Translations under genes and position numbers: made by a program | Shown here: piece after piece, positions 1-64,000 of the stretch | Layout of the letters: each line of letters begins with the position of its first letter | How positions within the stretch are numbered: the stretch's first letter is position 1 | DNA from: Pararhizobium sp. IMCC21322 | GTDB lineage: Bacteria > Pseudomonadota > Alphaproteobacteria > Rhizobiales > GCA-2746425 | Assembly (NCBI RefSeq): GCF_030758295.1 | Contig: NZ_CP132335.1 | Coordinates: 906,412 to 970,411, forward strand | Direction: 5' to 3' | DNA length: 64,000 nt | Notes under the pieces: model-generated | The model's input: only the letters and a program-made list of their open reading frames with translations | The model's database searches: none | What the model was told of the DNA's origin: nothing

Positions 1-96
1 GCCAGCACCAAACGCTGCCGTCAGCAATGTTATTGCAACGGTCTGGAAGCTCTGCTGCCACGATGGAGCAGATTCGGTGGAAGGGTCAGAAATCAT
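1..96 (-). CDS. N-terminus of probable membrane transporter (partial)
   Basis: The minus strand reads ATG followed by 32 open codons up to the window edge. The peptide starts MISDPSTESAPSWQQSF and continues into a hydrophobic stretch (TVAITLLTAAFGAG). A short polar leader followed by a first membrane helix is how many MFS-type permeases begin, but only the start is visible and the family is a guess. A GTG five codons upstream is an alternative start. It lies about 150 bases downstream of the DsbA-fold gene on the same strand and may belong to the same transcription unit. Confidence 0.4.
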   Translation of the reverse strand, partial: MISDPSTESAPSWQQSFQTVAITLLTAAFGAG

Positions 97-246
97 GGGC
101 GTTTTTCCCACGCAGATTGTGGAAAGGCAAGCCGGATATGGTAAAGCGGCGGGCACAGAGTGCTTTCTGGAATAGTGAAGCATCAATCAAGGTCCGCGAT
201 GCCCGAAAGGGCACCGCAAATGCTGTAGGTTGAATTCGGTTGAAGC

Positions 247-834
247 CTATTCAGACAGGCGTCGGTCCAGAAACTCAAGACGGTCTTGCCCCCAGAAACG
301 CTCTCCATCCAGAACATAAGTCGGCGTGCCGAAGACCCCGGCTTCGCTGGCTTCCGCATGGCTCTTTTCCCAAAGAGCGACAATGTCCGGAGTGTCCTGC
401 ATCTCGGCCAGACGTACGCCATCCATGTCCTGGGCCACGGCAACATCGATACGCGTTTCTGTATCAAGGATATCGCGTTCCTCCGACCACAATGCGCGCA
501 GCAAGGCGTGGCTCAGTCGTAATGCGTCCCATCCCAAAGTATCGGCAGCAATGACCATGCGCGCGGAAAATTCCGGGTTCGCAGGGTAATGCGCAGGGCG
601 CAAGACAAGCGGCATATCCAGATATTTGCGCCAGCGATCCAGTTCCAACTCATGGTATTCCTGTCGCGCAGAGGGACGTGTTCGCAGAGGAATGCCGCCA
701 TTTTCCGTCAGAACAGTTGTCGGGCGTAGCACCACTTTAAGATCGTGCTTGCGCACGATATCATGAAAGCGTGGACCGCCAAGATAGGCCCAGGGTGATG
801 AGAGGGAATGAAAATAGACAATTTCTCTGCTCAT
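247..834 (-). CDS. DsbA-family / 2-hydroxychromene-2-carboxylate isomerase-like protein
   Basis: A 195-residue thioredoxin-fold protein of the HCCA isomerase / kappa-GST type. The N-terminus has the strand-turn MSREIVYFHSLSSPWAYLG, where the SSPW serine replaces the DsbA CxxC cysteine. The C-terminus has GVFGTPTYVLDGERFWGQDR, the cis-proline and glutathione-site signature of this family. Known members isomerise aromatic-degradation intermediates with glutathione, and others are uncharacterised. The start at 834 overlaps the upstream ATPase stop by four bases (ATGA), which argues for translational coupling; a longer reading frame upstream is just overlap. Its role in a peptide-transporter operon is unknown. 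The family call is firm and the substrate is not. Confidence 0.85.
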   Translation of the reverse strand: MSREIVYFHSLSSPWAYLGGPRFHDIVRKHDLKVVLRPTTVLTENGGIPLRTRPSARQEYHELELDRWRKYLDMPLVLRPAHYPANPEFSARMVIAADTLGWDALRLSHALLRALWSEERDILDTETRIDVAVAQDMDGVRLAEMQDTPDIVALWEKSHAEASEAGVFGTPTYVLDGERFWGQDRLEFLDRRLSE

Positions 835-1856
835 GGGAAAAACAGCTCCTTTGCCGCCAGGTGTTGCGTAGCGCGCATGGCGTCTGCCTGCGCCGGATCG
901 TGAAGATGACAGGCGACTTGCCGCCCGGTCACCGGCTCTGTGGTTTTCGGCGTTACGGTGCGGCACAGATCCGTCGCAAAGGGGCAGCGCGGATGGAAAT
1001 GGCAGCCAGGCGGCGGATTGGAGGCTGACGGGATTTCGCCGCTCAACCGCACCAGCGCCGTACGGGCCGATGGATCGGGGATCGGCGAAGCAGCGCGCAA
1101 AATCTGGGTGTAAGGGTGCAGCGGCGCATCGAATACCGGACCCACAGGGCCGCTTTCCACAATCCGGCCCAAATACATCACTGCCAGCCGTTTGCAGAAT
1201 ACCCGCACCACACCAAGATCATGGGAAATGAACAGAAACGACAGGCCGCGCCGTTGCATGATATCGCTGAGCAGTTTCAGGATTTGTGCCTGTATAGAAA
1301 CATCCAGCGCGCTGACGGCCTCGTCGGCGATGATAAGGTCCGGATCAAGCGTCAGGGAGCGTGCAATGGCAATGCGCTGGCGTTGTCCGCCGGAAAACTC
1401 GTGTGGGTAACGGTTGGCCGCTTCCGGTGGCAGTCCCACCTCCTGCAGCAGGTCCGCCACAATACGGTCAGCTTCCTCGCCGGACCCACGGCCATGCACA
1501 CGAATTGGCTCGGCAAGCGCCGCCCCCACCTTTTGCTTTGGATTGAGAGATGAATAAGGATCCTGAAAGATCATTTGCATTTTCGGGCGCAGCGCGCGCA
1601 ACGCTGCCGGTTGCAATTGCAACAAATCCTGACCATGCAGCGCGACGCGCCCTTCATCCGGTTGGATCAGATGCAGTACCGCCCGGCCGACTGTAGATTT
1701 GCCGCAGCCGGATTCTCCGACAAGGCCAAAGGCTTCTCCGGCTTCAATATGGAATGACACACCATCCACGGCCCGCACGCTGACCGGCTTGCCGCCAAAA
1801 GCGCCGACACGGGTTTGAAAATACTTCTTCAGCCCTTCGACTTCAAGAACGCTCAT
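831..1856 (-). CDS. Peptide/nickel-type ABC transporter ATP-binding protein (DppF/OppF-like)
   Basis: Second nucleotide-binding subunit (341 residues) of a Dpp/Opp-type importer. It shows Walker A (GESGCGKST), the ABC signature FSGGQRQR and a Walker B with DEAVSALD, where alanine replaces the usual proline of DEPVSALD. The C-terminal OppF extension carries PGCHFHPRCPFA, the cysteine-rich oligopeptide-transporter motif. Start and stop each overlap the neighbouring genes by four bases, so the operon is tightly coupled. It should pair with the next ATPase at the inner membrane to energise uptake of a peptide or other small solute. Confidence 0.95.
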   Translation of the reverse strand: MSVLEVEGLKKYFQTRVGAFGGKPVSVRAVDGVSFHIEAGEAFGLVGESGCGKSTVGRAVLHLIQPDEGRVALHGQDLLQLQPAALRALRPKMQMIFQDPYSSLNPKQKVGAALAEPIRVHGRGSGEEADRIVADLLQEVGLPPEAANRYPHEFSGGQRQRIAIARSLTLDPDLIIADEAVSALDVSIQAQILKLLSDIMQRRGLSFLFISHDLGVVRVFCKRLAVMYLGRIVESGPVGPVFDAPLHPYTQILRAASPIPDPSARTALVRLSGEIPSASNPPPGCHFHPRCPFATDLCRTVTPKTTEPVTGRQVACHLHDPAQADAMRATQHLAAKELFFP

Positions 1857-2827
1857 GGTGTTTCACCTGCGCGCACCAGACAGGCGGCGGAGTGGCCCGG
1901 TGTCATTTCAACCAGCACGGGATCGTCGGTTTCACAACGGCTGATCTTGAGCGGGCAGCGAGGTGCGAACCGGCAGCCTTTCGGCATTTTGTCAATCGAG
2001 GGTACTGTGCCCGGTATGGAGTAGATATCCTTGGCATCGCGGTCCGGGCGCGGAATGGATCGTAACAGACCTTCTGTATAGGGATGGATGGGACCGGCAA
2101 ATATCTTGTCCACCGGACCGGTCTCGACAATCGCACCAGCATACATCACGGCCACACGATCAGCCACAGCGGCAACAACACCCATGGAATGGGTGATCAG
2201 TAACAGACCCATTCCCTTGTCGTGGCGCAGATCCTCCAAAAGGCTCAGGACCTGCGCCTGAATTGTCACATCCAGTGCTGTCGTCGGCTCATCGGCAAAC
2301 AGCACTGCCGGCTCGCAGGCCAGTGCCATTGCTATCATCACCCGTTGGCGCATTCCGCCGGAAAACTGATGCGGGTATTCTCTGGCGCGGCTTTTGGCGG
2401 ATGGAATGCCAACCAGCTCCAGCAGACGGACAGCCTCATCCAGTGCAGCCTCACGGCTCAGACTGCGATGCTGCATCAAAGGTTCCGCCACCTGATAACC
2501 GACACGCAGAACCGGGTTGAGGGCGGTCATGGGCTCCTGAAAGATCATGGCCATCTGATCGCCGCGCAGCTTTTGCATGGCCTCCGCATCCGCGCCAATC
2601 GGCACACCATTGAGCAATACTTCGCCTTCAATCCGGCTGCCTGCTTCCGGCAAAAGCCGCATGATTGACATCACGGTCACTGATTTGCCGCAGCCGCTTT
2701 CGCCGACAATGGCAAGGGTTTCATTGCGCGCAAGATCGAAAGAGACGCCGCGCACCGCAGGATGCCATTCTCCGCCAATGTAAAAGCTGGTGGTTAAATC
2801 GCGAACCGCGAGAATCGGGTCGGTCAT
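1853..2827 (-). CDS. Peptide-type ABC transporter ATP-binding protein (DppD/OppD-like)
   Basis: First nucleotide-binding subunit (324 residues). Visible motifs are Walker [11 protein letters not shown], signature FSGGMRQR, Walker [13 protein letters not shown] and the H-loop LLLITHSMG. The C-terminal oligopeptide/dipeptide motif is [10 protein letters not shown]. Length and motif order are typical for DppD/OppD. It overlaps the permease gene upstream and DppF downstream by four bases each, so the stoichiometric subunits are probably made together. Confidence 0.95.
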
Positions 2828-3690
2828 CCCATATCCCTCACCTGTTTCAGCCGAGGGTCAAGCGCGTCGCGCAGACCGTCGCCGATGAGGTTCAAGGACA
2901 GAACAGCCAGCAAAATGCACAAGCCTGGAAAAATGGACATCCACGGTGCCTGAAAGATGTGTTCGAACCCCTCACGAATCATGCCGCCCCAGGTGGGTGT
3001 TGGCGGCCTTACACCAAGCCCCAGAAATGCAAAGCCAGCCTCAATCATGATCGCGTTTGCGGTCCACAAGGATGCCATGACGAGAATTTCTGTCAGGATG
3101 TTCGGCACGATATGAAACAGGATAATGCGCGTATGGGAAAATCCCATCGCCCGGCATGCTTCGATATAGGCCCGTTCTTTCACCGCAAGGGTCGGTGCGC
3201 GGGCAATGCGCGCGAATTTCGGAATCAGCGTGACAGTAATGGCGACAATTACATTGGTCAGTGACGGACCCAGCAATGCCACGATAACAATGCCGGTGAT
3301 CAGTGTTGGAAATGACAGCAGCACATCCATGGTGCGCATCACCACCGCGTCAATCCGCTTTCCAAAATAGCCTGCAAGAACACCCAGTAACCCGCCAATA
3401 CTCATGCCCAGCAAAACGGAGACGACGCCGACCGTCAGCGAGATGCGCGCGCCATAAAGAGCACGGGAAAACTGATCGCGTCCAAAGGCATCAGTGCCGA
3501 ACAGATACTCCGCAGAGGGCGGGCGCATACGGTTCATCACGCTTTGGTCAATCGGGCCGTAGGGCGCAATGAATGGTGCCAGGAATGCAACTGCGCACAG
3601 GATTGCGAACAACACCATACCCACCCAGGACAGTTTGTTGCGATTAAACGTCTGAATCAGCCCGCCTTTGGTGGCTCCTGCTGCGCTCAT
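2824..3690 (-). CDS. Peptide-type ABC transporter permease (DppC/OppC-like)
   Basis: Inner-membrane permease of the DppC type with an N-terminal helix (WVGMVLFAILCAVAFLAPF), the conserved segment YLFGTDAFGRDQFSR and four to five later helices. The EAA coupling loop is recognisable around EACRAMGFSHTRIILFHIVP. I chose the ATG at 3690 (MSAAGATKG). A longer frame starts with TTG at 3729 but would overlap the preceding permease by 26 bases, whereas the ATG has GGAACG eight bases upstream. It pairs with the DppB-like subunit to form the channel. Confidence 0.93.
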   Translation of the reverse strand: MSAAGATKGGLIQTFNRNKLSWVGMVLFAILCAVAFLAPFIAPYGPIDQSVMNRMRPPSAEYLFGTDAFGRDQFSRALYGARISLTVGVVSVLLGMSIGGLLGVLAGYFGKRIDAVVMRTMDVLLSFPTLITGIVIVALLGPSLTNVIVAITVTLIPKFARIARAPTLAVKERAYIEACRAMGFSHTRIILFHIVPNILTEILVMASLWTANAIMIEAGFAFLGLGVRPPTPTWGGMIREGFEHIFQAPWMSIFPGLCILLAVLSLNLIGDGLRDALDPRLKQVRDMG

Positions 3691-3703
3691 GGCGGCGTTC
3701 CGT

Positions 3704-4678
3704 TCATGACTGGCCGATGCGGGGATCAATGACTGAATAGGTCAGATCGGTCAAAAGGTTGACGACAATAACAATCGCCGCATAGGCGACCAGCAGGCCC
3801 TGTACCATCGGATAATCGCGATTATCCAGCGAGCCGATAATCAATGAGCCAAGACCGGGACGGGTGAAGACTGTTTCGATGAGCACTGAATTGCCGATGA
3901 TGAGTGCAAAATAAAGCCCGATTACAGTGACAACGGGGATCAGCGCGTTGCGCAGGGCATGACGGTAAAGCACGACCTTCTCCGGCAATCCCTTGGCGCG
4001 CGCGGTCCGTATGTAATCATCTCCCAGCACTTCCAGAAGTGATGACCGGCTGGCGCGCGTAATCATGGCGATTAACCCCAGAGATCCGGCAACAGCGGGC
4101 AATACCAGCCCATGCAGGGCACTGCCCAACCCCCCTGTGGTCGAGCTGATGACCGGGAACCAGGGGAGCCAGACAGCAAATATCAGAATCAGCATGATAC
4201 CGGCGTAAAAGACCGGGAATGAAAACCCCAGAAGTGAGAGCACCCGCGTGACATAATCGATGAACCGGTTGCGGTGCAGCGCGGAGATAATGCCAAGTGG
4301 AACGCCGATGAGTGTGCCAATCAGAATGGAGGCCAGTGTCAGGGCCAGCGTGTAGGGCAGCACACGCAGCAATTCCGACAGAACGCCGCGCCCGTAAACC
4401 AGCGAGGTGCCCAGATCACCACGCAGAAGGCCGCCAAGGAAATCAAGATATTGACGCCAAACCGGCAGGTTCAGGCCCAGCTTTTCACGCAGGCCCGCAA
4501 TGGCCGCATCGGTCGCGGAATCGCCAAGGATCGCAAGGGCCGGATCACCAGGCAATGTGCGGATGGCAAAGAAAATGACTGTCAGCACGGCGAGCAGGGT
4601 GGGAATGGCCGACAACAGTCGCCGCAAAATATAGAGCGGGGCACGATAACGCCCCGCCCACTTGTCCATTGCACTCAT
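3704..4678 (-). CDS. Peptide-type ABC transporter permease (DppB/OppB-like)
   Basis: A 324-residue permease. The N-terminal helix is followed by the family hallmark FFAIRTLPGDPA, a periplasmic loop (REKLGLNLPVWRQYLDFL) and about five further helices. The C-terminus ends in the usual NLLTDLTYSVIDPRI. It lies 15 bases downstream of the solute-binding protein stop and upstream of DppC, the standard A-B-C-D-F order. The substrate cannot be read from the permease. Confidence 0.95.
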   Translation of the reverse strand: MSAMDKWAGRYRAPLYILRRLLSAIPTLLAVLTVIFFAIRTLPGDPALAILGDSATDAAIAGLREKLGLNLPVWRQYLDFLGGLLRGDLGTSLVYGRGVLSELLRVLPYTLALTLASILIGTLIGVPLGIISALHRNRFIDYVTRVLSLLGFSFPVFYAGIMLILIFAVWLPWFPVISSTTGGLGSALHGLVLPAVAGSLGLIAMITRASRSSLLEVLGDDYIRTARAKGLPEKVVLYRHALRNALIPVVTVIGLYFALIIGNSVLIETVFTRPGLGSLIIGSLDNRDYPMVQGLLVAYAAIVIVVNLLTDLTYSVIDPRIGQS

Positions 4679-4693
4679 GTATAGCGCTCGTCT

Positions 4694-6253
4694 CTACTGG
4701 GCAAAATGAGTGGTTTCGGTGATGGGAGGCCCAAGGTTCAGGGTACCGGTCAACTCATAACCCAGATCAAGCGATTTACGTTTGCCCCAGACCTGCATCA
4801 GTTCAAAGATTGGAACCACACATAGTTCTTCCATGATCTTTTGTTGTGCCGCTTCCCAGGACGCAAGTTGCAGCGCAGGATCGGCTGCAATACGGGCCGC
4901 AGAAATCTCCTCATCAGCGACATTGCAATGCGAAAAGTTGGTCTGGCCGGTGGGCGTGCCAACAATCGATGAAGATGCGAAGAACGGTGTCAGGAAAGCA
5001 TCAGATTCAGGGAACGGCGCAGCGCCATAAATCACCATCGGGCTTTCATCCTTGCGGATCAGACCATGCCAGGCCCGGTGATCAACAAAGTCCACTTCCA
5101 GATTGATACCAACCCGGCGCATCTGTTCCATGATCAATTCAAAGGGAACTTTGAGCGACGCGATCTGGGTTGTCGGGACTTTGATGGAAACCCCATCGGG
5201 ATACCCGGCTTCTGCCAGCAAGGCTTTGGATTTGTCCGGGTCGAATTCATAGCGCGGCAGATCAGATGCCTGGCCAAGGAACCCGCTTGGTACCGGAGCG
5301 AACAATTGCTTTGTGATGTCCTGACCGATCAGCACCTGAAATTCATCGCGGTTGATGGCATGGGCAACAGCTTGTCGCACACGAAGGTCATCCAGTGGCG
5401 AAACGCTTTGGTTCAAATGCAGCATGCGTGACTGGCTGGGGCTGAAAATCAGCACGTCCAGATCTTTGGCATACTGATTTTTGACCCGCTCCACCCAATC
5501 CTGTTCGCGGCGGCCGTAAAACAGGTCAATCTCGCCAGCTGCAAAGGCCAGCTCGCGGGCGTTGTCCGATGGAATGTAGCGGTAATTGATTTGCTCCAGC
5601 TTCGGAGCACCGCGGAAATAGCCAGCGTTGCCACTCAACACCGTCTGCACTTTCGGCGTATAGGTTTCAAACTGAAACGGGCCAGTGCCGATCATGGCGG
5701 CTTTGACATCCTCGCCCAGTTCCTCAGCGGCCTTTTTCGATATGATGAAGCCGCCCGCCGGATTGGCAAGCATCCCCATAAATGTTGGCACACGCTCTTT
5801 CAGCGTGATCTTGACCGTCATATCGTCCACAGCCTCAACGCTTTCAATCGCGGAGAATGCGGAGGCAAAGGCTGACGTTTCGGGATTGCGCACCCGATCA
5901 AGCGAGTACACAACATCAGCCGATGTCAGCTGACCATATCCGTGGTGGAACTGCACGTCATCACGCAGTTGTATGGTCCATACAAGACCATCATCACTGC
6001 CCTCAATTGAGGTTGCCAGATCCAGTTCAATCCTGGTCGGATCCATGGAGCCGGGTGGAAAGCGTGTCAGACCATTGAATACATACCCAAACAATGCGCG
6101 GTCTTGGCCACCACCGGACAAATGCGGGTCTAGCTGGTTCGCGTCAGCGCCGAATGCGCCAACATTTACAACACTTTGCGCCATAGCGCCGGTTGCCAGA
6201 ACAAAGCTCATCGCCAGGGCGCTCAACCCGCATTTTAAAGAGTATTTCGTCAT
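4694..6253 (-). CDS. Family 5 extracellular solute-binding protein (DppA/OppA type)
   Basis: A 519-residue periplasmic binding protein and first gene of the operon. It starts with a clear Sec signal peptide (ALAMSFVLATGAMAQ). The mature part has the SBP_bac_5 landmarks: HLSGGGQDRALFGYVFNGLTR near the N-terminus, the 'DVVYSLDR' strand and the cross-over YPDGVSIKVPTT. It captures the substrate for the DppBCDF-like transporter. Members bind peptides, but also nickel, opines or oligosaccharides, so 'peptide' is a family label. The divergent DeoR gene 450 bases away could control it, and a sugar-related ligand is then possible (inference). Confidence 0.93.
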   Translation of the reverse strand: MTKYSLKCGLSALAMSFVLATGAMAQSVVNVGAFGADANQLDPHLSGGGQDRALFGYVFNGLTRFPPGSMDPTRIELDLATSIEGSDDGLVWTIQLRDDVQFHHGYGQLTSADVVYSLDRVRNPETSAFASAFSAIESVEAVDDMTVKITLKERVPTFMGMLANPAGGFIISKKAAEELGEDVKAAMIGTGPFQFETYTPKVQTVLSGNAGYFRGAPKLEQINYRYIPSDNARELAFAAGEIDLFYGRREQDWVERVKNQYAKDLDVLIFSPSQSRMLHLNQSVSPLDDLRVRQAVAHAINRDEFQVLIGQDITKQLFAPVPSGFLGQASDLPRYEFDPDKSKALLAEAGYPDGVSIKVPTTQIASLKVPFELIMEQMRRVGINLEVDFVDHRAWHGLIRKDESPMVIYGAAPFPESDAFLTPFFASSSIVGTPTGQTNFSHCNVADEEISAARIAADPALQLASWEAAQQKIMEELCVVPIFELMQVWGKRKSLDLGYELTGTLNLGPPITETTHFAQ

Positions 6254-6704
6254 AATCGGTGCCTCATGTTTAAGTTGCGCAATTCATACGAATTCGTCGA
6301 GTTTACACCGGAATTTTGGAAGAGTCTCACCACTATGTTTGCCAAATATGGAGAAATTTCTATCAAATGACCCAACAAATCGGGAATAGAGTTTCACTGG
6401 CCCGGCGCCATGGGGCCCTGCTACTCAATCACGTACTGGTCCAAATAATCACAAGCATTTCCATCCCGCGCTATGCCCTTGAATTGGCAGTTATAGCCTC
6501 CACCATCACTGCCGAGTCACGAGGCAGAGACCGGGAAAAACCACGTTGAAATTTCTTGAAAATGCCAAGGTCTATTGAATCGAGACAGTAGACATTTATG
6601 CCTGCCTGATTGTGATACTCAGCATTAGTGCTTCTTTCGGATCGACCAATCCTCTATGAGAGCATGGACCCTTTATGGGTGCCAACGGGCTGTAAAGGAC
6701 ATCA
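6254..6704. promoter_or_regulatory. Divergent intergenic region with a 10-bp palindrome
   Basis: About 450 bases separate the solute-binding protein gene (minus) and the DeoR gene (plus). The open frames here have no recognisable protein character. The only symmetrical element I can point to is the perfect palindrome ACGAATTCGT at 6288-6297, about 35 bases upstream of the transporter start, where an operator would be plausible. No convincing -35/-10 pair was found by eye. Confidence 0.3.
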
Positions 6705-7499
6705 ATGCCGGTACTTCATCCACGTCAGAGTGATATTGTTGAGCGCGCACGCCAGGAAGGGCGTGTCGAGGTGGATTCCTTGGCAAAATCCTTTGATGTC
6801 AGTCCGCAAACCATTCGCAAGGATTTGAATGATTTGTGTGCCATGAGCCTGTTGCAACGCATTCATGGCGGCGCGATTTACCCCTCGACTGTCAGCAATA
6901 TTGCCTATCTGTCCCGTCGCAGCATGGCGTCGGATGCCAAACAGGCGATCGCCAGAAAAGCCGCGTCTCTGATCAATGATGAGACCTCGATCATCCTGAA
7001 TATCGGCACGACCACTGAGCAGGTTGCGCAAGCGCTGAAGCGCCACAATGATCTGATGGTGATCACCAATAATCTGAATGTTGCGAATATTCTGGCAGAT
7101 GCGAGCGGTGTTAATCTGACCATTGCCGGTGGCACCTTGCGCAAGTCAGATGGCGGCATTGTTGGCGCAACGGCCATGGATATGTTTCGTCAGTTCAAAG
7201 TCGATTTCGCTGTCATTGGTGTGTCAGCCATAGACGAAGATGGTGCCTTGCTGGATTTTGATCATCGCGAAGTGCAGGTGACGAAAACCATTCTGGCCCA
7301 GGCCCGGACCACAATTCTGGTCGCCGATGCCATGAAGTTCAGCCGCCGGGCCCCGGCATTGGTTGCCACTCTGGCAGAACTGGACGTGTTTGTGACGGAT
7401 TTGATGCCGCCCCAGAATATCGTCGATCTGTGTGACGCAAATGACGTTGAACTCTATGTCACCTCTGAAGGCAGTCCAGACCCTGTGAAACGCAACTGA
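6705..7499 (+). CDS. DeoR/GlpR-family transcriptional regulator
   Basis: A 264-residue repressor of the DeoR family. Residues about 5-55 form the winged helix-turn-helix (RVEVDSLAKSFDVSPQTIRK). Residues 75-235 form the DeoRC sensor domain with the sugar-phosphate loop IGTTTEQVAQ and the strand ITNNLNVA. DeoR proteins usually respond to phosphorylated sugars. The ATG at 6705 follows AAAGGA by seven bases. It is divergent from the peptide-type ABC operon and a few kilobases from a fucose-type enzyme pair; either could be its target. Confidence 0.92.
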   Translation: MPVLHPRQSDIVERARQEGRVEVDSLAKSFDVSPQTIRKDLNDLCAMSLLQRIHGGAIYPSTVSNIAYLSRRSMASDAKQAIARKAASLINDETSIILNIGTTTEQVAQALKRHNDLMVITNNLNVANILADASGVNLTIAGGTLRKSDGGIVGATAMDMFRQFKVDFAVIGVSAIDEDGALLDFDHREVQVTKTILAQARTTILVADAMKFSRRAPALVATLAELDVFVTDLMPPQNIVDLCDANDVELYVTSEGSPDPVKRN

Positions 7500-7525
7500 G
7501 ACCTGACGGTTTGCTGTATTCCGCC

Positions 7526-7657
7526 ATGTTTGATGTTGCAGGTTCCGAGCATAACTCTGTTGTCGGAGGCGATCGTGGTCAGGTGCCAACGCCTGAATGG
7601 CAGCTCAACGATCAGGGCCGTGTTGCCAGGGAAATGGATGCGCTGATTGGCCGCTAA
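7526..7657 (+). other. Short open frame, possible C-terminal gene remnant
   Basis: ATG at 7526 to TAA at 7657 encodes 43 residues containing QVPTPEWQLNDQGRVAREMD, with protein-like composition. The frame is also open upstream to the DeoR stop. It reads like the tail of a larger enzyme whose front has been lost, but I do not recognise the family. No ribosome binding site is evident, so translation is doubtful. Confidence 0.25.
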
Positions 7658-8200
7658 GCGGCATACAGTCTGACAATACCAAATAAAAAGGGGCGGTTTC
7701 GCGCAAGCATGAGCAGCCCTTTATCTTTGGGAGTTCTGGCTTTCACTGTCTGCCATGAAGCGATTGTGGAAGGAGAGGGACGCGGCGCATTGAAGATCTG
7801 GAGCAGGTGGACTGAAGGCTTTGAGAAGTCTCAATCTGCACTGTCAGACTGGTCTGGCTTCGTGCGCCTGTGCCGAAGCGACACTTGTACTTTTCGGTTG
7901 TTTAAGCTGGTTGGACCATTGTTATTTCTGGGCCGTGGCCGGGTCCACGGAATAAATCCGAGGACGACGATGGGAGCATTTCGACAAGACCGGTTATACG
8001 CCCACATCGCATGCCGTCGTTCTCGGGTATATTCCCAGAATCCATCAGATGACACCTTTACGGCGGGCTGTACGTTCAATGCGGTTTGGACATAACATTG
8101 ATGCAGCACATGAGGCGATCAGCTTCATCTAATGTTTTCATAAAACAAAACGTGCCATAGACTGGAAAAATGTCTGGCAACCAATCAGAGATCTAGTTTT
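7658..8200. other. Gene-poor stretch, nothing recognisable
   Basis: About 540 bases between the short remnant and the M15-like gene. Frames of 128 codons (plus) and 92 codons (minus) are open but overlap one another. They lack a plausible ribosome binding site, and the peptides are rich in Arg, Ser and Cys without recognisable motifs. I see no hairpin with a T-run and no RNA gene. Together with the remnant before it, the stretch looks like decayed sequence. Confidence 0.4.
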
Positions 8201-8869
8201 GTGAAAAGTCTCAAAAGCCTTGAAACGCTGGGGCGTGTGCGCCTCTCCAAACATTTCTTCATGCGGGATTTCCTCTATTCGGAAATTGGCAATTTTCATG
8301 CAATTCCAAACATGCCGAGCGATGTGGATTTGGCAGTATCCGCAGGTGAGCGGCTTTGCCAGGACTTACTGGACCCGCTGTTTGAAACTTTTGGCAATGT
8401 GATCATCCGTTCAGCCTTCCGGTCTTGCGATGTGAACGGCTTTGGCAATGCCAATAATCTGAACTGTGCGTCTAACGAAGCCAATTTCGCCGCCCATATC
8501 TGGGACAGGCGCGACGCGGATGGCAATATGGGCGCCTCTACCAGCATTGTTGTGCCCTGGTTTGCAGACCAGTTTGAACAAGGACGCAACTGGCAGGACC
8601 TTGCATGGTGGGTCCATGATCATCTGCCCTATTCCTATATGTGCTTCTTTCCGGTGCGTGCAGCGTTCAATCTGGGTTGGCGGGAAAACCCGAAACGGGA
8701 GATTTCATCCTATGCCAAGCCAAAGGGTAAATTGCTGAAAGCGGGACAAGAGCCCGAGCAAACACGGGAAGCAAGGCAGGCGCGCTATCAGGATTTCCCG
8801 CCTCTTAGGGGAATCCACTATCCGCCGACACCCGCGCGCTGGACGCAGAAAGAACAGATATCAAGTTAA
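8201..8869 (+). CDS. Peptidase M15-like (D-Ala-D-Ala carboxypeptidase fold) protein
   Basis: A 222-residue protein starting with GTG. The N-terminal part (LSKHFFMRDFLYSEIG, then MPSDVDLAVSAGERLCQDLL, then VIIRSAFRS) follows the pattern of peptidase M15 domain proteins: 'hF...EF' opening, the residue run before LLDPL, and the SxxRS strand. One His-Asp element is visible (AAHIWDRRDADG). The second zinc histidine near the C-terminus is not obvious, where GWRENPKREI occupies the expected place. Catalytic activity is therefore uncertain. There is no signal peptide. It stands alone between unrelated genes. Confidence 0.6.
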   Translation: MKSLKSLETLGRVRLSKHFFMRDFLYSEIGNFHAIPNMPSDVDLAVSAGERLCQDLLDPLFETFGNVIIRSAFRSCDVNGFGNANNLNCASNEANFAAHIWDRRDADGNMGASTSIVVPWFADQFEQGRNWQDLAWWVHDHLPYSYMCFFPVRAAFNLGWRENPKREISSYAKPKGKLLKAGQEPEQTREARQARYQDFPPLRGIHYPPTPARWTQKEQISS

Positions 8870-9104
8870 ATAGAGCGCGTAAGGCAATGCGGGCGGACCC
8901 TTGCACTCATAGCCTAAAGAAGCTTGTTCATTTCGGTGCACGTCTGCCCCCATCGGTGAACATGGCAACCCGGTGTCGGCAAATCAGATCAAGATCAGTT
9001 GGCAAAAGGGTGCGGGTAGCCAGCATCTTATACATCCCCGCTTGATGACGATCTGACGTCGCAACAACGTACGTCGAATGCAGGTCTGAAAGCCTGTCAG
9101 CCCT

Positions 9105-9542
9105 CTAAATGATGATACCCTTGCGGATAACCAGATTGCCGTAAGGCCGTGTTTCGAGCGTGTGGATGACGACAAATGATTTTTTTGTGATCTCATAAAA
9201 GGCATAGCGTTCAACAAGGCTGATTTTGCTGCCTTCGGCTTCAACCAGCGGTGCGCATTCCTGCATGCAGGGTGGCACTTCGTCCGGCGCACCAACGACC
9301 TGCATGCCCTGAACCGGAGGAATCTCAAGATCAAATGTGTCGATGGGAAAGACGGAAAGAATGCTTGCGAGCGCAGTTGTCAGATCAACCGCCAAGGGCA
9401 GAGCTTCACCTGTAATCGTATCTGCAGCCACAGAAGTTGCCGGGAAATTTGAATCGCAGATGGTCACCGTATCGCCATGCCCCATCGAGGCCAGCGCATA
9501 AAGGATATCCGGATTGAGCAGAGGATCGATATTTTTCAGCAT
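9105..9542 (-). CDS. fucU: RbsD/FucU-family sugar mutarotase (L-fucose mutarotase-like)
   Basis: A 145-residue RbsD/FucU protein. The N-terminal half carries the family signature: LLNPDILYALASMGHGDTV then DSNFPATS, with the active-site His in MGHGD. The C-terminal YAFYEITKKSFVVIHTLE RPYGN segment is typical of FucU. These decameric cytosolic enzymes interconvert sugar anomers, L-fucose for FucU and pyranose ribose for RbsD. The gene follows an L-fucose-dehydrogenase-like SDR by 39 bases. The pair fits oxidation of an aldose, probably fucose; the sugar is inferred. Confidence 0.9.
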   Translation of the reverse strand: MLKNIDPLLNPDILYALASMGHGDTVTICDSNFPATSVAADTITGEALPLAVDLTTALASILSVFPIDTFDLEIPPVQGMQVVGAPDEVPPCMQECAPLVEAEGSKISLVERYAFYEITKKSFVVIHTLETRPYGNLVIRKGIII

Positions 9543-9581
9543 GTGTTTATCCTTCAGAAATTGGCCGCAATGTGCGGATGG

Positions 9582-10413
<832 letters not shown>

Positions 10414-10444
10414 TAATATTTCAGGTCAACAGGCATCCGGTCTT

Positions 10445-11743
10445 CTAGCCAAGAGAAGGCAGATACAGCGTGATGGCGGGTACAAAGATCAAAAGCGCCA
10501 ACCGCACCGTGTCGGCAATGATAAAGGGCACAATCCCCCTCATTACAGTGGCCGAGGAGAGATCGCGGGAAACGCCCTGCATGACAAACAGGTTCATGCC
10601 CACAGGCGGTGTAATCAGACCAAGCTCAGCAACCGTTACCACCAGAATACCAAACCAGATCGGGTCAAACCCGAGCGCTGATATCAAAGGGAAGACAAAG
10701 GGAATGGTCAGCATGATCATGGACATGGAATCCATGAAGCAGCCCAGCACCAGATAGAACAGAATGATCATCAGCAAAATGCCGAACGCAGGCAGGCCAC
10801 TAGCTTCCACAGTGGCAATCAGATATTGCGGCAGGCCGGTTGTCTCAATGAAGAAGTTGAACAGCGCGGCACCAATAATGATGAAGAAGATCATGCCGGT
10901 CAGTTCAACAGTTTCCTGCATGGCGGAGGCAAGGGAGGAGCGGTTCAAAGACCGCCGCGCAACAGCCAGCAAAACAGCGCCAGCGGCACCCACCGCTGCC
11001 GCCTCTGTTGGCGAAAACACACCCGCCTGAATGCCGCCGATGACAATTGCGAACATGGCCGCAACCGGCCAGGCCTTGCGAACCGCCTTCCAGCGCGACG
11101 TCGCAGAGGCTGGTGGCAGGCTTCCCACAAGACCGGGATTGAGTTTTACAGATAGAACGACGGTTAGCGCATAAAGCGCTGTTGCCAGAAGGCCGGGAAG
11201 GATGGCCGCTGAAAACAGCTTGCCAATCGATTGCTCGGTCAACAATCCATAAATGATCAAAAGAATGCTTGGCGGGATCATCACACCAAGTGTTCCGCCG
11301 GCTGCAATGCTGGCAGAGGAAAGGCGGTCATCATAGCCAACCTTGCGCATTTCCGGCAGCGCCACCCGGCCAATGGTAGCAACGGTTGCCAGTGACGAGC
11401 CACAAATGGCCCCGAACCCGGCACAGGCACAGATGGTGGCAATGGCAAGTCCGCCGCGAAAGCGGCCCACAAGGGCATTGGCTGCCTGAAACAAATCTGT
11501 CGAAAGACCACACCGTGATGAAAAAACGCCCATCATCAAAAACAACGGAATGACAGACAGGGAATAGGGAAAAATCGCTTCAAACGGGCCAGACCCGATA
11601 ATGAACAACGCGCCATAAAGCCCGTTGGTAAAAGCGTAGCCGGCAATGCCCACAAAACCCAGAGACAGGGCAACGGGCACACCCAATGCAATCAGAACCA
11701 GCGAGAGTAGAAAACCGAGAAGGCCGATGATGGGATCACTCAT
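10445..11743 (-). CDS. TRAP transporter large permease (DctM type)
   Basis: Large membrane subunit (432 residues, about 12 helices) of a tripartite ATP-independent periplasmic transporter. It uses an ion gradient to import an organic acid delivered by the binding protein. I set the start at the ATG at 11743 (MSDPIIGLLGFLLSLVLIAL), which overlaps DctQ by eight bases. The longer open frame merely runs antiparallel to coding sequence. DctM landmarks are the glycine-rich GSSLATVATIGRVALPEM and GGTLGVMIPPSILLIIYG segments, and PPVGMNLFVMQGV near the end. It is the last gene of the operon that begins at 17205. Confidence 0.93.
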   Translation of the reverse strand: MSDPIIGLLGFLLSLVLIALGVPVALSLGFVGIAGYAFTNGLYGALFIIGSGPFEAIFPYSLSVIPLFLMMGVFSSRCGLSTDLFQAANALVGRFRGGLAIATICACAGFGAICGSSLATVATIGRVALPEMRKVGYDDRLSSASIAAGGTLGVMIPPSILLIIYGLLTEQSIGKLFSAAILPGLLATALYALTVVLSVKLNPGLVGSLPPASATSRWKAVRKAWPVAAMFAIVIGGIQAGVFSPTEAAAVGAAGAVLLAVARRSLNRSSLASAMQETVELTGMIFFIIIGAALFNFFIETTGLPQYLIATVEASGLPAFGILLMIILFYLVLGCFMDSMSMIMLTIPFVFPLISALGFDPIWFGILVVTVAELGLITPPVGMNLFVMQGVSRDLSSATVMRGIVPFIIADTVRLALLIFVPAITLYLPSLG

Positions 11744-12305
11744 CACGGGGCACAGTTTCTCTGGGGTGGTCTGGACGAAACGCCTGATAAAGACCCAGGA
11801 CACAGGCCAGCAAAGACACGGCAAAGCCAAGGATAAGCGGAGCCCAATACCAAGTGTAGGGAATGCCAAGCGTTGCTGATGTGGTGGTGAAATCCAGTTG
11901 GCCTCGCATTTCACCCCAGGCTGTCCACAAGCACAAGCCGCATACAGTGCCGCCAATAAGGGCTGACAACGCAGCAGACAAACGGCGACCCTTGCGCGAC
12001 ATCAGATTGAAAATCAGATCGATGCGGATATGGGCGTTCAGAAAGAAGGCGGCGGCAATGGCAAGCGGCACAGCGCTCATCATGGCAAGCTGGGTGAGAT
12101 CGACCAGACCAAACAGGCCCCATTTGGGACGCTGGCCGGACAGCATCTCAGCAATCGAGGCGGCCAGACGCACGAGAATATCCCCCACTGTCATCACCAT
12201 GGAAATGGAGATGGCAGCGAAGGACAGAAAGATGATCAGCTTTGTGAACACGCGCCCGCCAGGATTTCCATCAAGCGCGCGCGTATCAACTATGGGGTCA
12301 GACAC
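11736..12305 (-). CDS. TRAP transporter small permease (DctQ type)
   Basis: A 189-residue protein with four predicted helices, including IIFLSFAAISISMVMTVGDI and FFLNAHIRIDLIFNLM, the latter being the conserved DctQ 'H(I/V)R(I/V)D' region. It links the DctP binding protein to the DctM channel. It lies between dctP and dctM in the canonical order and overlaps dctM. Confidence 0.9.
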   Translation of the reverse strand: MSDPIVDTRALDGNPGGRVFTKLIIFLSFAAISISMVMTVGDILVRLAASIAEMLSGQRPKWGLFGLVDLTQLAMMSAVPLAIAAAFFLNAHIRIDLIFNLMSRKGRRLSAALSALIGGTVCGLCLWTAWGEMRGQLDFTTTSATLGIPYTWYWAPLILGFAVSLLACVLGLYQAFRPDHPRETVPRDE

Positions 12306-12328
12306 AGATGCTGTGTTCCGCTGTGTCT

Positions 12329-13363
12329 TTATTGCGCATCTGCAAAGGCCTTCAGCTTGTCATAGATCTCTTGCGCATCATCGATGCCCTTGCTTTCCAG
12401 ATCAGCAATGAACGCGGTGACCATGGGCTCCAGAGTTGCTGCCCATTTGGCGCGTTCTTCGTCAGACAGGGTGGTGATATCATGGCCTTCAGCAACAACG
12501 CGGTCATATCCTGCCTTGTCCCACGCATTCCACCAGTCACCGAATTTGGCAATCAGCGCCTCACCGGATTGCCCATCAACACAGGCTTTGACCTTGTCTG
12601 ACAGCTCATCATAAGTGCGCTGGTTCATACCGAACCAGAATGTGGTCACATAGGCCTTTGCATCCAGATGATACTTCATCACTTCAGCCAGATTGAACGA
12701 GGCCATTGTATCCCACGTGAATACCGCACCATCGATCACACCTTTTTCGGCGTTTTCATAAACCGCGCCAGGTGGCAGACCAACCGGATTGCCGCCAAGA
12801 GCGGAAATCATGGCCGAGGCCGCTGCCGTTGGAAAGCGCAAGCGCAATCCCTGCAGATCATCGGTGGTTTTCACCTGCTTTTCTGTGGTGTGAACCTGAC
12901 CTGGATTATGGGCATGGATCGCCAGAATTTTGACATCCGGGAACTCCGCTTCCAGATGCTCGGGAAAGACAGACCAGATCGCCCGTGTTGCTTCGTCAGC
13001 GCTGTCAAAAATAAACGGCAGCTCTGCAATTCGGGTGCGTTCAAAGCGCCCGCCTGGAATGCCGCTCAGACCCTGAGCGATATCCACTGCACCGGCACGC
13101 ACCGCATCATAGATCTTGCCCGGATTGCCCAATTGCGTACCGCCCGGAAAGATCGTGACTTTAACCGCGCCTTCGCTGCAGGCTTCCAGATCCCGCGCCC
13201 ATGGCTCCATGAAATCTGAATGCATGCCATTGGCCGTTGGCAGAAAATGCGCAAGTTTCAGTTCCACAGTTTGCGCATTCGCAGGCCCGCTGAGGGCCAT
13301 CAGGGCGGCCAGAGCTCCAGTGAGCGCCGTTGGAACCGCATGTCTCAAGAGTGTTTTCTTCAT
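12329..13363 (-). CDS. TRAP transporter solute-binding protein (DctP type)
   Basis: A 344-residue periplasmic binding protein. A Sec signal peptide (ALAALMALSGPANAQ) precedes VELKLAHFLP, the usual first strand. The family arginine lies in LQGLRLRFPTAAA, where DctP proteins bind the substrate carboxylate. GAVYENAEKGVIDGA is the dimerisation/hinge segment. The start follows GGAGGAGACTGAA. The ligand is probably an acid processed by the enzymes encoded upstream in the same operon. Confidence 0.92.
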   Translation of the reverse strand: MKKTLLRHAVPTALTGALAALMALSGPANAQTVELKLAHFLPTANGMHSDFMEPWARDLEACSEGAVKVTIFPGGTQLGNPGKIYDAVRAGAVDIAQGLSGIPGGRFERTRIAELPFIFDSADEATRAIWSVFPEHLEAEFPDVKILAIHAHNPGQVHTTEKQVKTTDDLQGLRLRFPTAAASAMISALGGNPVGLPPGAVYENAEKGVIDGAVFTWDTMASFNLAEVMKYHLDAKAYVTTFWFGMNQRTYDELSDKVKACVDGQSGEALIAKFGDWWNAWDKAGYDRVVAEGHDITTLSDEERAKWAATLEPMVTAFIADLESKGIDDAQEIYDKLKAFADAQ

Positions 13364-13446
13364 TTCAGTCTCCTCCGTTTTTTGATTTTCATTCTGTTCC
13401 CGGTTGATCCACTAAAACCGGATCACCACAGATTTTTTAGTTTTTG

Positions 13447-13782
13447 TCAGTTTGGGGATATCACCAGCATCTGGACCACATGATTGGTCTTGTTCTCGAT
13501 TGAGCGTTCCAGATTGGGCGGCAGATAGCAGGAATCATATTTCTCCAGCACCGTGTCGCCCTCAGCCGTGGTCACCGTAATTTCCCCGTCCAGCACCACA
13601 TAAACCTTGGCCGTTGGTGCAGATCCCTGTTCAGCACCGCCGCCAGGCAGAAAGGTTGAAAATCCAACCCAATAATTTTCCAGATCAGAAACACCCTGTC
13701 CCTGCAGACGCACGGCCGACATGCCGAAATGTTTTTTGGCATCATAGGGTTTGGCCGTATCGAACCGTGTGACCTGCAACAT
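13447..13782 (-). CDS. Small cupin-domain protein
   Basis: A 111-residue single-domain cupin. The first motif region is seen around AKVYVVLDGEITVTTAEGD. The second is PPNLERSIENKTNHVVQMLV, where the expected metal histidines are sparse. It may bind a small molecule without metal catalysis, or catalyse an isomerisation. It lies between the 3-hydroxyacyl-CoA-dehydrogenase-like gene and dctP in the same orientation, so a role in the TRAP-substrate pathway is likely but undefined. Confidence 0.75.
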   Translation of the reverse strand: MLQVTRFDTAKPYDAKKHFGMSAVRLQGQGVSDLENYWVGFSTFLPGGGAEQGSAPTAKVYVVLDGEITVTTAEGDTVLEKYDSCYLPPNLERSIENKTNHVVQMLVISPN

Positions 13783-13831
13783 ATTTTGTTCCTTATTGTC
13801 TGAATACGCGCCCGAAAAATCCGGTGATGCG

Positions 13832-14761
13832 TCAGTCCTTTTTGTTGGTCGTCGCCTTTGTGTCGGCTTGTGCGACGAGGAAATTGTTCAGCCGCTCACG
13901 CAACGCATTGGCTTCTTCTTCTGTCCAGGTGCGAAAGCCTTCTCCGCTGGCCATGCCGATATGCCCGTCGGCAATCCGCTGCTCCAGATACGGGTGCACA
14001 GTGTCGGTGCGATCCAGATCGGGCATCAGCGTTTCATGGATGGCTTTCGTCAGCGGCAGGCCGACAAGATCGGATTGTTCCAGAGGCCCCAGCACGGCCA
14101 GCCTTTTGCCAAAGCCGTGCTTCACCACATCATCCACCGTTTCCGCATCGCAAATACCGTTGGCAACAAGCGCAATGGCTTCGCGTTTCAGCGCATGCTG
14201 AAGACGGTTGCCGATGAAGCCGGGAATATCCTTGCGCACATGCACAGCGTGATGACCCGCATCAGATAAAAGCGCCAAAGTCCGCTTGATGGTCTTCAGA
14301 CTGGTTTTTTCCGCCTGCACCACTTCCACAAGCTTGACAAGATGAGGCGGGTTCCAGAAATGGGTTCCGACAATGCGCTCAGGATTGCTTGCCCTGGCTG
14401 CAATTCTGGTGATCGGCAGGGCTGATGTATTCGACGCGATAATTGAAGTGGGCTCAACCACGGCTTCCAGTTCGGCAACAATGAACTGCTTGATTTCCAG
14501 ATTTTCCGCCGCGGCCTCAATCACAAAATCTGCGCCTGTTGCCGCTTCTGCCAGATTGCTATGAGTGGTGATGCGATCATTGATTGCGGGATCAACGCTC
14601 AGCAGATCACACAATTTGGCAAGGCGTTCAGGAAGACTCGCAAGAGCCTCCGCTGAGCGATCAAACACTTTGACCGGATGGCCAGCTGCCGCCAATACAT
14701 GGGCAATGCCATGGCCCATCAGCCCGGCACCAATGATGGTAATGTTTGAGGTTTTTGACAT
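13832..14761 (-). CDS. 3-hydroxyacyl-CoA dehydrogenase-family NAD oxidoreductase
   Basis: A 309-residue protein with the N-terminal Rossmann fold (IIGAGLMGHGIAHVLAAAG) and the central catalytic region NPERIVGTHFWNPPHLVKLVEVV, with the family histidine in GTHFWNP. The C-terminal helical domain begins at GFIGNRLQHALKREA. Single-domain members of this size include L-gulonate, L-carnitine and hydroxyacid dehydrogenases as well as HBD. The ATG at 14761 (MSKTSN) follows GGGATAGAGCC. In this operon it may oxidise a hydroxyl group of the imported acid; CoA dependence cannot be judged. Confidence 0.85.
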   Translation of the reverse strand: MSKTSNITIIGAGLMGHGIAHVLAAAGHPVKVFDRSAEALASLPERLAKLCDLLSVDPAINDRITTHSNLAEAATGADFVIEAAAENLEIKQFIVAELEAVVEPTSIIASNTSALPITRIAARASNPERIVGTHFWNPPHLVKLVEVVQAEKTSLKTIKRTLALLSDAGHHAVHVRKDIPGFIGNRLQHALKREAIALVANGICDAETVDDVVKHGFGKRLAVLGPLEQSDLVGLPLTKAIHETLMPDLDRTDTVHPYLEQRIADGHIGMASGEGFRTWTEEEANALRERLNNFLVAQADTKATTNKKD

Positions 14762-14765
14762 GGCT

Positions 14766-15575
14766 CTATCCCGCTGTGAATCCACCGTCCACATACATGA
14801 TCTGGCCGGTACAGAAATCGGAGGCAGGCGAGAGCAGATACAGCGCCATACCCATCAAATCTTCCGCTTCGCCCAACCGGCCAAGTGGAATACGCGCTAG
14901 TGAACGTTTGCGTGTTGCCTGTCCCACCGGATCATCGCTCCACATCCACGCTGTCAGTTTGGAGCGGAAGACGGTTGGTGCAATGGAATTGACGGTGATG
15001 CCATATTGCCCCCATTCAGTGGCCAACACACGGGTCAGCGCATCCGATCCACCCTTGGACGTGCAATAGGCAGTGTAGCCGGAGACATTGCCATGGCGTC
15101 CGCGAACCGACGACATCATCAGCATCTTGCCTTTGATCGCGTTTTCAATCCAGTAACTGCCGACCGCCTTGGCCATAAACCAGGCGCCGCGCACATTGGC
15201 ATCCATGACCGCCTGCCAGTCTTCGTAATCCATGTCCTGGATAAAACCGGCCTTGTTGTAGCCGGATGCAATCACCAACTGGTCAATGCGGCCATAGGTT
15301 TCCAGAGCGAAATCACGAATGGCTTCTGCGTCTTCCAGTGAATTGGGCCGACGTTTGATGGTAACAGCGTCGCCGCCGACGTCTTTTACTTCAGCCAGCA
15401 CGGCAGCCAGTTCCGCTTCAGAGCCAGACACCAGCACAAGCTTGGCGCCCAAAGATCCAAGGGTCAGGGCGCAGGCGCGGCCAAAGGCACCGGATGCACC
15501 AGTGATGATAGCGACCTTGTCTTTCACCTGAAACATGGAAAGCGGGTCACGCAGGGTCGGGGTGATCTCGCTCAT
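14766..15575 (-). CDS. SDR-family oxidoreductase
   Basis: A 269-residue classical SDR. It has cofactor loop TGASGAFG, catalytic Ser in MMSSVRG, the pair in YTAYCTSKGG and the C-terminal FCTGQIMYVDGG. 'VIASGYNK' replaces the usual NNAG, a small departure in the structural motif. Start at 15575 (MSEITPTL) follows CAGGAG and lies one base after the stop of the upstream cyclase. It probably oxidises or reduces an intermediate of the operon's pathway; substrate unknown. Confidence 0.85.
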   Translation of the reverse strand: MSEITPTLRDPLSMFQVKDKVAIITGASGAFGRACALTLGSLGAKLVLVSGSEAELAAVLAEVKDVGGDAVTIKRRPNSLEDAEAIRDFALETYGRIDQLVIASGYNKAGFIQDMDYEDWQAVMDANVRGAWFMAKAVGSYWIENAIKGKMLMMSSVRGRHGNVSGYTAYCTSKGGSDALTRVLATEWGQYGITVNSIAPTVFRSKLTAWMWSDDPVGQATRKRSLARIPLGRLGEAEDLMGMALYLLSPASDFCTGQIMYVDGGFTAG

Positions 15576-15576
15576 A

Positions 15577-16380
15577 TCAGGCTCCTGTTGGAATGCGGAA
15601 GGACTGGTCCGGATCAATCACGGCCATGACGCGCACGCCGCAGCCCTCGCCCTCTGGCCAGCGCCATGGAAACGACATGAAGGTGCAGCGTTTGCCGGTA
15701 ACCATATCCAGTTCACCGCCCACATTCTCGATGCCGGGAATGCCACCCTTCACCATCAGAATTTTATGTGCAGCTTCCCAGTTCGGGAAATCTTCCTTCA
15801 CATCGCGGCCGGTATAGTCCTTGTATTCCTCAATCAGATGCGGATGTGTGGGTCCAAGACCATGATCGACCAATTTGGTCGCCATCGGGTGGTCATTGGC
15901 CTGTACATCAACGCCGACCATCTTGACGCCTTTTTCAACAAGCCATTCAGCACCCTCGGCATAAAGGCCGGGCGAGTAGGCATAATACTCATCCGTATCC
16001 GCCATTTTGTGATGCATGCCGGTATTGATCATCACGATATCGCCCTTTTGAATTTTGGGCGTCGCGTTTTCCAGATCCTCGGCCGTGATCACTTCCCATT
16101 TTCCTTTTGGAATGGAAACCGCAACGCCGGTGCCGAAAAACGTGCTGACCGGATAACCCGTCAGCGTCGGCGTATTCTCAGTGACATGGAGTGGGGCATC
16201 CACATGGGTGCCGCGGTGCATGATCCCCTCAAATTCGGTGACATAAACACCGTCCTTGGCATGAAATTTCTTTACGCCCACATTGATGCCGGGGCTGGAA
16301 GGCCATTCTGGCATGCCATGCCCCCAGCGGTGCGACAGATTGTAGTAGCGAAGTCCGTTTTTTGTCTCTGTTTCAGCCAT
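15577..16380 (-). CDS. Cyclase-family metal-dependent hydrolase (copy 1)
   Basis: A 267-residue protein of the kynurenine-formamidase/isatin-hydrolase fold (PF04199). The metal-binding motif HxGTHxDxPxH is intact as HRGTHVDAPLH near residue 58. Further conserved elements are WEVITAEDLE and VGVDVQANDHPMATKLVDHG. Members hydrolyse N-formyl groups, cyclic amides or lactones using Mn or Zn. The ATG follows GGGAGGATATC. It is the second gene of the operon and clearly a paralogue of the next one upstream. Confidence 0.88.
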   Translation of the reverse strand: MAETETKNGLRYYNLSHRWGHGMPEWPSSPGINVGVKKFHAKDGVYVTEFEGIMHRGTHVDAPLHVTENTPTLTGYPVSTFFGTGVAVSIPKGKWEVITAEDLENATPKIQKGDIVMINTGMHHKMADTDEYYAYSPGLYAEGAEWLVEKGVKMVGVDVQANDHPMATKLVDHGLGPTHPHLIEEYKDYTGRDVKEDFPNWEAAHKILMVKGGIPGIENVGGELDMVTGKRCTFMSFPWRWPEGEGCGVRVMAVIDPDQSFRIPTGA

Positions 16381-16395
16381 GATATCCTCCCGGCG

Positions 16396-17205
16396 CTATG
16401 CTGCAGCGCCTGCGTCAATGCGATAGTTTCCATTGGGGTCTGTGATTGCCACCAGACGAACAGGACAGGCATCGCCTTCTTTCCAGTTCCAGGGCAGGGC
16501 ATGCATCAGGGCTGTTTTGCCCAGCATGTCATCCACATCACCGCCGACATTTTCGATGGTTGGAATACCGGCACTCAGCAGAACCTTGTGCGCGCCATTC
16601 CACACAGGGTGCTCGACCTTCGGATCTTTGCCCGTGCCGTCCTGATATTTTGCCACCAGGCGGTTCATCAGCGGCCCGCCGCGATGTGGTCCAAGTGAGG
16701 TGGCCAGAGGATGGTCCACCTGCGGCGTGTCTACAGCCACAAGGCCAACATTTTTTGCCACAAGCCATTCAGCGGCCTCGATGGAGAGGCCCGGCCCGTC
16801 GCCAAAATACTCAAGACTGTCGGAATATTTGCGGTGCCAGCCGGTGACAATCACCACCAGATCACCTTCGTTGACGCGATCCGAGAACGCGTCCAGATCG
16901 GCTGCTGTTACCAACTCCCATTGACCTTTGGGAATGTCCAGAACCACGCCATTACCAAACAGACGCTCCATGGCAATGTCGCCAACGCCAATACCTTGCT
17001 GGATCATGTGAAGTGGGGAGTTCAGATGCGTCCCGGAATGCATGACCATGCGCATTCGATGTGCCATGACACCGTGCTGACCATGCTTCACGCTGCGATA
17101 CATCACAACATCATCAAACCCTGGAAGAGAGGGTGCGCCATGGCCCCATTCATGGCTCAATTCATGAAAAACAAGACCGCTTGCGGCCTCTGTATAGCCG
17201 GACAT
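16396..17205 (-). CDS. Cyclase-family hydrolase (copy 2), metal-motif Asp replaced by Asn
   Basis: First gene of the eight-gene operon, 269 residues, paralogous to the following gene along its length (shared HEWGHG/HRWGHG opening, VAVDTPQVDHPLATSLG, ENVGGDVD). The metal motif reads HSGTHLNSPLH, so the Asp of HxGTHxDxPxH is Asn. In characterised relatives that Asp is a metal ligand, so the protein may have altered metal use or another reaction, or may only assist copy 1. The ATG follows GGAGGAGAGCC. Confidence 0.85.
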   Translation of the reverse strand: MSGYTEAASGLVFHELSHEWGHGAPSLPGFDDVVMYRSVKHGQHGVMAHRMRMVMHSGTHLNSPLHMIQQGIGVGDIAMERLFGNGVVLDIPKGQWELVTAADLDAFSDRVNEGDLVVIVTGWHRKYSDSLEYFGDGPGLSIEAAEWLVAKNVGLVAVDTPQVDHPLATSLGPHRGGPLMNRLVAKYQDGTGKDPKVEHPVWNGAHKVLLSAGIPTIENVGGDVDDMLGKTALMHALPWNWKEGDACPVRLVAITDPNGNYRIDAGAAA

Positions 17206-17298
17206 GGCTCTCCTCCATATGTGTGTTTACCGTTTGACCTTTGCGGCAATGGTGCGTGACGGACCGGGGGGCGTCCAATACATTGTTATGCCGCGTCC

Positions 17299-17313
17299 AT
17301 AACGCTTGGTTAT
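17299..17313. promoter_or_regulatory. Putative LysR-type box (T-N11-A)
   Basis: ATAACGCTTGGTTAT is a dyad (ATAAC/GTTAT) that fits the LysR consensus T-N11-A. It lies in the divergent region between the cyclase operon (start 17205) and the LysR gene (start 17480). Location and symmetry make it the best candidate operator for the adjacent regulator. Confidence 0.5.
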
Positions 17314-17479
17314 TCCCATCTGCTTCCCATATGTTTTTTGAAATGGTAAATCGCCTATAGTCACTGGTAGTCATGGGCTTTGATTGTAAGTCACGGCACA
17401 GCACAATTACGATGTTCATAACTACCGGGAATTGCACACCCGGCAAAAGAACATTGAGAAACGCTTTGGGAAGGTCATC

Positions 17480-18391
17480 ATGCAGTCACGGCTTCTACGC
17501 AGTTTTCTGGTTGTTGCAGAAAACAACAGCATCACAAAAGCTGCTGAAATCCTGCATATCAGTCAGCCAGCGCTGACGAAGAGCATGCAGAAGCTCGAAG
17601 AAGAATTTGAGGTGAAATTGTTCGACCGCGTGTCCACAGGCGTGCGGCTGACCAATTTTGGTGAAATCCTGTTTCAGCATGCCAAAGTTATGGAGAATGA
17701 ATACCGCCATGCGGTTTCGCGGATTGATCGGCTGCGCGGTGGCCATTCCAGCGTGTTGCGCATTGGTGCCGGTCCGGTTTGGCTGGTCAGCATATTACCG
17801 CCCATTGTGGCACGGTTTCAGGAGCAGCAGCCCGGCGTCAACATTTCGCTGATCGGTGGTGTGATCGACACATTGGTACCGGAGTTGATCAATGGTGAGC
17901 TTGATCTGATCTGTGTTTCATTGGATTTCCCCAACCGGTCTGAAGTCATCAAACAGAAACTGTTCGACATCCATCACGTGCTGATCGCTGACCCAAGTCA
18001 TCCACTGGCCAGAGAGAGCGAAGTCGATGCCCTGATGATTCACAATTATCCATGGATGGTGCTGAAAAGTGATTATGTGGGAACAGAGCGCATCTCTTCC
18101 TTCTTTGCCGCTAACAGGCTGGAGCCGCCCCATATTGCATTTGAAACGACATCTATCCACAGCCTGCTACAGGGTCTGAAAAGTGGTCGTTATATTGCGC
18201 ATGTTCCGGCGCAGATGCTGCCGCTGGCTCATGCCATTGGCCTGCAGGAAATCAAACTGAAGCAGCCCATCTGGGAAACCACTGCCGGCTACGCCTATCG
18301 GGCATCTGCAAAGGTTCCAGATCACATGAAAACCTTCATGCAGATGTTAAAGGACAGCGAACACGCCAGACAGGCCATCATCAACCATTAG
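17480..18391 (+). CDS. LysR-family transcriptional regulator
   Basis: A 303-residue LTTR. The N-terminal winged HTH (FLVVAENNSITKAAEILHIS, then QPALTKSMQKLEEE) is followed by the linker helix and a type-2 periplasmic-binding-like sensor domain from about residue 90. The ATG at 17480 has GGGAAGG five bases upstream; the longer frame from 17432 has no such signal. It is divergent from the cyclase-SDR-TRAP operon and probably activates it in response to a pathway intermediate. Its stop overlaps the truncated FAH frame on the other strand by four bases. Confidence 0.93.
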   Translation: MQSRLLRSFLVVAENNSITKAAEILHISQPALTKSMQKLEEEFEVKLFDRVSTGVRLTNFGEILFQHAKVMENEYRHAVSRIDRLRGGHSSVLRIGAGPVWLVSILPPIVARFQEQQPGVNISLIGGVIDTLVPELINGELDLICVSLDFPNRSEVIKQKLFDIHHVLIADPSHPLARESEVDALMIHNYPWMVLKSDYVGTERISSFFAANRLEPPHIAFETTSIHSLLQGLKSGRYIAHVPAQMLPLAHAIGLQEIKLKQPIWETTAGYAYRASAKVPDHMKTFMQMLKDSEHARQAIINH

Positions 18392-18945
18392 AGCTGATCA
18401 GCTCTTCCCGGCTTGCCGATAATGGCAGCCAGTTCGCCTTCCCAATCCAGCGTCGGGCTGCAACCGGGAGCCACCATGGCTTGCCCATGCGCAATCTGGT
18501 TGCGGGCCAGTCTCAGAAAGATGGTCGGGTAATCAGTCCCTGCCACCGGCGCTTCCCGTTCATGGTCCGCATAATTGAGGCCGACACAAAAAATGCCCTT
18601 TGGATCTGTCAGTGGCGGCAGCAGGTTGATGGCGTCCAGTGATACGGATTGAAGCTGATCCGCTGCTGATGCGATCTTCTGCACAGCGGCGTCACCGCCG
18701 GCAATCACTTCCATCATGGATGCGGGCATGCCGGTCAGAGTGGGATTAACAATCAGGACAGTGGTCAGATCTTCCTGCACCCATCCAAGGTGTTCGGGAG
18801 CGGAGCCAGAGGCTGGCGCAACGCCATTGCCCGAGCGATCAAAGCCCCTGCGATCGAAGCCCGTGCGATCAAATTGTGAAAACGAAACCAGTTTCATTGA
18901 ATAATTCTGCATAACGCAAACAGCCAAAGCAGACGGTTCACACAT
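18388..18945 (-). pseudogene. Fumarylacetoacetate hydrolase-family gene, 3' truncated
   Basis: The frame begins at an ATG at 18945 with an excellent AGGAGG five to ten bases upstream. It encodes the N-terminal part of an FAH-family hydrolase: KGIFCVGLNYADHEREA is the family's entry motif, and PTLDWEGELAAIIGKPGR includes the metal-binding Glu of 'E(G/A)EL'. It stops after ADQL, where about 120-140 residues with the remaining metal ligands should follow. The break falls exactly at the 3' end of the convergent LysR gene, suggesting a deletion. The missing part is nowhere in the window. The fold cannot be complete. Confidence 0.75.
18835..18873 (-). repeat. 15-base tandem repeat, about 2.6 copies
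   Basis: Three successive imperfect 15-base units, each beginning GCGATC(A/G)AA, encode FDRxG-FDRxG-FDR in the truncated FAH gene. The repeat keeps frame. FAH proteins do not normally carry it, so it looks like local slippage. Confidence 0.7.
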
Positions 18946-18984
18946 GCAAAGTCTCCTCCTGACTGCATTGTTCAAAACCATATG

Positions 18985-19028
18985 ATCGGTAAAAATTCTG
19001 TAAAGCATATTTTATCGATAAAAATTCT
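18985..19028. promoter_or_regulatory. Two 15-base direct repeats upstream of the GntR gene
   Basis: ATCGGTAAAAATTCT (18985-18999) and ATCGATAAAAATTCT (19014-19028) differ at one base and are 29 bases apart. They lie in the divergent region between the FAH remnant and the GntR gene. The repeated boxes may be binding sites for that regulator. Confidence 0.45.
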
Positions 19029-19149
19029 TGCCATTTTGTGTTACCCAATAAAGTAGGTGTGACAGGTAGAGCAGGGGTAGAGCAGGGAATGGGCACTAAT
19101 CCCAAGCCGATATGGCGTAGTCTGCGACACGTCTGTGTGATAAACGCAG

Positions 19150-19854
19150 GTGAAGAGCGGAATTGAAAAAGGTTGGTCGAACTTGAAGAGCGAGCGGACT
19201 CATACATCAAACGTGTATGAACAGATCAGAGCGGATATTATGAATGGCATGCTTCCGGCAGAGTCAAAGCTGAAGACCAGAAATCTGGCTGAGCGCTTTG
19301 ATGTTGGCCTGAGCCCCATTCGCGAGGCCCTCAGCCGGTTGTCGTCTGAGGGCTGGGTTGTACAAAGTGATCGCCGGGGCTTTTCTGTTGTATCCGCCAG
19401 CATTGAAGAATTATGGGATTTGAATCGCGCACGCTGCATGTTGAATGAAGCAGGGCTTCGTGAATCCATTGAATATGGCGATGCGGAATGGGAGGAAACT
19501 GTCCTCCTAAGCTGCATCCGCATCTCACGGCTGCAGCGCCCGGCAGATCTGCAAATCACCGCCGAAGCGGAGCATTGGAACAAATTGCACCGCGCCTTTC
19601 ACAGCAGCCTGGTCAGCGCCTGCCGATCAAAGCGGCTTGTTGAGTATTGCGAAAAACTATTCGACGAAATCGAGCGTTATCGGCGCATCGGTTTAACCTT
19701 GGGCAAGGCCTGCAACAATGTGGCCGATGAACACCGTGCAATAGCCGATGCAGCCGTTGCCCGTGATCCGGAACTGGCTGTCAGCCTGTTGAACAAACAC
19801 TTCACAACGACCGTAGAGCAGGTGGATCAGGCAATCCAAAAGTCTGACACATGA
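19150..19854 (+). CDS. GntR-family regulator (FadR/FCD subfamily)
   Basis: A 234-residue regulator. The wHTH spans about residues 20-80 (LKTRNLAERFDVGLSPIREA, then LSRLSSEGWV). An all-helical FCD ligand domain follows, with its metal/ligand positions in EAEHWNKLHRAFHSSLVSAC and DEHRAIADAAVARDPE. It starts with GTG at 19150; a TTG a few codons downstream is possible. Its 3' end overlaps the HbpS-like gene by four bases, so it probably controls the short operon it heads. Confidence 0.88.
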   Translation: MKSGIEKGWSNLKSERTHTSNVYEQIRADIMNGMLPAESKLKTRNLAERFDVGLSPIREALSRLSSEGWVVQSDRRGFSVVSASIEELWDLNRARCMLNEAGLRESIEYGDAEWEETVLLSCIRISRLQRPADLQITAEAEHWNKLHRAFHSSLVSACRSKRLVEYCEKLFDEIERYRRIGLTLGKACNNVADEHRAIADAAVARDPELAVSLLNKHFTTTVEQVDQAIQKSDT

Positions 19855-20311
19855 AAGTGAAACGCAGCCTTTCCCTCGCCGCCGACAGCGCCATTGTTGA
19901 TGGTGCTTTGGCTACCGCCCGGCAACAGGATTTTGATCCCCTGACCGTTGTTGTGCTGGACAGTGGCGGCATTCCGATAGCCTTCAAAAGCGAAGATGGC
20001 TGTGGCATTCTGCGCTACAATATAGCTCTTGGCAAAGCCTATGGTCCTTTGGGCATGGGAACATCCAGCCGAGATCTTGGGGACCGTATGGTCGCGCGGC
20101 CAAATTTCTCAAATGCCCTGAGCGCCGCATCTGATGGCCGCTTTATTCCGGTTCCCGGTGGGGTGCTGATTATGGATGAAGACGGTGCTGCCGTCGGGTC
20201 TGTGGGCATCAGCGGAGATATTTCCGCAAGGATGAGTTTTGCGCAATTCATGCCATCCGTGACGCTGGTTTTACGCCCGAACCCGCCAAGGTGGATGAAA
20301 GCCTGGCCTGA
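19851..20311 (+). pseudogene. HbpS/GlcG-family (DUF336) heme-degrading-domain protein, frameshifted
   Basis: The first 126 codons match the HbpS/GlcG family: LTVVVLDSGGIPIAFKSEDG, then FIPVPGGVLIMDEDGAAVGS and VGISGDIS. After Ala-Arg at about 20228-20231 the frame leaves the family. In the next frame the expected ending reappears (DEFCAIHAIRDAGFTPEP, then AKVDESLA) and stops at 20311, just ahead of the next gene's ribosome binding site. One missing base explains this. As read, the product is 159 residues with an unrelated 33-residue tail ending at 20330. It could be a true mutation or a sequencing error. Confidence 0.75.
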
Positions 20312-20326
20312 TAGGGGAGCAGTTTT

Positions 20327-21007
20327 ATGAAGACAGTCATTATCACGGGTGCCAATCGCGGCCTCGGCCTTGAATTCGCGCGGCAATATTCAAAAGACGA
20401 TTGGAACGTGATTGCGACCTGCCGCGATTTGGATAAAGCCGGTGATTTGCGCGGGCTCAATGTAAAAATCATGCAGCTTGATGTCGCTGACCCTTCCTCC
20501 TGCAAAGCCTTTACCCGCCAGCTGGAGGGTCAAAAAGTTGATCTGCTGATCAACAATGCAGGCATTATGGGTGATAATACAAAAACCGCCCTTGATGCTG
20601 ATCGGTCTGAATGGACTGACGCCTTTAACATCAATGTTCTTGCGCCTGCTCTGCTGACAAATTTATTGGTGCCGAATTTGAAACTGTCTGACAATCCTGT
20701 GGGTGCCACTTTGGGCAGCCAGGCTGGCACCTTCAGCAATATGGTTGCCGCCCGTAACTGTGTTTACGCATCGACCAAAGCGGCGGCGCATGCGGTGACA
20801 ATTTCGCTCGGGCTCGCGCTCAAGGAACAGGGCATCACCTACATTTCCCTGAGACCCGGCCCGACAAAGACAGACATGCTGCCCGTCGGGGCCAAGTATG
20901 AAGCCGATGATTCCGTACGCAAAATGCGCAAGGTGCTCGCAACGGTAACAGCTGAAAACGCGGGCAAGTTCATGGACAGAACCGGCGAAGAAATTCCGCT
21001 GTCTTAG
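20327..21007 (+). CDS. SDR oxidoreductase (CsgA/sniffer-like)
   Basis: A 226-residue SDR of the short 'C-factor/sniffer' type. It has ITGANRGLGLEFARQYS at the N-terminus, LINNAGIMGDN, Ser within LGSQAGTF, and YASTKAAAHAVTISL as the Tyr-Lys pair. These reduce carbonyls with NAD(P)H. AGGGGAGC lies seven bases before the ATG. It is the third gene of the GntR - HbpS-like - SDR unit. Confidence 0.85.
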   Translation: MKTVIITGANRGLGLEFARQYSKDDWNVIATCRDLDKAGDLRGLNVKIMQLDVADPSSCKAFTRQLEGQKVDLLINNAGIMGDNTKTALDADRSEWTDAFNINVLAPALLTNLLVPNLKLSDNPVGATLGSQAGTFSNMVAARNCVYASTKAAAHAVTISLGLALKEQGITYISLRPGPTKTDMLPVGAKYEADDSVRKMRKVLATVTAENAGKFMDRTGEEIPLS

Positions 21008-21022
21008 GGCAACAGTAACGGT

Positions 21023-21316
21023 CTATTTACTGTCTGAAATACATCTTTGGATCTGCTGTTGGACGTCTGTAAAAGACATGGCCGGAGCCAGTCGATCATC
21101 CGCAAACTGATTCCCAGGGGCCTCTTTGAATGGCCCATGACCATTGCCGTGGAAGGGGTGCTTTCCATTTTGCGGATCAATAATCATGTAATTCGGCGCA
21201 ACGCCGTCGCCGGTAAGCCCGAAGCGGATGGAGGCTAGTTTGCCTCCATGCTTCACCATATTACCGAGAGCTTTCCTGAAATAGTCAGATTTTTTTACTT
21301 CTTCATGAGGATACAT
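21023..21316 (-). CDS. Hypothetical protein, 97 residues
   Basis: I do not recognise this protein. The start at 21316 (MYPHEEVKKSDYFRKALG) has GGAG six bases upstream; the ATG four codons earlier has no such signal. The sequence contains SIRFGLTGDGVAPNYMIIDP and a His/Gly-rich patch (HPFHGNGHGPFKE). There is no signal peptide or membrane helix. It sits in a more AT-rich patch with the next hypothetical gene. Confidence 0.5.
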   Translation of the reverse strand: MYPHEEVKKSDYFRKALGNMVKHGGKLASIRFGLTGDGVAPNYMIIDPQNGKHPFHGNGHGPFKEAPGNQFADDRLAPAMSFTDVQQQIQRCISDSK

Positions 21317-21386
21317 TGCGATCTCCATATGGTTTTCAAATAAATTTCAAATAATATAGGCTTCGGGAGCTGATCTTAGAAGAAGC

Positions 21387-21884
21387 TCAAAGCTTGATAG
21401 CGATTTCAATCTGCCGCACAGACACCTGATACAATTCGGCTATTCTCTCGCGATATTTACCAACGATAGCCGATTTGTCCGTTGCTTTTGTTGCAGATAA
21501 TTGCCTTGGAGGAACTGATCGGAATTTCAGCTTGGACACATCCACACCTAGCGTCTCAAAATCTGTGAACCAAACGGGATTCTGTGACTTGCCCCATGCA
21601 TCAGCGATATTGACCTCAGCATACTCGGAAATATCAATCTGAATTCTGGGCCTTCCATTGGCAGCCGTCTCATCGACTTCTCTTACACCAGAGATACGTC
21701 CGATCAGGAATACCGCACCATGTTCAACATCATGTGGCGCAGACGGGTGCTTGAAATTTCGTACCAGCACTACATACGGGTATTCTTGCACGCGCTCAGC
21801 TTTTGCAACCCAGCTGCGCGATCCGCCCTGCTTCAGTATTAATTCGCGTGGCTCGAATGTCAGCAGTGCGATAGCTTGTGTCAT
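21387..21884 (-). CDS. Hypothetical protein, 165 residues
   Basis: Not recognised. AAGGAA six bases before the ATG at 21884 (MTQAIALLTF) decides the start. The chain has a beta-rich first half (YPYVVLVRNFKHPSAPHDVE, then GAVFLIGRISGVREV) and a helical C-terminus (VGKYRERIAELYQVSVRQIE), which could be a small DNA-binding or dimerisation helix pair. Codon use is more AT-rich than in flanking operons. Two palindromes directly upstream suggest it is regulated. Confidence 0.6.
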   Translation of the reverse strand: MTQAIALLTFEPRELILKQGGSRSWVAKAERVQEYPYVVLVRNFKHPSAPHDVEHGAVFLIGRISGVREVDETAANGRPRIQIDISEYAEVNIADAWGKSQNPVWFTDFETLGVDVSKLKFRSVPPRQLSATKATDKSAIVGKYRERIAELYQVSVRQIEIAIKL

Positions 21885-21917
21885 ATCATGTTCCTTTTTG
21901 GTTTTGGAACATGTCAT

Positions 21918-21956
21918 ATACTAGTATCGCCACGCTCAGTCAACATGTATAATACA
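21918..21956. promoter_or_regulatory. Paired palindromes upstream of a hypothetical gene
   Basis: ATACTAGTAT (21918-21927) and TGTATAATACA (21946-21956) are perfect palindromes 18 bases apart in the AT-rich region 34-72 bases upstream of the 165-residue gene. They look like operator sites. The second resembles the half-sites of the catabolic-regulon motif found at 29-39 kb but lacks its spacing. Confidence 0.35.
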
Positions 21957-22107
21957 AGTATATGGATATATATTGTTTTTAAGCTTTGCCGTTGAGGCCT
22001 TGGCTTTTATGATTCTCTCTGTTTTTGGTTTTGCGCCCACCAGAGTCCTGTCCCGATCACCAGATCAATTCAATGGCCTCGCAATGTCCAATACAATGAC
22101 TGCGGTC

Positions 22108-22833
22108 TCACGCCGTTTCACCGCTTTCCCGCTTCGGCAATTGCTGCAGATAATCCGCTACGTCATCCACCGGAATGACATCGGCATATTTGCAATTGAG
22201 ATCGAACAGATTCATGGCGTGGCTGGCTTCAAACCGGTCAAAGGCGGTTTCTTCCGGAATCACCACTTTGAAATTGAACGAATAGGCATCCACACTTGTC
22301 GCCCGCAAACAGCCTGATGTGGTGCAGCCGGTCATGATCAGCGTGTCAACATCCAGAAAATTCAGATGGCTCATGAAGAGTGTGCCGAAAAAGGCCGAGG
22401 GCTTGCGCTTGCCGATCAGAATATCCTGCGGCTCCGGCTTCAAAGACGCAACTGTCTGGGTGGCATGGGCGCCTTCCTGACTGGTTTTTTCGCTGCCTCG
22501 ATGATTTTTACCTACCTGCACACCGCTGTCGATCATATCCGGGCGGCGTTCTGACTGGGTATAGAACACTGGCAGGTTTTTTGCCCGTGCCAACTTCAAC
22601 AGCCGTTCAATATGCGGAACAGCCTTCCAGCCTGCCTCGCCACAATGGGTGCGGTATTGTTTCAGGCCCTCTTCATGCGCCTCGCCAGGTTCATTGCCGC
22701 AGAAATTGTATTGCACATCGATAATGAACAGAGCTGGCCGTGTGCCAAAACCACCGCGTTTGCCATAGCCCGCAAGCTGGTAAATCCGCTTGTCTTTATC
22801 GGTCAGAAACTTGTCCCAAACCCGTTCTGTCAT
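22108..22833 (-). CDS. Isochorismatase-family amidase (N-carbamoylsarcosine/maleamate amidase-like)
   Basis: A 241-residue cysteine hydrolase of the isochorismatase superfamily. Asp is in PALFIIDVQYNF, Lys in LIGKRKPSAFFGT, and the nucleophile Cys in LIMTGCTTSGCLRATSVDA. The N-terminal ERVWDKFLTDKDKRIYQLAG extension resembles N-carbamoylsarcosine amidase and maleamate amidase. It would release ammonia from a terminal amide or carbamoyl group. The ATG at 22833 has AAAGGA upstream. It is the last gene of a five-gene operon, eleven bases after the cyclic amidohydrolase, whose ring-opened product it may take. Confidence 0.88.
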   Translation of the reverse strand: MTERVWDKFLTDKDKRIYQLAGYGKRGGFGTRPALFIIDVQYNFCGNEPGEAHEEGLKQYRTHCGEAGWKAVPHIERLLKLARAKNLPVFYTQSERRPDMIDSGVQVGKNHRGSEKTSQEGAHATQTVASLKPEPQDILIGKRKPSAFFGTLFMSHLNFLDVDTLIMTGCTTSGCLRATSVDAYSFNFKVVIPEETAFDRFEASHAMNLFDLNCKYADVIPVDDVADYLQQLPKRESGETA

Positions 22834-22844
22834 GTCTTGTCCTT

Positions 22845-24203
22845 TCAGCACGCGCGGTGCAGATATTGTCCATGGGGTGACGACGCAGTGACCAGATTGC
22901 CGTTCTCGGCAATAATCTGTCCCCGCAATATTGTATGCGTGACCGCACCCCGGCACCGTTTGCCTTCATAGGCCGAATAGTCAGAAAAGGAAGGCGATTG
23001 CGCGACGTCAATCAAAGTTTCCTTAGCCGGGTCAATAATGGCAAAATCGGCATCATAGCCTGGCGCAATCGAGCCCTTGTTTGGCAGGCTGTAGAGCGCG
23101 GCCACATTGCGGCTGGTCGCTTCTGCCAGTCGTTCCAAAGGAATATCCCGTTTGTGAAAACCTTCTTCCAGCAGCACTGGAAGGATTTGGCCAACGCCTG
23201 GAAAACCGGCACTGGCCTGCCAGATATCCGGCCCTTTGGTGGACCGTTTTCGCGGCACATGATCGGAACCAATGGTGGAAATATCGCCGGCTGCGACGCC
23301 TTCCCACAAGCCATCAATATCGGCCTGCGACCGCAGCGGCGGATTGACTTTTCCAATGGCTCCCAGATCAGAATCATGGGGCAGGGTGAGGTAGTGAATG
23401 CAGGTTTCTACATGAATGGGCGGCCGGTTGCGGTGACGCATACGGCGCACCAGATCAAGGCTCTCGACTGTCGACATGTGAACTATATTCACCGGGCAAT
23501 TGGCTTTCTCGCCAAAGAACGCAACGCGAAATACATTTTCTGTCTCCAGAAAACCCGGAGATTGCTCATCCCAGACTTTCAGATCATCGCGCCCGGATGC
23601 TTTGAGCGGGGCGCGAAAAAACGGAATGACCTCGGTGTTTTCACAATGCACACCCACCACGCCGCCCTTGACCTTTGATCCCGCATCAAGCGCTGCAAAC
23701 AGCAGATGATCATCCACTTCGGTAAAGCCCTTGGCCGCGCCGGTCGCGCCCTTGTACATGAGATAGACTTTGATAGAGGTTACGCCATGGGTTTTGGTGG
23801 CCGCAGCCAGTTCCGCTACATGTGCCTGCGATGTAATGCCGAAATGAAATCCGAAATCGATAACACTGCGCGTGAGGGCTTCGTCGCGCCAATCCGCTGC
23901 TGATTGCATCAATTCCTGGCTGCGCCAGAAACTCATCAGGCCGGTCACACCGCCCAAAGCAGCAGCCTGTGTTTCACTCGCCCAGTCATTCTCCTTGTCG
24001 CCAAAGCCGATATGGGTATGCGGGTCGATCAGGCCGGGAAATATCCATTTGTCCCGGCAGTCTATCACCCGCAGTGAATCCGGACGTTGATCTGCAGCCA
24101 GTATGGCCGCAATCTTACCGTCCTTGATGCCAATCGTGCCGGATCGGATCCCTTCTCCGGGGAAGATGATGCTGCCGTTCAAAAGACACAGATCAAAGCT
24201 CAT
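22845..24203 (-). CDS. Dihydroorotase/hydantoinase-family cyclic amidohydrolase
   Basis: A 452-residue metal-dependent amidohydrolase. The HxH motif is in GLIDPHTHIGFGDKE and the candidate carboxylated Lys in SIKVYLMYKG. His ligands follow in GVHCENTEV and IVHMSTVES, and the catalytic Asp is in TIGSDHVPRK. This is the full set for D-hydantoinase, dihydropyrimidinase and allantoinase. It opens a cyclic amide or imide. The start lies within a four-base overlap with the aconitase-family gene (24200-24203), so the two are coupled. The substrate is not readable. Confidence 0.92.
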   Translation of the reverse strand: MSFDLCLLNGSIIFPGEGIRSGTIGIKDGKIAAILAADQRPDSLRVIDCRDKWIFPGLIDPHTHIGFGDKENDWASETQAAALGGVTGLMSFWRSQELMQSAADWRDEALTRSVIDFGFHFGITSQAHVAELAAATKTHGVTSIKVYLMYKGATGAAKGFTEVDDHLLFAALDAGSKVKGGVVGVHCENTEVIPFFRAPLKASGRDDLKVWDEQSPGFLETENVFRVAFFGEKANCPVNIVHMSTVESLDLVRRMRHRNRPPIHVETCIHYLTLPHDSDLGAIGKVNPPLRSQADIDGLWEGVAAGDISTIGSDHVPRKRSTKGPDIWQASAGFPGVGQILPVLLEEGFHKRDIPLERLAEATSRNVAALYSLPNKGSIAPGYDADFAIIDPAKETLIDVAQSPSFSDYSAYEGKRCRGAVTHTILRGQIIAENGNLVTASSPHGQYLHRAC

Positions 24204-26920
24204 TCGGTCATCTCCTTGATGCGGTTCTTGCCCTTGGCATTGGCAATAAGAGATTGAAAAATTCCGCCCTGCCGCAGCAATTCCGTTTCCTGCATGCCGC
24301 TGACATCCAGCTGTGCGTCAAAGACAGTGTCTTTGCCTGATGCATCTTTTGCCGTGACGACGACGGACTGACCGCCTTCCAAAGCCTGGCTCAAACCGGC
24401 AAAACTGAAGGTTTCAAACCCGGTAAGCCCAAGACTGTCGATAGATTGACCCTCAACAAACACCAGCGGAATGATACCCATCCCGATCAGATTGGCCCGG
24501 TGAATGCGTTCAAAGGACTGTGCCAGCACAAGCCGAACGCCCAGAAGTTTTGGTCCCTTCGCTGCCCAGTCCCGGCTCGATCCCATGCCGTAATCACGTC
24601 CAGCCAACACAATGGGGTTTTTGTGATTGTCCGTCAGCCATTGGGCCGCATCGAAAATCGGCAGGACATCGCCATCCGATGTGAGTCGGGTAAATCCGCC
24701 TTCAACGCCCGGCACAAGCCGGTTTTTCATACGCTGATTGCCAAACGTAATGCGCGTCATGAAGTCATGATTGCCGCGCCGCTGCGTGACGGCGTTAAAG
24801 TCGGATGGCGCAACGCCGCTATCCATCAAATAGCGCCCGGCCAGACTGTCGCTCAGAATTTCACCACTGGGGGTCACATGATCTGTGGTGAGAGAGTCCC
24901 CGGCCATGACCAGCACCCGTGCGTTCGATAATTCATCGGGCAGATCTGTGGCTGGCAAATCAAAGAACGGTGGCCGTTTGATATAGCTGGAGTGCGTATC
25001 CCAGGCGAATTGCTGGCCAGATGGGCTTTCCAGATCGCGCCACAGCTTTGACCCCTGATAGAGGCTGGCATAGCTGGCATTGAACCGCGCTGGCGTTTGG
25101 CTGGTGCCGACCAAAGACAGAATTTCATCCCGGTCCGGCCAGATATCTTTCAAAAAGACCGGCCCGTTGTCGGGGTCAAACCCAAGCGGCTCAGCATCAA
25201 AGTCAATGTCGACCCTGCCTGCCAGTGCGAAGGCAACGATGAGGACGGGAGAGGCAAGGTAGCTTGCCCGGCAGCTTTTATGTATGCGCCCTTCAAAATT
25301 GCGGTTCCCGGACAGCACAGCCGCCGCGACCAAATCCTGATCAGAGATGGCATCTGCAACCACGGGATTAATGGGGCCGGATTTCCCCGAACAGGTGGTG
25401 CAGCCATAGCCGACAATATGAAACCCAAGCTCCTGCAATGGGCCCATCAAATCGGCGTCCTGCAAATAGTCGCGCACCAGTTTCGAGCCCGGTGCCATGG
25501 AGGTTTTGACAAAGGCGGGAACGGTCAAGCCCAGACGCCTTGCATTGCGCGCGAGCAGACCAGCCCCGATCATCACAGTCGGGTTGGAGGTGTTGGTGCA
25601 GGAGGTTATTGCGGCGATGACAATGCTGCCATGGGTCAGCGTGTGGTCTTTGCCAGCAAGGGTAATGGTCGCTTTGTTCTCCAAAGCGTGCGGCGGCAGT
25701 CCAAATCCGCCATTCTGTGTATCGGTCGAGAGCGTTTCTCGGAAAGAGTGCGCAAGCGCATCCAACGCCACAAGATCCTGCGGTCTTTTCGGCCCCGAAA
25801 CGCTTGGCCGGATGGACGCCAGATCAATCTCAAGGATGTCCGAATAGTCAGCCTCTTCGTCCGCATCGGCAAACAGGCTGGATGCTTTGGCGTAGGCCTC
25901 GACCAGCGCGATGTGCTCTTTGCTTCGACCGGATTGTTGCAGATAATCAATCGTGTTGTTGTCAATTGGAAAGAAGCCAATGGTCGCACCATATTCCGGG
26001 GCCATATTGGCAATAGTCGCCCGGTCCGCGACGGACAGCGCCTCAAGTCCGCTGCCGAAAAACTCTACAAAGGCCCCCACCACACCATAGTCCCGCAACC
26101 GGTTGGTGATGGTCAAAACCAGATCGGTTGGCATGATGCCGGCCTGCAAGGCACCGGTCAGACGCACGCCAATGACACGCGGAATACGCACGCTATAGGC
26201 ATTGCCGAGCATGGCCATTTCACCATCAATGCCGCCAACACCCCAGCCCAGAAGGCCAATGGAGTTGATCATGGTCGTATGGGAATCGCAGCCAAGCACG
26301 AATTCCGGAAAGGCCAGAGGTTGCCCCGGTGCCTGGTCATCCAGAGCCACAAGACGGGCCAGCTTTTCCAGATGCACCTGATGGATAATGCCTGAGCCAG
26401 GCGGCACGATCGTCAGATTGTCAAACGCCGCTTCGGCCCATTTAAAAAATGCGTAGCGTTCCGCGTTGCGCTCCATCTCCTTTGCTTCATTCAGCGCAGG
26501 CGCATCAATGCGCCCGGAATGGTCGACGATCAGCGAATGATCAACAACAAGGGTAACAGGCACCACCGGTTCAATCAGTTCAGGTGCAAGACCCGATGCA
26601 GCCATCGCATCGCGCGCAGCAGCCAAATCCATCAATGCGGGCAGGCCGCTGCTATCTGGAAACAGAACCCGGTTGGCTTTCAGCGAGCAGATAATCTCGC
26701 CACTATCCGCCCCCAAATTCACCAATGCATCAATCTGCGTTGAAACATCGGCGCCTTTCAGCTGCTGGCGCAACAGATTTTCCAGCACAACCATCAGACA
26801 TTTGGGCAGGGGCCGCTTGCGCGCACGCAATACGCGCTGCAAATCCAGACAGGCGTGGGAGCGAGGGCCGGTTACATCAAACCGCTTAACCTTCAATCTG
26901 TCTGTATTCGCAGCAATCAT
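24200..26920 (-). CDS. acnA: Aconitase-family hydratase (AcnA type)
   Basis: A 906-residue AcnA/IRP-type enzyme. The [4Fe-4S] cysteines are in ITSCTNTSNPTVM and GCTTCSGKSGP. The C-terminal swivel domain has GRDYGMGSSRDWAAKGPKLL. Citric-acid-cycle AcnA usually reads GCTTCIGNSGPL, so this copy is divergent near the cluster. Its place between an ICL-like lyase and a cyclic amidohydrolase argues that it hydrates or isomerises an unsaturated di- or tricarboxylate of this pathway rather than being the housekeeping aconitase. That role is inferred from context. The RBS is weak. Confidence 0.88.
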   Translation of the reverse strand: MIAANTDRLKVKRFDVTGPRSHACLDLQRVLRARKRPLPKCLMVVLENLLRQQLKGADVSTQIDALVNLGADSGEIICSLKANRVLFPDSSGLPALMDLAAARDAMAASGLAPELIEPVVPVTLVVDHSLIVDHSGRIDAPALNEAKEMERNAERYAFFKWAEAAFDNLTIVPPGSGIIHQVHLEKLARLVALDDQAPGQPLAFPEFVLGCDSHTTMINSIGLLGWGVGGIDGEMAMLGNAYSVRIPRVIGVRLTGALQAGIMPTDLVLTITNRLRDYGVVGAFVEFFGSGLEALSVADRATIANMAPEYGATIGFFPIDNNTIDYLQQSGRSKEHIALVEAYAKASSLFADADEEADYSDILEIDLASIRPSVSGPKRPQDLVALDALAHSFRETLSTDTQNGGFGLPPHALENKATITLAGKDHTLTHGSIVIAAITSCTNTSNPTVMIGAGLLARNARRLGLTVPAFVKTSMAPGSKLVRDYLQDADLMGPLQELGFHIVGYGCTTCSGKSGPINPVVADAISDQDLVAAAVLSGNRNFEGRIHKSCRASYLASPVLIVAFALAGRVDIDFDAEPLGFDPDNGPVFLKDIWPDRDEILSLVGTSQTPARFNASYASLYQGSKLWRDLESPSGQQFAWDTHSSYIKRPPFFDLPATDLPDELSNARVLVMAGDSLTTDHVTPSGEILSDSLAGRYLMDSGVAPSDFNAVTQRRGNHDFMTRITFGNQRMKNRLVPGVEGGFTRLTSDGDVLPIFDAAQWLTDNHKNPIVLAGRDYGMGSSRDWAAKGPKLLGVRLVLAQSFERIHRANLIGMGIIPLVFVEGQSIDSLGLTGFETFSFAGLSQALEGGQSVVVTAKDASGKDTVFDAQLDVSGMQETELLRQGGIFQSLIANAKGKNRIKEMTE

Positions 26921-26934
26921 CGACAGGGCTCGTT

Positions 26935-27852
26935 TCAGCGGTGATATTTCGTCTCAATGGCTTCTGTTGTCAGGAGCTTGGCTTCCAGGTCGCGCGCGGA
27001 ATCATAGTCCATAAGGTCCATGATTTCCTCAATGCCAGCCAGTAAATCTGTCCGGTCGACCGGTATACCGGTTTCAATGACCTCTCGCATGACGCTCAGA
27101 GCTGTCTCCATGGCTCGTATGGCCGCAGCCGGCAGCATACGCGGCAGACTGATGCGTTGCACACCCAGTTCTTTCAGGCGGGGCAGGGGAATGAGCGGTG
27201 TTGTGGGCCGCGCACGTATGCCAAAACCCATATTGACCGAAACCGGCACGTCTGCTGCCTCAACCACCCGGGCAATTGTCTCTTCGGAATTGACCGCATC
27301 GGCAAAAATCATGTCAGCACCGGCCTCAACATAGGCTTTGATGCGATCCAGTGTTTTCTCCAGCCCTTCAACGGCCAGCGCATCAGTGCGCGCCACAATG
27401 ACAAAATCATCATCGCGCCGCGCCAGGCAGGCCGCCTCAATTTTCTTCTGCATTTCTGTGCTGTCGACCACCTCTTTGCCGCTCATATGGCCACAGCGTT
27501 TCGGGCTGACCTGATCTTCAATATTCACGCCGACAGCGCCAATGGCCTCAAATTCCTGGACAGTGTGATAGACATTGACCGGATTACCATAGCCCGTATC
27601 TGCATCACACGTGACCGGCAGATTGACCGCCCGCACGATGGCGCGGCACTGGTCCAGATTTTCCGCAAGGCCCATGACGCCCATATCGGCGATGCCCATT
27701 CGCGAGTTCGAGATAGCCGCTCCACTGGTCGCAACGGTTTTATAACCGGCTTTTTCGATCAGCCGGGCGCTGTAGCCATCATAGGCACCACAGGAAACGA
27801 TGAGATCATCGCCCGCCATGAACTCGCGATATTGTCTCGCTTTTGTCGGCAT
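26935..27852 (-). CDS. Isocitrate lyase/PEP mutase-family lyase (methylisocitrate/dimethylmalate lyase-like)
   Basis: A 305-residue ICL/PEPM protein. Landmarks are VSCGAYDGYSARLIEKAGY, the metal-binding VTCDADTGYGNP, the acid IEDQVSPKRCGH whose KRCGH loop supplies the catalytic Cys of C-C lyases, and VIVARTDAL. KRCGH separates it from PEP mutase and from many oxaloacetate decarboxylases. It favours cleavage of a 2-methylisocitrate- or 2,3-dimethylmalate-like substrate into pyruvate plus an acid. AAAGGA precedes the ATG at 27852. It lies 14 bases ahead of the aconitase-family gene, which may feed it. Confidence 0.9.
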   Translation of the reverse strand: MPTKARQYREFMAGDDLIVSCGAYDGYSARLIEKAGYKTVATSGAAISNSRMGIADMGVMGLAENLDQCRAIVRAVNLPVTCDADTGYGNPVNVYHTVQEFEAIGAVGVNIEDQVSPKRCGHMSGKEVVDSTEMQKKIEAACLARRDDDFVIVARTDALAVEGLEKTLDRIKAYVEAGADMIFADAVNSEETIARVVEAADVPVSVNMGFGIRARPTTPLIPLPRLKELGVQRISLPRMLPAAAIRAMETALSVMREVIETGIPVDRTDLLAGIEEIMDLMDYDSARDLEAKLLTTEAIETKYHR

Positions 27853-27889
27853 CAAAAAATCCTTTTGTTCAGGACCTGCCGCTTCGGGC

Positions 27890-29167
27890 CTATTGGCCGA
27901 GCACTGCAAAGGCCTCTGTCATGGCGTCTTTGGTCAGGTCTATATCCTGTTGTGTATGGGCGCTGGACAGATACATCAGCCCGCGTGCAATGATCTGCAC
28001 ATTGCGTTTCAACATTTCTGCAGCGAACCGTGCGGTCAGTTGCTTGTCAATATGGGCCGTGTCCGAGAGGTTGGTGATTTTGGGCAGGCCCAGAAAAATC
28101 TGCAGTGCTGAACCAACCCTTGTGACGCTGGCCGTAACGCCTGATGCATTTGCACATGCATTGGCGTGATCTTCCAAATCGGCAGCCATTGCATCAATAT
28201 CATTGTAAATCGTCGGCGCATGGCTGCGCAGATGATTGATACAGGCAATGGAGGCGGCAAGGCTGATGGGGTTCCCGTTAAACGTCCCCCGGTGCAACAT
28301 GCGGCCGGATGCAATCGGTTCCATAGCCTCTTTAGTACCTGCTATGGCACCAATCGGCATGCCTGATCCCATGGCCTTGCCGATGACAGCAATATCAGGA
28401 CAGACCTTCAACACCTGCTGGGCGCCGCCAACAGACAGCCGGTAGCCGGTGATGACTTCGTCAAAGATCAAAACGACGCCAAGTTCCTGTGTTTTTCGGC
28501 GGATGGCCTCCAGAAACCCTGCAGGTGGATACAGACACCCGCCATTCACAGCGATTGGCTCCAGAATAACAGCTGCATAATCCGAAGAGATCGCTGCCTC
28601 AAACCCGGCCGTATCGCCCCAATCCAGAATGGTCATATGAGACGCGGCATCTGGATTCTGGCCAATTGTAGCGGGGCCGTCATTCTGCGCATCATTGGCG
28701 AAATGGATGTTATCAAACCAGCCATGGTAATTGCAGCGAAACTTGATGACAGGCAATTTGCCGGTAACCGCACGCGCCGTACGCAGTGCCAAATGGGCAG
28801 CCTCAGAACCGGAGCTGACAAAGGCCGACTGTTCGGCACAAGGCAGCGTGTCGGCAATCAACTCTCCCAATTCCGCCTCGCCGGTATGCACAGAAGCGGT
28901 GCGCAAGCCAAGCTGGACCGCGTTCTGGATGGCGTCCACCACACAAGCTGGAGAATGACCGAGAATCAGCGGACCATAACCCAGCGCATAATCAACAAAG
29001 CCCGCGCCGGTTTCATCATAAATGTGCGCTTCCTCCGCACGTTTGGCCACGATCGGTGCAGGCAACTGGCGACCGCGCGGTGTCGAGGACACGCCGAACG
29101 CGACGCTTTTAAGCGCGCGTTCCCGGTAAGCTCGTCCATAGTCAAAGGCTTTGTCGGCAGGGTGCAT
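27890..29167 (-). CDS. Class III aminotransferase (glutamate-1-semialdehyde aminomutase-like)
   Basis: A 425-residue PLP enzyme. FVSSGSEAAHLALRTAR binds the cofactor phosphate, IFDEVITGYR holds the PLP-nitrogen Asp, and VIGKAMGSGMPIGAI carries the Schiff-base Lys. The overall pattern is GSA-aminomutase-like, a group with many catabolic transaminases. It is first in the five-gene operon, with operator site A 30 bases upstream of the ATG at 29167 (MHPADKAFD). It would move an amino group from an amine or beta/gamma-amino acid intermediate, giving a semialdehyde or keto acid. Confidence 0.9.
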   Translation of the reverse strand: MHPADKAFDYGRAYRERALKSVAFGVSSTPRGRQLPAPIVAKRAEEAHIYDETGAGFVDYALGYGPLILGHSPACVVDAIQNAVQLGLRTASVHTGEAELGELIADTLPCAEQSAFVSSGSEAAHLALRTARAVTGKLPVIKFRCNYHGWFDNIHFANDAQNDGPATIGQNPDAASHMTILDWGDTAGFEAAISSDYAAVILEPIAVNGGCLYPPAGFLEAIRRKTQELGVVLIFDEVITGYRLSVGGAQQVLKVCPDIAVIGKAMGSGMPIGAIAGTKEAMEPIASGRMLHRGTFNGNPISLAASIACINHLRSHAPTIYNDIDAMAADLEDHANACANASGVTASVTRVGSALQIFLGLPKITNLSDTAHIDKQLTARFAAEMLKRNVQIIARGLMYLSSAHTQQDIDLTKDAMTEAFAVLGQ

Positions 29168-29196
29168 TCTGGCTCTCGCAATTTGAAGATGCCCAT

Positions 29197-29218
29197 AATG
29201 TATTAACATTAGTACATT
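29197..29218. promoter_or_regulatory. Regulon operator site A (WWTGT-N12-ACAWW)
   Basis: AATGT, twelve bases, ACATT, starting 30 bases upstream of the aminotransferase ATG. The inner part contains AACATTAGT, close to sites B and E. The outer dyad extends to TAATGTA/TACATTA. The spacing is identical to sites B, C, D and E. Confidence 0.6.
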
Positions 29219-29259
29219 AAAGCAATCAAAAAGCGAAAGCGGCGGGACTTATCGAACGC

Positions 29260-29793
29260 CTAAAGAGCGCGTTCAACTTCCCGTTGGTGGTCGATCTCAT
29301 CTCGTTTGAGAATCAGCATGCCCATGAACTCAATGCCTGACTTCATGGAATCCATGATCAGCCTGACGGTATCACCAAGCGGCAGGCGGCCATCAACAAG
29401 CTGATATTTTTCCGGCAACTCAATCAGACCGAGAGACGTGAAAGACTTATAGTTCTTCTGAAGGTGGATACAGGACCAGTGCATGGTCATCGACAATTGC
29501 ATTTTCAGGAACGAGGAAGGCTGAGTGTGCCAGACCGTAACATCACTGTCGCTCATGATCTCAAAGCTGAGGCTGACCGCAGAATTCATGCGAAATTCAG
29601 CCGTGAACACATCGCTGGCAAGACCCTGGCAGCATTCAAAAATGTCCTGAAAATCGTGGCTTTTTATCGCACGCCTGACAGTCTGTTTGCCGTTTTGGCC
29701 TTCAAAATGAATGACGACCTCTTCACCTTTCGGCGCGGTTGATTCGATCAGGATTTCAGTGAAATCCAATTCATACGGGGCCGGCGGGTTCAC
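29260..29793 (-). CDS. Hypothetical protein, 177 residues
   Basis: Not recognised. It has no signal peptide or membrane helix, is probably cytosolic, and is rich in aromatic and Met residues in the middle (SDVTVWHTQPSSFLKMQLSM, then HWSCIHLQKNYKS). The C-terminus is helical and charged (MLILKRDEIDHQREVE). It is divergent from the FAD monooxygenase gene and shares its intergenic region with operator site B. It could therefore belong to the regulon or encode a sensor or binding protein for its substrate; that is speculation. Confidence 0.6.
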   Translation of the reverse strand: MNPPAPYELDFTEILIESTAPKGEEVVIHFEGQNGKQTVRRAIKSHDFQDIFECCQGLASDVFTAEFRMNSAVSLSFEIMSDSDVTVWHTQPSSFLKMQLSMTMHWSCIHLQKNYKSFTSLGLIELPEKYQLVDGRLPLGDTVRLIMDSMKSGIEFMGMLILKRDEIDHQREVERAL

Positions 29794-29990
29794 TTTGAAT
29801 CTCCTTCGAACGTCAAAAGCGGTTATTTCAGTGTCACGATAGAGCTTATCCGGCAGGCAGTATACAACAAGTGCGAACCGTGGTCACGGCGGCATGCGGG
29901 CCAATATGAAGACAGAAGCCTATGCGGTCTTTTCGACATTATTGCGACGCCAAGTACTGAAACTGGTTGCTGAGCCGGATTGATATGTAG

Positions 29991-30012
29991 TATGTATGTA
30001 ACATAATACATA
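29991..30012. promoter_or_regulatory. Regulon operator site B (WWTGT-N12-ACAWW)
   Basis: TATGT, twelve bases (ATGTAACATAAT), ACATA, about 30 bases before the FAD monooxygenase ATG. This is nearly the same distance as site A from the aminotransferase start. Its inner twelve bases are the closest match to site E. Confidence 0.6.
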
Positions 30013-30042
30013 TGTTTGTAAGTGAATTGGCTAGAGGATTAA

Positions 30043-31260
30043 ATGAGCGCTCACGTTTCAAAGCCGGATATCGTTATTTGCGGAGCCGGGCCTGTGGGCC
30101 TGACGGCTGCTCTGAAGCTGGCCAATCACGGCATAAGCAGCCACATTCTTGAAAAGCGTTCCACCTTGAGCCAGGCTTCAAAAGCCTCAACATTTCATCC
30201 CCCGACCCTGGAAATACTGGCGGAATTTGGCTTGTTGGATGTCATGCTGTCGCAGGGCTGCAAGGCGGAGCGCATCCAATATCGGGGAACCGGCGGTAAC
30301 ATTCTGGCCGAGTTTGATCAGGCTGTGCTGCAACGCGACACCATTGCACCTTACCGCATTCATCTGGAACAATCCGCAGTAACGCCCCATCTTCTGGAAA
30401 AGGCTCTGGCAACCGATCTTGTCAGGATCAGCTTTGATGCAGATGTGACAGAAACCGGTCAGGACGACAATCATGTCTGGGCCAGAACATCTGACGGGCA
30501 GACCGTGAGTGGTGCTTATCTGCTGGGGACCGATGGCGCGCGCAGCGCTGTCAGGCAGTCTCTCGGGTTAGAGCAGACCGGACATGTCTATCCCGGCCGG
30601 GTTCTGCGTTTGATAGTTGCTAAATCTTTCGGTGAATTAATGCCTGACATGGCTCCGGTTTCCTATATTTTTTCACAGGACAAGCGGTCTGTCAGCCTGC
30701 TGGAGATGCCGGATTGCTGGCGCATTATCATTCGAATTCCGCCAGGGGCCTCTGACGAAGAGGTGAAAGACCCGGCTTGGTACCGCCCGATTGTCGATGA
30801 GTTTCTGCCTCAATGCAGCACCGATCTGGAAATTCTGGGCACTGATGTTTACGGCGCCAGCAAGATGCTCTGCGATACCAACGCGGTTGGTCGGATCGGC
30901 CTGCTCGGCGACGCGGTCCATCTGACCAATACACGCGGCGGCATGAATATGAATTGTGGTTTCCACGATGCTTATGCAGTGGCCGATGCCATCATCGATG
31001 CCATGAATCATGGCAAATCCGAAAAATTTCATGAAGTGCTGCAGGAACGGCTCAGGATTGCGCGCGACGTCTTGCTGCCGCGAACCGATAAAAACGTCAC
31101 TGGCAAGGATGACTGGCTGACATTCATTGCAGACGCTGCGTCTAACCGGGTTAAAGCCCGCGCCTATCTGCTGACAAGCTCCATGCTCGACATGGCGCCG
31201 GAGCGCCTGTCCCATCCAGAACGCTTTTCCAACCCGGAACGCCTATCCAACAAAGTGTGA
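30043..31260 (+). CDS. FAD-dependent (group A) monooxygenase
   Basis: A 405-residue flavoprotein hydroxylase. It has the dinucleotide fold IVICGAGPVGLTAALKLANH at residues 11-30, the mid-protein DG motif LLGTDGARSAVRQSLG, and the second FAD motif GLLGDAVHLTNTRGG plus MNCGFHDAYAVADA. The usual proline after GDA(A/V)H is missing (LTNTRGG). Such enzymes hydroxylate, and sometimes open, aromatic or N-heteroaromatic rings with NAD(P)H and O2. A GTGA overlap couples it to the next gene. The C-terminus has an imperfect triplicate of PERLS(N/H), from an 18-base repeat. Confidence 0.88.
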   Translation: MSAHVSKPDIVICGAGPVGLTAALKLANHGISSHILEKRSTLSQASKASTFHPPTLEILAEFGLLDVMLSQGCKAERIQYRGTGGNILAEFDQAVLQRDTIAPYRIHLEQSAVTPHLLEKALATDLVRISFDADVTETGQDDNHVWARTSDGQTVSGAYLLGTDGARSAVRQSLGLEQTGHVYPGRVLRLIVAKSFGELMPDMAPVSYIFSQDKRSVSLLEMPDCWRIIIRIPPGASDEEVKDPAWYRPIVDEFLPQCSTDLEILGTDVYGASKMLCDTNAVGRIGLLGDAVHLTNTRGGMNMNCGFHDAYAVADAIIDAMNHGKSEKFHEVLQERLRIARDVLLPRTDKNVTGKDDWLTFIADAASNRVKARAYLLTSSMLDMAPERLSHPERFSNPERLSNKV

Positions 31261-31301
31261 ATGATATGACTGTTGATGACTTGACCGCTAATGACATGAC
31301 A
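31201..31301 (+). repeat. Back-to-back tandem repeats across a gene junction
   Basis: Three 18-base units (31201-31254, each beginning GA(A/G)CGC) end the monooxygenase gene. Immediately after, three 15-base units (31257-31301, encoding xxDxT) begin the next gene. Both are imperfect and in frame, and look like slippage products. Confidence 0.65.
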
Positions 31302-32018
31302 AGCCTGACCCCGGACCATCGTGTAGGTGTCTTGGTGCCGCCATCCAATCCCACCGTGGAACCGGAGACACGCTACCTGCTGCCATCCAATGTCGGCGTT
31401 CATTTCTCGCGCTTCAGTCCCATGCCCGACACGACACTGGAGGAGCGAAACCATATTTATCTGGACAGATACGAACAGAAGATCGGCGATTTTGGCGCCA
31501 TTGATCTGGCCGCTCTGATGATCGGGCTGACGGGCCCATCCTATCGTAACGGACCGGACGCAGATATCGAGAACTGCAATCGGCTGTCTGAAAAGCTTGG
31601 CAAACCGGTTGGAACTGCAAGCCTGGCAATTTCAGGCGCCTTGACGCATTTGGACGCGAAATCCATTGTGCTCGTCTCCCCCTATCCTGACTGGCTGACA
31701 CAACTCTCTGTTGCCTATTGGGAAGCACTAGGGGTTGAGGTGTGCCAGACCCGGAAAATGTCTGAAGAGTTCCGTGCCTACGAACTGACAACTGAAGAGG
31801 TTGCCGAAGCTCTTGCGGGCATCGGCAAAGCCAATGCTGATGCGGTTGTCTTAAGCGGAACAGGCATGATAACGGTCCCGGCCATCCAGATGGCTTCTGC
31901 TGAAACCGGGATGCCGCTTCTGTCATCCAATATCTGCAGTGCCTGGTGGCTGTTGCGCACAATCGGCGTGAAGACAGCCCCCAATCTCAATACAACCCTG
32001 GCGACACTTGCTCTTTAA
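31257..32018 (+). CDS. Asp/Glu racemase superfamily protein (arylmalonate decarboxylase/maleate isomerase fold)
   Basis: A 253-residue member of the AMDase/maleate cis-trans isomerase group. The opening is VGVLVPPSNPTVEPE and the central strand MIGLTGPSYRNG. The C-terminal half is DAVVLSGTGMITVPAIQMAS followed by SSNICSAWWLL. At the places where these enzymes carry catalytic Cys (the turn after the central strand, and the LSC of LSCGG in AMDase), this protein has LTGPSY and LSGTG. The only nearby Cys is in NICSA. The reaction is therefore open. It starts by GTGA overlap; ATG at 31266 is an alternative. Confidence 0.8.
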   Translation: MNDMTVDDLTANDMTSLTPDHRVGVLVPPSNPTVEPETRYLLPSNVGVHFSRFSPMPDTTLEERNHIYLDRYEQKIGDFGAIDLAALMIGLTGPSYRNGPDADIENCNRLSEKLGKPVGTASLAISGALTHLDAKSIVLVSPYPDWLTQLSVAYWEALGVEVCQTRKMSEEFRAYELTTEEVAEALAGIGKANADAVVLSGTGMITVPAIQMASAETGMPLLSSNICSAWWLLRTIGVKTAPNLNTTLATLAL

Positions 32019-32090
32019 ACGGTCGCCTCTTGATGTTATCAGTGCCTTCGATGGTTCGGAATACATTCTGAATTCTCAATCAGGTGAGTG

Positions 32091-32900
32091 ATGTTGAAAG
32101 AAACCAAAAAGAAGCCGAAGGGACGATCCAAGATCGACCATTCCGTCCAGGACGTCATACCGCTTTATTATCGTGTCTATGAAATACTGCGTAAGGAAAT
32201 AGAGCGCGGAGATTTTCCTGAAAATACGCCGCTCCCCGGTGAGCAGGAAATTGCCCTCCGGTTTGAGGTCTCCCGCGTGACTATCCGCCGGACCATGCTG
32301 TTGCTGGAAGAGGCGGATCTCATCACGCGCTTTCGCGGGCGTGGCACCTTCGCCAATCCTGCCGCGATCAAAACCGATGATGCGACAAATTACAGCGGCT
32401 TTGACCAGAATATCAAAGATTTTGAAGAAAACACCAAGGTTGAATTGATCAACTCTCAAACGGTCACCTTACCGGATTGGGCGCATGAGATCATTGGTGA
32501 TATCGGCCCGGTTCTGGAAATCGAATACACAAGACGTGAAAGCCAGCAACCCTTCTCCCACATCCGCGTCTACGTGCCGGAGCCGGAAGCCAGCAAACTG
32601 AACATTGACGAGTTGGGCAACCGGACCGTGACAACAGCGCTGGAAGATGCAGGCATCACAATCATTCACATGGACCAGAGACTGACGGCCATTGCAGCTG
32701 ATCCGGCTGAGGCCGGGCATCTGGGATTATCTGAAGGGCATCCGCTCATTCGGGTCCGGCGCGTTCTGTACGATGCAGATAATCGGCCCGTCCAATGTGT
32801 CGAGGCGACCTACAATCCCGAATTTTTCGAATATCGGGTTGAGCTGTCCCGCGAGAAACGCTTCGGTGGTGCGCCGCAATGGGTCGCGGCTAACAAATAA
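32091..32900 (+). CDS. GntR-family regulator, HutC/UTRA type
   Basis: A 269-residue regulator. The wHTH lies in PLPGEQEIALRFEVSRVTIR and LITRFRGRGTFA (residues about 25-90). A UTRA ligand domain follows (VLEIEYTRRESQQPFSHIRV, EGHPLIRVRRVLYD). HutC relatives repress catabolic operons and release DNA on binding a pathway substrate. ATG at 32091 is preferred over the adjacent GTG. It lies 72 bases after the racemase-fold gene on the same strand and is the obvious candidate to bind sites A-E, which have the paired TGT/ACA arms common in this family. Confidence 0.9.
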   Translation: MLKETKKKPKGRSKIDHSVQDVIPLYYRVYEILRKEIERGDFPENTPLPGEQEIALRFEVSRVTIRRTMLLLEEADLITRFRGRGTFANPAAIKTDDATNYSGFDQNIKDFEENTKVELINSQTVTLPDWAHEIIGDIGPVLEIEYTRRESQQPFSHIRVYVPEPEASKLNIDELGNRTVTTALEDAGITIIHMDQRLTAIAADPAEAGHLGLSEGHPLIRVRRVLYDADNRPVQCVEATYNPEFFEYRVELSREKRFGGAPQWVAANK

Positions 32901-32937
32901 AAGCATTAACGCGCGCGCACTATGTCTTCAGTTGACC

Positions 32938-34485
32938 CTATCGTCTGATGAATGGATTGGGGATATCGACATTTGTTGAAATCCAGACGCTTTTCAGCTC
33001 CAGATATTCCATCATGCCGGGAATGCCACCTTCACGGCCAATACCGCTCATCTTGAAGCCGCCAAACGGGGATGTAACGCTGGTAGAGCGGTAATTGTTC
33101 ACCCAGATGGTTCCGGCCCGAACCTTCTCCGTCATGCGGATGCCGCGCGCCAGGTTTTCTGTCCAGATACCGGCAGCCAGTCCGAACTTGATATCATTGG
33201 CGATGCGCACCGCATCCTCTTCCGTGTCAAAGGGAATAACTGACAATATCGGCCCAAAAACCTCTTCCTGTGCAATGCGCATGGAATTGTCGACATCTGC
33301 AAAAATGGTCGGCTCGTAAAACAGGCCGTTTGGATAGCCATCGACACTGGCGCGTTTGCCACCACGTACAAGCCGCGCGCCTTCTTCGGTGGCTATGCGC
33401 ACATAATCTTCGATCTTCTTGAGCTGCGGAGCTGTTGAAATAGGCGCAATCTGGGTGCTGGGATCTGACGGATGGCCAAACTTGATGTCTTCCAGAAATG
33501 TGACCAGTCGCTCCAGAAAGGCATCATGGATGGAGCGTTGTACCAAAAGCCGCGATCCAGCCACACAGGTCTGCCCGGAGGCCGCAAAAATTCCCGCGAC
33601 AGCACCTTTCAGCGCCTGATCGAGATCCGCATCTTCAAAAATGATATTTGGTGATTTGCCGCCAAGCTCCATCGTGACGCGCTTCATGGATCGGGCGGCC
33701 TGCTCATTGATGATCCGGCCAGCCTCCGGTCCGCCGGTAAAGGCGATGCGTTCCACATGGGGGTGAGACACCAGCGCCTCTCCCATTTCATGCCCGAAAC
33801 CGGTGACGACATTTACAACGCCTTTGGGAAAGCCGGCCAATTCCACCAGTTTGACAAATTCAAGCAGCGAGGCGGAGGTGAACTCTGATGGTTTCAACAC
33901 AACCGTATTGCCCGCCGCCAAAGCGGGTGCAAGTTTCAGACTGGTGAGCGGCAGCGGGGAGTTCCACGGCATGATACAGGCAACCACACCCAGTGGTTCA
34001 TAACGCGTGAAGTTGAAAACGCCCGGTTTGTCGCTGGGTATGGTCGACCCTTCGATTTTGTCAGCCAGACCACCATAATAATAATAATAGTTCGACATGT
34101 AGCGCATCTGATTGCCCAGTTCGGCGATCAGTTTGCCATTGTCCTTCATTTCCACAGATGCCAGCCAGTCCGCATTCTCCAGGATCAGATCACCAAGCTG
34201 CCGCAGAAGCTTGCCCCGTGCGCTGGCGGAAAGGCCGCGCCATTCAGGGTTCTCAAAGGCTGCCTGTGCAGACGCGCAGGCTCGTTCGACATCCGCATCG
34301 GTACCGCGTGCGATTTTTGACCACACTTCACCTGAGACGGGGTCTGTGCTTTCAATGTAGGAACCGGAGTCTGAGCCAGTGAAGGCTCCATCAATATAAT
34401 GGCCATAGACCCGCAGCCCGGCCTCATCCGTTGGTGTTGGTAAGATACCGCTATTGACAGGAGTCTTGAGCACAGAATCTAACAT
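32938..34485 (-). CDS. NAD(P)-dependent aldehyde dehydrogenase
   Basis: A 515-residue ALDH-superfamily enzyme. The N-terminal CIMPWNSPLPLTSLKLAPAL region, GFGHEMGEALVSH, the catalytic Glu in VTMELGGKSPN and the catalytic Cys in ASGQTCVAGSRLL are all intact. The C-terminal GGFKMSGIGREGG is typical of betaine/semialdehyde-type ALDHs. It would oxidise a (semi)aldehyde made by the aminotransferase or by oxidative deamination. It is convergent with the GntR gene and monocistronic. AAGGGAT precedes the ATG, and operator site C covers the leader. Confidence 0.94.
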   Translation of the reverse strand: MLDSVLKTPVNSGILPTPTDEAGLRVYGHYIDGAFTGSDSGSYIESTDPVSGEVWSKIARGTDADVERACASAQAAFENPEWRGLSASARGKLLRQLGDLILENADWLASVEMKDNGKLIAELGNQMRYMSNYYYYYGGLADKIEGSTIPSDKPGVFNFTRYEPLGVVACIMPWNSPLPLTSLKLAPALAAGNTVVLKPSEFTSASLLEFVKLVELAGFPKGVVNVVTGFGHEMGEALVSHPHVERIAFTGGPEAGRIINEQAARSMKRVTMELGGKSPNIIFEDADLDQALKGAVAGIFAASGQTCVAGSRLLVQRSIHDAFLERLVTFLEDIKFGHPSDPSTQIAPISTAPQLKKIEDYVRIATEEGARLVRGGKRASVDGYPNGLFYEPTIFADVDNSMRIAQEEVFGPILSVIPFDTEEDAVRIANDIKFGLAAGIWTENLARGIRMTEKVRAGTIWVNNYRSTSVTSPFGGFKMSGIGREGGIPGMMEYLELKSVWISTNVDIPNPFIRR

Positions 34486-34496
34486 TGGAATCCCTT

Positions 34497-34518
34497 AATG
34501 TTATGTTATGCTAACATT
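34497..34518. promoter_or_regulatory. Regulon operator site C (WWTGT-N12-ACAWW)
   Basis: AATGT, twelve bases, ACATT, embedded in a nine-base perfect dyad (TTAATGTTA at 34495-34503, TAACATTAA at 34512-34520). It ends about ten bases before the ribosome binding site of the ALDH gene. It is the most symmetrical of the five sites, though its inner bases differ most. Confidence 0.6.
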
Positions 34519-34622
34519 AATACTTTTTGACCTTACTGCGCAAGAGACGCGGGGGAAAAAACCCCTGCCGGACGCCGCGAACGGCTCCCCGAAAGACAGC
34601 GCTTGAAGAATCCAGTTGTATT

Positions 34623-34644
34623 AAGGTAGCGTTTATAATACATT
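34623..34644. promoter_or_regulatory. Regulon operator site D (degenerate)
   Basis: AAGGT, twelve bases ending TTTATAAT, then ACATT, 50-70 bases upstream of the solute-binding protein start. It has one mismatch to AATGT in the left arm and keeps the TATAATACAT right half seen in site B. This is the weakest of the five sites. Confidence 0.4.
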
Positions 34645-34695
34645 TAACCCAATCTACGCATTTCCAGCCCAAATGTTAACTACAGGAGAGTGACT

Positions 34696-35745
34696 ATGAA
34701 ATTCGGAACCCGCTTTACGGCAGCTGCTCTGGTTGCAGCCGGTCTTTCGGCCACAGCCTTTCTGCCGACTGTGGCAGACGCACGTGATCTCACAATTGTG
34801 GGATTTGGTGGCGGCTATCAGGATAGCGCACGTGAACACCTCTTTGAACCATTTGAAGCCAGTACCGGAATCGCTGTCAGCGATGATGTCTATAATGGCG
34901 AAATGGCCAAGGTTTATGGCATGGTCGAGGCTGGCGATGTCACTTATGACATCATCATGGTTGAGGCGCCTGAACTGGTCCGCGGTTGTGAAGATGGTGT
35001 GTTTGCCAAGCTTGACTACGATGTCATCGACAAATCCAAAATCATCGAAACTGCTGTTCACGAATGCGGTGTCGGCGGTGCCGGCTGGGGTGTTGTCGTG
35101 TTCTATGACAAGGCACGTCACGCAGAAGGCCCAACCAACCTTCAGGAATTCTGGGACACAGAAAAATTCCCGGGCAAGCGCTCTTTGCGCACAGGTCCGA
35201 AGATTACGCTTGAAGTGGCATTGATGGCTGATGGTGTAGCAAGTGCGGATGTTTATGACGTTCTGTCCACACCGGAAGGTGTTGACCGCGCTTTTGCAAA
35301 GCTGGATGAAATCAAGGACGATATTGTCTGGTGGAAATCCGGCGCTCAGCCGCTGCAATTCGTTGGCAGTGGTGAAGTCGACTATGCCTTTGGTTACACA
35401 GGCCGGATTATCCGGGCCATGGGTGAAGGCGCCGACTACGACATGAACTGGAACACGCTGCTTTACTCTGTTGATTATTGGGCTGTTGTCGAAGGCTCTC
35501 CAATGACCGAACAGGCAATGCAGATGGTTGACTACATCACAGACGCTGGTCCGCTGAGAAATCAAACGAATGTATGGCCATCCTCTCCTGCCAATAAGGA
35601 GATCAACATGGATCCGGAAATTCAGGCGAAGAACCCGGGTATGGTTCTGAACCATTCAGACAAGGGCCTGTTCCTGAACACAGAGTTCTGGATTGCAAAT
35701 GGTGATGATCTGGAAGCCCGATTTACATCCTGGGCAGCTCAGTAA
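34696..35745 (+). CDS. Polyamine/Fe-type ABC transporter substrate-binding protein (PotD/PotF-like)
   Basis: A 349-residue periplasmic binding protein. It has a Sec signal peptide (FTAAALVAAGLSATAFLPTV, then ADA) and then the family start DLTIVGFGGGYQDSARE. Further landmarks are AKVYGMVEAGDVTYDIIMVE, GVGGAGWGVVVFYDK and the hinge region EFWDTEKFPGKRSL. Type-2 folds of this group bind putrescine/spermidine, but also other amines and small organic cations. The ATG at 34696 has AGGAG seven bases upstream. It is followed by a strong hairpin, then by both permeases and the ATPase. Confidence 0.93.
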   Translation: MKFGTRFTAAALVAAGLSATAFLPTVADARDLTIVGFGGGYQDSAREHLFEPFEASTGIAVSDDVYNGEMAKVYGMVEAGDVTYDIIMVEAPELVRGCEDGVFAKLDYDVIDKSKIIETAVHECGVGGAGWGVVVFYDKARHAEGPTNLQEFWDTEKFPGKRSLRTGPKITLEVALMADGVASADVYDVLSTPEGVDRAFAKLDEIKDDIVWWKSGAQPLQFVGSGEVDYAFGYTGRIIRAMGEGADYDMNWNTLLYSVDYWAVVEGSPMTEQAMQMVDYITDAGPLRNQTNVWPSSPANKEINMDPEIQAKNPGMVLNHSDKGLFLNTEFWIANGDDLEARFTSWAAQ

Positions 35746-35766
35746 TAGACTTTAAAAATTAAAACA

Positions 35767-35794
35767 GGCAGCACCCGGCACACCGGGTGCTGCC
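35767..35794 (+). terminator. Perfect 12-bp stem-loop between binding-protein and permease genes
   Basis: GGCAGCACCCGG, loop CACA, CCGGGTGCTGCC. The stem is perfect and GC-rich. No T-run follows (AACTCAAAAAGG), so it is unlikely to be a complete terminator. In binding-protein operons such hairpins protect the upstream mRNA or allow partial termination, giving excess binding protein over membrane subunits. Confidence 0.75.
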
Positions 35795-35819
35795 AACTCA
35801 AAAAGGCGGCATCCAGTCC

Positions 35820-37004
35820 ATGAATGGCAAATCAAAAATGTCCTGGCTGCTGGTTGCACCACTGCTGATTTTGGTTTGCGTCGGCTTTATCATTCCCATC
35901 GGATACACGCTGATAAAAGCCATCAAGAATCCTGAAGTTACCGCAGCTCTTCCCCGCACAACGTCTGCCCTTGAAAGCTGGGAGTGGGACGGGAAAAGCC
36001 CGCCGCCCGAAGCGGTTTATGAAGCACTTATTGCCGATATCGAACAGGGCGATCAGGGCCGGAATTACGGTTCCATGACCCGGCGTCTCAATTTCGAGCA
36101 AAGCGGCACCCGCTCCACCATGATGAAAGCCCGGCGCGTTGCCGACAAGCTCAAAGCGCCCTATGCCGTAACCCTGCCAGAGGCGGTTCCTGAATTCGGC
36201 GATGGCGAAATCTGGCAATTGATCAAACAGAACTCCAATCCTTATACAGCGCGCTATCTCCTGCGGGCAATGGACCTGACCGTCACCATAGACGGGGCCA
36301 TTGAAAGAGTTGCCAGTGATCAGGCGATCTTTGTCGATCTGTTCCAACGCACCTTCGTCATCAGCATCTGGGTGACGGTGTTATGTGTACTTCTGGGCTA
36401 TCCAACTGCATTCTGGATGAGCACTCTGTCCGACCGGGCAGCGGGTTATGTCATGCTGCTGGTTCTCATTCCCTTCTGGACGTCCATTCTGGTGCGAACA
36501 ACAGCCTGGTTCATTCTTCTGCAAAGGGAAGGGCCGATCAATGCAGCGCTACTGGGCACCGGTCTGGTGGATGAGCCCTTGCGTATGATTTTCACCCGTT
36601 TTGCGGTTTACATCGCCATGGTCCACGTGCTGCTGCCATTCTTCATTCTGCCGATTTACAGCGTGATGAAGCGGTTGGGCATGGAATATGTCAAAGCCGC
36701 GGCCTCTTTGGGCGCGCCGCCATGGCGACAGTTTGTGACCGTCTATCTGCCACTTTCCATGCCCGGCGTTGCTGCTGGTGCTGTGATTGTGTTCATGCTG
36801 TCGGTTGGCTTCTACATTACCCCGGCGCTGGTCGGCGGTCTGCAGGATCAGATGGTCAGCTACTACATCGCCTTTTATGCCAATCAGACCATCAATCTGG
36901 GCATGGCGTCCTCATTGGCTGTCCTGCTGCTGCTTTTCACGGCCGCAACCATTGCCATTGCCAAAAAGCTGCTGCCTGAAACGGGCAGTGGCATCCGGGC
37001 TTAG
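35820..37004 (+). CDS. Polyamine-type ABC transporter permease (PotB/PotH-like), with large periplasmic insert
   Basis: A 394-residue inner-membrane permease. The first helix (WLLVAPLLILVCVGFIIPIG) is followed by a hydrophilic stretch of about 160 residues (to about residue 175) before the next helix, FVISIWVTVLCVLLGYPTAF. Ordinary PotB proteins lack this stretch and are near 290-310 residues. The EAA loop is AAASLGAPPWRQFVTVYLPL. The ATG at 35820 (MNGKSKMSW) is chosen because the upstream alternative start lies inside the hairpin. It forms the channel with the next gene's product. Confidence 0.9.
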   Translation: MNGKSKMSWLLVAPLLILVCVGFIIPIGYTLIKAIKNPEVTAALPRTTSALESWEWDGKSPPPEAVYEALIADIEQGDQGRNYGSMTRRLNFEQSGTRSTMMKARRVADKLKAPYAVTLPEAVPEFGDGEIWQLIKQNSNPYTARYLLRAMDLTVTIDGAIERVASDQAIFVDLFQRTFVISIWVTVLCVLLGYPTAFWMSTLSDRAAGYVMLLVLIPFWTSILVRTTAWFILLQREGPINAALLGTGLVDEPLRMIFTRFAVYIAMVHVLLPFFILPIYSVMKRLGMEYVKAAASLGAPPWRQFVTVYLPLSMPGVAAGAVIVFMLSVGFYITPALVGGLQDQMVSYYIAFYANQTINLGMASSLAVLLLLFTAATIAIAKKLLPETGSGIRA

Positions 37005-37018
37005 GAGGGGATCAAACC

Positions 37019-37816
37019 ATGATGCGTTTTGGATTACCCATCTTTTCCGGCCTGGTTCTGTTTTTTCTGGTGTCGCCGATTTTTGTGATTTTCCCACTGT
37101 CGCTGTCATCAAGTTCCGTTCTGACATTGCCTGTGCCGGGTTATTCGCTGCAATGGTATGAAGATTTTTTCTTCAGTGAGCGCTGGTTGCTGGCCACGCG
37201 AAACAGCTTTGTCGTCGGCTTTGCAACCATGTTCATTGCCGGGCTTTTGGGCACCATGGCGGCTTTCGGGCTGCATGCATCAGAGTTTCGCGGCAAGAAG
37301 CTGGTGCTGGGCGCCATGTCTCTGCCGATGGTCGTTCCGCTGATTGTCACCGCCACATCCATGTTTCTGGCTTTTTCAATTGTGGGCATTGCCAACTCCC
37401 TTTGGGGTCTGATCGTTGCCCACACAATCATTGCCGCCCCCTATGTGGTGATCACTGTGCTGGCTTCACTGCAAACCTTCGACATGAATCTTCTGCGTGC
37501 TGCTTTGTCTCTTGGCGCGCCGCCTGTAACGGCCTTTCGTGAAATAGTGTTGCCCATGATCATGCCTGGCGTCATTGCCGGCGCGATCTTCGCGTTTGCA
37601 ACCTCTTTTGATGAGCTTGTCATTGCCATTTTCATCACCGGCCCCGGCCAGTTTACCCTGCCGCGCCAGATGTTTGCCGGCCTCCGGGAATTCATGAGTC
37701 CGACCATCAGTGCTGCAGCGGTTATTATGGTCGTCCTGTCATTCATATTTCTGTTCATCACCGAAGCGGTTCGCCGCCGGGGTGAACGTCTTAAATCCAG
37801 CCCTGCTGAACATTAG
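37019..37816 (+). CDS. Polyamine-type ABC transporter permease (PotC/PotI-like)
   Basis: A 265-residue, six-helix permease. The opening segment is followed by SSSVLTLPVPGYSLQWYEDF, characteristic of PotC-type subunits, and then the EAA loop AALSLGAPPVTAFREIVLP. The downstream FATSFDELVIAIFITGPGQ is also standard. An AGGAGGGG run lies upstream of the ATG, 15 bases after the PotB-like stop. Confidence 0.94.
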   Translation: MMRFGLPIFSGLVLFFLVSPIFVIFPLSLSSSSVLTLPVPGYSLQWYEDFFFSERWLLATRNSFVVGFATMFIAGLLGTMAAFGLHASEFRGKKLVLGAMSLPMVVPLIVTATSMFLAFSIVGIANSLWGLIVAHTIIAAPYVVITVLASLQTFDMNLLRAALSLGAPPVTAFREIVLPMIMPGVIAGAIFAFATSFDELVIAIFITGPGQFTLPRQMFAGLREFMSPTISAAAVIMVVLSFIFLFITEAVRRRGERLKSSPAEH

Positions 37817-37825
37817 GAAGTCCTC

Positions 37826-38929
37826 ATGAGCAATCCAGTTGAGCCCTTTGTCATGTTCCGCAATGTGGACAAAAGCTACGATGGCAAGACCAATGTCGTC
37901 GACGGGCTTAATCTGGATATCGCGAAGGGTGAGTTTCTGACGCTGCTTGGTCCGTCCGGGTCTGGCAAGACAACGACATTGATGATGCTGGCCGGATTTG
38001 AAGCCCCGTCTGCCGGGACCATTCAATTCGACGGCAAGCCGATTACCGATGTGCCCACCTACAAGCGTGATTTCGGAATGGTGTTTCAGAACTACGCTTT
38101 GTTTCCGCATATGAGTGTGGAAGAAAATCTGGCTTTTCCCTTGCGCATGCGCAAGGTCGCTAAGCCTGACATCACGGACAAAGTGAAGAAAACGCTCGAT
38201 ATTGTGCAGCTTGGTCATCTGGCCGACCGCAAACCCGGACAACTTTCCGGAGGTCAGGCACAGCGTGTCGCATTAGCCCGGTCGATCGTTTTTGACCCGA
38301 AAATGGTGTTGATGGATGAGCCGCTGGGCGCGCTGGACAAGCAATTGCGCGAGCATATGCAATTGGAGATCAAGCGTCTGCACCACGAGCTTGATATCAC
38401 CATGCTTTATGTCACCCACGACCAGACGGAAGCGCTCACCATGTCTGACCGCATCGCGGTCTTCAATGACGGAAAGATTCAGCAAATCGGAACTCCGTCA
38501 CAAATGTACGGTTCGCCGCAGAATAAATTCGTTGCAGGCTTTATGGGTGAGAACAACGCCTTGAATGGCCGGATTTCCGGCACAGGCGAGGACGGTCTGG
38601 TGTCAGTGCATCTGACGGATTTCGACGCAGATATGCAGGCGGTTTCAAAGGAGCCTCTCCAGATTGGTGACACTGTGAAACTGATGGTGCGCCCGGAACG
38701 GGTGCGTCTTGTGAACGAGGCCGATGCTGAAATTCTGGCGGATGCCTTTGCATCGAATGTGACTGATACGATTTATTACGGCGATCATGTACGCCTGGTG
38801 TTTGGGTCAGATCTGAACAATGCGCTGACCACTCGCGTCCCGCATGACAGCCAAAGTCGTGACTGGGCAAAAGGGGACGCGGTGTTTTTGAGCTGGGAAC
38901 CGCAGGCTGCGATTGTTTTTCAGCCCTGA
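37826..38929 (+). CDS. Polyamine-type ABC transporter ATP-binding protein (PotA/PotG-like)
   Basis: A 367-residue ATPase. It has Walker A GPSGSGKTTTLMMLAGF, the Q-loop VFQNYALFPHMSVEEN, signature LSGGQAQRVALAR, Walker B VLMDEPLGALD and the H-loop YVTHDQTEAL. A C-terminal TOBE domain of about 120 residues (VRPERVRLV) is present, as in PotA. It drives the two permeases. Last gene of the four-gene importer operon. Confidence 0.95.
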   Translation: MSNPVEPFVMFRNVDKSYDGKTNVVDGLNLDIAKGEFLTLLGPSGSGKTTTLMMLAGFEAPSAGTIQFDGKPITDVPTYKRDFGMVFQNYALFPHMSVEENLAFPLRMRKVAKPDITDKVKKTLDIVQLGHLADRKPGQLSGGQAQRVALARSIVFDPKMVLMDEPLGALDKQLREHMQLEIKRLHHELDITMLYVTHDQTEALTMSDRIAVFNDGKIQQIGTPSQMYGSPQNKFVAGFMGENNALNGRISGTGEDGLVSVHLTDFDADMQAVSKEPLQIGDTVKLMVRPERVRLVNEADAEILADAFASNVTDTIYYGDHVRLVFGSDLNNALTTRVPHDSQSRDWAKGDAVFLSWEPQAAIVFQP

Positions 38930-38969
38930 GCGGCAATATCCTCAATTGTGAGCACAGCCGACTTGGGGT

Positions 38970-39359
38970 CTAACGACAGGCCACCGCCCGCATCTCCACC
39001 AGCGCGTTCTCCGGTATGAAATCTGTGACCCCAATCGCTGTCCAGGCAGGATAGGGTGCTTTGATATAGACATCTTTCACGGCGCTGAAAATATCCATGT
39101 GCTGCTTAAGCTCAACATGAAAAGATGTCAGCTCAACAATGTTGTCATAGTCCAGTTTTGCTTCAGTCAGATAGATTTTCAGTTTTGCAAACGCATCGTG
39201 AAACTGCTGCTCGGGGTCTTTGGAAATCTCCCGGCCCGGATGTGCAGCGGTCACGCCGGACAGAAACACCAGATGGCCCGTATCCACGACCGGCGTGAAA
39301 TGCCAGTCATCGCGGTAGTGAGAGAAGGTTTCAGGAACAAGATAGTTTGGCATTGGCAT
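38970..39359 (-). CDS. RidA-family (Rid/YjgF) protein
   Basis: A 129-residue Rid-family protein. It has the first-strand HLVFLSGVTAAH, the middle DYDNIVELTSFHVELKQHMD and the end PYPAWTAIGVTDF plus ALVEMRAVACR, with Arg in the position that binds the substrate carboxylate in deaminase-active members. RidA hydrolyses reactive enamine/imine intermediates, and subfamilies in catabolic operons act on pathway enamines. The ATG at 39359 follows GGAGACTT. It is divergent from the AhpD-like gene across operator site E. Confidence 0.85.
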   Translation of the reverse strand: MPMPNYLVPETFSHYRDDWHFTPVVDTGHLVFLSGVTAAHPGREISKDPEQQFHDAFAKLKIYLTEAKLDYDNIVELTSFHVELKQHMDIFSAVKDVYIKAPYPAWTAIGVTDFIPENALVEMRAVACR

Positions 39360-39438
39360 AAGTCTCCATTTGGCGCGGGCGCTCGCAACAACCGCCACGC
39401 ATTGGCTATGGAAGTTTGGTTGAGATCATCTCTATTTT

Positions 39439-39460
39439 ATTGTATGAACAATAATACAAA
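39439..39460. promoter_or_regulatory. Regulon operator site E (WWTGT-N12-ACAWW)
   Basis: ATTGT, twelve bases (ATGAACAATAAT), ACAAA, in the divergent region between the RidA-like gene and the AhpD-like gene. It ends 33 bases before the latter's ATG, similar to sites A and B. Inner bases closely match site B. Confidence 0.55.
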
Positions 39461-39493
39461 TCAACCAATACATTTTCTTTTTGCGAGGTCCCA

Positions 39494-40117
39494 ATGCCGT
39501 TTTTTCCCTCAATGCCTGATGATGCCCGCAACATTCATGCTTGGGGCTTCAACCCGCAACGCTATAAATACTGGCCGAAGCTGGCCGAAGGGATCATGCG
39601 CGGTGAATCGCCACTCTCTCTTGCTGAAAGGGAAACCATTGCCGCTTACGTATCTGGCCTGAATGCTTGTGGCTATTGCTTTGGCGCGCATAAGGCAGTT
39701 GCCACGGAACACGGTATGGACCCGGCCATTCTGGAAGCAATGGTGGAAAATGTTGATACAGCTCCGGTTGCAGAAAAGCTGAAACCCATTTTGCATTTCA
39801 TCAAGAAACTCACTCTGACGCCGTCACGTCTGGTTCAGGCCGACGCAGATGCGGTTTTTGAGGCAGGCTGGAGCGAACAGGCATTGCATGATGCCATTGC
39901 AGTGTGCTGTGAATTCAGCTTTATGAACCGGCTTATGATGGGACACGGAATTGAGCCGCTTCCGCCGGAGATTGCTGCAAAACGTGCGCGCGAACGCGTC
40001 AAATATGGCTATCTGGCCATGGCCGCTATGGAGCGCGGAGCCGAAAACGTGGAAGGCCTGGATGCAGAAACACAGGACATCGTTCAACAGAACAAGGATG
40101 AAATCACCAACTCCTGA
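39494..40117 (+). CDS. AhpD-like / carboxymuconolactone decarboxylase-family protein
   Basis: A 207-residue helical protein with the AhpD-type active-site pattern: Glu in ERETIAAYVSGLN, then ACGYCFGAHKAVA, giving CxxC followed by His. Such proteins reduce peroxides through a disulphide or serve as oxidoreductases next to oxygenase pathways. GCGAGG precedes the ATG. With operator E and the divergent RidA-like gene, it probably protects or assists the catabolic regulon. Not the lactone decarboxylase itself. Confidence 0.85.
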   Translation: MPFFPSMPDDARNIHAWGFNPQRYKYWPKLAEGIMRGESPLSLAERETIAAYVSGLNACGYCFGAHKAVATEHGMDPAILEAMVENVDTAPVAEKLKPILHFIKKLTLTPSRLVQADADAVFEAGWSEQALHDAIAVCCEFSFMNRLMMGHGIEPLPPEIAAKRARERVKYGYLAMAAMERGAENVEGLDAETQDIVQQNKDEITNS

Positions 40118-40297
40118 ATGCGCCTCCCGAACCCTGAATGTTGAACGCAATTCTAAGTTTACGCAATGTTCACGATAAACACAGGAACTTGCGATCTCTG
40201 CTTGCCCTTTACGGAATGTGTAACTTCCGGATCTATTGTGCGATTCATGGAATCTCAGTCTCCGGCTGTCTTGTCCGCGGACCAATGAGGAAGTCAC

Positions 40298-42466
40298 ATG
40301 AATACGAAATTGACCAGACGTATAACAATGCTTCTCTTCGGAGCGGTTGCAGCGACAATCTTCACGATCAGCGCGGTGCTTGTTTGGATGGCTGGAGAAT
40401 TTAACCAGAAATCCCAAAACGATTCTCAAGTGATGATTCAGGGTGGTCTGGAAGCTATTGATAACACTCTCAGATTGGTCACCGTGGATTATTCCTGGTG
40501 GCAGGATGCTTACGACAACATCAGAGAGGACAATGCGGATTGGGTCAGATCCAATATCGGCTCAGGCGTTGTCGATTCCTCAGCGCTGGATTTGGCGGTC
40601 GTTGCGCCGCCATCTGGTCCTGCCAAATATGGCTGGATCAAAGGCCAGGAAGTTGAAGGCCCGCAGACCGGGCTGCTGACACCTGAGCAGATTCTGAGAA
40701 TGCGTAAGCTGATTGACAATACACCAACCGATCAGGTTGTTGCCCTGACCCAGTTTGATATGGTCGGTAATCATCTGGTTCTGCTCGCTGCGGCGCACAT
40801 TACATCAGACGATCCGTCGGGTCTTGAGTTCGATACGCTGGCGACTAATATTTTTGGTTTCATTTTCGATGAAGAGCGCATTACCAAGCTTGGTGAAACA
40901 TTCCTGACAGATGATTTGAAACTGTCTTCCGTCATTGAACCCGACAAAGAGCATATTGCCTTGCTCGGACCTGTGGGCGAAGTGTTGGGTTACCTTGTCT
41001 GGACTGCTCCGGCACCGGGCGCTGAATTGCTGCAAAAAACACTGTTGCCTTTGTCGGCTGCGCTCATTTCATTCGCTGCAATTGGCTTTTTGGTCGCCTA
41101 TGGGGCCAACAAATTTGCCGAGGAACTGGGCCGTAAGGAAGCTGAATCCTACGAAAATGCGCGAACTGACAGCATGACAATGCTGCCAAACCGATTCCAC
41201 TTTATCGAAGCTCTTGGACGTCGATCGGCGCGTGCCGCAAACGAAAGGGGCGAAATGGGGGTGATCTTCCTGGATGTGGATGGCTTTAAAAATGTCAATG
41301 ATACGATCGGGCATGCCGGCGGTGATGATCTTATCTGCCAGGTTGCCCAACGTCTGGAAGCCATTGTTCCCGACAATGCGTTTCTCGCCCGTGTCGGCGG
41401 CGATGAGTTCAACATTCTGCTGACAGGCAAAGAGATTGCGTCTGAGGCGAATGCTGTTGCGCAGAAATGCATAGAGGAAATCCAGAAAGATTTCCGGGTT
41501 AAAGGGCGTATTTTCAGGGTTTCCGTCTCTGTCGGCTATGCAATTGCCGATGAAGGCCAAACCAGCTGCGAAGAAGTGGTTCGCCGCGCCGACGTTGCCA
41601 TGTATCAGGCCAAAGCTCAGAAAACAGGCGAGCCTGTTGTCTATGACAAGGAATATGAATCGAATCTGTTCAAGAACAAGCAGATCGATGACGCCTTGCG
41701 CGCTGCGCTGAATGCAGGTGAAGTTGAGGTTTACTACCAGCCAATTGTAAACGCCCAGTCCGGTAAAATGGAAATGGTCGAGGCGCTGGTCCATTGGGAC
41801 TCCAAAAATCTTGGATCCATGTCACCGGCGGAATTCATTCCGATCGCCGAAGAATCCGGTCTGATAGGCGCGTTGGGAACCTATGTGTTCCGAAAAGTTT
41901 GCGAGGATCTGATCAAGAATCCAGAGATGATTGCGAGCATCAACATGTCGCCGGTTCAATTGCTTGATCCTTTGTTGGTGGAAAATCTGCTCTCGATTAT
42001 TGAGCAGACTGGTGTGGACACGGCGCGCATTGAACTTGAATTGACAGAAGGTATTGTTGTCAGCCACCCAGGTCTGGCCAGAGAAAAGCTCACCGCCCTC
42101 AAAGGCGCTGGATTCAATATCGTACTCGATGATTTTGGCACCGGTTTCTCCTCTATCGGCTATCTGCGTCAGCTACCCTTTGACAAGCTGAAGATCGACA
42201 GAAGCTTTATCAGTGGCGTTGAGACGAATGTGGAAGCTCTTAACCTGATGAAATCTATCGCAAGTCTTGGCCGTGCGCTGGACCTGACGGTGGTTGCTGA
42301 AGGCGTGGAGACCGCCGAACAAGCCAATTTGGCACATTTGGCGGGTTGCAATCAGATCCAGGGCTTTTACTTCAGCGGGCCGATGGCAATTGCTGATCTG
42401 CTGAAATGGCAGCATCCCGGTTTTGACAAAAACGGCAACCCGGAAAGCCATTTGCTGAGAGCTTGA
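40298..42466 (+). CDS. CHASE4-GGDEF-EAL cyclic-di-GMP signalling protein
   Basis: A 722-residue membrane protein. A helix near residues 8-32 is followed by a periplasmic CHASE4 sensor domain (about 45-200, VTVDYSWWQDAYDNI) and a second helix near 245-270. A GGDEF domain (about 280-445) has an intact RVGGDEF motif. An EAL domain (about 460-705) has EALVHW, where His replaces the usual Arg, plus ELTEGIVV, DDFGTGFSS and VVAEGVET. Both diguanylate cyclase and phosphodiesterase motifs are largely preserved, so it could act either way depending on the external signal. Confidence 0.94.
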   Translation: MNTKLTRRITMLLFGAVAATIFTISAVLVWMAGEFNQKSQNDSQVMIQGGLEAIDNTLRLVTVDYSWWQDAYDNIREDNADWVRSNIGSGVVDSSALDLAVVAPPSGPAKYGWIKGQEVEGPQTGLLTPEQILRMRKLIDNTPTDQVVALTQFDMVGNHLVLLAAAHITSDDPSGLEFDTLATNIFGFIFDEERITKLGETFLTDDLKLSSVIEPDKEHIALLGPVGEVLGYLVWTAPAPGAELLQKTLLPLSAALISFAAIGFLVAYGANKFAEELGRKEAESYENARTDSMTMLPNRFHFIEALGRRSARAANERGEMGVIFLDVDGFKNVNDTIGHAGGDDLICQVAQRLEAIVPDNAFLARVGGDEFNILLTGKEIASEANAVAQKCIEEIQKDFRVKGRIFRVSVSVGYAIADEGQTSCEEVVRRADVAMYQAKAQKTGEPVVYDKEYESNLFKNKQIDDALRAALNAGEVEVYYQPIVNAQSGKMEMVEALVHWDSKNLGSMSPAEFIPIAEESGLIGALGTYVFRKVCEDLIKNPEMIASINMSPVQLLDPLLVENLLSIIEQTGVDTARIELELTEGIVVSHPGLAREKLTALKGAGFNIVLDDFGTGFSSIGYLRQLPFDKLKIDRSFISGVETNVEALNLMKSIASLGRALDLTVVAEGVETAEQANLAHLAGCNQIQGFYFSGPMAIADLLKWQHPGFDKNGNPESHLLRA

Positions 42467-42471
42467 AAAAC

Positions 42472-42526
42472 ACCATAAGGGCCGCCGGCGCCAGCGGTCC
42501 TTGCGCCGCCGGCCCGCATGGTTTTT
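42472..42526. terminator. Bidirectional terminator after the GGDEF-EAL gene
   Basis: Outer arms ACCAT/ATGGT and inner arms GGGCCGCCGGCGC/GCGCCGCCGGCCC (one C-C mismatch) form a long GC-rich stem. It is flanked by an A-run before (GAAAAAC) and a T-run after (GGTTTTTC). It sits between the plus-strand signalling gene and the minus-strand TipAS-like gene and can serve both. Confidence 0.8.
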
Positions 42527-42569
42527 CATTGCACTGAACAGCCAATTGGAGAATCCGGGGCTCAGCGTT

Positions 42570-42893
42570 TCATATGCGCGTGATGATATCCGGGTGCGAC
42601 CTATACGCATCAGCCAGACCTTCATACCCGTCTGCATCGCACATCTTTCCCCGCATCCTGGCAATCCATGCCCGGTGCTTTTCGAATAGCGTATGAAGAC
42701 ATTCCGCCGCGGTATTGGTTCCTGATTGATAAGCGCTGACCAGGTCCGTTTCGACGGATTTCAAATCCGGAACGACATTCTCCATACCTCCGGGCATGAC
42801 GCCGATTGCCGCTCGTGAAGTTGCGATTTGCGCTGCCAGGTCCGCACCGTATCGCTGAAACAGCTGTATTACATATTGGATGAATTCATTCAA
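42570..42893 (-). CDS. TipAS-like domain protein, 107 residues
   Basis: A small helical protein. Its second half (LFEKHRAWIARMRG, then YEGLADAYRSHPD) resembles the pattern HRxWI...Y.GLa..Y of TipAS ligand-binding domains found at the C-terminus of MerR-type TipA regulators. There is no DNA-binding part here and the domain looks short. It may be a stand-alone ligand binder or a remnant. It lies between the bidirectional terminator and the RTX protease gene. Confidence 0.45.
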   Translation of the reverse strand: MNEFIQYVIQLFQRYGADLAAQIATSRAAIGVMPGGMENVVPDLKSVETDLVSAYQSGTNTAAECLHTLFEKHRAWIARMRGKMCDADGYEGLADAYRSHPDIITRI

Positions 42894-42955
42894 TCCGGTC
42901 TCCCGAACAACAGCAGGATACCGGCGAACATATCTGAAAATATGAGAGTATCAGC

Positions 42956-45900
42956 CTAGACGAACTGGAAGGAATCATCCGGGTTAAGACCACTGGTCAG
43001 ATCAATGTTGCTGATTGTGATGCTGTTATCTGCATCCAGCTGAACAATGGTATCACCGTCTTCAAAGCGGAAATCGCTGAGATCTGCAGTGGAGGAAAAG
43101 CCATAGGCGGAAATATCAATGAGATCTCCATCCGTAGAAGAAAAGTCCCCGATTGTATCGTCACCGTCACCGGTTTTGAACACGAATGTATCGGCGTTCT
43201 GGCCGCCAAACAAGGTGTCGTCACCAGCTGCGCCGGTTAGAATGTTGGAGAGGCTGTTTCCAGTCAGTTCGTCAGAATATTCACTACCGCTGAGGTTCTC
43301 AATATCGCGCAGCCTGTCACTGCCACTTCCGCCGGTCTGTTGCTCGCGTGTCGTAGCAAGTGAGACTGTGACACCGCTGTCGGCACCCTCATAAGAAGCT
43401 GTGTCGTTCCCGTCGCCGCCGTCCAGGCGATCATTGCCCTGGCCGCCATTGAGAATATCATCGCCATCTTTGCCATACAGGCGATCTTTGTTGCCCAGCC
43501 CGAAAACCAGATCTGCGTCGTCCGTGCCATTATAACGATCACGGCCCTCGCTCAGATAGACCGGCGTAATGTCATCGCTGAGAATCGTGCCGGTTGCTGT
43601 GTCGGTATCAATAATCAGAGCATCGCTCGGATTGCTGAGTGTCACGGAGAAGGTTTCATCACGTTCGGCATCAACATCACCGGCCACCTCTATGGTGATG
43701 ATCTGGCTGATCTCGCCAGCTGCAAACACAATCGTTCCCGATGGCAGAGTAGCTGTGGCAAAATCATCTGCGTCAGCTTCGTCCGAGCCGCTGCCACTGA
43801 CGACAAAGCTGATGGTCTGCTCGCTGGAGGCCGCTTTGTCGAGCGTAACCTCAAAGGTCAGTTCAACACTGTCCGCGTTGCCTTCTTCCCTGCTTGATTG
43901 CAGGGTTGAGATGGTCGCGATGGAGGGCAGGCCAATAACACCATCATCAAACTGAAGGTTTTCAATGCTCTCAAGTGTATCGCTGCCATCTGGACCATCA
44001 ATGGTAAAGACGCCATTTGCAAAGCCGATTGTATAATCAGCACGATTGCCACTGAACACAGCAATATCGGTGCCGTCGCCGCCGACCAGCCTGTCATTAT
44101 CGGCCCCGCCGGTCAGCGTGTCATCATCGTCGCCACCAAACAGGACATCTTCGCCACCTGCACCGTCAATCTGATCATTGCCGGCAAGGCCATCAATGCG
44201 CTCGTTCGTTTCGTCTCCGACATAATCGTCAATTCCGTCGGTCAACGGGACAATGGTCAGCTCCGCCGCTTCTATAGTCCCATCGGAGAACTGGAAAAAC
44301 TCGATATCGGTCAGCGTATCGGTTCCATCCGGCCCGGAAATTGTGAACTGATCAGTGCCAGCATCATAGACAATTGTAGAGGCCGCCATTTGGGTGTCAT
44401 AGATTGCTGTGTCTGTGTCGTCACCGCCATCCAGAATATCATCATCACCGCCGCCGCGCAGCGTATCATCACCCGCGCCGCCGGACAGAATGTTAACTCC
44501 GGAATTGCCAGTCAGCGCGTCAGAATATTCACTGCCACTGAGGTTCTCGATGCTGCTCAGGGTGTCTTTACCAGCGCCGCCGGTGTTTTGACTGCGTGTC
44601 GTTGCCAGTGAGACCGAGACGCCGCTGTCAGCGCCATCATAAGAGGCTGTGTCGTTCCCGCCGCCGCCGTCCAGGCGATCATTGCCCTGGCCGCCATTGA
44701 GAATATCATCGCCATCTTTGCCATACAGGCGATCTTTGTTGCCCAGCCCGAAAACCAGATCTGCGTCGTCCGTGCCATTATAACGATCACGGCCCTCGCT
44801 CAGATAGACCGGCGTAATGTCATCGCTGAGAATCGTGCCGGTTGCTGTGTCGGTATCAATAATCAGAGCATCGCTCGGATTGCTGAGTGTCACGGAGAAG
44901 GTTTCATCACGTTCGGCATCAACATCACCGGCCACCTCTATGGTGATGATCTGGCTGATCTCGCCAGCTGCAAACACAATCGTTCCCGATGGCAGAGTAG
45001 CTGTGGCAAAATCATCTGCGTCAGCTTCGTCCGAGCCGCTGCCACTGACGACAAAGCTGATGGTCTGCTCGCTGGAGGCCGCTTTGTCGAGCGTAACCTC
45101 AAAGGTCAGTTCAACACTGTCCGCGTTGCCTTCTTCCCTGCTTGATTGCAGGGTTGAGATGGTCGCGATGGAGGGCAGGCCAATAACACCATCATCAAAC
45201 TGAAGGTTTTCAATGCTCTCAAGTGTATCGCTGCCATCTGGACCATCAATGGTAAAGACGCCATTTGCAAAGCCGATTGTATAATCAGCACGATTGCCAC
45301 TGAACACAGCAATATCGGTGCCGTCGCCGCCGACCAGCCTGTCATTATCGGCCCCGCCGGTCAGCGTGTCATCATCGTCGCCACCAAACAGGACATCTTC
45401 GCCACCTGCACCGTCAATCTGATCATTGCCGGCAAGGCCATCAATGCGCTCGTTCGTTTCGTCTCCGACATAATCGTCAATTCCGTCGGTCAACGGGACA
45501 ATGGTCAGCTCCGCCGCTTCTATAGTCCCATCGGAGAACTGGAAAAACTCGATATCGGTCAGCGTATCGGTTCCATCCGGCCCGGAAATTGTGAACTGAT
45601 CAGTGCCAGCATCATAGACAATTGTAGAGGCCGCCATTTGGGTGTCATAGATTGCTGTGTCTGTGTCGTCACCGCCATCCAGAATATCATCATCACCGCC
45701 GCCGCGCAGCGTATCATCACCCGCGCCGCCGGACAGAATGTTAACTCCGGAATTGCCAGTCAGCGCGTCAGAATATTCACTGCCACTGAGGTTCTCGATG
45801 CTGCTCAGGGTGTCTTTACCAGCGCCGCCGGTGTTTTGACTGCGTGTCGTTGCCAGTGAGACCGAGACGCCGCTGTCAGCGCCATCATAAGAGGCTGTGT

Positions 45901-48346
45901 CGTTCCCGCCGCCGCCGTCCAGACGATCATTGCCCTGGCCGCCATTGAGAATATCATCGCCATCTTTGCCATACAGGCGATCTTTGTTGCCTTCACCCAG
46001 GATCAGATCAGATTCATCTGTTCCATTAAGCCGGTTTTTTCCATCAGTGCCATTGATGATGTTGTACTGGGATCGCGTTGTAAAATTCAGTGTTTCCGCA
46101 TCACCAATACCACCAAATGCATTGTCGGCACTGTCCAGCACCGCTCCGGCATCGACTGTCACATAATAGGAACTGTCAAACGACAGATCAGCAGTCGGAT
46201 TGATGCTGAGTGAAGAGTAGTCGGTAATGTTGATCTGGGTGCTATCCGTCACATCAATGCTGCTCCAGACGGACCCGTCTGCATTGTGAATTGTCACAAA
46301 ACCGGTTCCAGCTTTCACAGCCTCATCGAAGATCAGGACCAAAGTGGCATCTGTCTGGATGGTGTCCGCATCGTCTGAAGGTGTGCTGGATGTTAGTTGT
46401 GGGGCTGTTCCATCCGGCCCGGTTGCTGGCGCCTCAATGGTCTGATCATCAAATTTCAAGAATTCGAAATTCGTCAGCGTATCCGTGCCGTGAGCACCAC
46501 TAACCGTGGTTACACCGACTTCGCTGGTGATTGTGTAGTCATCAAGATTACCGAAGAAGACGGCTGTATCCGTGCCATCTCCACCATCCATAACGTCATC
46601 GCCACGCATCCCGTAAAGGGTGTTGTCTTCGGCATTGCCGATTATCTGATCATCACCGTCACCTGCAATCGCGTGCTCAATGGTGGTGCCAAGGGAAATT
46701 GTCAGAAATGCAGTTCCTGCCAATGTGGAAGTGCTGCCCTCAGACAGGTTCAAGACCAGATTGCGATACATCGCCGAAGCGTCAATCCAATCCACGCCTC
46801 CATCGCTGTCAGTCAGGGTCTCACGACCGCTCTGCGCTGCCTGCGCTGCCAGAACTTCATCAGTATAGTGATAGACATCATCTTCGGTGAGCGCGGTTCC
46901 ATAGCCGGTGAAGCGCACTGAATTCAGGGTGCCTTCATCGGCGTTGTAGGTATCTTCGATTTGAACCGTCCACTGCCCGTAGCTGGATTCCCCGCGATAA
47001 CCATCCAATCCGAATGTATAGGAAAAGCCACCGTCAGAGGTTGAACTGTCCCCACTGGAACCATTGTAAAACGACATCTGAGTTCCGTCGGGGGAAATCA
47101 GGTCCATGCGCAGATCTGTAAAATAGGAATGAGTGAGAGAGATCGTCAGCGCAACATGTTCCAGCGCAATGCTCTGGCTGACCATGAAGGAAAAGCTCAT
47201 GGTCGCCAGATCGATAATCGATTTATTGGCAGTCACGGTTCCGGTTGTGACGCTTTGTTCGTTGGATGAGGTCTCTGGCGTTGGAGTGAACGCACTCCAG
47301 ACTTCAGCCATCCGCACGGCGTTGAAGGCATTGATCATGCCATAGCCGTAATCCTCGCTGAAATGCAGCCCGCCGCCATTCCAGTTGTCGGCACCGTTCC
47401 ACTTCCAGCTGTGATTTTCATAGGCGGTGGAACCTGAATACAGGCTGCCTGTTCCCACAGATGAATAGCTCAGAATATTCTGGACATCACGCCAGCCAAG
47501 CCCTGGATTGGCATCCAGAATGAGTGACACAAGCCCGGCTGTTATGGGGCTGGCAGCCGATGTGCCACCGAACTGATTGGTATAGTCACCGCCCAATAGG
47601 CCATCATAGCCATTGCCATTATCCAGCCGGTCGGTCGTTACCGATCCAGCAGGCGCTGAAACCAGCAAATGCGCCCCATAGGTGGAGTAATATGTAACCT
47701 GACCACCGGAATCGACGGCTCCGACGGTAACCGTGAATCGGCTCGCATCCAGCCCTTCACCATTGCCATCAATATTGCTGTTGCCTGCGGATTTGACATT
47801 GACGGTTCCAAGCCCGCCGCGCCCAATTTCGGCGGCATTTTCAAATTTTGCTTCATCACCATAATTGTAAAAACCGGGCGAGCCGCCATAGCTGTGGTTT
47901 GTTACGTCAAATTCACTCAGGGAATTCAGCGTTTGCAGGTAACGCGACCAGTTGCTGTTGATATCATCCGCACCACCAAAGATGCGGATGCCGGTCACAC
48001 TTGCATTGAAGGCAACGCCGACGCCACCCGTTCCATTGTTCTCGGCCGCAATCAGACCGGCAACAGCGGTGCCGTGTCCATCTGTGGGTGTCAGCGGTTG
48101 CCCGTCATTGAGCGTGCCATCAATGCGCACATGCATGCTGTCATCATAATTGCCATCCAGATCCCAATGATCGGACTCAACGCCGTCATCCCATATCCCG
48201 ACGGTGATGCCTTCGCCGGTATGGTCGGCCCAAATACGCTCCAGCCCGGCAAAATTCTGACCAAGCGTAAAGCCCAGCCGTCCGATGAGGGCCAGATGCC
48301 ATTGATTTCCGTAAAGCGGATCGTCAGGAGAATAGTCGGAGATCAC
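42956..48346 (-). CDS. Secreted RTX serine protease, subtilisin/kexin-like, type I secretion substrate
   Basis: A 1796-residue modular exoprotein without a signal peptide. Residues about 30-345 form an S8 peptidase: catalytic Asp53 (GIWDDGVE), His91 (TDGHGTAVAG), Asn189 and Ser263 (GGTSAASP). A P/proprotein-convertase domain (about 365-485) follows, then RTX nonapeptides (GGxGxDxxx), an Ig-like domain beginning DGTAPQLTSSTP, and two near-identical blocks of RTX plus Calx-beta domains. The terminal RTX repeats and C-terminal targeting region (about the last 80 residues, ending DDSFQFV) match T1SS substrates. Calcium should fold it outside the cell. Its exporter is encoded divergently at 48908-52014. 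Confidence 0.93.
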   Translation of the reverse strand: MISDYSPDDPLYGNQWHLALIGRLGFTLGQNFAGLERIWADHTGEGITVGIWDDGVESDHWDLDGNYDDSMHVRIDGTLNDGQPLTPTDGHGTAVAGLIAAENNGTGGVGVAFNASVTGIRIFGGADDINSNWSRYLQTLNSLSEFDVTNHSYGGSPGFYNYGDEAKFENAAEIGRGGLGTVNVKSAGNSNIDGNGEGLDASRFTVTVGAVDSGGQVTYYSTYGAHLLVSAPAGSVTTDRLDNGNGYDGLLGGDYTNQFGGTSAASPITAGLVSLILDANPGLGWRDVQNILSYSSVGTGSLYSGSTAYENHSWKWNGADNWNGGGLHFSEDYGYGMINAFNAVRMAEVWSAFTPTPETSSNEQSVTTGTVTANKSIIDLATMSFSFMVSQSIALEHVALTISLTHSYFTDLRMDLISPDGTQMSFYNGSSGDSSTSDGGFSYTFGLDGYRGESSYGQWTVQIEDTYNADEGTLNSVRFTGYGTALTEDDVYHYTDEVLAAQAAQSGRETLTDSDGGVDWIDASAMYRNLVLNLSEGSTSTLAGTAFLTISLGTTIEHAIAGDGDDQIIGNAEDNTLYGMRGDDVMDGGDGTDTAVFFGNLDDYTITSEVGVTTVSGAHGTDTLTNFEFLKFDDQTIEAPATGPDGTAPQLTSSTPSDDADTIQTDATLVLIFDEAVKAGTGFVTIHNADGSVWSSIDVTDSTQINITDYSSLSINPTADLSFDSSYYVTVDAGAVLDSADNAFGGIGDAETLNFTTRSQYNIINGTDGKNRLNGTDESDLILGEGNKDRLYGKDGDDILNGGQGNDRLDGGGGNDTASYDGADSGVSVSLATTRSQNTGGAGKDTLSSIENLSGSEYSDALTGNSGVNILSGGAGDDTLRGGGDDDILDGGDDTDTAIYDTQMAASTIVYDAGTDQFTISGPDGTDTLTDIEFFQFSDGTIEAAELTIVPLTDGIDDYVGDETNERIDGLAGNDQIDGAGGEDVLFGGDDDDTLTGGADNDRLVGGDGTDIAVFSGNRADYTIGFANGVFTIDGPDGSDTLESIENLQFDDGVIGLPSIATISTLQSSREEGNADSVELTFEVTLDKAASSEQTISFVVSGSGSDEADADDFATATLPSGTIVFAAGEISQIITIEVAGDVDAERDETFSVTLSNPSDALIIDTDTATGTILSDDITPVYLSEGRDRYNGTDDADLVFGLGNKDRLYGKDGDDILNGGQGNDRLDGGGGNDTASYDGADSGVSVSLATTRSQNTGGAGKDTLSSIENLSGSEYSDALTGNSGVNILSGGAGDDTLRGGGDDDILDGGDDTDTAIYDTQMAASTIVYDAGTDQFTISGPDGTDTLTDIEFFQFSDGTIEAAELTIVPLTDGIDDYVGDETNERIDGLAGNDQIDGAGGEDVLFGGDDDDTLTGGADNDRLVGGDGTDIAVFSGNRADYTIGFANGVFTIDGPDGSDTLESIENLQFDDGVIGLPSIATISTLQSSREEGNADSVELTFEVTLDKAASSEQTISFVVSGSGSDEADADDFATATLPSGTIVFAAGEISQIITIEVAGDVDAERDETFSVTLSNPSDALIIDTDTATGTILSDDITPVYLSEGRDRYNGTDDADLVFGLGNKDRLYGKDGDDILNGGQGNDRLDGGDGNDTASYEGADSGVTVSLATTREQQTGGSGSDRLRDIENLSGSEYSDELTGNSLSNILTGAAGDDTLFGGQNADTFVFKTGDGDDTIGDFSSTDGDLIDISAYGFSSTADLSDFRFEDGDTIVQLDADNSITISNIDLTSGLNPDDSFQFV
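43414..45922 (-). repeat. Tandem duplication, 1248-bp unit, two copies
   Basis: Bases 43414-44674 and 44662-45922 read the same at every position I compared, with an offset of 1248 (416 codons, in frame). Each unit encodes RTX repeats, a sugar-fold-like linker with RTX repeats, and one Calx-beta domain. The boundaries are set by a T/C difference at 43413 against 44661 and a G/A difference at 44675 against 45923. A third, diverged partial unit of the RTX part lies at 43200-43413. Near-perfect identity means a recent duplication, active homogenisation, or an assembly feature. Confidence 0.9.
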
Positions 48347-48406
48347 TGGTGCCTCAAATTTCTATGGTCAATGCTGGGTGGAATTTACGTTTCATTCATC
48401 AAGACT

Positions 48407-48724
48407 TCATTGCGGGACTGGAGAGGCGTTAAGAATTTCATCCACCCGAAACGTGCGGGCTGCCTGCTGACAGGTTGAATGCCGTACAAAAATACCGGTG
48501 GCAGTGAACGTCTTTCCTGCTGATGCTTTCTGCTTCGATACACCCATCAGAGAAACGCTTTCTCCGGTGCGCAGTTTGAGCATGGGACACGTGATTCCGC
48601 CTGCAATCACAACTCCTGAAAGCGTTTCGGCCTTGGAGGCATGAGCAGGCTGACCCAGTGCGGACAGAAAAAGTCCAACACACAGATAGAGAGAGACAGC
48701 TATAAGTCTTTGTTTGAATTGCAC
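48407..48724 (-). CDS. Small secreted OB-fold-like protein (possible protease partner)
   Basis: A 105-residue protein with a Sec signal peptide (LIAVSLYLCVGLFLSALGQ, then PAHA). The mature part (LSGVVIAGGITCPMLKLRTG, then VSLMGV and TATGIFVRHSTCQQAARTF) has two Cys likely to form a disulphide. It resembles small periplasmic beta-barrel (OB-like) proteins. It lies upstream of the protease gene on the same strand and opposite the exporter. That is the place where serralysin loci encode a periplasmic inhibitor, but I see no sequence likeness to Inh. Confidence 0.6.
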   Translation of the reverse strand: MQFKQRLIAVSLYLCVGLFLSALGQPAHASKAETLSGVVIAGGITCPMLKLRTGESVSLMGVSKQKASAGKTFTATGIFVRHSTCQQAARTFRVDEILNASPVPQ

Positions 48725-48907
48725 GCTAGTTCAGCCCCAGGTTGAACTATTTTCTATAGGGCAAATGAATCCATAAATTGTTAATTAATGCATCAGCATG
48801 TTAAACAATGGGTCGATATTTGCGGCAGGTCTGGGGTCCGAAATCAACTTGCTCAATGGGTCCAATCCCTTCCAGTATTCCTGAACCAGTGACTGAAAAG
48901 ACCGGCT

Positions 48908-50719
48908 ATGACAGACCCAAAACAATCTGATACCGGCAGCCCGACACGTTCGCGAAATGAATCGCCCGTTCCGCCCGAATTTTCGTTGCTGCGATTGGTG
49001 CCTGGTTCCGTCATGGCATTCAGTCTGGTCACTAACATACTGATGTTGACCGGGCCGCTCTTCATGCTTCAGGTCTATGACCGTGTTCTGTCCAGCGGCA
49101 GCGTCTCGACGCTCGTGGCTCTGTGCATTCTGGTTGCAATCCTCTATGCGCTCTATGGTTTCCTGGAGTTTATCCGCGGACGCATCATGACCCGTGTCGG
49201 ACAACAGATAGATGAGCGCTACCGCCATACTGCTTTCAACATGGTGTCCCACTACGCGAAACTGGGGCTGGAACGTGTGAATCTGGCACCGATGCAGGAT
49301 CTGGTGACACTGCGGAACTTTGTGTCCGGTCCAGGTCCTCTTGCATTTCTCGACATGCCATGGGCTCCGATTTATCTGTTTGTGATTTATCTCATGCACC
49401 CGCTCTTGGGGCTTGCATCCCTTGGCGCGGTTTTGCTGCTGGCCGGACTGGCCATATTGAACAACAGACTGATTACAGAGCCGACTGAGCTGTCTCAAAG
49501 AGCGCAGGCTGCCGCGCAGAATCTGGGCGCGGAAAGCCGCCGAAATGTGGAGACCAGCTCTGTGCTGGGCATGACAAATGTCGTGCGGGATCGCTGGACC
49601 CTGTTGCAAATGGAAGCGCTGGAGGCCCAGACAAACGCCTCTGACAAGGGTGGCGCCATAACGGCGACATCACGGACATTGCGGCTGGTCTTTCAGTCCG
49701 CCATTCTGGCGCTTGGCGCCTATCTGGCCGTGCGCCAGCAAATATCACCCGGTACCATGATCGCTGCCTCGATCATCATGTCCCGTGCACTCGCCCCGGT
49801 GGAACAATCGGTGACGCACTGGCAGGCATTCGTTTCATTCCGCCAGGCCTGGAAACGGTTTTCAATTTTGATGGCTGATATGCCTGCCCCTGTATCCAGA
49901 CTGTCTCTTCCAGCACCTGAAGGCCGCGTTTCCGTTGAGGGTCTGACAATCTTTTCGCAATCAGACCGGCGGCCCTTGCTGCAGAATGTGACCTTCCAGT
50001 TGGAGCCGGGAAGCGGCTTGGGCATTATCGGGCCAACTGGTGCGGGAAAAACCACGCTTGCCCGCGCGTTAACCGGGAATTGGCCTCTGAAACAGGGCGT
50101 GGTGCGGTTGGATGGTGCAGATCTTGACCATTGGGACCCGGTAGAGTTGGGGCCATATCTGGGATATTTGCCGCAACGTGTTGATCTGTTCGAGGGAACA
50201 ATCAGCCAGAACATTGCCCGTTTCCAACCCTCTGCCATGCCCGATGATATCGTAGCGGCTGCAAAGCAGGCAGCGGTTCATGACATGATTCAGCAATTGC
50301 CGGATGGCTACAACACCCAGCTTGGTCCGCGCGGCGGCACCTTGTCTGCCGGTCAATGCCAGCGCATTGGTCTGGCACGCGCCCTTTACGGCCACCCCGC
50401 ATTGGTCATTCTGGATGAGCCAAATGCAAATCTGGATGCTGAGGGCGAGGCCGCGCTGATCAAAGCTGTGCTATCGGTGCGTGCCCGGGGTGGAACAGTG
50501 ATCCTGGTGGCCCATCGCCCCAGCGCCATTGCTGCTCTGGACAAGTTGATGATGCTGCGTAACGGCCGGATGATGGCATTTGGCGATAAGGATGAGGTTT
50601 TGGGTAAAGTCATTGCAACCCGGCAAGCTTCCGAGAGCGAAGAGGCCACTACTCCCACATCGGATGGCACACAGACGCTGAAGGTGATTGGCAAATCTGT
50701 GAAGGATACGGCCACATGA
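48908..50719 (+). CDS. Type I secretion ABC transporter/permease (PrtD/HlyB family)
   Basis: A 603-residue half-transporter. A membrane domain (about residues 30-320, GSVMAFSLVTNILMLTGPLF) is followed by an ABC domain with GPTGAGKTTLARALTG, signature LSAGQCQRIGLARAL (where LSGGQRQR is usual) and Walker B VILDEPNANLD. There is no C39 peptidase domain, as in PrtD. It energises export of the RTX protease encoded on the other strand. A four-base ATGA overlap couples it to the adaptor gene. Confidence 0.94.
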   Translation: MTDPKQSDTGSPTRSRNESPVPPEFSLLRLVPGSVMAFSLVTNILMLTGPLFMLQVYDRVLSSGSVSTLVALCILVAILYALYGFLEFIRGRIMTRVGQQIDERYRHTAFNMVSHYAKLGLERVNLAPMQDLVTLRNFVSGPGPLAFLDMPWAPIYLFVIYLMHPLLGLASLGAVLLLAGLAILNNRLITEPTELSQRAQAAAQNLGAESRRNVETSSVLGMTNVVRDRWTLLQMEALEAQTNASDKGGAITATSRTLRLVFQSAILALGAYLAVRQQISPGTMIAASIIMSRALAPVEQSVTHWQAFVSFRQAWKRFSILMADMPAPVSRLSLPAPEGRVSVEGLTIFSQSDRRPLLQNVTFQLEPGSGLGIIGPTGAGKTTLARALTGNWPLKQGVVRLDGADLDHWDPVELGPYLGYLPQRVDLFEGTISQNIARFQPSAMPDDIVAAAKQAAVHDMIQQLPDGYNTQLGPRGGTLSAGQCQRIGLARALYGHPALVILDEPNANLDAEGEAALIKAVLSVRARGGTVILVAHRPSAIAALDKLMMLRNGRMMAFGDKDEVLGKVIATRQASESEEATTPTSDGTQTLKVIGKSVKDTAT

Positions 50720-52014
50720 TGCAGTCATCAGAACAGTCCATGAAGCGTTATCAACGAGCCGGCGGGTTGGCAATCATCCTCGTTCTGGGCAGCCTGGGAG
50801 CCTGGGCCACGCTCAGCAGCATCAGCGGTGCCGTCATTGCGTCAGGAACGATTGTGGTTGAAAGCAACACCAAGCGTATTCAACATCTGGAAGGAGGTAT
50901 TGTCGCGGAAATACTGGTGGAGGAGGGAGACACGGTTGCGGCCGGTGATCCACTGCTTCGGATTGACAGCACAGATGCCCAGGCGGAATTGTCCATCCTC
51001 GATGCAGCGCGTCTGGAATTGCTGGCAAAGATTGCACGCCTTCGGGCTGAGCGGGACTTTTCAAAAGATATCGTATTTGACGAAGATCTTCTGTCTCGCC
51101 AGGGCGATCCGGAGATGGCCGCTTTGCTGCTGGGACAGCGCCGCCTGCTGCAAACCCAGAATGCGGCCATTCAGGGTCGGCTTGATCAGTTGGAAGAGCG
51201 CATCGCGCAATATGATGATGAGATAAAGGGACTGGTGGCCCAACGGGCTGCAAAAGACGCGCAAACTGCTTTCATCACGGAGGAACTGGTCGATATTAAG
51301 TCCCTCAGTAGCCGTGGTCTGGTTCCCAAAACCCGAGTTCTGTCGCTGCAGCGTGAACAGGCCCGCCTTGGCGGTGAATCCGGTCAATTGAGTTCGGAAA
51401 TGGCGCGTATTTCAGGGCGCATCAGTGAAACCCGGCTTCAGGCTATTCAGATCACTGATGATTTTCGCGCCCGCGCATTGGACGAATTACGCGATGCAGA
51501 AGCCCAGTTAAGTGAGTATCGCGAGCGCCGCCTGGCAGTCTCCGCCCGCTTGCGCCGCACCGAAATTGTCGCGCCACGGTCCGGTCTGGTGCATGAACTG
51601 TTGGTCACCACCATCGGTGCTGTTCTGGCTCCGGGCGAAACTGTGATGCAATTGGTGCCGGAAGGCGATCCTCTGGTGGTGGAAGCGCGGGTGCGGCCTC
51701 AGGATATTGACCAGATCAGCACCGGTCAAACCGCCTTGCTGCAATTTCCCAATGCCGATTCAAGACTGACCCCGCAGATCAATGGTGAGGTCATCCGCAT
51801 TTCGGCCGATTTGAACCAGCCGGGTGGAGATGTGGCCCCGTTTTACACGGTTCGGCTTCGTCTTGCCGAAGCTGAGGAAACGAAATTGGGTCCGCTGGTG
51901 CTGAGGCCGGGCATGCCGGTTGAGGCCTTCCTGCAAACATCGGAACGCAGCCCGCTCAATTACTTCCTCAAACCGTTTTCCGACCAGCTCCGACACGCAT
52001 TTAGAGAAAAGTAG
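50716..52014 (+). CDS. Type I secretion membrane-fusion protein (PrtE/HlyD family)
   Basis: A 432-residue adaptor. One N-terminal helix (GGLAIILVLGSLGAWATLSS) is followed by lipoyl-like half RIQHLEGGIVAEILVEEGD, then a long coiled-coil hairpin (residues about 95-275). The second half is TEIVAPRSGLVHELLVTTIG, with the HlyD signature near the C-terminus (VEAFLQTSERSPLNYFLKP). It bridges the inner-membrane ABC exporter and a TolC-type channel. No outer-membrane gene is in the window. Confidence 0.94.
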   Translation: MMQSSEQSMKRYQRAGGLAIILVLGSLGAWATLSSISGAVIASGTIVVESNTKRIQHLEGGIVAEILVEEGDTVAAGDPLLRIDSTDAQAELSILDAARLELLAKIARLRAERDFSKDIVFDEDLLSRQGDPEMAALLLGQRRLLQTQNAAIQGRLDQLEERIAQYDDEIKGLVAQRAAKDAQTAFITEELVDIKSLSSRGLVPKTRVLSLQREQARLGGESGQLSSEMARISGRISETRLQAIQITDDFRARALDELRDAEAQLSEYRERRLAVSARLRRTEIVAPRSGLVHELLVTTIGAVLAPGETVMQLVPEGDPLVVEARVRPQDIDQISTGQTALLQFPNADSRLTPQINGEVIRISADLNQPGGDVAPFYTVRLRLAEAEETKLGPLVLRPGMPVEAFLQTSERSPLNYFLKPFSDQLRHAFREK

Positions 52015-52103
52015 CCGTTTTCACAGATTTCCTTGCATCAATCCGGGCTTTCATAGACGTATCAGGATAAAGAGCGCAGTCTCACGACCTGTTTCAAGAA
52101 AGA

Positions 52104-52727
52104 ATGATCCTTATGACCATCCGCCTGCATAAAAACGATCTGCCAGATGATTACGATCCGGGCAGTTCTGTGGCCATCGACACTGAAACCATGGGGTTGA
52201 ACCCGCACCGGGACAGGCTTTGTCTGGTGCAGATTTCCACCGGGGACGGCAATGCAGATCTGGTTCAGATCACTCAGGATCAGGAGACAGCCCCCAATCT
52301 GACAAGAATTCTGAATGATCGCTCTGTCTTGAAACTGTTTCACTTTGCCCGTTTTGATGTTGCGGTGCTGCTGCACCGGTTTGGCGCGCTGACGTCGCCG
52401 ATCTATTGCACCAAAATCGCGTCACGACTGGTGCGCACCTATACAGACCGCCACGGCCTGAAAGAATTATGCCGGGAATTGATCGAGGTGGATCTGTCGA
52501 AACAGCAGCAAAGCTCGAATTGGGGCGCGGATGAGCTGAGCAAGGCACAGCAGGAATATGCTGCCAGCGATGTTCTTTATCTCCATGCTCTGAAAGAACA
52601 ACTGGATGAACGCCTTGCGCGCGAAGGCCGTGCGGAAATTGCACAGACCTGCTTTGATTTTCTGCCTACAAGAGCGCGGCTTGATCTGATGGGCTGGCCG
52701 GAAACCGACATATTCGCTCATTCCTGA
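52104..52727 (+). CDS. rnd: Ribonuclease D-family 3'-5' exonuclease
   Basis: A 207-residue DEDD-type exonuclease. Exo I is in VAIDTETMGLNPHRDRLCLV, Exo II in KLFHFARFDVAVLLHRFG, and Exo III Tyr-Asp in EYAASDVLYLHALKEQL. It lacks the HRDC domains of E. coli RNase D, as usual in alphaproteobacterial short forms found next to lptC. The start may be the ATG at 52104 or the one at 52113. It is the first gene of the conserved block. Confidence 0.88.
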   Translation: MILMTIRLHKNDLPDDYDPGSSVAIDTETMGLNPHRDRLCLVQISTGDGNADLVQITQDQETAPNLTRILNDRSVLKLFHFARFDVAVLLHRFGALTSPIYCTKIASRLVRTYTDRHGLKELCRELIEVDLSKQQQSSNWGADELSKAQQEYAASDVLYLHALKEQLDERLAREGRAEIAQTCFDFLPTRARLDLMGWPETDIFAHS

Positions 52728-52736
52728 AACAATGTG

Positions 52737-52766
52737 CCAAAAACCAGTGGGCCCAAAACCAGTGGC
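52737..52766. repeat. 15-base tandem duplication after rnd
   Basis: Two adjacent imperfect units, CCAAAAACCAGTGGG and CCCAAAACCAGTGGC, lie just after the rnd stop in non-coding DNA. They resemble the slippage products seen elsewhere in the window. Confidence 0.6.
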
Positions 52767-52926
52767 CTGAAGTCCACGGGCTTGCAACTTGGTGTTTGCC
52801 TGACACATTCTCACCAAAACTTTCTCGTTTATAGAAATTGTGAAGTTTAGCCTGTATGGTTGCAAGGCGGCCATATGGCCGTGGTGGAAAATGACAGATA
52901 ATCGGGTTTGCTGACTGTTGAGTGAG

Positions 52927-53658
52927 ATGGTTTCAAATGGATCGGGTGGAGTGACGGCAGGCGCAGTCGTGCCGGCTCGTGCTCACTTGCCCGCGTCCAA
53001 TGATCTGATGTCCTTTGACAGGACAAAGCTTTTCAGAAAAGTACGCCGACATTCCATCCTGGTGCGCATATTGAGGCTGCTCCTGCCGGTGCTCGGTGTC
53101 GGAACGATCGGTGCCCTGATTTTCATAACCACCTTTGTGCCCAGAATTGGTATAGCCGGGCTTGAACTTGATCCGGGTATGACGCTCTCATTTAATGGCT
53201 CTTCCATCCTGATGAACAATCCCAAACTCAGTGGATTTGGCGATGATGGCCAATCCTATGAGGTGAAAGCGGACAGCGCCACCCAGTCAATTCTCAATCC
53301 CGGTCTTATCAATTTAAATGGCCTGTTTGCCAAGATCACTCTTGAGGATGGGACCTGGGCGGATGTGCGCTCGCGAGATGGTTTGTATAACAACAACTCG
53401 TCGGAGCTGACCATACAATCGCCGATCCAGGTGGACTCAAGTGAGGGCTACAAGGTGACGTTGCAAAATGCCGAGGTTGATCTGAAAAGCGGAAAGCTGA
53501 CCAGTCAGTCACCTGTAGAAGTGCGCAGTGAGACCGGCTTCATGCAGGCAAATCAGCTGATCATTGACAATAATGGCAAACGCATCCGGTTCACAAATGG
53601 CATACGCGTCACAATCGTGCCGCCGGACTCTGATGGAAAGTTGATAGTACAAGAATGA
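52927..53658 (+). CDS. lptC: LPS export protein LptC
   Basis: A 243-residue bitopic protein. One helix (ILRLLLPVLGVGTIGALIFI, residues about 52-72) is followed by a periplasmic beta-jellyroll (LSFNGSSILMNNPKLSGFGD ... NAEVDLKSGKLTSQSPVEVR). LptC receives lipopolysaccharide from LptBFG and hands it to LptA. I chose the ATG at 52927; a TTG three codons earlier is also open. It overlaps lptA by four bases. Confidence 0.88.
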   Translation: MVSNGSGGVTAGAVVPARAHLPASNDLMSFDRTKLFRKVRRHSILVRILRLLLPVLGVGTIGALIFITTFVPRIGIAGLELDPGMTLSFNGSSILMNNPKLSGFGDDGQSYEVKADSATQSILNPGLINLNGLFAKITLEDGTWADVRSRDGLYNNNSSELTIQSPIQVDSSEGYKVTLQNAEVDLKSGKLTSQSPVEVRSETGFMQANQLIIDNNGKRIRFTNGIRVTIVPPDSDGKLIVQE

Positions 53659-54236
53659 TGGTTTCTAACATGAGTATTGTTGCGCAACAGAGCAAAGCGC
53701 CGGGCAAGAACAGGCTTTTGCAGTGGGTAGGTGCCTTTGCAATGGCTTGCTTGCTTTTGACACCTGCCGTTCATGCACAGGATGTTTCAGATGCCTTTTC
53801 TGGCTTGTCTGCGTCATCAAGAGATCCAATTGAGATTGAAGCAGACGAGTTGGAAGTTCAGGACAGCCAAAAAACGGCGGTCTTCCGGGGCAATGTGCGC
53901 CTTGTGCAGGGACCGACAACCCTGCGGGCGAGCAGCATAACTGTGTATTATGATGGCCGTGCGACGGGAGCCAATCAGCAGATTTCAAAAGTTGAGGCAC
54001 GGGGACCCATTCGCGTCACCAGTGAAGATCAGACGGCACGCGGGGATCGGGCGACGTTTCAGATGGCGTCCCAGATATTGACCCTCACCGGCAATGTCAT
54101 TCTCACCAAAGGCGGCAATGAACTGCGAGGTCAGCGCCTGATCGTGAACCTGAAAACCGGCGAAAGCCGTGTTGAAGCGCCTAACAGCCAGTCCGGGGGC
54201 CGGGTGCGGGGCGTCTTCCTGCCAGGAAAACGGTAA
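53655..54236 (+). CDS. lptA: LPS transport periplasmic protein LptA (OstA-like)
   Basis: A 193-residue protein. It has a signal sequence (WVGAFAMACLLLTPAVHAQ) and an OstA/LptA beta-jellyroll with IEIEADELEVQDSQKTAVFR, GNVRLVQGPTTL, and GNVILTKGGNELRGQRLIVN. LptA polymers bridge the periplasm for LPS transfer to LptDE. The start overlaps the lptC stop (ATGA), and position before lptB confirms the call. Confidence 0.92.
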   Translation: MMVSNMSIVAQQSKAPGKNRLLQWVGAFAMACLLLTPAVHAQDVSDAFSGLSASSRDPIEIEADELEVQDSQKTAVFRGNVRLVQGPTTLRASSITVYYDGRATGANQQISKVEARGPIRVTSEDQTARGDRATFQMASQILTLTGNVILTKGGNELRGQRLIVNLKTGESRVEAPNSQSGGRVRGVFLPGKR

Positions 54237-54360
54237 GCTTAAAGGACCGTCGACCGGGAAACCATGCGGCAGGAAACTGCACGCTTGCACATCGACATGG
54301 CTTTTGAAGCAGGCTATTGAAAACAACACCTGTTAAAAGCAGGGCCGATCACGTTTCAGG

Positions 54361-55605
54361 GTGCCCGCATCAGTGAAAAAATTCAGACTATCCAGGAAGG
54401 AAAATCGTGCGCGCGATGCGGCACCTGATTCAAGGTCCGCTCCTGTTGAGCCTGAATTCTCCGAAACCGGGATTTCCGGATCAAAAAACTGGGATGATGC
54501 GCAGATAGAGAGCGAAGTTTCCCAGCGCCGCCAATTGCGTTCGATCTATGATGATGATCGCGACGATTTGGTGCCACGAAGTGGTCCCGCCAGCAGTGAC
54601 CGCGGTACGTTCCGAATCCGGGAAATGGTGAGCGCTGCTGTGAGTCCTCTGAAGGCGCTGCGCTTCAGGCGGAAGCCAAAAACGGCACCGGAACCGCCCC
54701 GGACGGCACCTTTGAGAGCGCAAGGCGCACCGCGACCAGAGCCGGTTTCGGAGGCATTTGCCGAACCCACACCTGTCTCGACCCCGGCCTCAGCATCGGC
54801 ATTGTCACCCGGCAAGCCTGCAATTCGAAAGCCTGCAATCCGAACGGCAGGCAAACAAAAAGGCCGTCAATTCAGTGATGAAGATGGCTGGCTGGTGGCC
54901 CAGAATCTGGCAAAGAGCTTTCGGCGGCGACCCGTAGTTCGTGATGTCACCTTGGCTGTGCGTCAGGGTGAGGCCGTTGGACTGTTGGGTCCAAATGGTG
55001 CCGGTAAGACCACAGTTTTCTATATGATTACCGGCCTGATCCGCCCGGATCGCGGTGCAATTCGCATTGACGGTCTGGATGTGACTTCGCTGCCCATGTA
55101 CAGTCGGGCGCGGCTTGGCATCGGCTATCTGCCACAGGAAGCGTCCATTTTTCGGGGCCTCACGGTGGAAGATAACATCAAAGCGGTGTTGGAGATTGTC
55201 GAGCCGGACCGACGCCAGCGCAAGCAGGACCTTGAGCGCCTGTTAGCGGAATTTGGTATTGATCATTTGCGCAACTCACCCAGTATTGCGTTATCGGGCG
55301 GCGAACGCCGCCGCTGCGAGATTGCGCGTGCTTTGGCCAGTCGCCCGGCTTTCATGTTGCTGGATGAGCCATTTGCCGGCATTGATCCCATTGCGGTGGG
55401 GGATATTCAGAAACTCGTCCGGCAACTGACGGCGCGCGGGATTGGCGTCCTGATTACCGATCACAATGTACGCGAGACCCTGGGACTGATTGACCGGGCT
55501 TACATCATCCATTCCGGGGAAGTTCTGATGGAAGGTACGCCAGAAGATATCGTCCAGAGTGAAGATGTAAGGCGCGTTTACCTTGGTGATCAATTTACTC
55601 TTTGA
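54361..55605 (+). CDS. lptB: LPS export ATP-binding protein LptB with long N-terminal extension
   Basis: The C-terminal 240 residues are a normal LptB: LAKSFRRRPVVRDVTLAV, Walker A GPNGAGKTTVFYMITG, the LptB segment ARLGIGYLPQEASIFRGLTV, signature LSGGERRRCEIARAL and LLDEPFAGIDPIAV. About 170 residues precede it: low-complexity, Pro/Ala/Arg-rich, charged, probably disordered. Most LptB proteins are about 240-260 residues. The open frame begins with GTG at 54361; starts inside the extension (for example the ATG at 54627) cannot be excluded, but none sits close to the ATPase domain. Confidence 0.9.
   Translation: MPASVKKFRLSRKENRARDAAPDSRSAPVEPEFSETGISGSKNWDDAQIESEVSQRRQLRSIYDDDRDDLVPRSGPASSDRGTFRIREMVSAAVSPLKALRFRRKPKTAPEPPRTAPLRAQGAPRPEPVSEAFAEPTPVSTPASASALSPGKPAIRKPAIRTAGKQKGRQFSDEDGWLVAQNLAKSFRRRPVVRDVTLAVRQGEAVGLLGPNGAGKTTVFYMITGLIRPDRGAIRIDGLDVTSLPMYSRARLGIGYLPQEASIFRGLTVEDNIKAVLEIVEPDRRQRKQDLERLLAEFGIDHLRNSPSIALSGGERRRCEIARALASRPAFMLLDEPFAGIDPIAVGDIQKLVRQLTARGIGVLITDHNVRETLGLIDRAYIIHSGEVLMEGTPEDIVQSEDVRRVYLGDQFTL
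54814..54843 (+). repeat. 15-base tandem duplication inside the LptB extension
   Basis: AAGCCTGCAATTCGA is followed directly by AAGCCTGCAATCCGA, encoding KPAIR-KPAIR in the disordered N-terminal extension. The unit keeps the frame. Confidence 0.7.
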
Positions 55606-55690
55606 ATACAATGGCCTGCTCGGCTAAAGTCCAATCAGCCCGACATCTGGTAAAATACTGGATGGAAAACGGGTCCGGAAGAATGCTGGA

Positions 55691-55724
55691 TCATACAAGA
55701 CGATATTTCATACAAGACGATATA
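55691..55724. repeat. 17-base tandem duplication upstream of rpoN
   Basis: TCATACAAGACGATATT and TCATACAAGACGATATA stand side by side, with a further TCAT after. They lie in the 180-base leader of rpoN, 63-96 bases before its ATG. It could be a duplicated regulatory site or simple slippage. Confidence 0.6.
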
Positions 55725-55786
55725 TCATAGCAAGCGCTTCAGAATAACACGTCAAAAATTCTAGGATCGTAGGGATCAAACCACCT

Positions 55787-57328
55787 ATGTCAGGGCCAAG
55801 TTCATTTTCTTTTGCAGCAGGGATGAGTCAAAAACTCGCCCCCGGATTGCGTCAGAACCTGACTCAGTCTCTGGTCATGACGCCCCAATTGGTCCAGGCG
55901 ATCAAGCTGTTGCAGATGTCGCATCTGGAATTATCGGGACATGTTGAAGATGAATTGGAAAAAAATCCACTTCTGGAGCGCGAATCCGAAGGCGATTCTG
56001 ACGATCCTGCACCCCAGGCCGAGACAGATGACTGGCACGCACGGGAACTGACAGAAACCAATACCGATCTCAGCGGCCCGCCGGATTCCGACTACAGCAA
56101 TCTTTATCAGGATGATAATGAAAAGGCTCTGACACCTTCGCAGGAAACCCCTTACGATCAGGCCCTTGAAGGCCCTTCCATGCTTGGGGCCGCCGTCGGC
56201 GAGGATATGGCCTTCGATGCCACACTGGCTGGCACAACCAGCTTGCGCGCACGCCTGGAAGACCAACTGTTCCTGATGACGACCAACCAGGTGATGCGGG
56301 CATTGTGTCAGTATCTGCTCAGTCAATTGGATGGCGCAGGCTATCTGCAACTCGACAGTGCTGCCATTTGCGAGCAGTTTTCAATTGATGAGGCAACACT
56401 GGAAGCGGCGATTGCACTGATTCACGCGTGCGAGCCAGCCGGCATTGGCGCGCGCAATCTGCAGGAATGCCTTGAACTGCAGTTGAACGATCAGGGTGAG
56501 CTGGACGCTGCCATGCGCCTCATACTGGATAATCTGCCGTTGCTGGCACAGCAGGATGTTGATGGCCTGCAAAGCCTCACCGGCCTGTCCGATAGAGACA
56601 TCAGCCGCAAGATTGCCTGCATCCGTTCCCTCAATCCCAAACCGGGCGAGATGTTTGAAGCATTGGAGCCTGAAAGTCTGGTGCCGGATGTTCTGGTCAG
56701 GCCAAGCAGCGCCGAGGGAAGTGACAGCGCCTGGCATATTGAGCTCAACAGCGATGTCCTGCCGCGCCTTCTGGTGAATGAGATCTACTACCAGACCGTC
56801 TCAAAACACGCCAAAGAGGACGAAAAGATATTCCTGAACACCAGTCTGCAATCGGCAAGCGGCCTGATCAAGGCGCTGGATCAAAGGGCCAGAAGTATTT
56901 TGAAAGTGGCAACGGAAATTGTCCGGATGCAAGACGCTTTTTTCCTCTATGGAATTGAATATCTCAAACCCATGACCTTGAAACAGGTGGCAGACGCCAT
57001 CGAAATGCATGAATCGACGGTCAGCCGCGTGACATCAAACAAATACATTTCAACGCCGCGCGGCATTTTCGAACTGAAGTTTTTCTTCTCCTCCTCCATT
57101 GCCGGCGTGAACGGTGAAGTCCATTCCGGAGAGGCTGTCAGGCACAGAATCAGGCAGTTGATTGATCAGGAAGTGGCCGGTTCCATTCTCAGTGATGACG
57201 CCCTTGTGGAAAAATTGAAGGCCTCCGGCATCGACATTGCGCGCAGAACCGTGGCAAAATACCGCGAAGCACTTGGCATACCCTCCAGCGTGGCACGTCG
57301 GCGCCAGAAGCGGACGGTTGGCGGGTAA
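55787..57328 (+). CDS. rpoN: RNA polymerase sigma-54 factor RpoN
   Basis: A 513-residue sigma-54. Region I (LRQNLTQSLVMTPQLVQAIK) interacts with enhancer-binding proteins. An acidic linker follows, then the core-binding domain. The DNA-binding end holds the HTH (MHESTVSRVTSNKYISTPRG) and the RpoN box (ARRTVAKYREALGIPSS). It directs transcription from -24/-12 promoters for nitrogen, carbon and motility genes. Gene order lptB-rpoN-hpf-ptsN is conserved in alphaproteobacteria and gammaproteobacteria. Confidence 0.97.
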   Translation: MSGPSSFSFAAGMSQKLAPGLRQNLTQSLVMTPQLVQAIKLLQMSHLELSGHVEDELEKNPLLERESEGDSDDPAPQAETDDWHARELTETNTDLSGPPDSDYSNLYQDDNEKALTPSQETPYDQALEGPSMLGAAVGEDMAFDATLAGTTSLRARLEDQLFLMTTNQVMRALCQYLLSQLDGAGYLQLDSAAICEQFSIDEATLEAAIALIHACEPAGIGARNLQECLELQLNDQGELDAAMRLILDNLPLLAQQDVDGLQSLTGLSDRDISRKIACIRSLNPKPGEMFEALEPESLVPDVLVRPSSAEGSDSAWHIELNSDVLPRLLVNEIYYQTVSKHAKEDEKIFLNTSLQSASGLIKALDQRARSILKVATEIVRMQDAFFLYGIEYLKPMTLKQVADAIEMHESTVSRVTSNKYISTPRGIFELKFFFSSSIAGVNGEVHSGEAVRHRIRQLIDQEVAGSILSDDALVEKLKASGIDIARRTVAKYREALGIPSSVARRRQKRTVGG

Positions 57329-57521
57329 GCCAGATAGGCCGTATGAGCTGCCTCGGCGGCAGTGAAAACGGCTACAATGCTGAATGTGGCATTGAGTGCA
57401 GCACTGACATTGGGTCGGGTAACCGGCCCATAATCAGTGGCTAGGCGTCCCAAACCGGCTTCTGAACCGGTGGATGAGTTGAAAAACGGCCCCATGCCGG
57501 GGCTCAAGCAAGAGGTAGATT

Positions 57522-58091
57522 ATGGAACTTCGCATATCCGGAAAAAACATGGATGTGGGGGAAACCCTGCGTGGCGAAATAGAAAACAGGATTGGCGAGG
57601 CTTTAAACAAATACTTTTCAGGAACCTATTCCGGACAGGTCACCATGACCAAGGAGCCGAACGGGTTTTCCTCAGAATGTTCGATTCATCTGAGCACTGG
57701 TGCGAATTTGGCCGCATCCGGTAAGGCAGCAGAACCACGCGCAAGCTTTGAGAAATCCGCCGAGCGGGTGGAAAAGCAGCTGCGTCGCTACAAGCGTAAA
57801 CTGAAAGACCATCATCAGCGCGCGAACCGTGAAAACGCAATGATCTCAGCAAATTACATTCTGGCTGCGCCCGCAGAAGACGAAGAAGTTCCGGAGGATT
57901 TCAATCCCGTCATTATTGCTGAAACGGCTTCCAGTTTGCCAACCTTTACGGTAGGAAATGCAGTCATGGAGATGGACATGACGGATGTGCCGCTACTGGT
58001 GTTTCGAAACGCTGGACATGGCGGTGTAAACGTGGTCTACCGTCGCGCCGACGGCAATATTGGCTGGGTTGATCCATCATTGCAGACTTGA
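57522..58091 (+). CDS. hpf: Ribosome hibernation promoting factor, long form
   Basis: A 189-residue long HPF. The N-terminal RaiA/HPF domain (MELRISGKNMDVGETLRGEI, then RVEKQLRRYKRKLKDHH) binds the 30S subunit. A linker follows, and the C-terminal dimerisation domain (DVPLLVFRNAGHGGVNVVYR RADGNIGWVDP) joins two ribosomes into a 100S dimer in stationary phase. AAGAGG precedes the ATG. The 190 bases upstream hold no gene and probably contain its own promoter. Confidence 0.95.
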   Translation: MELRISGKNMDVGETLRGEIENRIGEALNKYFSGTYSGQVTMTKEPNGFSSECSIHLSTGANLAASGKAAEPRASFEKSAERVEKQLRRYKRKLKDHHQRANRENAMISANYILAAPAEDEEVPEDFNPVIIAETASSLPTFTVGNAVMEMDMTDVPLLVFRNAGHGGVNVVYRRADGNIGWVDPSLQT

Positions 58092-58244
58092 AGGACTGCC
58101 GGGAACGGTTAGGTCCTGAGGTAGATGTGACAGCATTTTGAACCTGTAAGCCAAGCTGTTAGCCACCAGTCACCGGTTACCAGCTTGTATGTGAAACAGA
58201 GATATGTGCCGCGACAAAGACAAATTCAATAATGGATGTTTGCG

Positions 58245-58709
58245 ATGGATCTGAGTGATCTGGTTTCGCCTGATGCTGTAATACCCACCCTGAAGGTGCA
58301 ATCCAAAAAACAGGCCATACAGGCACTGGCTGAAAAGGCTGCGTCTTTAACCGGTGTTCCGGAGCGCGAGATTTTTGACACGCTTCTGCAACGTGAACGG
58401 CTTGGGTCCACTGGTGTGGGGCATGGCATTGCCATTCCTCATGGAAAATTGGTGACCTTTGACGCAATTATTGGCGTGTTTGCCCGTCTGGAAACACCAA
58501 TCGAGTTCGAATCGCTTGATGGTGAGCCCGTTGACCTGATTTTCCTCCTGCTGGCCTCCGAAGGGGCAGGGGCAGATCATCTGAAGGCTCTGGCGCGCAT
58601 TGCCAGAGTGTTCCGCAACAACCAAATCACATCGAAATTGCGTGAAACACGCGATGCAGACGCCATCTATTCCGTTCTGACGCAGGATATGGCGTCCAAC
58701 GCGGCTTAG
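58245..58709 (+). CDS. ptsN: Nitrogen PTS enzyme IIA (PtsN)
   Basis: A 154-residue EIIA-Ntr. The start MDLSDLVSPDAVIPTLKV at 58245 matches the family better than the ATG nine bases earlier. The phosphorylated His is in GVGHGIAIPHGKL. The end is compact and complete. It takes phosphate from PtsP/PtsO and regulates potassium uptake, sensor kinases and nitrogen/carbon balance; it transports no sugar. Confidence 0.95.
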   Translation: MDLSDLVSPDAVIPTLKVQSKKQAIQALAEKAASLTGVPEREIFDTLLQRERLGSTGVGHGIAIPHGKLVTFDAIIGVFARLETPIEFESLDGEPVDLIFLLLASEGAGADHLKALARIARVFRNNQITSKLRETRDADAIYSVLTQDMASNAA

Positions 58710-58830
58710 AGTATTTTCGCATTCATAGCTTCGTCTGCTGCACCAAACGATTGCCAAAACCAGAGCGGACAGACGGCCTGTTGGACCTGCGCCCAATTGA
58801 CCGCCTGTGTGTCATTTGCAGGTTCGAACC

Positions 58831-59304
58831 CTAATTTCCGGAAGAATTGCCGCTGGCCGCCATTGTGAGCTTTTTCAAAGCTCCTTGCATGGCCTGGATG
58901 GCGGGATGATCCACTGGAATGCCATGTTCCACCGCAGCATCCGCTGGATCGGGATAGCTCAACCAGACCTGTCCTGATGCATCTTCATAGGCCAGAACAC
59001 GCAGTGGCAAATAGAGCCCGATAGTCTGACCGATGGCGAAGGCGTCTGCGCCAATTTTCGGACTGCCAAAGATCAGGACGGTGGTGGGGCGAATATCTTT
59101 TCCAACACTTTTGACGCCTTGCTGAAAATCGACCTTTGTGAAGAGGCGTGCCCCCGCCTTTTCTATAGCGGCCTCCAGCCTGGCGGTGACGTCGCTGACG
59201 GGTAATTCGCTTTTTACGTTGATCGTTGCGGCCTGCGCTGACGAAAATGTCAGGAGCGCAAACAGGGCTGACAGACCTATGTTTCGGATGTGTGTGAGGT
59301 TCAT
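58831..59304 (-). CDS. Periplasmic DUF302-family protein
   Basis: A 157-residue protein. It has a signal peptide (IGLSALFALLTFSSAQA) and a DUF302 domain (TARLEAAIEKAGARLFTKVD, then TTVLIFGSPKIGADAF and LPLRVLAYEDASGQVWLSY). DUF302 proteins are small alpha/beta proteins of unknown function, sometimes found with metal or redox genes. It is convergent with ptsN and divergent from the TPR regulator. Confidence 0.85.
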   Translation of the reverse strand: MNLTHIRNIGLSALFALLTFSSAQAATINVKSELPVSDVTARLEAAIEKAGARLFTKVDFQQGVKSVGKDIRPTTVLIFGSPKIGADAFAIGQTIGLYLPLRVLAYEDASGQVWLSYPDPADAAVEHGIPVDHPAIQAMQGALKKLTMAASGNSSGN

Positions 59305-59426
59305 TGGATTTCCTTTCCCGGATGTTCCAACAAAGGGCTACCAACGATTGGAAATTGGTGCTTGAGTCCGGCTTGAGTATTTTTGGAGGAATTTTGGAGG
59401 TTCCACAAACGGTCCGGGTTGGTGTT

Positions 59427-60950
59427 GTGATCTATCAGTTTGATAAATTTGAATTGGACTACACAAAATTCGAGTTGAATCATGCGGGCCAGCAGATTCA
59501 TGTCGAGCCGCAAACGCTGACCCTGTTGCATTTTCTCATCCAGAACCGGGACCAACTGATTTCCAGAGCAGACATGATCGAGACCATCTGGTCTGGCCGC
59601 GCGGTTTCTGATTGGGCGGTATCTGCGGCGATCAAAGCCGCGCGAATTGCCCTTGGCGACGTCGACACGCCCCGGCGCTATATTCGGACCATTCACGGCA
59701 AGGGGGTTCGGTTTGTCGCCCACGTCAATGAAGTGGCGAGCGGTGCTGCCCCGCCCAAAACAAAGCTGGTGTCAGATAATGGTCTGCATCTGATCATCCT
59801 GCCGCTCGCCGATTTTAGCGAGCGCAAACAGAACCAGTATCTGGCAGACGGAATCACAGAAGATCTGATCAATGATCTGGGAACGGCCAAAAATCTGCGT
59901 GTTGCGCCGCGCAGTGCGTCTTTCCGGCTGCAAAACGAAGAGACTGCTCCCGGGTTTCTGCGGGACAGCATGGGCATCAGCCATATTTTGGAAGGCTCGA
60001 TCCGCAGAAGTGACAGCCGGGTTCGGATTAATCTGCAATTGCTGGAAACCGAAACTGAAACCCAGGTTTGGTCTGACAGATATGATGGCACAATGGGGGA
60101 CATATTCGATTTTCAGGACACGATTTGTGCAAAAATCGCGCGCAATCTGAAGGTCCAGTTTTCAGCGCTGTCAGGCCGCAGCGGCACGCGCAACAAAGAT
60201 GCCTATGAGCACTGTCTGAAAGGTCGGGCCGAATACTACCAGTATAAGCCGGCAAGCCTTGCCAAGGCGCTCACGCATTTTGAAGCCGCAACGGCAGCAG
60301 ATCGCTCGTATGCGGAAGCCTTCGCCTATCAGGCCTATTGCCGAACATCGAACTATGTCTTCACATGGCCAGGAGCCGATGATGATCTGAGCGGTGCAGA
60401 GGAATTGGCACGAAAGGCCATCGAACTGGATGAAAGCTCCGCCATTGCCTTTGCCCGTCTGGGCTGGACGCTTGGCTTTCTGGCAGATCGTGATCGAACC
60501 ATTGAAGCCTTTGAAAAGGCTCTGGATCTGGACCCGTCCAATGCTGAGGTCTGGCATTCCTATGGTGAAACCCTCAACCGGCTGGCGCTCCCGGTAGATG
60601 CTTTGCGTCGTCTGGAAACAGCCTTTGCCATAGATAGTTACGCACCACCAAGTTGGGAATTCGCGCGCGGCCATTCCAGAATCCTGCTTCAGGATTACGA
60701 TCAGGCGTTGGAGTATTTGTTGCCTGTACTGGATCGCGTTCCCGGCTTCATTCCCGCCCGCGTTCAACTGACGCGGCTTTATGCAGAAACAGACAGGTTG
60801 GGTGAGGCCGCTGACATGGTGGCATCCATTCGCAAACTGGCACCACGCTATCGAATGGAAAACGCGCTTAGAATGTTTCCGTATCCAGATGCCGCGCATA
60901 GCAAACGTTTTAAGGAGGCGCTGGAAATCGCTAATTTTCCAGAAGTTTAG
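59427..60950 (+). CDS. Winged-helix/TolB-like/TPR regulatory protein (CadC-type DNA-binding domain)
   Basis: About 507 residues. An OmpR/CadC-type winged helix comes first (FDKFELDYTKFELNHAGQQI, ISRADMIETIWSGRAVSDWA, RRYIRTIHGKGVRFVAHV). Then a TolB-N/adenylate-cyclase-associated fold (IILPLADFSERKQNQYLADG, ISHILEGSIRRSDSRVRINL) and at least four TPRs. No membrane helix is visible, so unlike CadC it is probably cytosolic. Many rhizobial relatives are of unknown function. The start is uncertain: GTG at 59427 fits the homologous beginning 'IYQFDKFELD', while TTG codons at 59394 and 59304 are also open. Confidence 0.85.
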   Translation: MIYQFDKFELDYTKFELNHAGQQIHVEPQTLTLLHFLIQNRDQLISRADMIETIWSGRAVSDWAVSAAIKAARIALGDVDTPRRYIRTIHGKGVRFVAHVNEVASGAAPPKTKLVSDNGLHLIILPLADFSERKQNQYLADGITEDLINDLGTAKNLRVAPRSASFRLQNEETAPGFLRDSMGISHILEGSIRRSDSRVRINLQLLETETETQVWSDRYDGTMGDIFDFQDTICAKIARNLKVQFSALSGRSGTRNKDAYEHCLKGRAEYYQYKPASLAKALTHFEAATAADRSYAEAFAYQAYCRTSNYVFTWPGADDDLSGAEELARKAIELDESSAIAFARLGWTLGFLADRDRTIEAFEKALDLDPSNAEVWHSYGETLNRLALPVDALRRLETAFAIDSYAPPSWEFARGHSRILLQDYDQALEYLLPVLDRVPGFIPARVQLTRLYAETDRLGEAADMVASIRKLAPRYRMENALRMFPYPDAAHSKRFKEALEIANFPEV

Positions 60951-61153
60951 TGTTTTCCAGAGGTCATTCTTTCAGCCAGGAAGCGCACAAACAGAAGTGT
61001 CAGGCCTTCTTCAGCAACATTGTTCGGCCCAGTCGAATTAAGAAACTCAATAATCCCATATTATCAATGTTTTTGAAATGCTGCATTCTATTTCAACGAA
61101 AGGCGAACACGCGTGTTTCAGCGGAATGCCATACAGATCAAAAGGAGTAAAAC

Positions 61154-61417
61154 ATGTCGGAAATCGTATTGACGCACAGAGTTGAAGACGTCGCCAAGTG
61201 GAAAAGTTTTGACGATGAGCGGAGCGCAAATCTCGGGGCCTTTGCCAAGAATATCAAAAGCCATGTTGATGTGGACGGCGGTGATCTGGTGGCCCTGACA
61301 ATGACCATTACTGACCGCGATGGCATGTCTGCCTATATGAAGTCAGACGCCTGTGGTGCCATTATGAAGCAACACGGTGTCATCCAACCGGTCAACATGA
61401 TGAAGCATGGCAGCTAG
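61154..61417 (+). CDS. Small hypothetical protein, 87 residues (dimeric alpha/beta-barrel-like)
   Basis: The ATG follows AAAGGAG by seven bases, so translation is likely. The protein (MSEIVLTHRVEDVAKWKSFD ... MTITDRDGMSAYMKSD ... GVIQPVNMM) has a strand-helix-strand outline like small ABM/YCII-type alpha/beta barrels that bind or modify small molecules. I recognise no specific family. It stands alone, 200 bases after the TPR regulator. Confidence 0.65.
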   Translation: MSEIVLTHRVEDVAKWKSFDDERSANLGAFAKNIKSHVDVDGGDLVALTMTITDRDGMSAYMKSDACGAIMKQHGVIQPVNMMKHGS

Positions 61418-61432
61418 GTCTGAAACAAAGAT

Positions 61433-61470
61433 CTGGTCGGGCAATCTGGCCGGGATGAGTTCCCGACCAG
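61433..61470. terminator. Hairpin between convergent genes
   Basis: CTGGTCGGG and CCCGACCAG form a perfect 9-bp stem with a 20-base loop, between the small plus-strand gene (ends 61417) and the minus-strand SDR (ends 61485). No long T-run is present, so termination strength is uncertain. Confidence 0.5.
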
Positions 61471-61484
61471 TTGTATTTGAATCA

Positions 61485-62306
61485 TCAGAGCCCGATCATG
61501 GCCTTCATATTACCAATGAAGGTCGCATCATCCTGCTGCTTGCGCGCATCCAGCAGAGCGTCCGCATCAGGGCCAGCGCGATATCGCAGGATGCCCGTTC
61601 CATCAATTGCCGCTGACCAGATGATTTCGGCAACCACGGATGGTTCGGACGCTTCGGCATTGCTGCCCCAACTTTCAAACAGCTTTTGGACGGTTGGCTG
61701 ATATTCAGCCATGGTTTCGTCATTGACGAAGTCGAACGACCGGCCGCCAAAATCAGTTTTGATGAGACCCGGTTCAACAAGTTTTACCCTCACGCCAAAT
61801 GGGGCCAATTCGTAATGCAGGGATTCTGACATGCCTTCGACCGCGAATTTGGTGCCGTGATAAAGCGTTCCTAGCGGGAAGGTCATCTGCCCGCCAATGG
61901 ACGAGATATTGATGATGGTGCCGGATGCATTGGCGCGAAAATGCGGCAGCAGCGCTTTGGTGGTTGCCAACAGACCGATGACATTGGTTTCGAACTGACG
62001 CCGGATGCGGTCCATCGGAAAGGCTTCCAGAGGTCCGTAAGCGCCATAACCTGCATTGTTGAGCAGAACGTCAATTTTACCAAACCGCGCCAAGCCCTGT
62101 TCGACAGCTTGCGCAATAGACGCTTCATCCGTCACATCCAGTCGCGTTACCAGAACATTGTCGAGTTGCGTGAGTTCCTCCTCTTTATCAGGGGCGCGCA
62201 TGGTTGCGATGACATTCCAGCCATTGGCCTGAAACAGTTTGGCAGTTGTCTTTCCAATTCCCGAAGACGCGCCGGTGATGAGTATAGTCTGTGTCTTGGT
62301 CGGCAT
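61485..62306 (-). CDS. SDR-family oxidoreductase
   Basis: A 273-residue classical SDR. It has ILITGASSGIGKTTAKLFQA at the N-terminus, LLNNAGYGAYGPLE, Ser in NISSIGG, LYHGTKFAVEGMSESL as the Tyr-Lys segment, and VKLVEPGLIKTDFGGRSFD. These features recall the subgroup with 17beta-HSD/retinol-dehydrogenase-like names. Substrate unknown. ATG at 62306 has AAGGA upstream; a TTG six codons earlier is rejected. It is followed on the same strand by another SDR under the AraC gene's divergent control. Confidence 0.88.
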   Translation of the reverse strand: MPTKTQTILITGASSGIGKTTAKLFQANGWNVIATMRAPDKEEELTQLDNVLVTRLDVTDEASIAQAVEQGLARFGKIDVLLNNAGYGAYGPLEAFPMDRIRRQFETNVIGLLATTKALLPHFRANASGTIINISSIGGQMTFPLGTLYHGTKFAVEGMSESLHYELAPFGVRVKLVEPGLIKTDFGGRSFDFVNDETMAEYQPTVQKLFESWGSNAEASEPSVVAEIIWSAAIDGTGILRYRAGPDADALLDARKQQDDATFIGNMKAMIGL

Positions 62307-62350
62307 AATGGAGTGTTCCTTCAAAAGATTTTGCTATCTGATTTGTGCTC

Positions 62351-63109
62351 TCAGAGGTTCTGGCCGCCAGAAATCTCTATGCGTTGCCCGGTCATCCATT
62401 GATTGTCACCCACCAGAAGACTGGTAATGGCTCCGCCAACATCATCTGGAAGGCCAACGCGGCCCATGGCTGTTGTGGACGCGACAAATTGATTGATTTC
62501 AGGATTATCCCGCACCATACCGCCGCCAAAATCTGTCTCAATGGCTCCAGGCGCAATGGTATTGACGGTGATACGGCGTACGCCAAGTTCGCTTGCCATG
62601 TAGCGGGTCAGCACTTCCACCGCGCCCTTCATGGCGCCATAGGCCGAGAAACCAGGCATGGTGAATCGGGCAAGGCCCGTGGATAGGTTCACAATGCGCC
62701 CGCCATCATTAATCAGGGAAAGCAGCCGCTGGGTGAGGAAGTAGACCCCTTTGAAATGCATGTTCATCAAAGTGTCGAAGTCGTCTTCACTGGTGTCTGC
62801 AAAGGGCTTGTTGATGCCGATACCGGCATTGTTGACCAGAAAGTCAATTGTTTCGCGTTGCCAGGTCTGTGCCAATGCAGCCGTCAGGCTTTTGGTGAAA
62901 TCGGCAAATTGACTGGTGTTTCCAGTATCCAGTTGCAAGGCAACAGCCTTGCCGCCTTGGGCCTGAATCTCGGAGACAACCGCCTCTGCCGCTTCGCTGT
63001 TGGAAAGATAGGTCAGAACTATGTCGACATTCCTGTCGGCGAGACGAAGAGCTGCGCTGCGCCCAAGACCGCGACTGCCGCCTGTAATCAATGCAATTTT
63101 GCGTGTCAT
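62351..63109 (-). CDS. SDR-family oxidoreductase
   Basis: A 252-residue classical SDR. Cofactor motif TGGSRGLGRSAALRLADR, FLVNNAGIGINKPF, Ser in VNLSTGLAR, SAYGAMKGAVEVLTRYMAS as the Tyr-Lys segment, and MTGQRIEISGGQNL at the end are visible. The first of two adjacent ATGs (63112) leaves only three bases after GGAG; the second, at 63109, leaves six and is chosen. It is divergent from an AraC-type regulator, which probably controls both SDR genes. Confidence 0.88.
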   Translation of the reverse strand: MTRKIALITGGSRGLGRSAALRLADRNVDIVLTYLSNSEAAEAVVSEIQAQGGKAVALQLDTGNTSQFADFTKSLTAALAQTWQRETIDFLVNNAGIGINKPFADTSEDDFDTLMNMHFKGVYFLTQRLLSLINDGGRIVNLSTGLARFTMPGFSAYGAMKGAVEVLTRYMASELGVRRITVNTIAPGAIETDFGGGMVRDNPEINQFVASTTAMGRVGLPDDVGGAITSLLVGDNQWMTGQRIEISGGQNL

Positions 63110-63269
63110 CATATGCTCCAGCTTTGTGATGAAGCAGATTTAAGCCATGCAGATCTTCAATGCCTGCCCTTTTCTCCACATTATGTGCCTATTTCTCCAA
63201 AGAGCAGGATTTTATAAGTAATTCTGGAGTGAGCGCTCTATAAAAGACACTGAATTGGAGAGACGTATC

Positions 63270-64000
63270 ATGCTGGATCACTTTGCCCAGACCGTTTTGA
63301 CATACTTTGATAAAAACGGCTCAGAAGCTGAGCCTTGCCTGACCGATGTGCCGGGTTTGGTCGCTTTGTCCAATCGGAAACCAACCAGATTGGAAGGCAT
63401 GCTGTACAATCCGGTTATTTGCCTGATTCTACAGGGTCGCAAGGAAACTTACATTGGTGACCGCAAGCTGAGTTTTGGCCAGGGAGAGTCGTTGATTGTC
63501 TCCCATGATCTTCCGGTTATGGCGCAGATCACTGAAGCCAGCCTGACAGCGCCCTACATTGCCGTTGCCCTGTCCATCGATCTGCAGATTATTCGCAGCC
63601 TTTATGATCAGATCGATGATCTGGACGATTTGCAAAGCCAATTCTGCGCCATGGATGCTGCGAAGGCCGACAATGAGTTAGTGAGCGCATTTGGCAGGCT
63701 TTTCGAGTTGGTGGACAATCCGCTAGAGGCAAAAGTCATGGTGCCGCTGGTTCTGCGGGAAATCCATTTTCGCATTCTTCTGGCCAAAAATGGCGGCATG
63801 CTGCGGCAATTACTGATGCGCGACAGCCATGCCAGCCGCATCGGCAAGGCCATTGACCGCATCAGACAGGATTTCGCCGCGCCGCTTTCTGTATCAGAGC
63901 TGGCACATATTGCGGGTATGAGCACGTCCTCGTTTCATGAGCATTTCAAGGCCATCACATCCTCCACCCCCTTGCAGTATCAGAAGGATTTGAGACTGCT
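63270..64000 (+). CDS. AraC-family transcriptional regulator (partial at window end)
   Basis: The first 243 residues of an AraC regulator. The N-terminal AraC_N domain (residues about 25-175, NPVICLILQGRKETYIGDRK, then GQGESLIVSHDLPV) precedes the first HTH (FAAPLSVSELAHIAGMSTSS) and the start of the second (TSSTPLQYQKDLRLL). The ATG at 63270 follows GGAGAGACG. The last 40 or so residues lie beyond the window. It is divergent from the SDR pair, the usual arrangement for control of such genes. Confidence 0.93.
   Translation, partial: MLDHFAQTVLTYFDKNGSEAEPCLTDVPGLVALSNRKPTRLEGMLYNPVICLILQGRKETYIGDRKLSFGQGESLIVSHDLPVMAQITEASLTAPYIAVALSIDLQIIRSLYDQIDDLDDLQSQFCAMDAAKADNELVSAFGRLFELVDNPLEAKVMVPLVLREIHFRILLAKNGGMLRQLLMRDSHASRIGKAIDRIRQDFAAPLSVSELAHIAGMSTSSFHEHFKAITSSTPLQYQKDLRL

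Follow-up and report, generated by a model that had tools for sequence, protein, structure and literature searches.

A GT-N12-AC operator marks a catabolic regulon, very probably under HutC-type GntR control, in Pararhizobium sp. IMCC21322

A regulon spanning 18 kb joins two metabolic modules in the window analysed here, a stretch of 64,000 nucleotides from Pararhizobium sp. IMCC21322. The upper module comprises an importer, an aminotransferase, an aldehyde dehydrogenase (ALDH), an FAD monooxygenase, an EutA/AMDase-like protein and an unknown 177-aa protein; the lower module consists of a cyclic amidohydrolase, an amidase, and aconitase-like and methylisocitrate-lyase-like enzymes. Because the candidate operators of these genes exceed chance, are constrained, transfer to other genomes and are paired with a HutC-type GntR gene, the regulon is real and, on sequence comparison, very probably HutC-GntR-controlled. 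We read it as a substrate-induced catabolic regulon, an explanation that extends as far as a pyrrole- or imide-type substrate and to which we assign a probability of roughly 45%. What results is a set of genes with which the breakdown of pyrrole/maleimide-type compounds can be tested, together with a HutC regulator that has an unusual operator. In the literature searched, which covered few subscription journals, no bacterial pathway for pyrrole or maleimide breakdown is described, nor was a description found of the set as a whole, in agreement with the preliminary description, which had matched it to no known catabolic pathway.

Operator sites

Six exact matches to WWTGT-N12-ACAWW occur in the window (at 29197, 29984, 29991, 34497, 39439 and 58203), compared with a mean of 0.90 in shuffled sequence, and none of 100 shuffles contained as many as six. 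The preliminary description had placed this layout before five transcription units; sites A, B, C and E are indeed present as exact matches, and site D at 34623, AAGGTAGCGTTTATAATACATT, carries the single mismatch attributed to it. The match at 29984, absent from that earlier list, overlaps B with an offset of 7 bp, and the match at 58203 lies outside the cluster. The regulon had also been called dispersed, which is overstated, as its units form a single contiguous island.

Operator A (29197..29218, plus strand) lies 29 bases before the start codon of the aminotransferase gene AT on the minus strand. Operators B0 (29984-30005) and B (29991-30012), which together occupy 29984..30012 of the plus strand at a 7-bp shift, precede the monooxygenase gene fmo, with B 30 bases from the start codon, and overlie promoter-like sequence at 29980-30007. 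Operator C (34497..34518, plus) is found 11 bases before the start codon of the minus-strand aldh gene, and operator D (34623..34644, plus) precedes the importer, 51 bases from the start codon, in a stretch (34615-34644) that also contains an upstream TTGTATTA box. Operator E (39439..39460, plus), 33 bases from the start codon, resides between ridA on the minus strand and ahpD on the plus strand. The distance of about 30 bases given earlier for A, B and E is thus correct. The inner run (T/G)AACA(T/A)TA that these three sites were said to share is present in A and E, and B (TAACATAA) would need one change to conform. When each site was left out in turn, A, B and E ranked 3, 4 and 4 in the window; operator C is the weakest, and its rank of 30 counts against the set.

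In the 5.25-Mb genome, a single contig, there are 75 matches to the loose pattern and 41 to its control, so it is not specific on its own, and we did not rely on it to find regulon members genome-wide. The tighter WWTGTWN10WACAWW has 18 matches (control, 8). On the concern that the motif might occur at random frequency genome-wide, the loose form alone is near background. Five of the 18 tight matches, two of them overlapping, are in the cluster; by our own arithmetic, the other 13 predict about 0.05 matches by chance in 18 kb. Those 13 were not counted as regulon members; at 8 of the 10 loci examined, the match falls within an ORF of 100 aa or more.

The sites are also constrained. Of the 125 bases in the sites, 122 do not vary among three same-genus genomes, as opposed to 306 of 557 in other intergenic sequence, and operator A is invariant at 22 of 22 bases across three genomes. 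A matrix built from four of the window sites was applied to two Rhodobacterales-type genomes, whose GntR proteins are 41-47% identical. The sites of the importer, aldh and fmo orthologs rank 1-3 in one of them and 1, 3 and 6 in the second, where an acn/icl site ranks 2; column-permuted matrices were equally good in 1 and 9 of 2000 cases (G677 and G892, respectively). In G892, the counterpart of operator D, before sbp, is the top match, and the 7-bp-shifted pair is seen again before fmo. Counting against transfer, the fmo site of G677 scores 8.7, which does not surpass the 8.4 to 10.0 of stray matches in blocks assumed to be site-free. The motif is present in relatives, both in the window's genus, where it is conserved, and before orthologous genes of G677 and G892.

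The GntR regulator

A HutC-type GntR gene had been noted in the middle of the set, and the domains of its product bear this out. The gntR gene (32091..32900, plus), third in line after fmo and mai and the proposed source of the operator binder, encodes an N-terminal GntR domain (57.3 bits in Pfam) and a C-terminal UTRA domain (77.6 bits), the combination that places it in the HutC type. Its product reaches none of the NCBIfam regulator equivalog cut-offs, the best being PhnF at 92.5 of 156.8 bits. The HutC GntR is found in the window, G677 and G892, and an FCD GntR stands in its place in L053, L052, L095 and G391; in the gene blocks of these four, no site scores above 10.0.

Like the HutC, PhnF and FarR repressors, this protein combines GntR and UTRA domains, and the sites precede catabolic operons, including the regulator's own. 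Unlike theirs, the GT and AC of the sites are 12 nt apart, in 12 of the 12 gathered sites, all selected at that spacing. PMC4494728 gives 4 nt between GT and AC for most HutC regulator sites, and this discrepancy favors the alternative that sites A-E belong to a regulator other than the clustered HutC GntR. However, the same source names exceptions, for example FarR with TGTATTAWTT repeats, and a TGTATTA-like box is a point of likeness to FarR here (PMC4494728). Furthermore, site and HutC GntR occur together in three lineages, with no comparably strong site where the FCD GntR stands. We consider a different regulator improbable and regard the clustered GntR as, in all likelihood, the binder of the operators. 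GntR would be expressed from the fmo operon, itself under GntR control, and a GntR dimer on WWTGTA-N10-TACAWW sites would repress five promoters until a pathway compound released it, leading to derepression.

The lower module

Four minus-strand genes make up the lower module: iso (22108..22833), an isochorismatase-family amidohydrolase and proposed half-amidase; DHO (22845..24203), a cyclic amidohydrolase of the hydantoinase/allantoinase/dihydroorotase group and proposed imidase; acn (24200..26920), an AcnA-type aconitase family hydratase; and icl (26935..27852), a PEP mutase/ICL family lyase nearest to 2-methylisocitrate lyase, with an R-x-R-P-T-T-P insertion, the two extra Arg being present in 8 of 8 aligned. 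We infer that this module would carry a substituted maleimide to TCA-cycle acids, with DHO opening the imide, iso taking ammonia off the half-amide, acn hydrating the substituted maleate and icl cleaving the hydrated acid.

Cyclic imide degradation proceeds through an imidase and then a half-amidase. The cyclic amidohydrolase and amidase would act in the same order here, but they are linked to enzymes resembling aconitase and PrpB and to an oxidative upper module. The last steps of the 2-methylcitrate cycle (AcnD/PrpD, PrpB) similarly employ first an aconitase-type hydratase and then an ICL-family lyase; in contrast to that cycle, icl falls below the PrpB equivalog cut-off (249.6 bits, cut-off 354.4), the acnD cut-off is not reached, no PrpC-type synthase is found among the cluster genes, and the lyase bears its extra Arg insertion.

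The lower module occurs without the upper one in Antarctobacter and G391, and on betaproteobacterial plasmids a distant DHO-iso pair adjoins prpB or MmgE/PrpD genes; thus, the iso product most simply feeds the hydratase and lyase. We lean slightly toward this imide-to-diacid-to-lyase logic. Against an imide route, the solved relatives closest to DHO and to iso are D-hydantoinase and N-carbamoylsarcosine amidohydrolase, which act on hydantoins and N-carbamoylsarcosine, and the best NCBIfam match of DHO is dihydropyrimidinase (279 bits, below the equivalog cut-off of 393.25). These relationships speak for a ureido route under the same regulon, in which DHO would open a hydantoin or dihydropyrimidine ring, iso would remove the N-carbamoyl group, AT and aldh would oxidise the freed amino acid, and acn and icl would cleave the resulting acid. 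Such a route seems rather unlikely, given that hydratase and lyase genes accompany DHO and iso in Antarctobacter and G391, where AT is missing, that the amino acid a carbamoylase leaves would not obviously suit an aconitase-type enzyme, and that the oxygenase is left without explanation.

The upper module

AT (27890..29167, minus; searched with the query 27890-29170, one residue too many) encodes a class III aminotransferase nearest to glutamate-1-semialdehyde aminomutase, and g177 (29260..29793, minus) encodes the 177-aa protein, which has no Pfam or NCBIfam match. The product of fmo (30043..31260, plus) is of the FAD-dependent aromatic hydroxylase type, with PnpA and HspB as nearest solved relatives. 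That of mai (31266..32018, plus) belongs to the AMDase/EutA/maleate-isomerase superfamily, with Gly at one of the two maleate isomerase Cys positions (6 of 6 aligned), replacing a catalytic residue. Beyond gntR lie aldh (32938..34485, minus), for the aldehyde dehydrogenase, and a polyamine/opine-type ABC importer (34696..38929, plus) made up of sbp (34696-35745), permeases (35820-37004 and 37019-37816) and an ATPase (37826-38929). These are followed by ridA (38970..39359, minus), for a Rid family protein, and ahpD (39494..40117, plus), for an AhpD/CMD-like protein. In our proposal, the importer would take up an aminomethyl heterocycle, AT would convert CH2NH2 to CHO, aldh would oxidise CHO to a carboxylate, and fmo, perhaps with mai and g177, would hydroxylate the ring and release CO2, yielding a disubstituted maleimide.

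The proximity of fmo to PnpA and to HspB, a pyridine hydroxylase, invites another interpretation of the same regulon, a pyridine degraded in nic style by FAD hydroxylase, ring opening, maleamate-type amidase and maleate isomerase. The lower nicotinate (nic) pathway does employ an FAD hydroxylase, an isochorismatase-type amidase and a maleate-isomerase superfamily protein, the latter two being the families of iso and mai. Here, however, no ring-opening dioxygenase is present among the 16 cluster proteins scanned, mai lacks the catalytic Cys, and acn and icl would be without a role, so that there is little chance of a pyridine substrate. The EutA equivalog is likewise distant (37.8 bits, cut-off 318). 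These cut-offs and the missing Cys led us to set aside the readings as a maleate-isomerase/nic, an ectoine (EutA) or a 2-methylcitrate pathway.

For a pyrrole- or imide-type substrate, the favored candidate would be porphobilinogen, a pyrrole with aminomethyl, acetate and propionate groups. This compound is the universal tetrapyrrole precursor, from which heme and chlorophyll are built. Its breakdown would end in succinate and 2-oxoglutarate, paralleling the cleavage of 2-methylisocitrate to succinate and pyruvate. The assignment fits on paper and is tentative. In two of the four lineages having the upper module, hemC (porphobilinogen deaminase) lies inside the cluster: in G892 it is divergent from fmo across the operators, and on a Shinella plasmid it adjoins AT, the two forming one clade (support 0.995). 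Against porphobilinogen, hemC is not in the cluster of the window's genus or of G677, no hemC besides the cluster copy was found in G892, 77 plasmid records carry a hemC match at E <= 1e-30, and a single FAD monooxygenase would need to put two oxygens on the ring. On other plasmids, hemC has other neighbors in three of three annotated regions (three further regions are without annotation), and four hemC plasmid loci that were searched hold no cluster gene save general ABC ATPases.

More doubtful still is the fuller proposal that some bacteria possess a dedicated GntR-regulated pathway in which porphobilinogen would be imported and mineralised to succinate and 2-oxoglutarate by way of a carboxylated hematinic-type imide. 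The lower half would then be a more general funnel through which substituted maleimides, for example those released when tetrapyrroles are broken down, reach the TCA cycle. Should porphobilinogen or a related pyrrole prove to be the substrate, carbon and nitrogen of tetrapyrrole precursors would return to central metabolism.

Distribution in other genomes

Co-conservation of the units extends to two same-genus genomes and, beyond the genus, to G677 and G892, with the exception of ridA and ahpD, which are found only in the window's genus. A Shinella plasmid has the gene set without this importer and regulator, and g177 accompanies the upper module in four lineages. This is a case of one metabolic module swapping its regulator (HutC versus FCD GntR) between lineages, and its sites along with it. 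Isochorismatase matches in Neorhizobium and Aminobacter (45-47% identity) have unrelated neighbors, and most of the cluster is missing around the icl relatives L040, L042 and L043. Relatives of fmo in the wider order are only 33-36% identical. The Shinella strains are noted for their ability to degrade acesulfame, which PMC11500405 links to another plasmid.

Conserved operator sites define the regulon

The regulon set out in the preliminary description is real and conserved, a conclusion that can be held with high confidence. The exact pattern WWTGT-N12-ACAWW was recovered at site A (29197, before the aminotransferase gene AT), site B (29991, before the FAD monooxygenase gene fmo), site C (34497, before the aldehyde dehydrogenase gene aldh) and site E (39439, before ridA/ahpD), and site D (34623, before the importer gene sbp) has the single mismatch ascribed to it. 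Palindromic pairs, out of 11 per site, number 9, 7, 8, 6 and 7 for A to E, respectively. Two further exact matches lie at 29984, in the cluster, and at 58203, outside it; the 6 exact matches in the window compare with 0.90 expected, and this count was reached in 0/100 shuffles. In leave-one-out scans of the window with a four-site matrix, A, B, E and C ranked 3, 4, 4 and 30. Genome-wide, the loose pattern taken alone is not specific: it occurs at 75 places in the 5.25-Mb genome versus 41 for the control. The tighter WWTGTWN10WACAWW occurs at 18 versus 8. Five of these 18 are in the cluster, two of them overlapping, and 8 of the 10 examined among the 13 outside it fall within ORFs of at least 100 aa.

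Site B overlaps a promoter-like TTGATA-16-CATAAT, which suggests that repression works through occlusion; taken as a whole, the promoter scan did not exceed chance (9 found, 7.9 expected). A strong GC hairpin of 12 pairs (35767-35794) separates sbp from the first permease gene, and possibly keeps the permeases at a lower level than the binding protein.

The gene for the HutC-type GntR regulator (32091-32900) is present in three of five family genomes, one of them the window's own and all of a single genus; the other two have no match to the isochorismatase-family amidohydrolase (iso) at E <= 1e-60. The units are co-conserved: two loci in this genus (L016 and L017) retain the entire gene order, with proteins 81-99% identical. 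In the aligned intergenic regions of the genus, 122/125 bases are invariant within the sites (34615-34644 being taken for site D) and 306/557 in the remainder.

Co-conservation extends beyond the order. A Pararhodobacter MAG (G677, locus L018) and a genome grouped into the same family (G892) carry the cluster genes except ridA and ahpD, at 35-87% protein identity and in different arrangements, with the lower module of G892 (the amidohydrolase DHO, iso, the aconitase-like acn and the lyase icl) on a separate contig. Scored with a matrix built from four of the window's sites (A, B, C and E), the sites that precede sbp, aldh and fmo in G892 come 1, 2 and 3 of 37380, and those that precede sbp, acn/icl, aldh and fmo in G677 come 1, 2, 3 and 6 of 34016; column-permuted matrices equal the real one in 9/2000 and 1/2000 trials, respectively. 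The G677 icl and acn genes are divergent, and the site between them scores 15.7. Upstream of fmo, the double site with its 7-bp shift is present again in G892. All 12 gathered sites read GT-N12-AC, a uniformity that is partly built in because they were selected at that spacing.

The probable regulator

Searches with the window's GntR found a HutC relative in the cluster of G677 and in that of G892, and none in three other loci (L053, L052 and L095) or in a stretch of genome G391, where a GntR of the FCD subfamily adjoins acn in its place. The top operator scores within these four FCD gene blocks are 8.4, 8.9, 6.4 and 10.0, respectively; the match scoring 10.0 lies inside iso, and those of 8.4 and 8.9 between the FCD gntR and acn. 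The sites accepted in G892 and G677 range in score from 8.7 to 23.3; the weakest, that of G677 fmo, cannot be parted from stray matches by score alone. This exchange of regulator together with site is the best evidence for the HutC GntR, the probable regulator of the conserved regulon, as the binder. The N12 spacing is unusual, since HutC sites, according to PMC4494728, mostly have 4 nt separating GT and AC; the same paper also gives exceptions, such as FarR with its TGTATTAWTT repeats. A few kb beside the cluster, 19192-19851 encodes a weak relative (28%) of the replacing FCD regulator.

Enzyme families and a candidate pathway

By sequence, the nearest solved relatives are glutamate-1-semialdehyde aminomutase for AT, PnpA and HspB for fmo, N-carbamoylsarcosine amidohydrolase for iso, D-hydantoinase for DHO, 2-methylisocitrate lyase for icl, maleate isomerase and AMDase for mai, and agropine, MotA, GABA and polyamine binders for sbp. 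The acn product passes the AcnA cut-offs; the listed equivalog matches of the other scanned enzymes all fall under cut-off, and their named functions therefore cannot be carried over directly. In mai, Gly replaces the C-terminal catalytic Cys in 6/6 aligned sequences. Relative to five PrpB chains compared, icl has an R-x-R-P-T-T-P insertion, both Arg of which are present in 8/8 aligned sequences; this insertion could possibly seat an additional carboxylate. The g177 product (29260-29793), which has no match in Pfam or NCBIfam, contains conserved WHT-P, M-WSC-HL and EFMG motifs and is retained with the upper module (AT, aldh, fmo, mai, g177) in four lineages. A 1796-aa ORF occupies the minus strand at 42956-48346.

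DHO and iso accompany a hydratase and a PrpB-type lyase even without a nearby aminotransferase, and therefore iso would most simply release a dicarboxylate. DHO and then iso would convert an imide via a half-amide to a substituted maleate; imidases are described as members of the cyclic amidohydrolase family in PMC4437985. An upper module that combines an aminotransferase with an aldehyde dehydrogenase and an FAD monooxygenase suggests that the substrate is an aminomethyl heteroaromatic, which these enzymes would oxidise to the 2-carboxylate and then hydroxylate. Porphobilinogen matches the required shape: the derived maleimide would bear acetate and propionate chains, and hydration and lyase cleavage of the resulting acid would yield succinate and 2-oxoglutarate. 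However, this route demands two oxygens of one monooxygenase and gives mai, g177, ridA and ahpD no step, and the chance that porphobilinogen is the substrate is put at about one in three.

A suggestive tie, and only that, comes from the porphobilinogen deaminase gene, hemC. In G892 it and fmo point away from each other, the double operator lying in the gap, and on a Shinella plasmid (NZ_OZ000533) it adjoins AT. These copies and one from a Haematobacter plasmid form a group (support 0.995 in an unrooted tree of 12 sequences); outside it fall the copies of the window's genus, G391, G677, Sulfitobacter, Paracoccus, Shinella PSBB067 and Sinorhizobium. Three findings speak against the tie: the cluster copy is the sole hemC found in G892; the window's genus and G677 have their single hemC away from the cluster; and, at E <= 1e-30, hemC occurs on 77 plasmid records. 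On Haematobacter massiliensis plasmid pOT1-2 (L097:4688-9927), the same-clade hemC lies behind genes for a methylamine-dehydrogenase-like amine dehydrogenase and cytochrome c; that this enzyme substitutes for the aminotransferase on an aminomethyl pyrrole is speculative.

No description of bacterial porphobilinogen catabolism or of the present gene set was found in a search judged from titles and abstract openings, with most subscription journals outside its scope. Within that literature, the pathway appears, with moderate confidence, to be without a described counterpart.

Two modules with separate distributions

The system is rare. Among 398 genomes of the phylum, one, which is that of the window itself, has a match to AT at E <= 1e-125, and fmo is matched at E <= 1e-65 in 2/345 genomes of G677's family, G677 among them. 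At E <= 1e-60, iso is found in 12/385 genomes of the class; the window's own and G391 (81%) are cluster-level matches, and identity in the remaining 10 is 43-48%.

AT, g177, fmo, mai and aldh co-occur in the window's genus, G677, G892 and the Shinella plasmid, whose block contains another ABC importer. The genes icl, acn, DHO and iso also occur without these five, both on Antarctobacter pSMS3-3, where SDR genes and one for a luciferase-type monooxygenase are close by, and in the G391 stretch. In the latter, an ORF of 592 aa that encodes a B12-binding domain (L041:11779-13557) lies directly past icl.

Remoter DHO-iso pairs adjoin prpB in Hydrogenophaga (iso 42%, DHO 37%, lyase 34%), whose lyase lacks the Arg insertion, and in Variovorax (iso 42%, DHO 38%) they adjoin MmgE/PrpD genes. 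These betaproteobacterial plasmid loci are perhaps part of a broader family of imide-degrading modules. On the Hydrogenophaga BPS33 and Variovorax PBL-E5 plasmids (L103:8973-13023 and L104:4656-12093), a CobW-type/GTP-binding protein accompanies the DHO-type amidohydrolase and isochorismatase.
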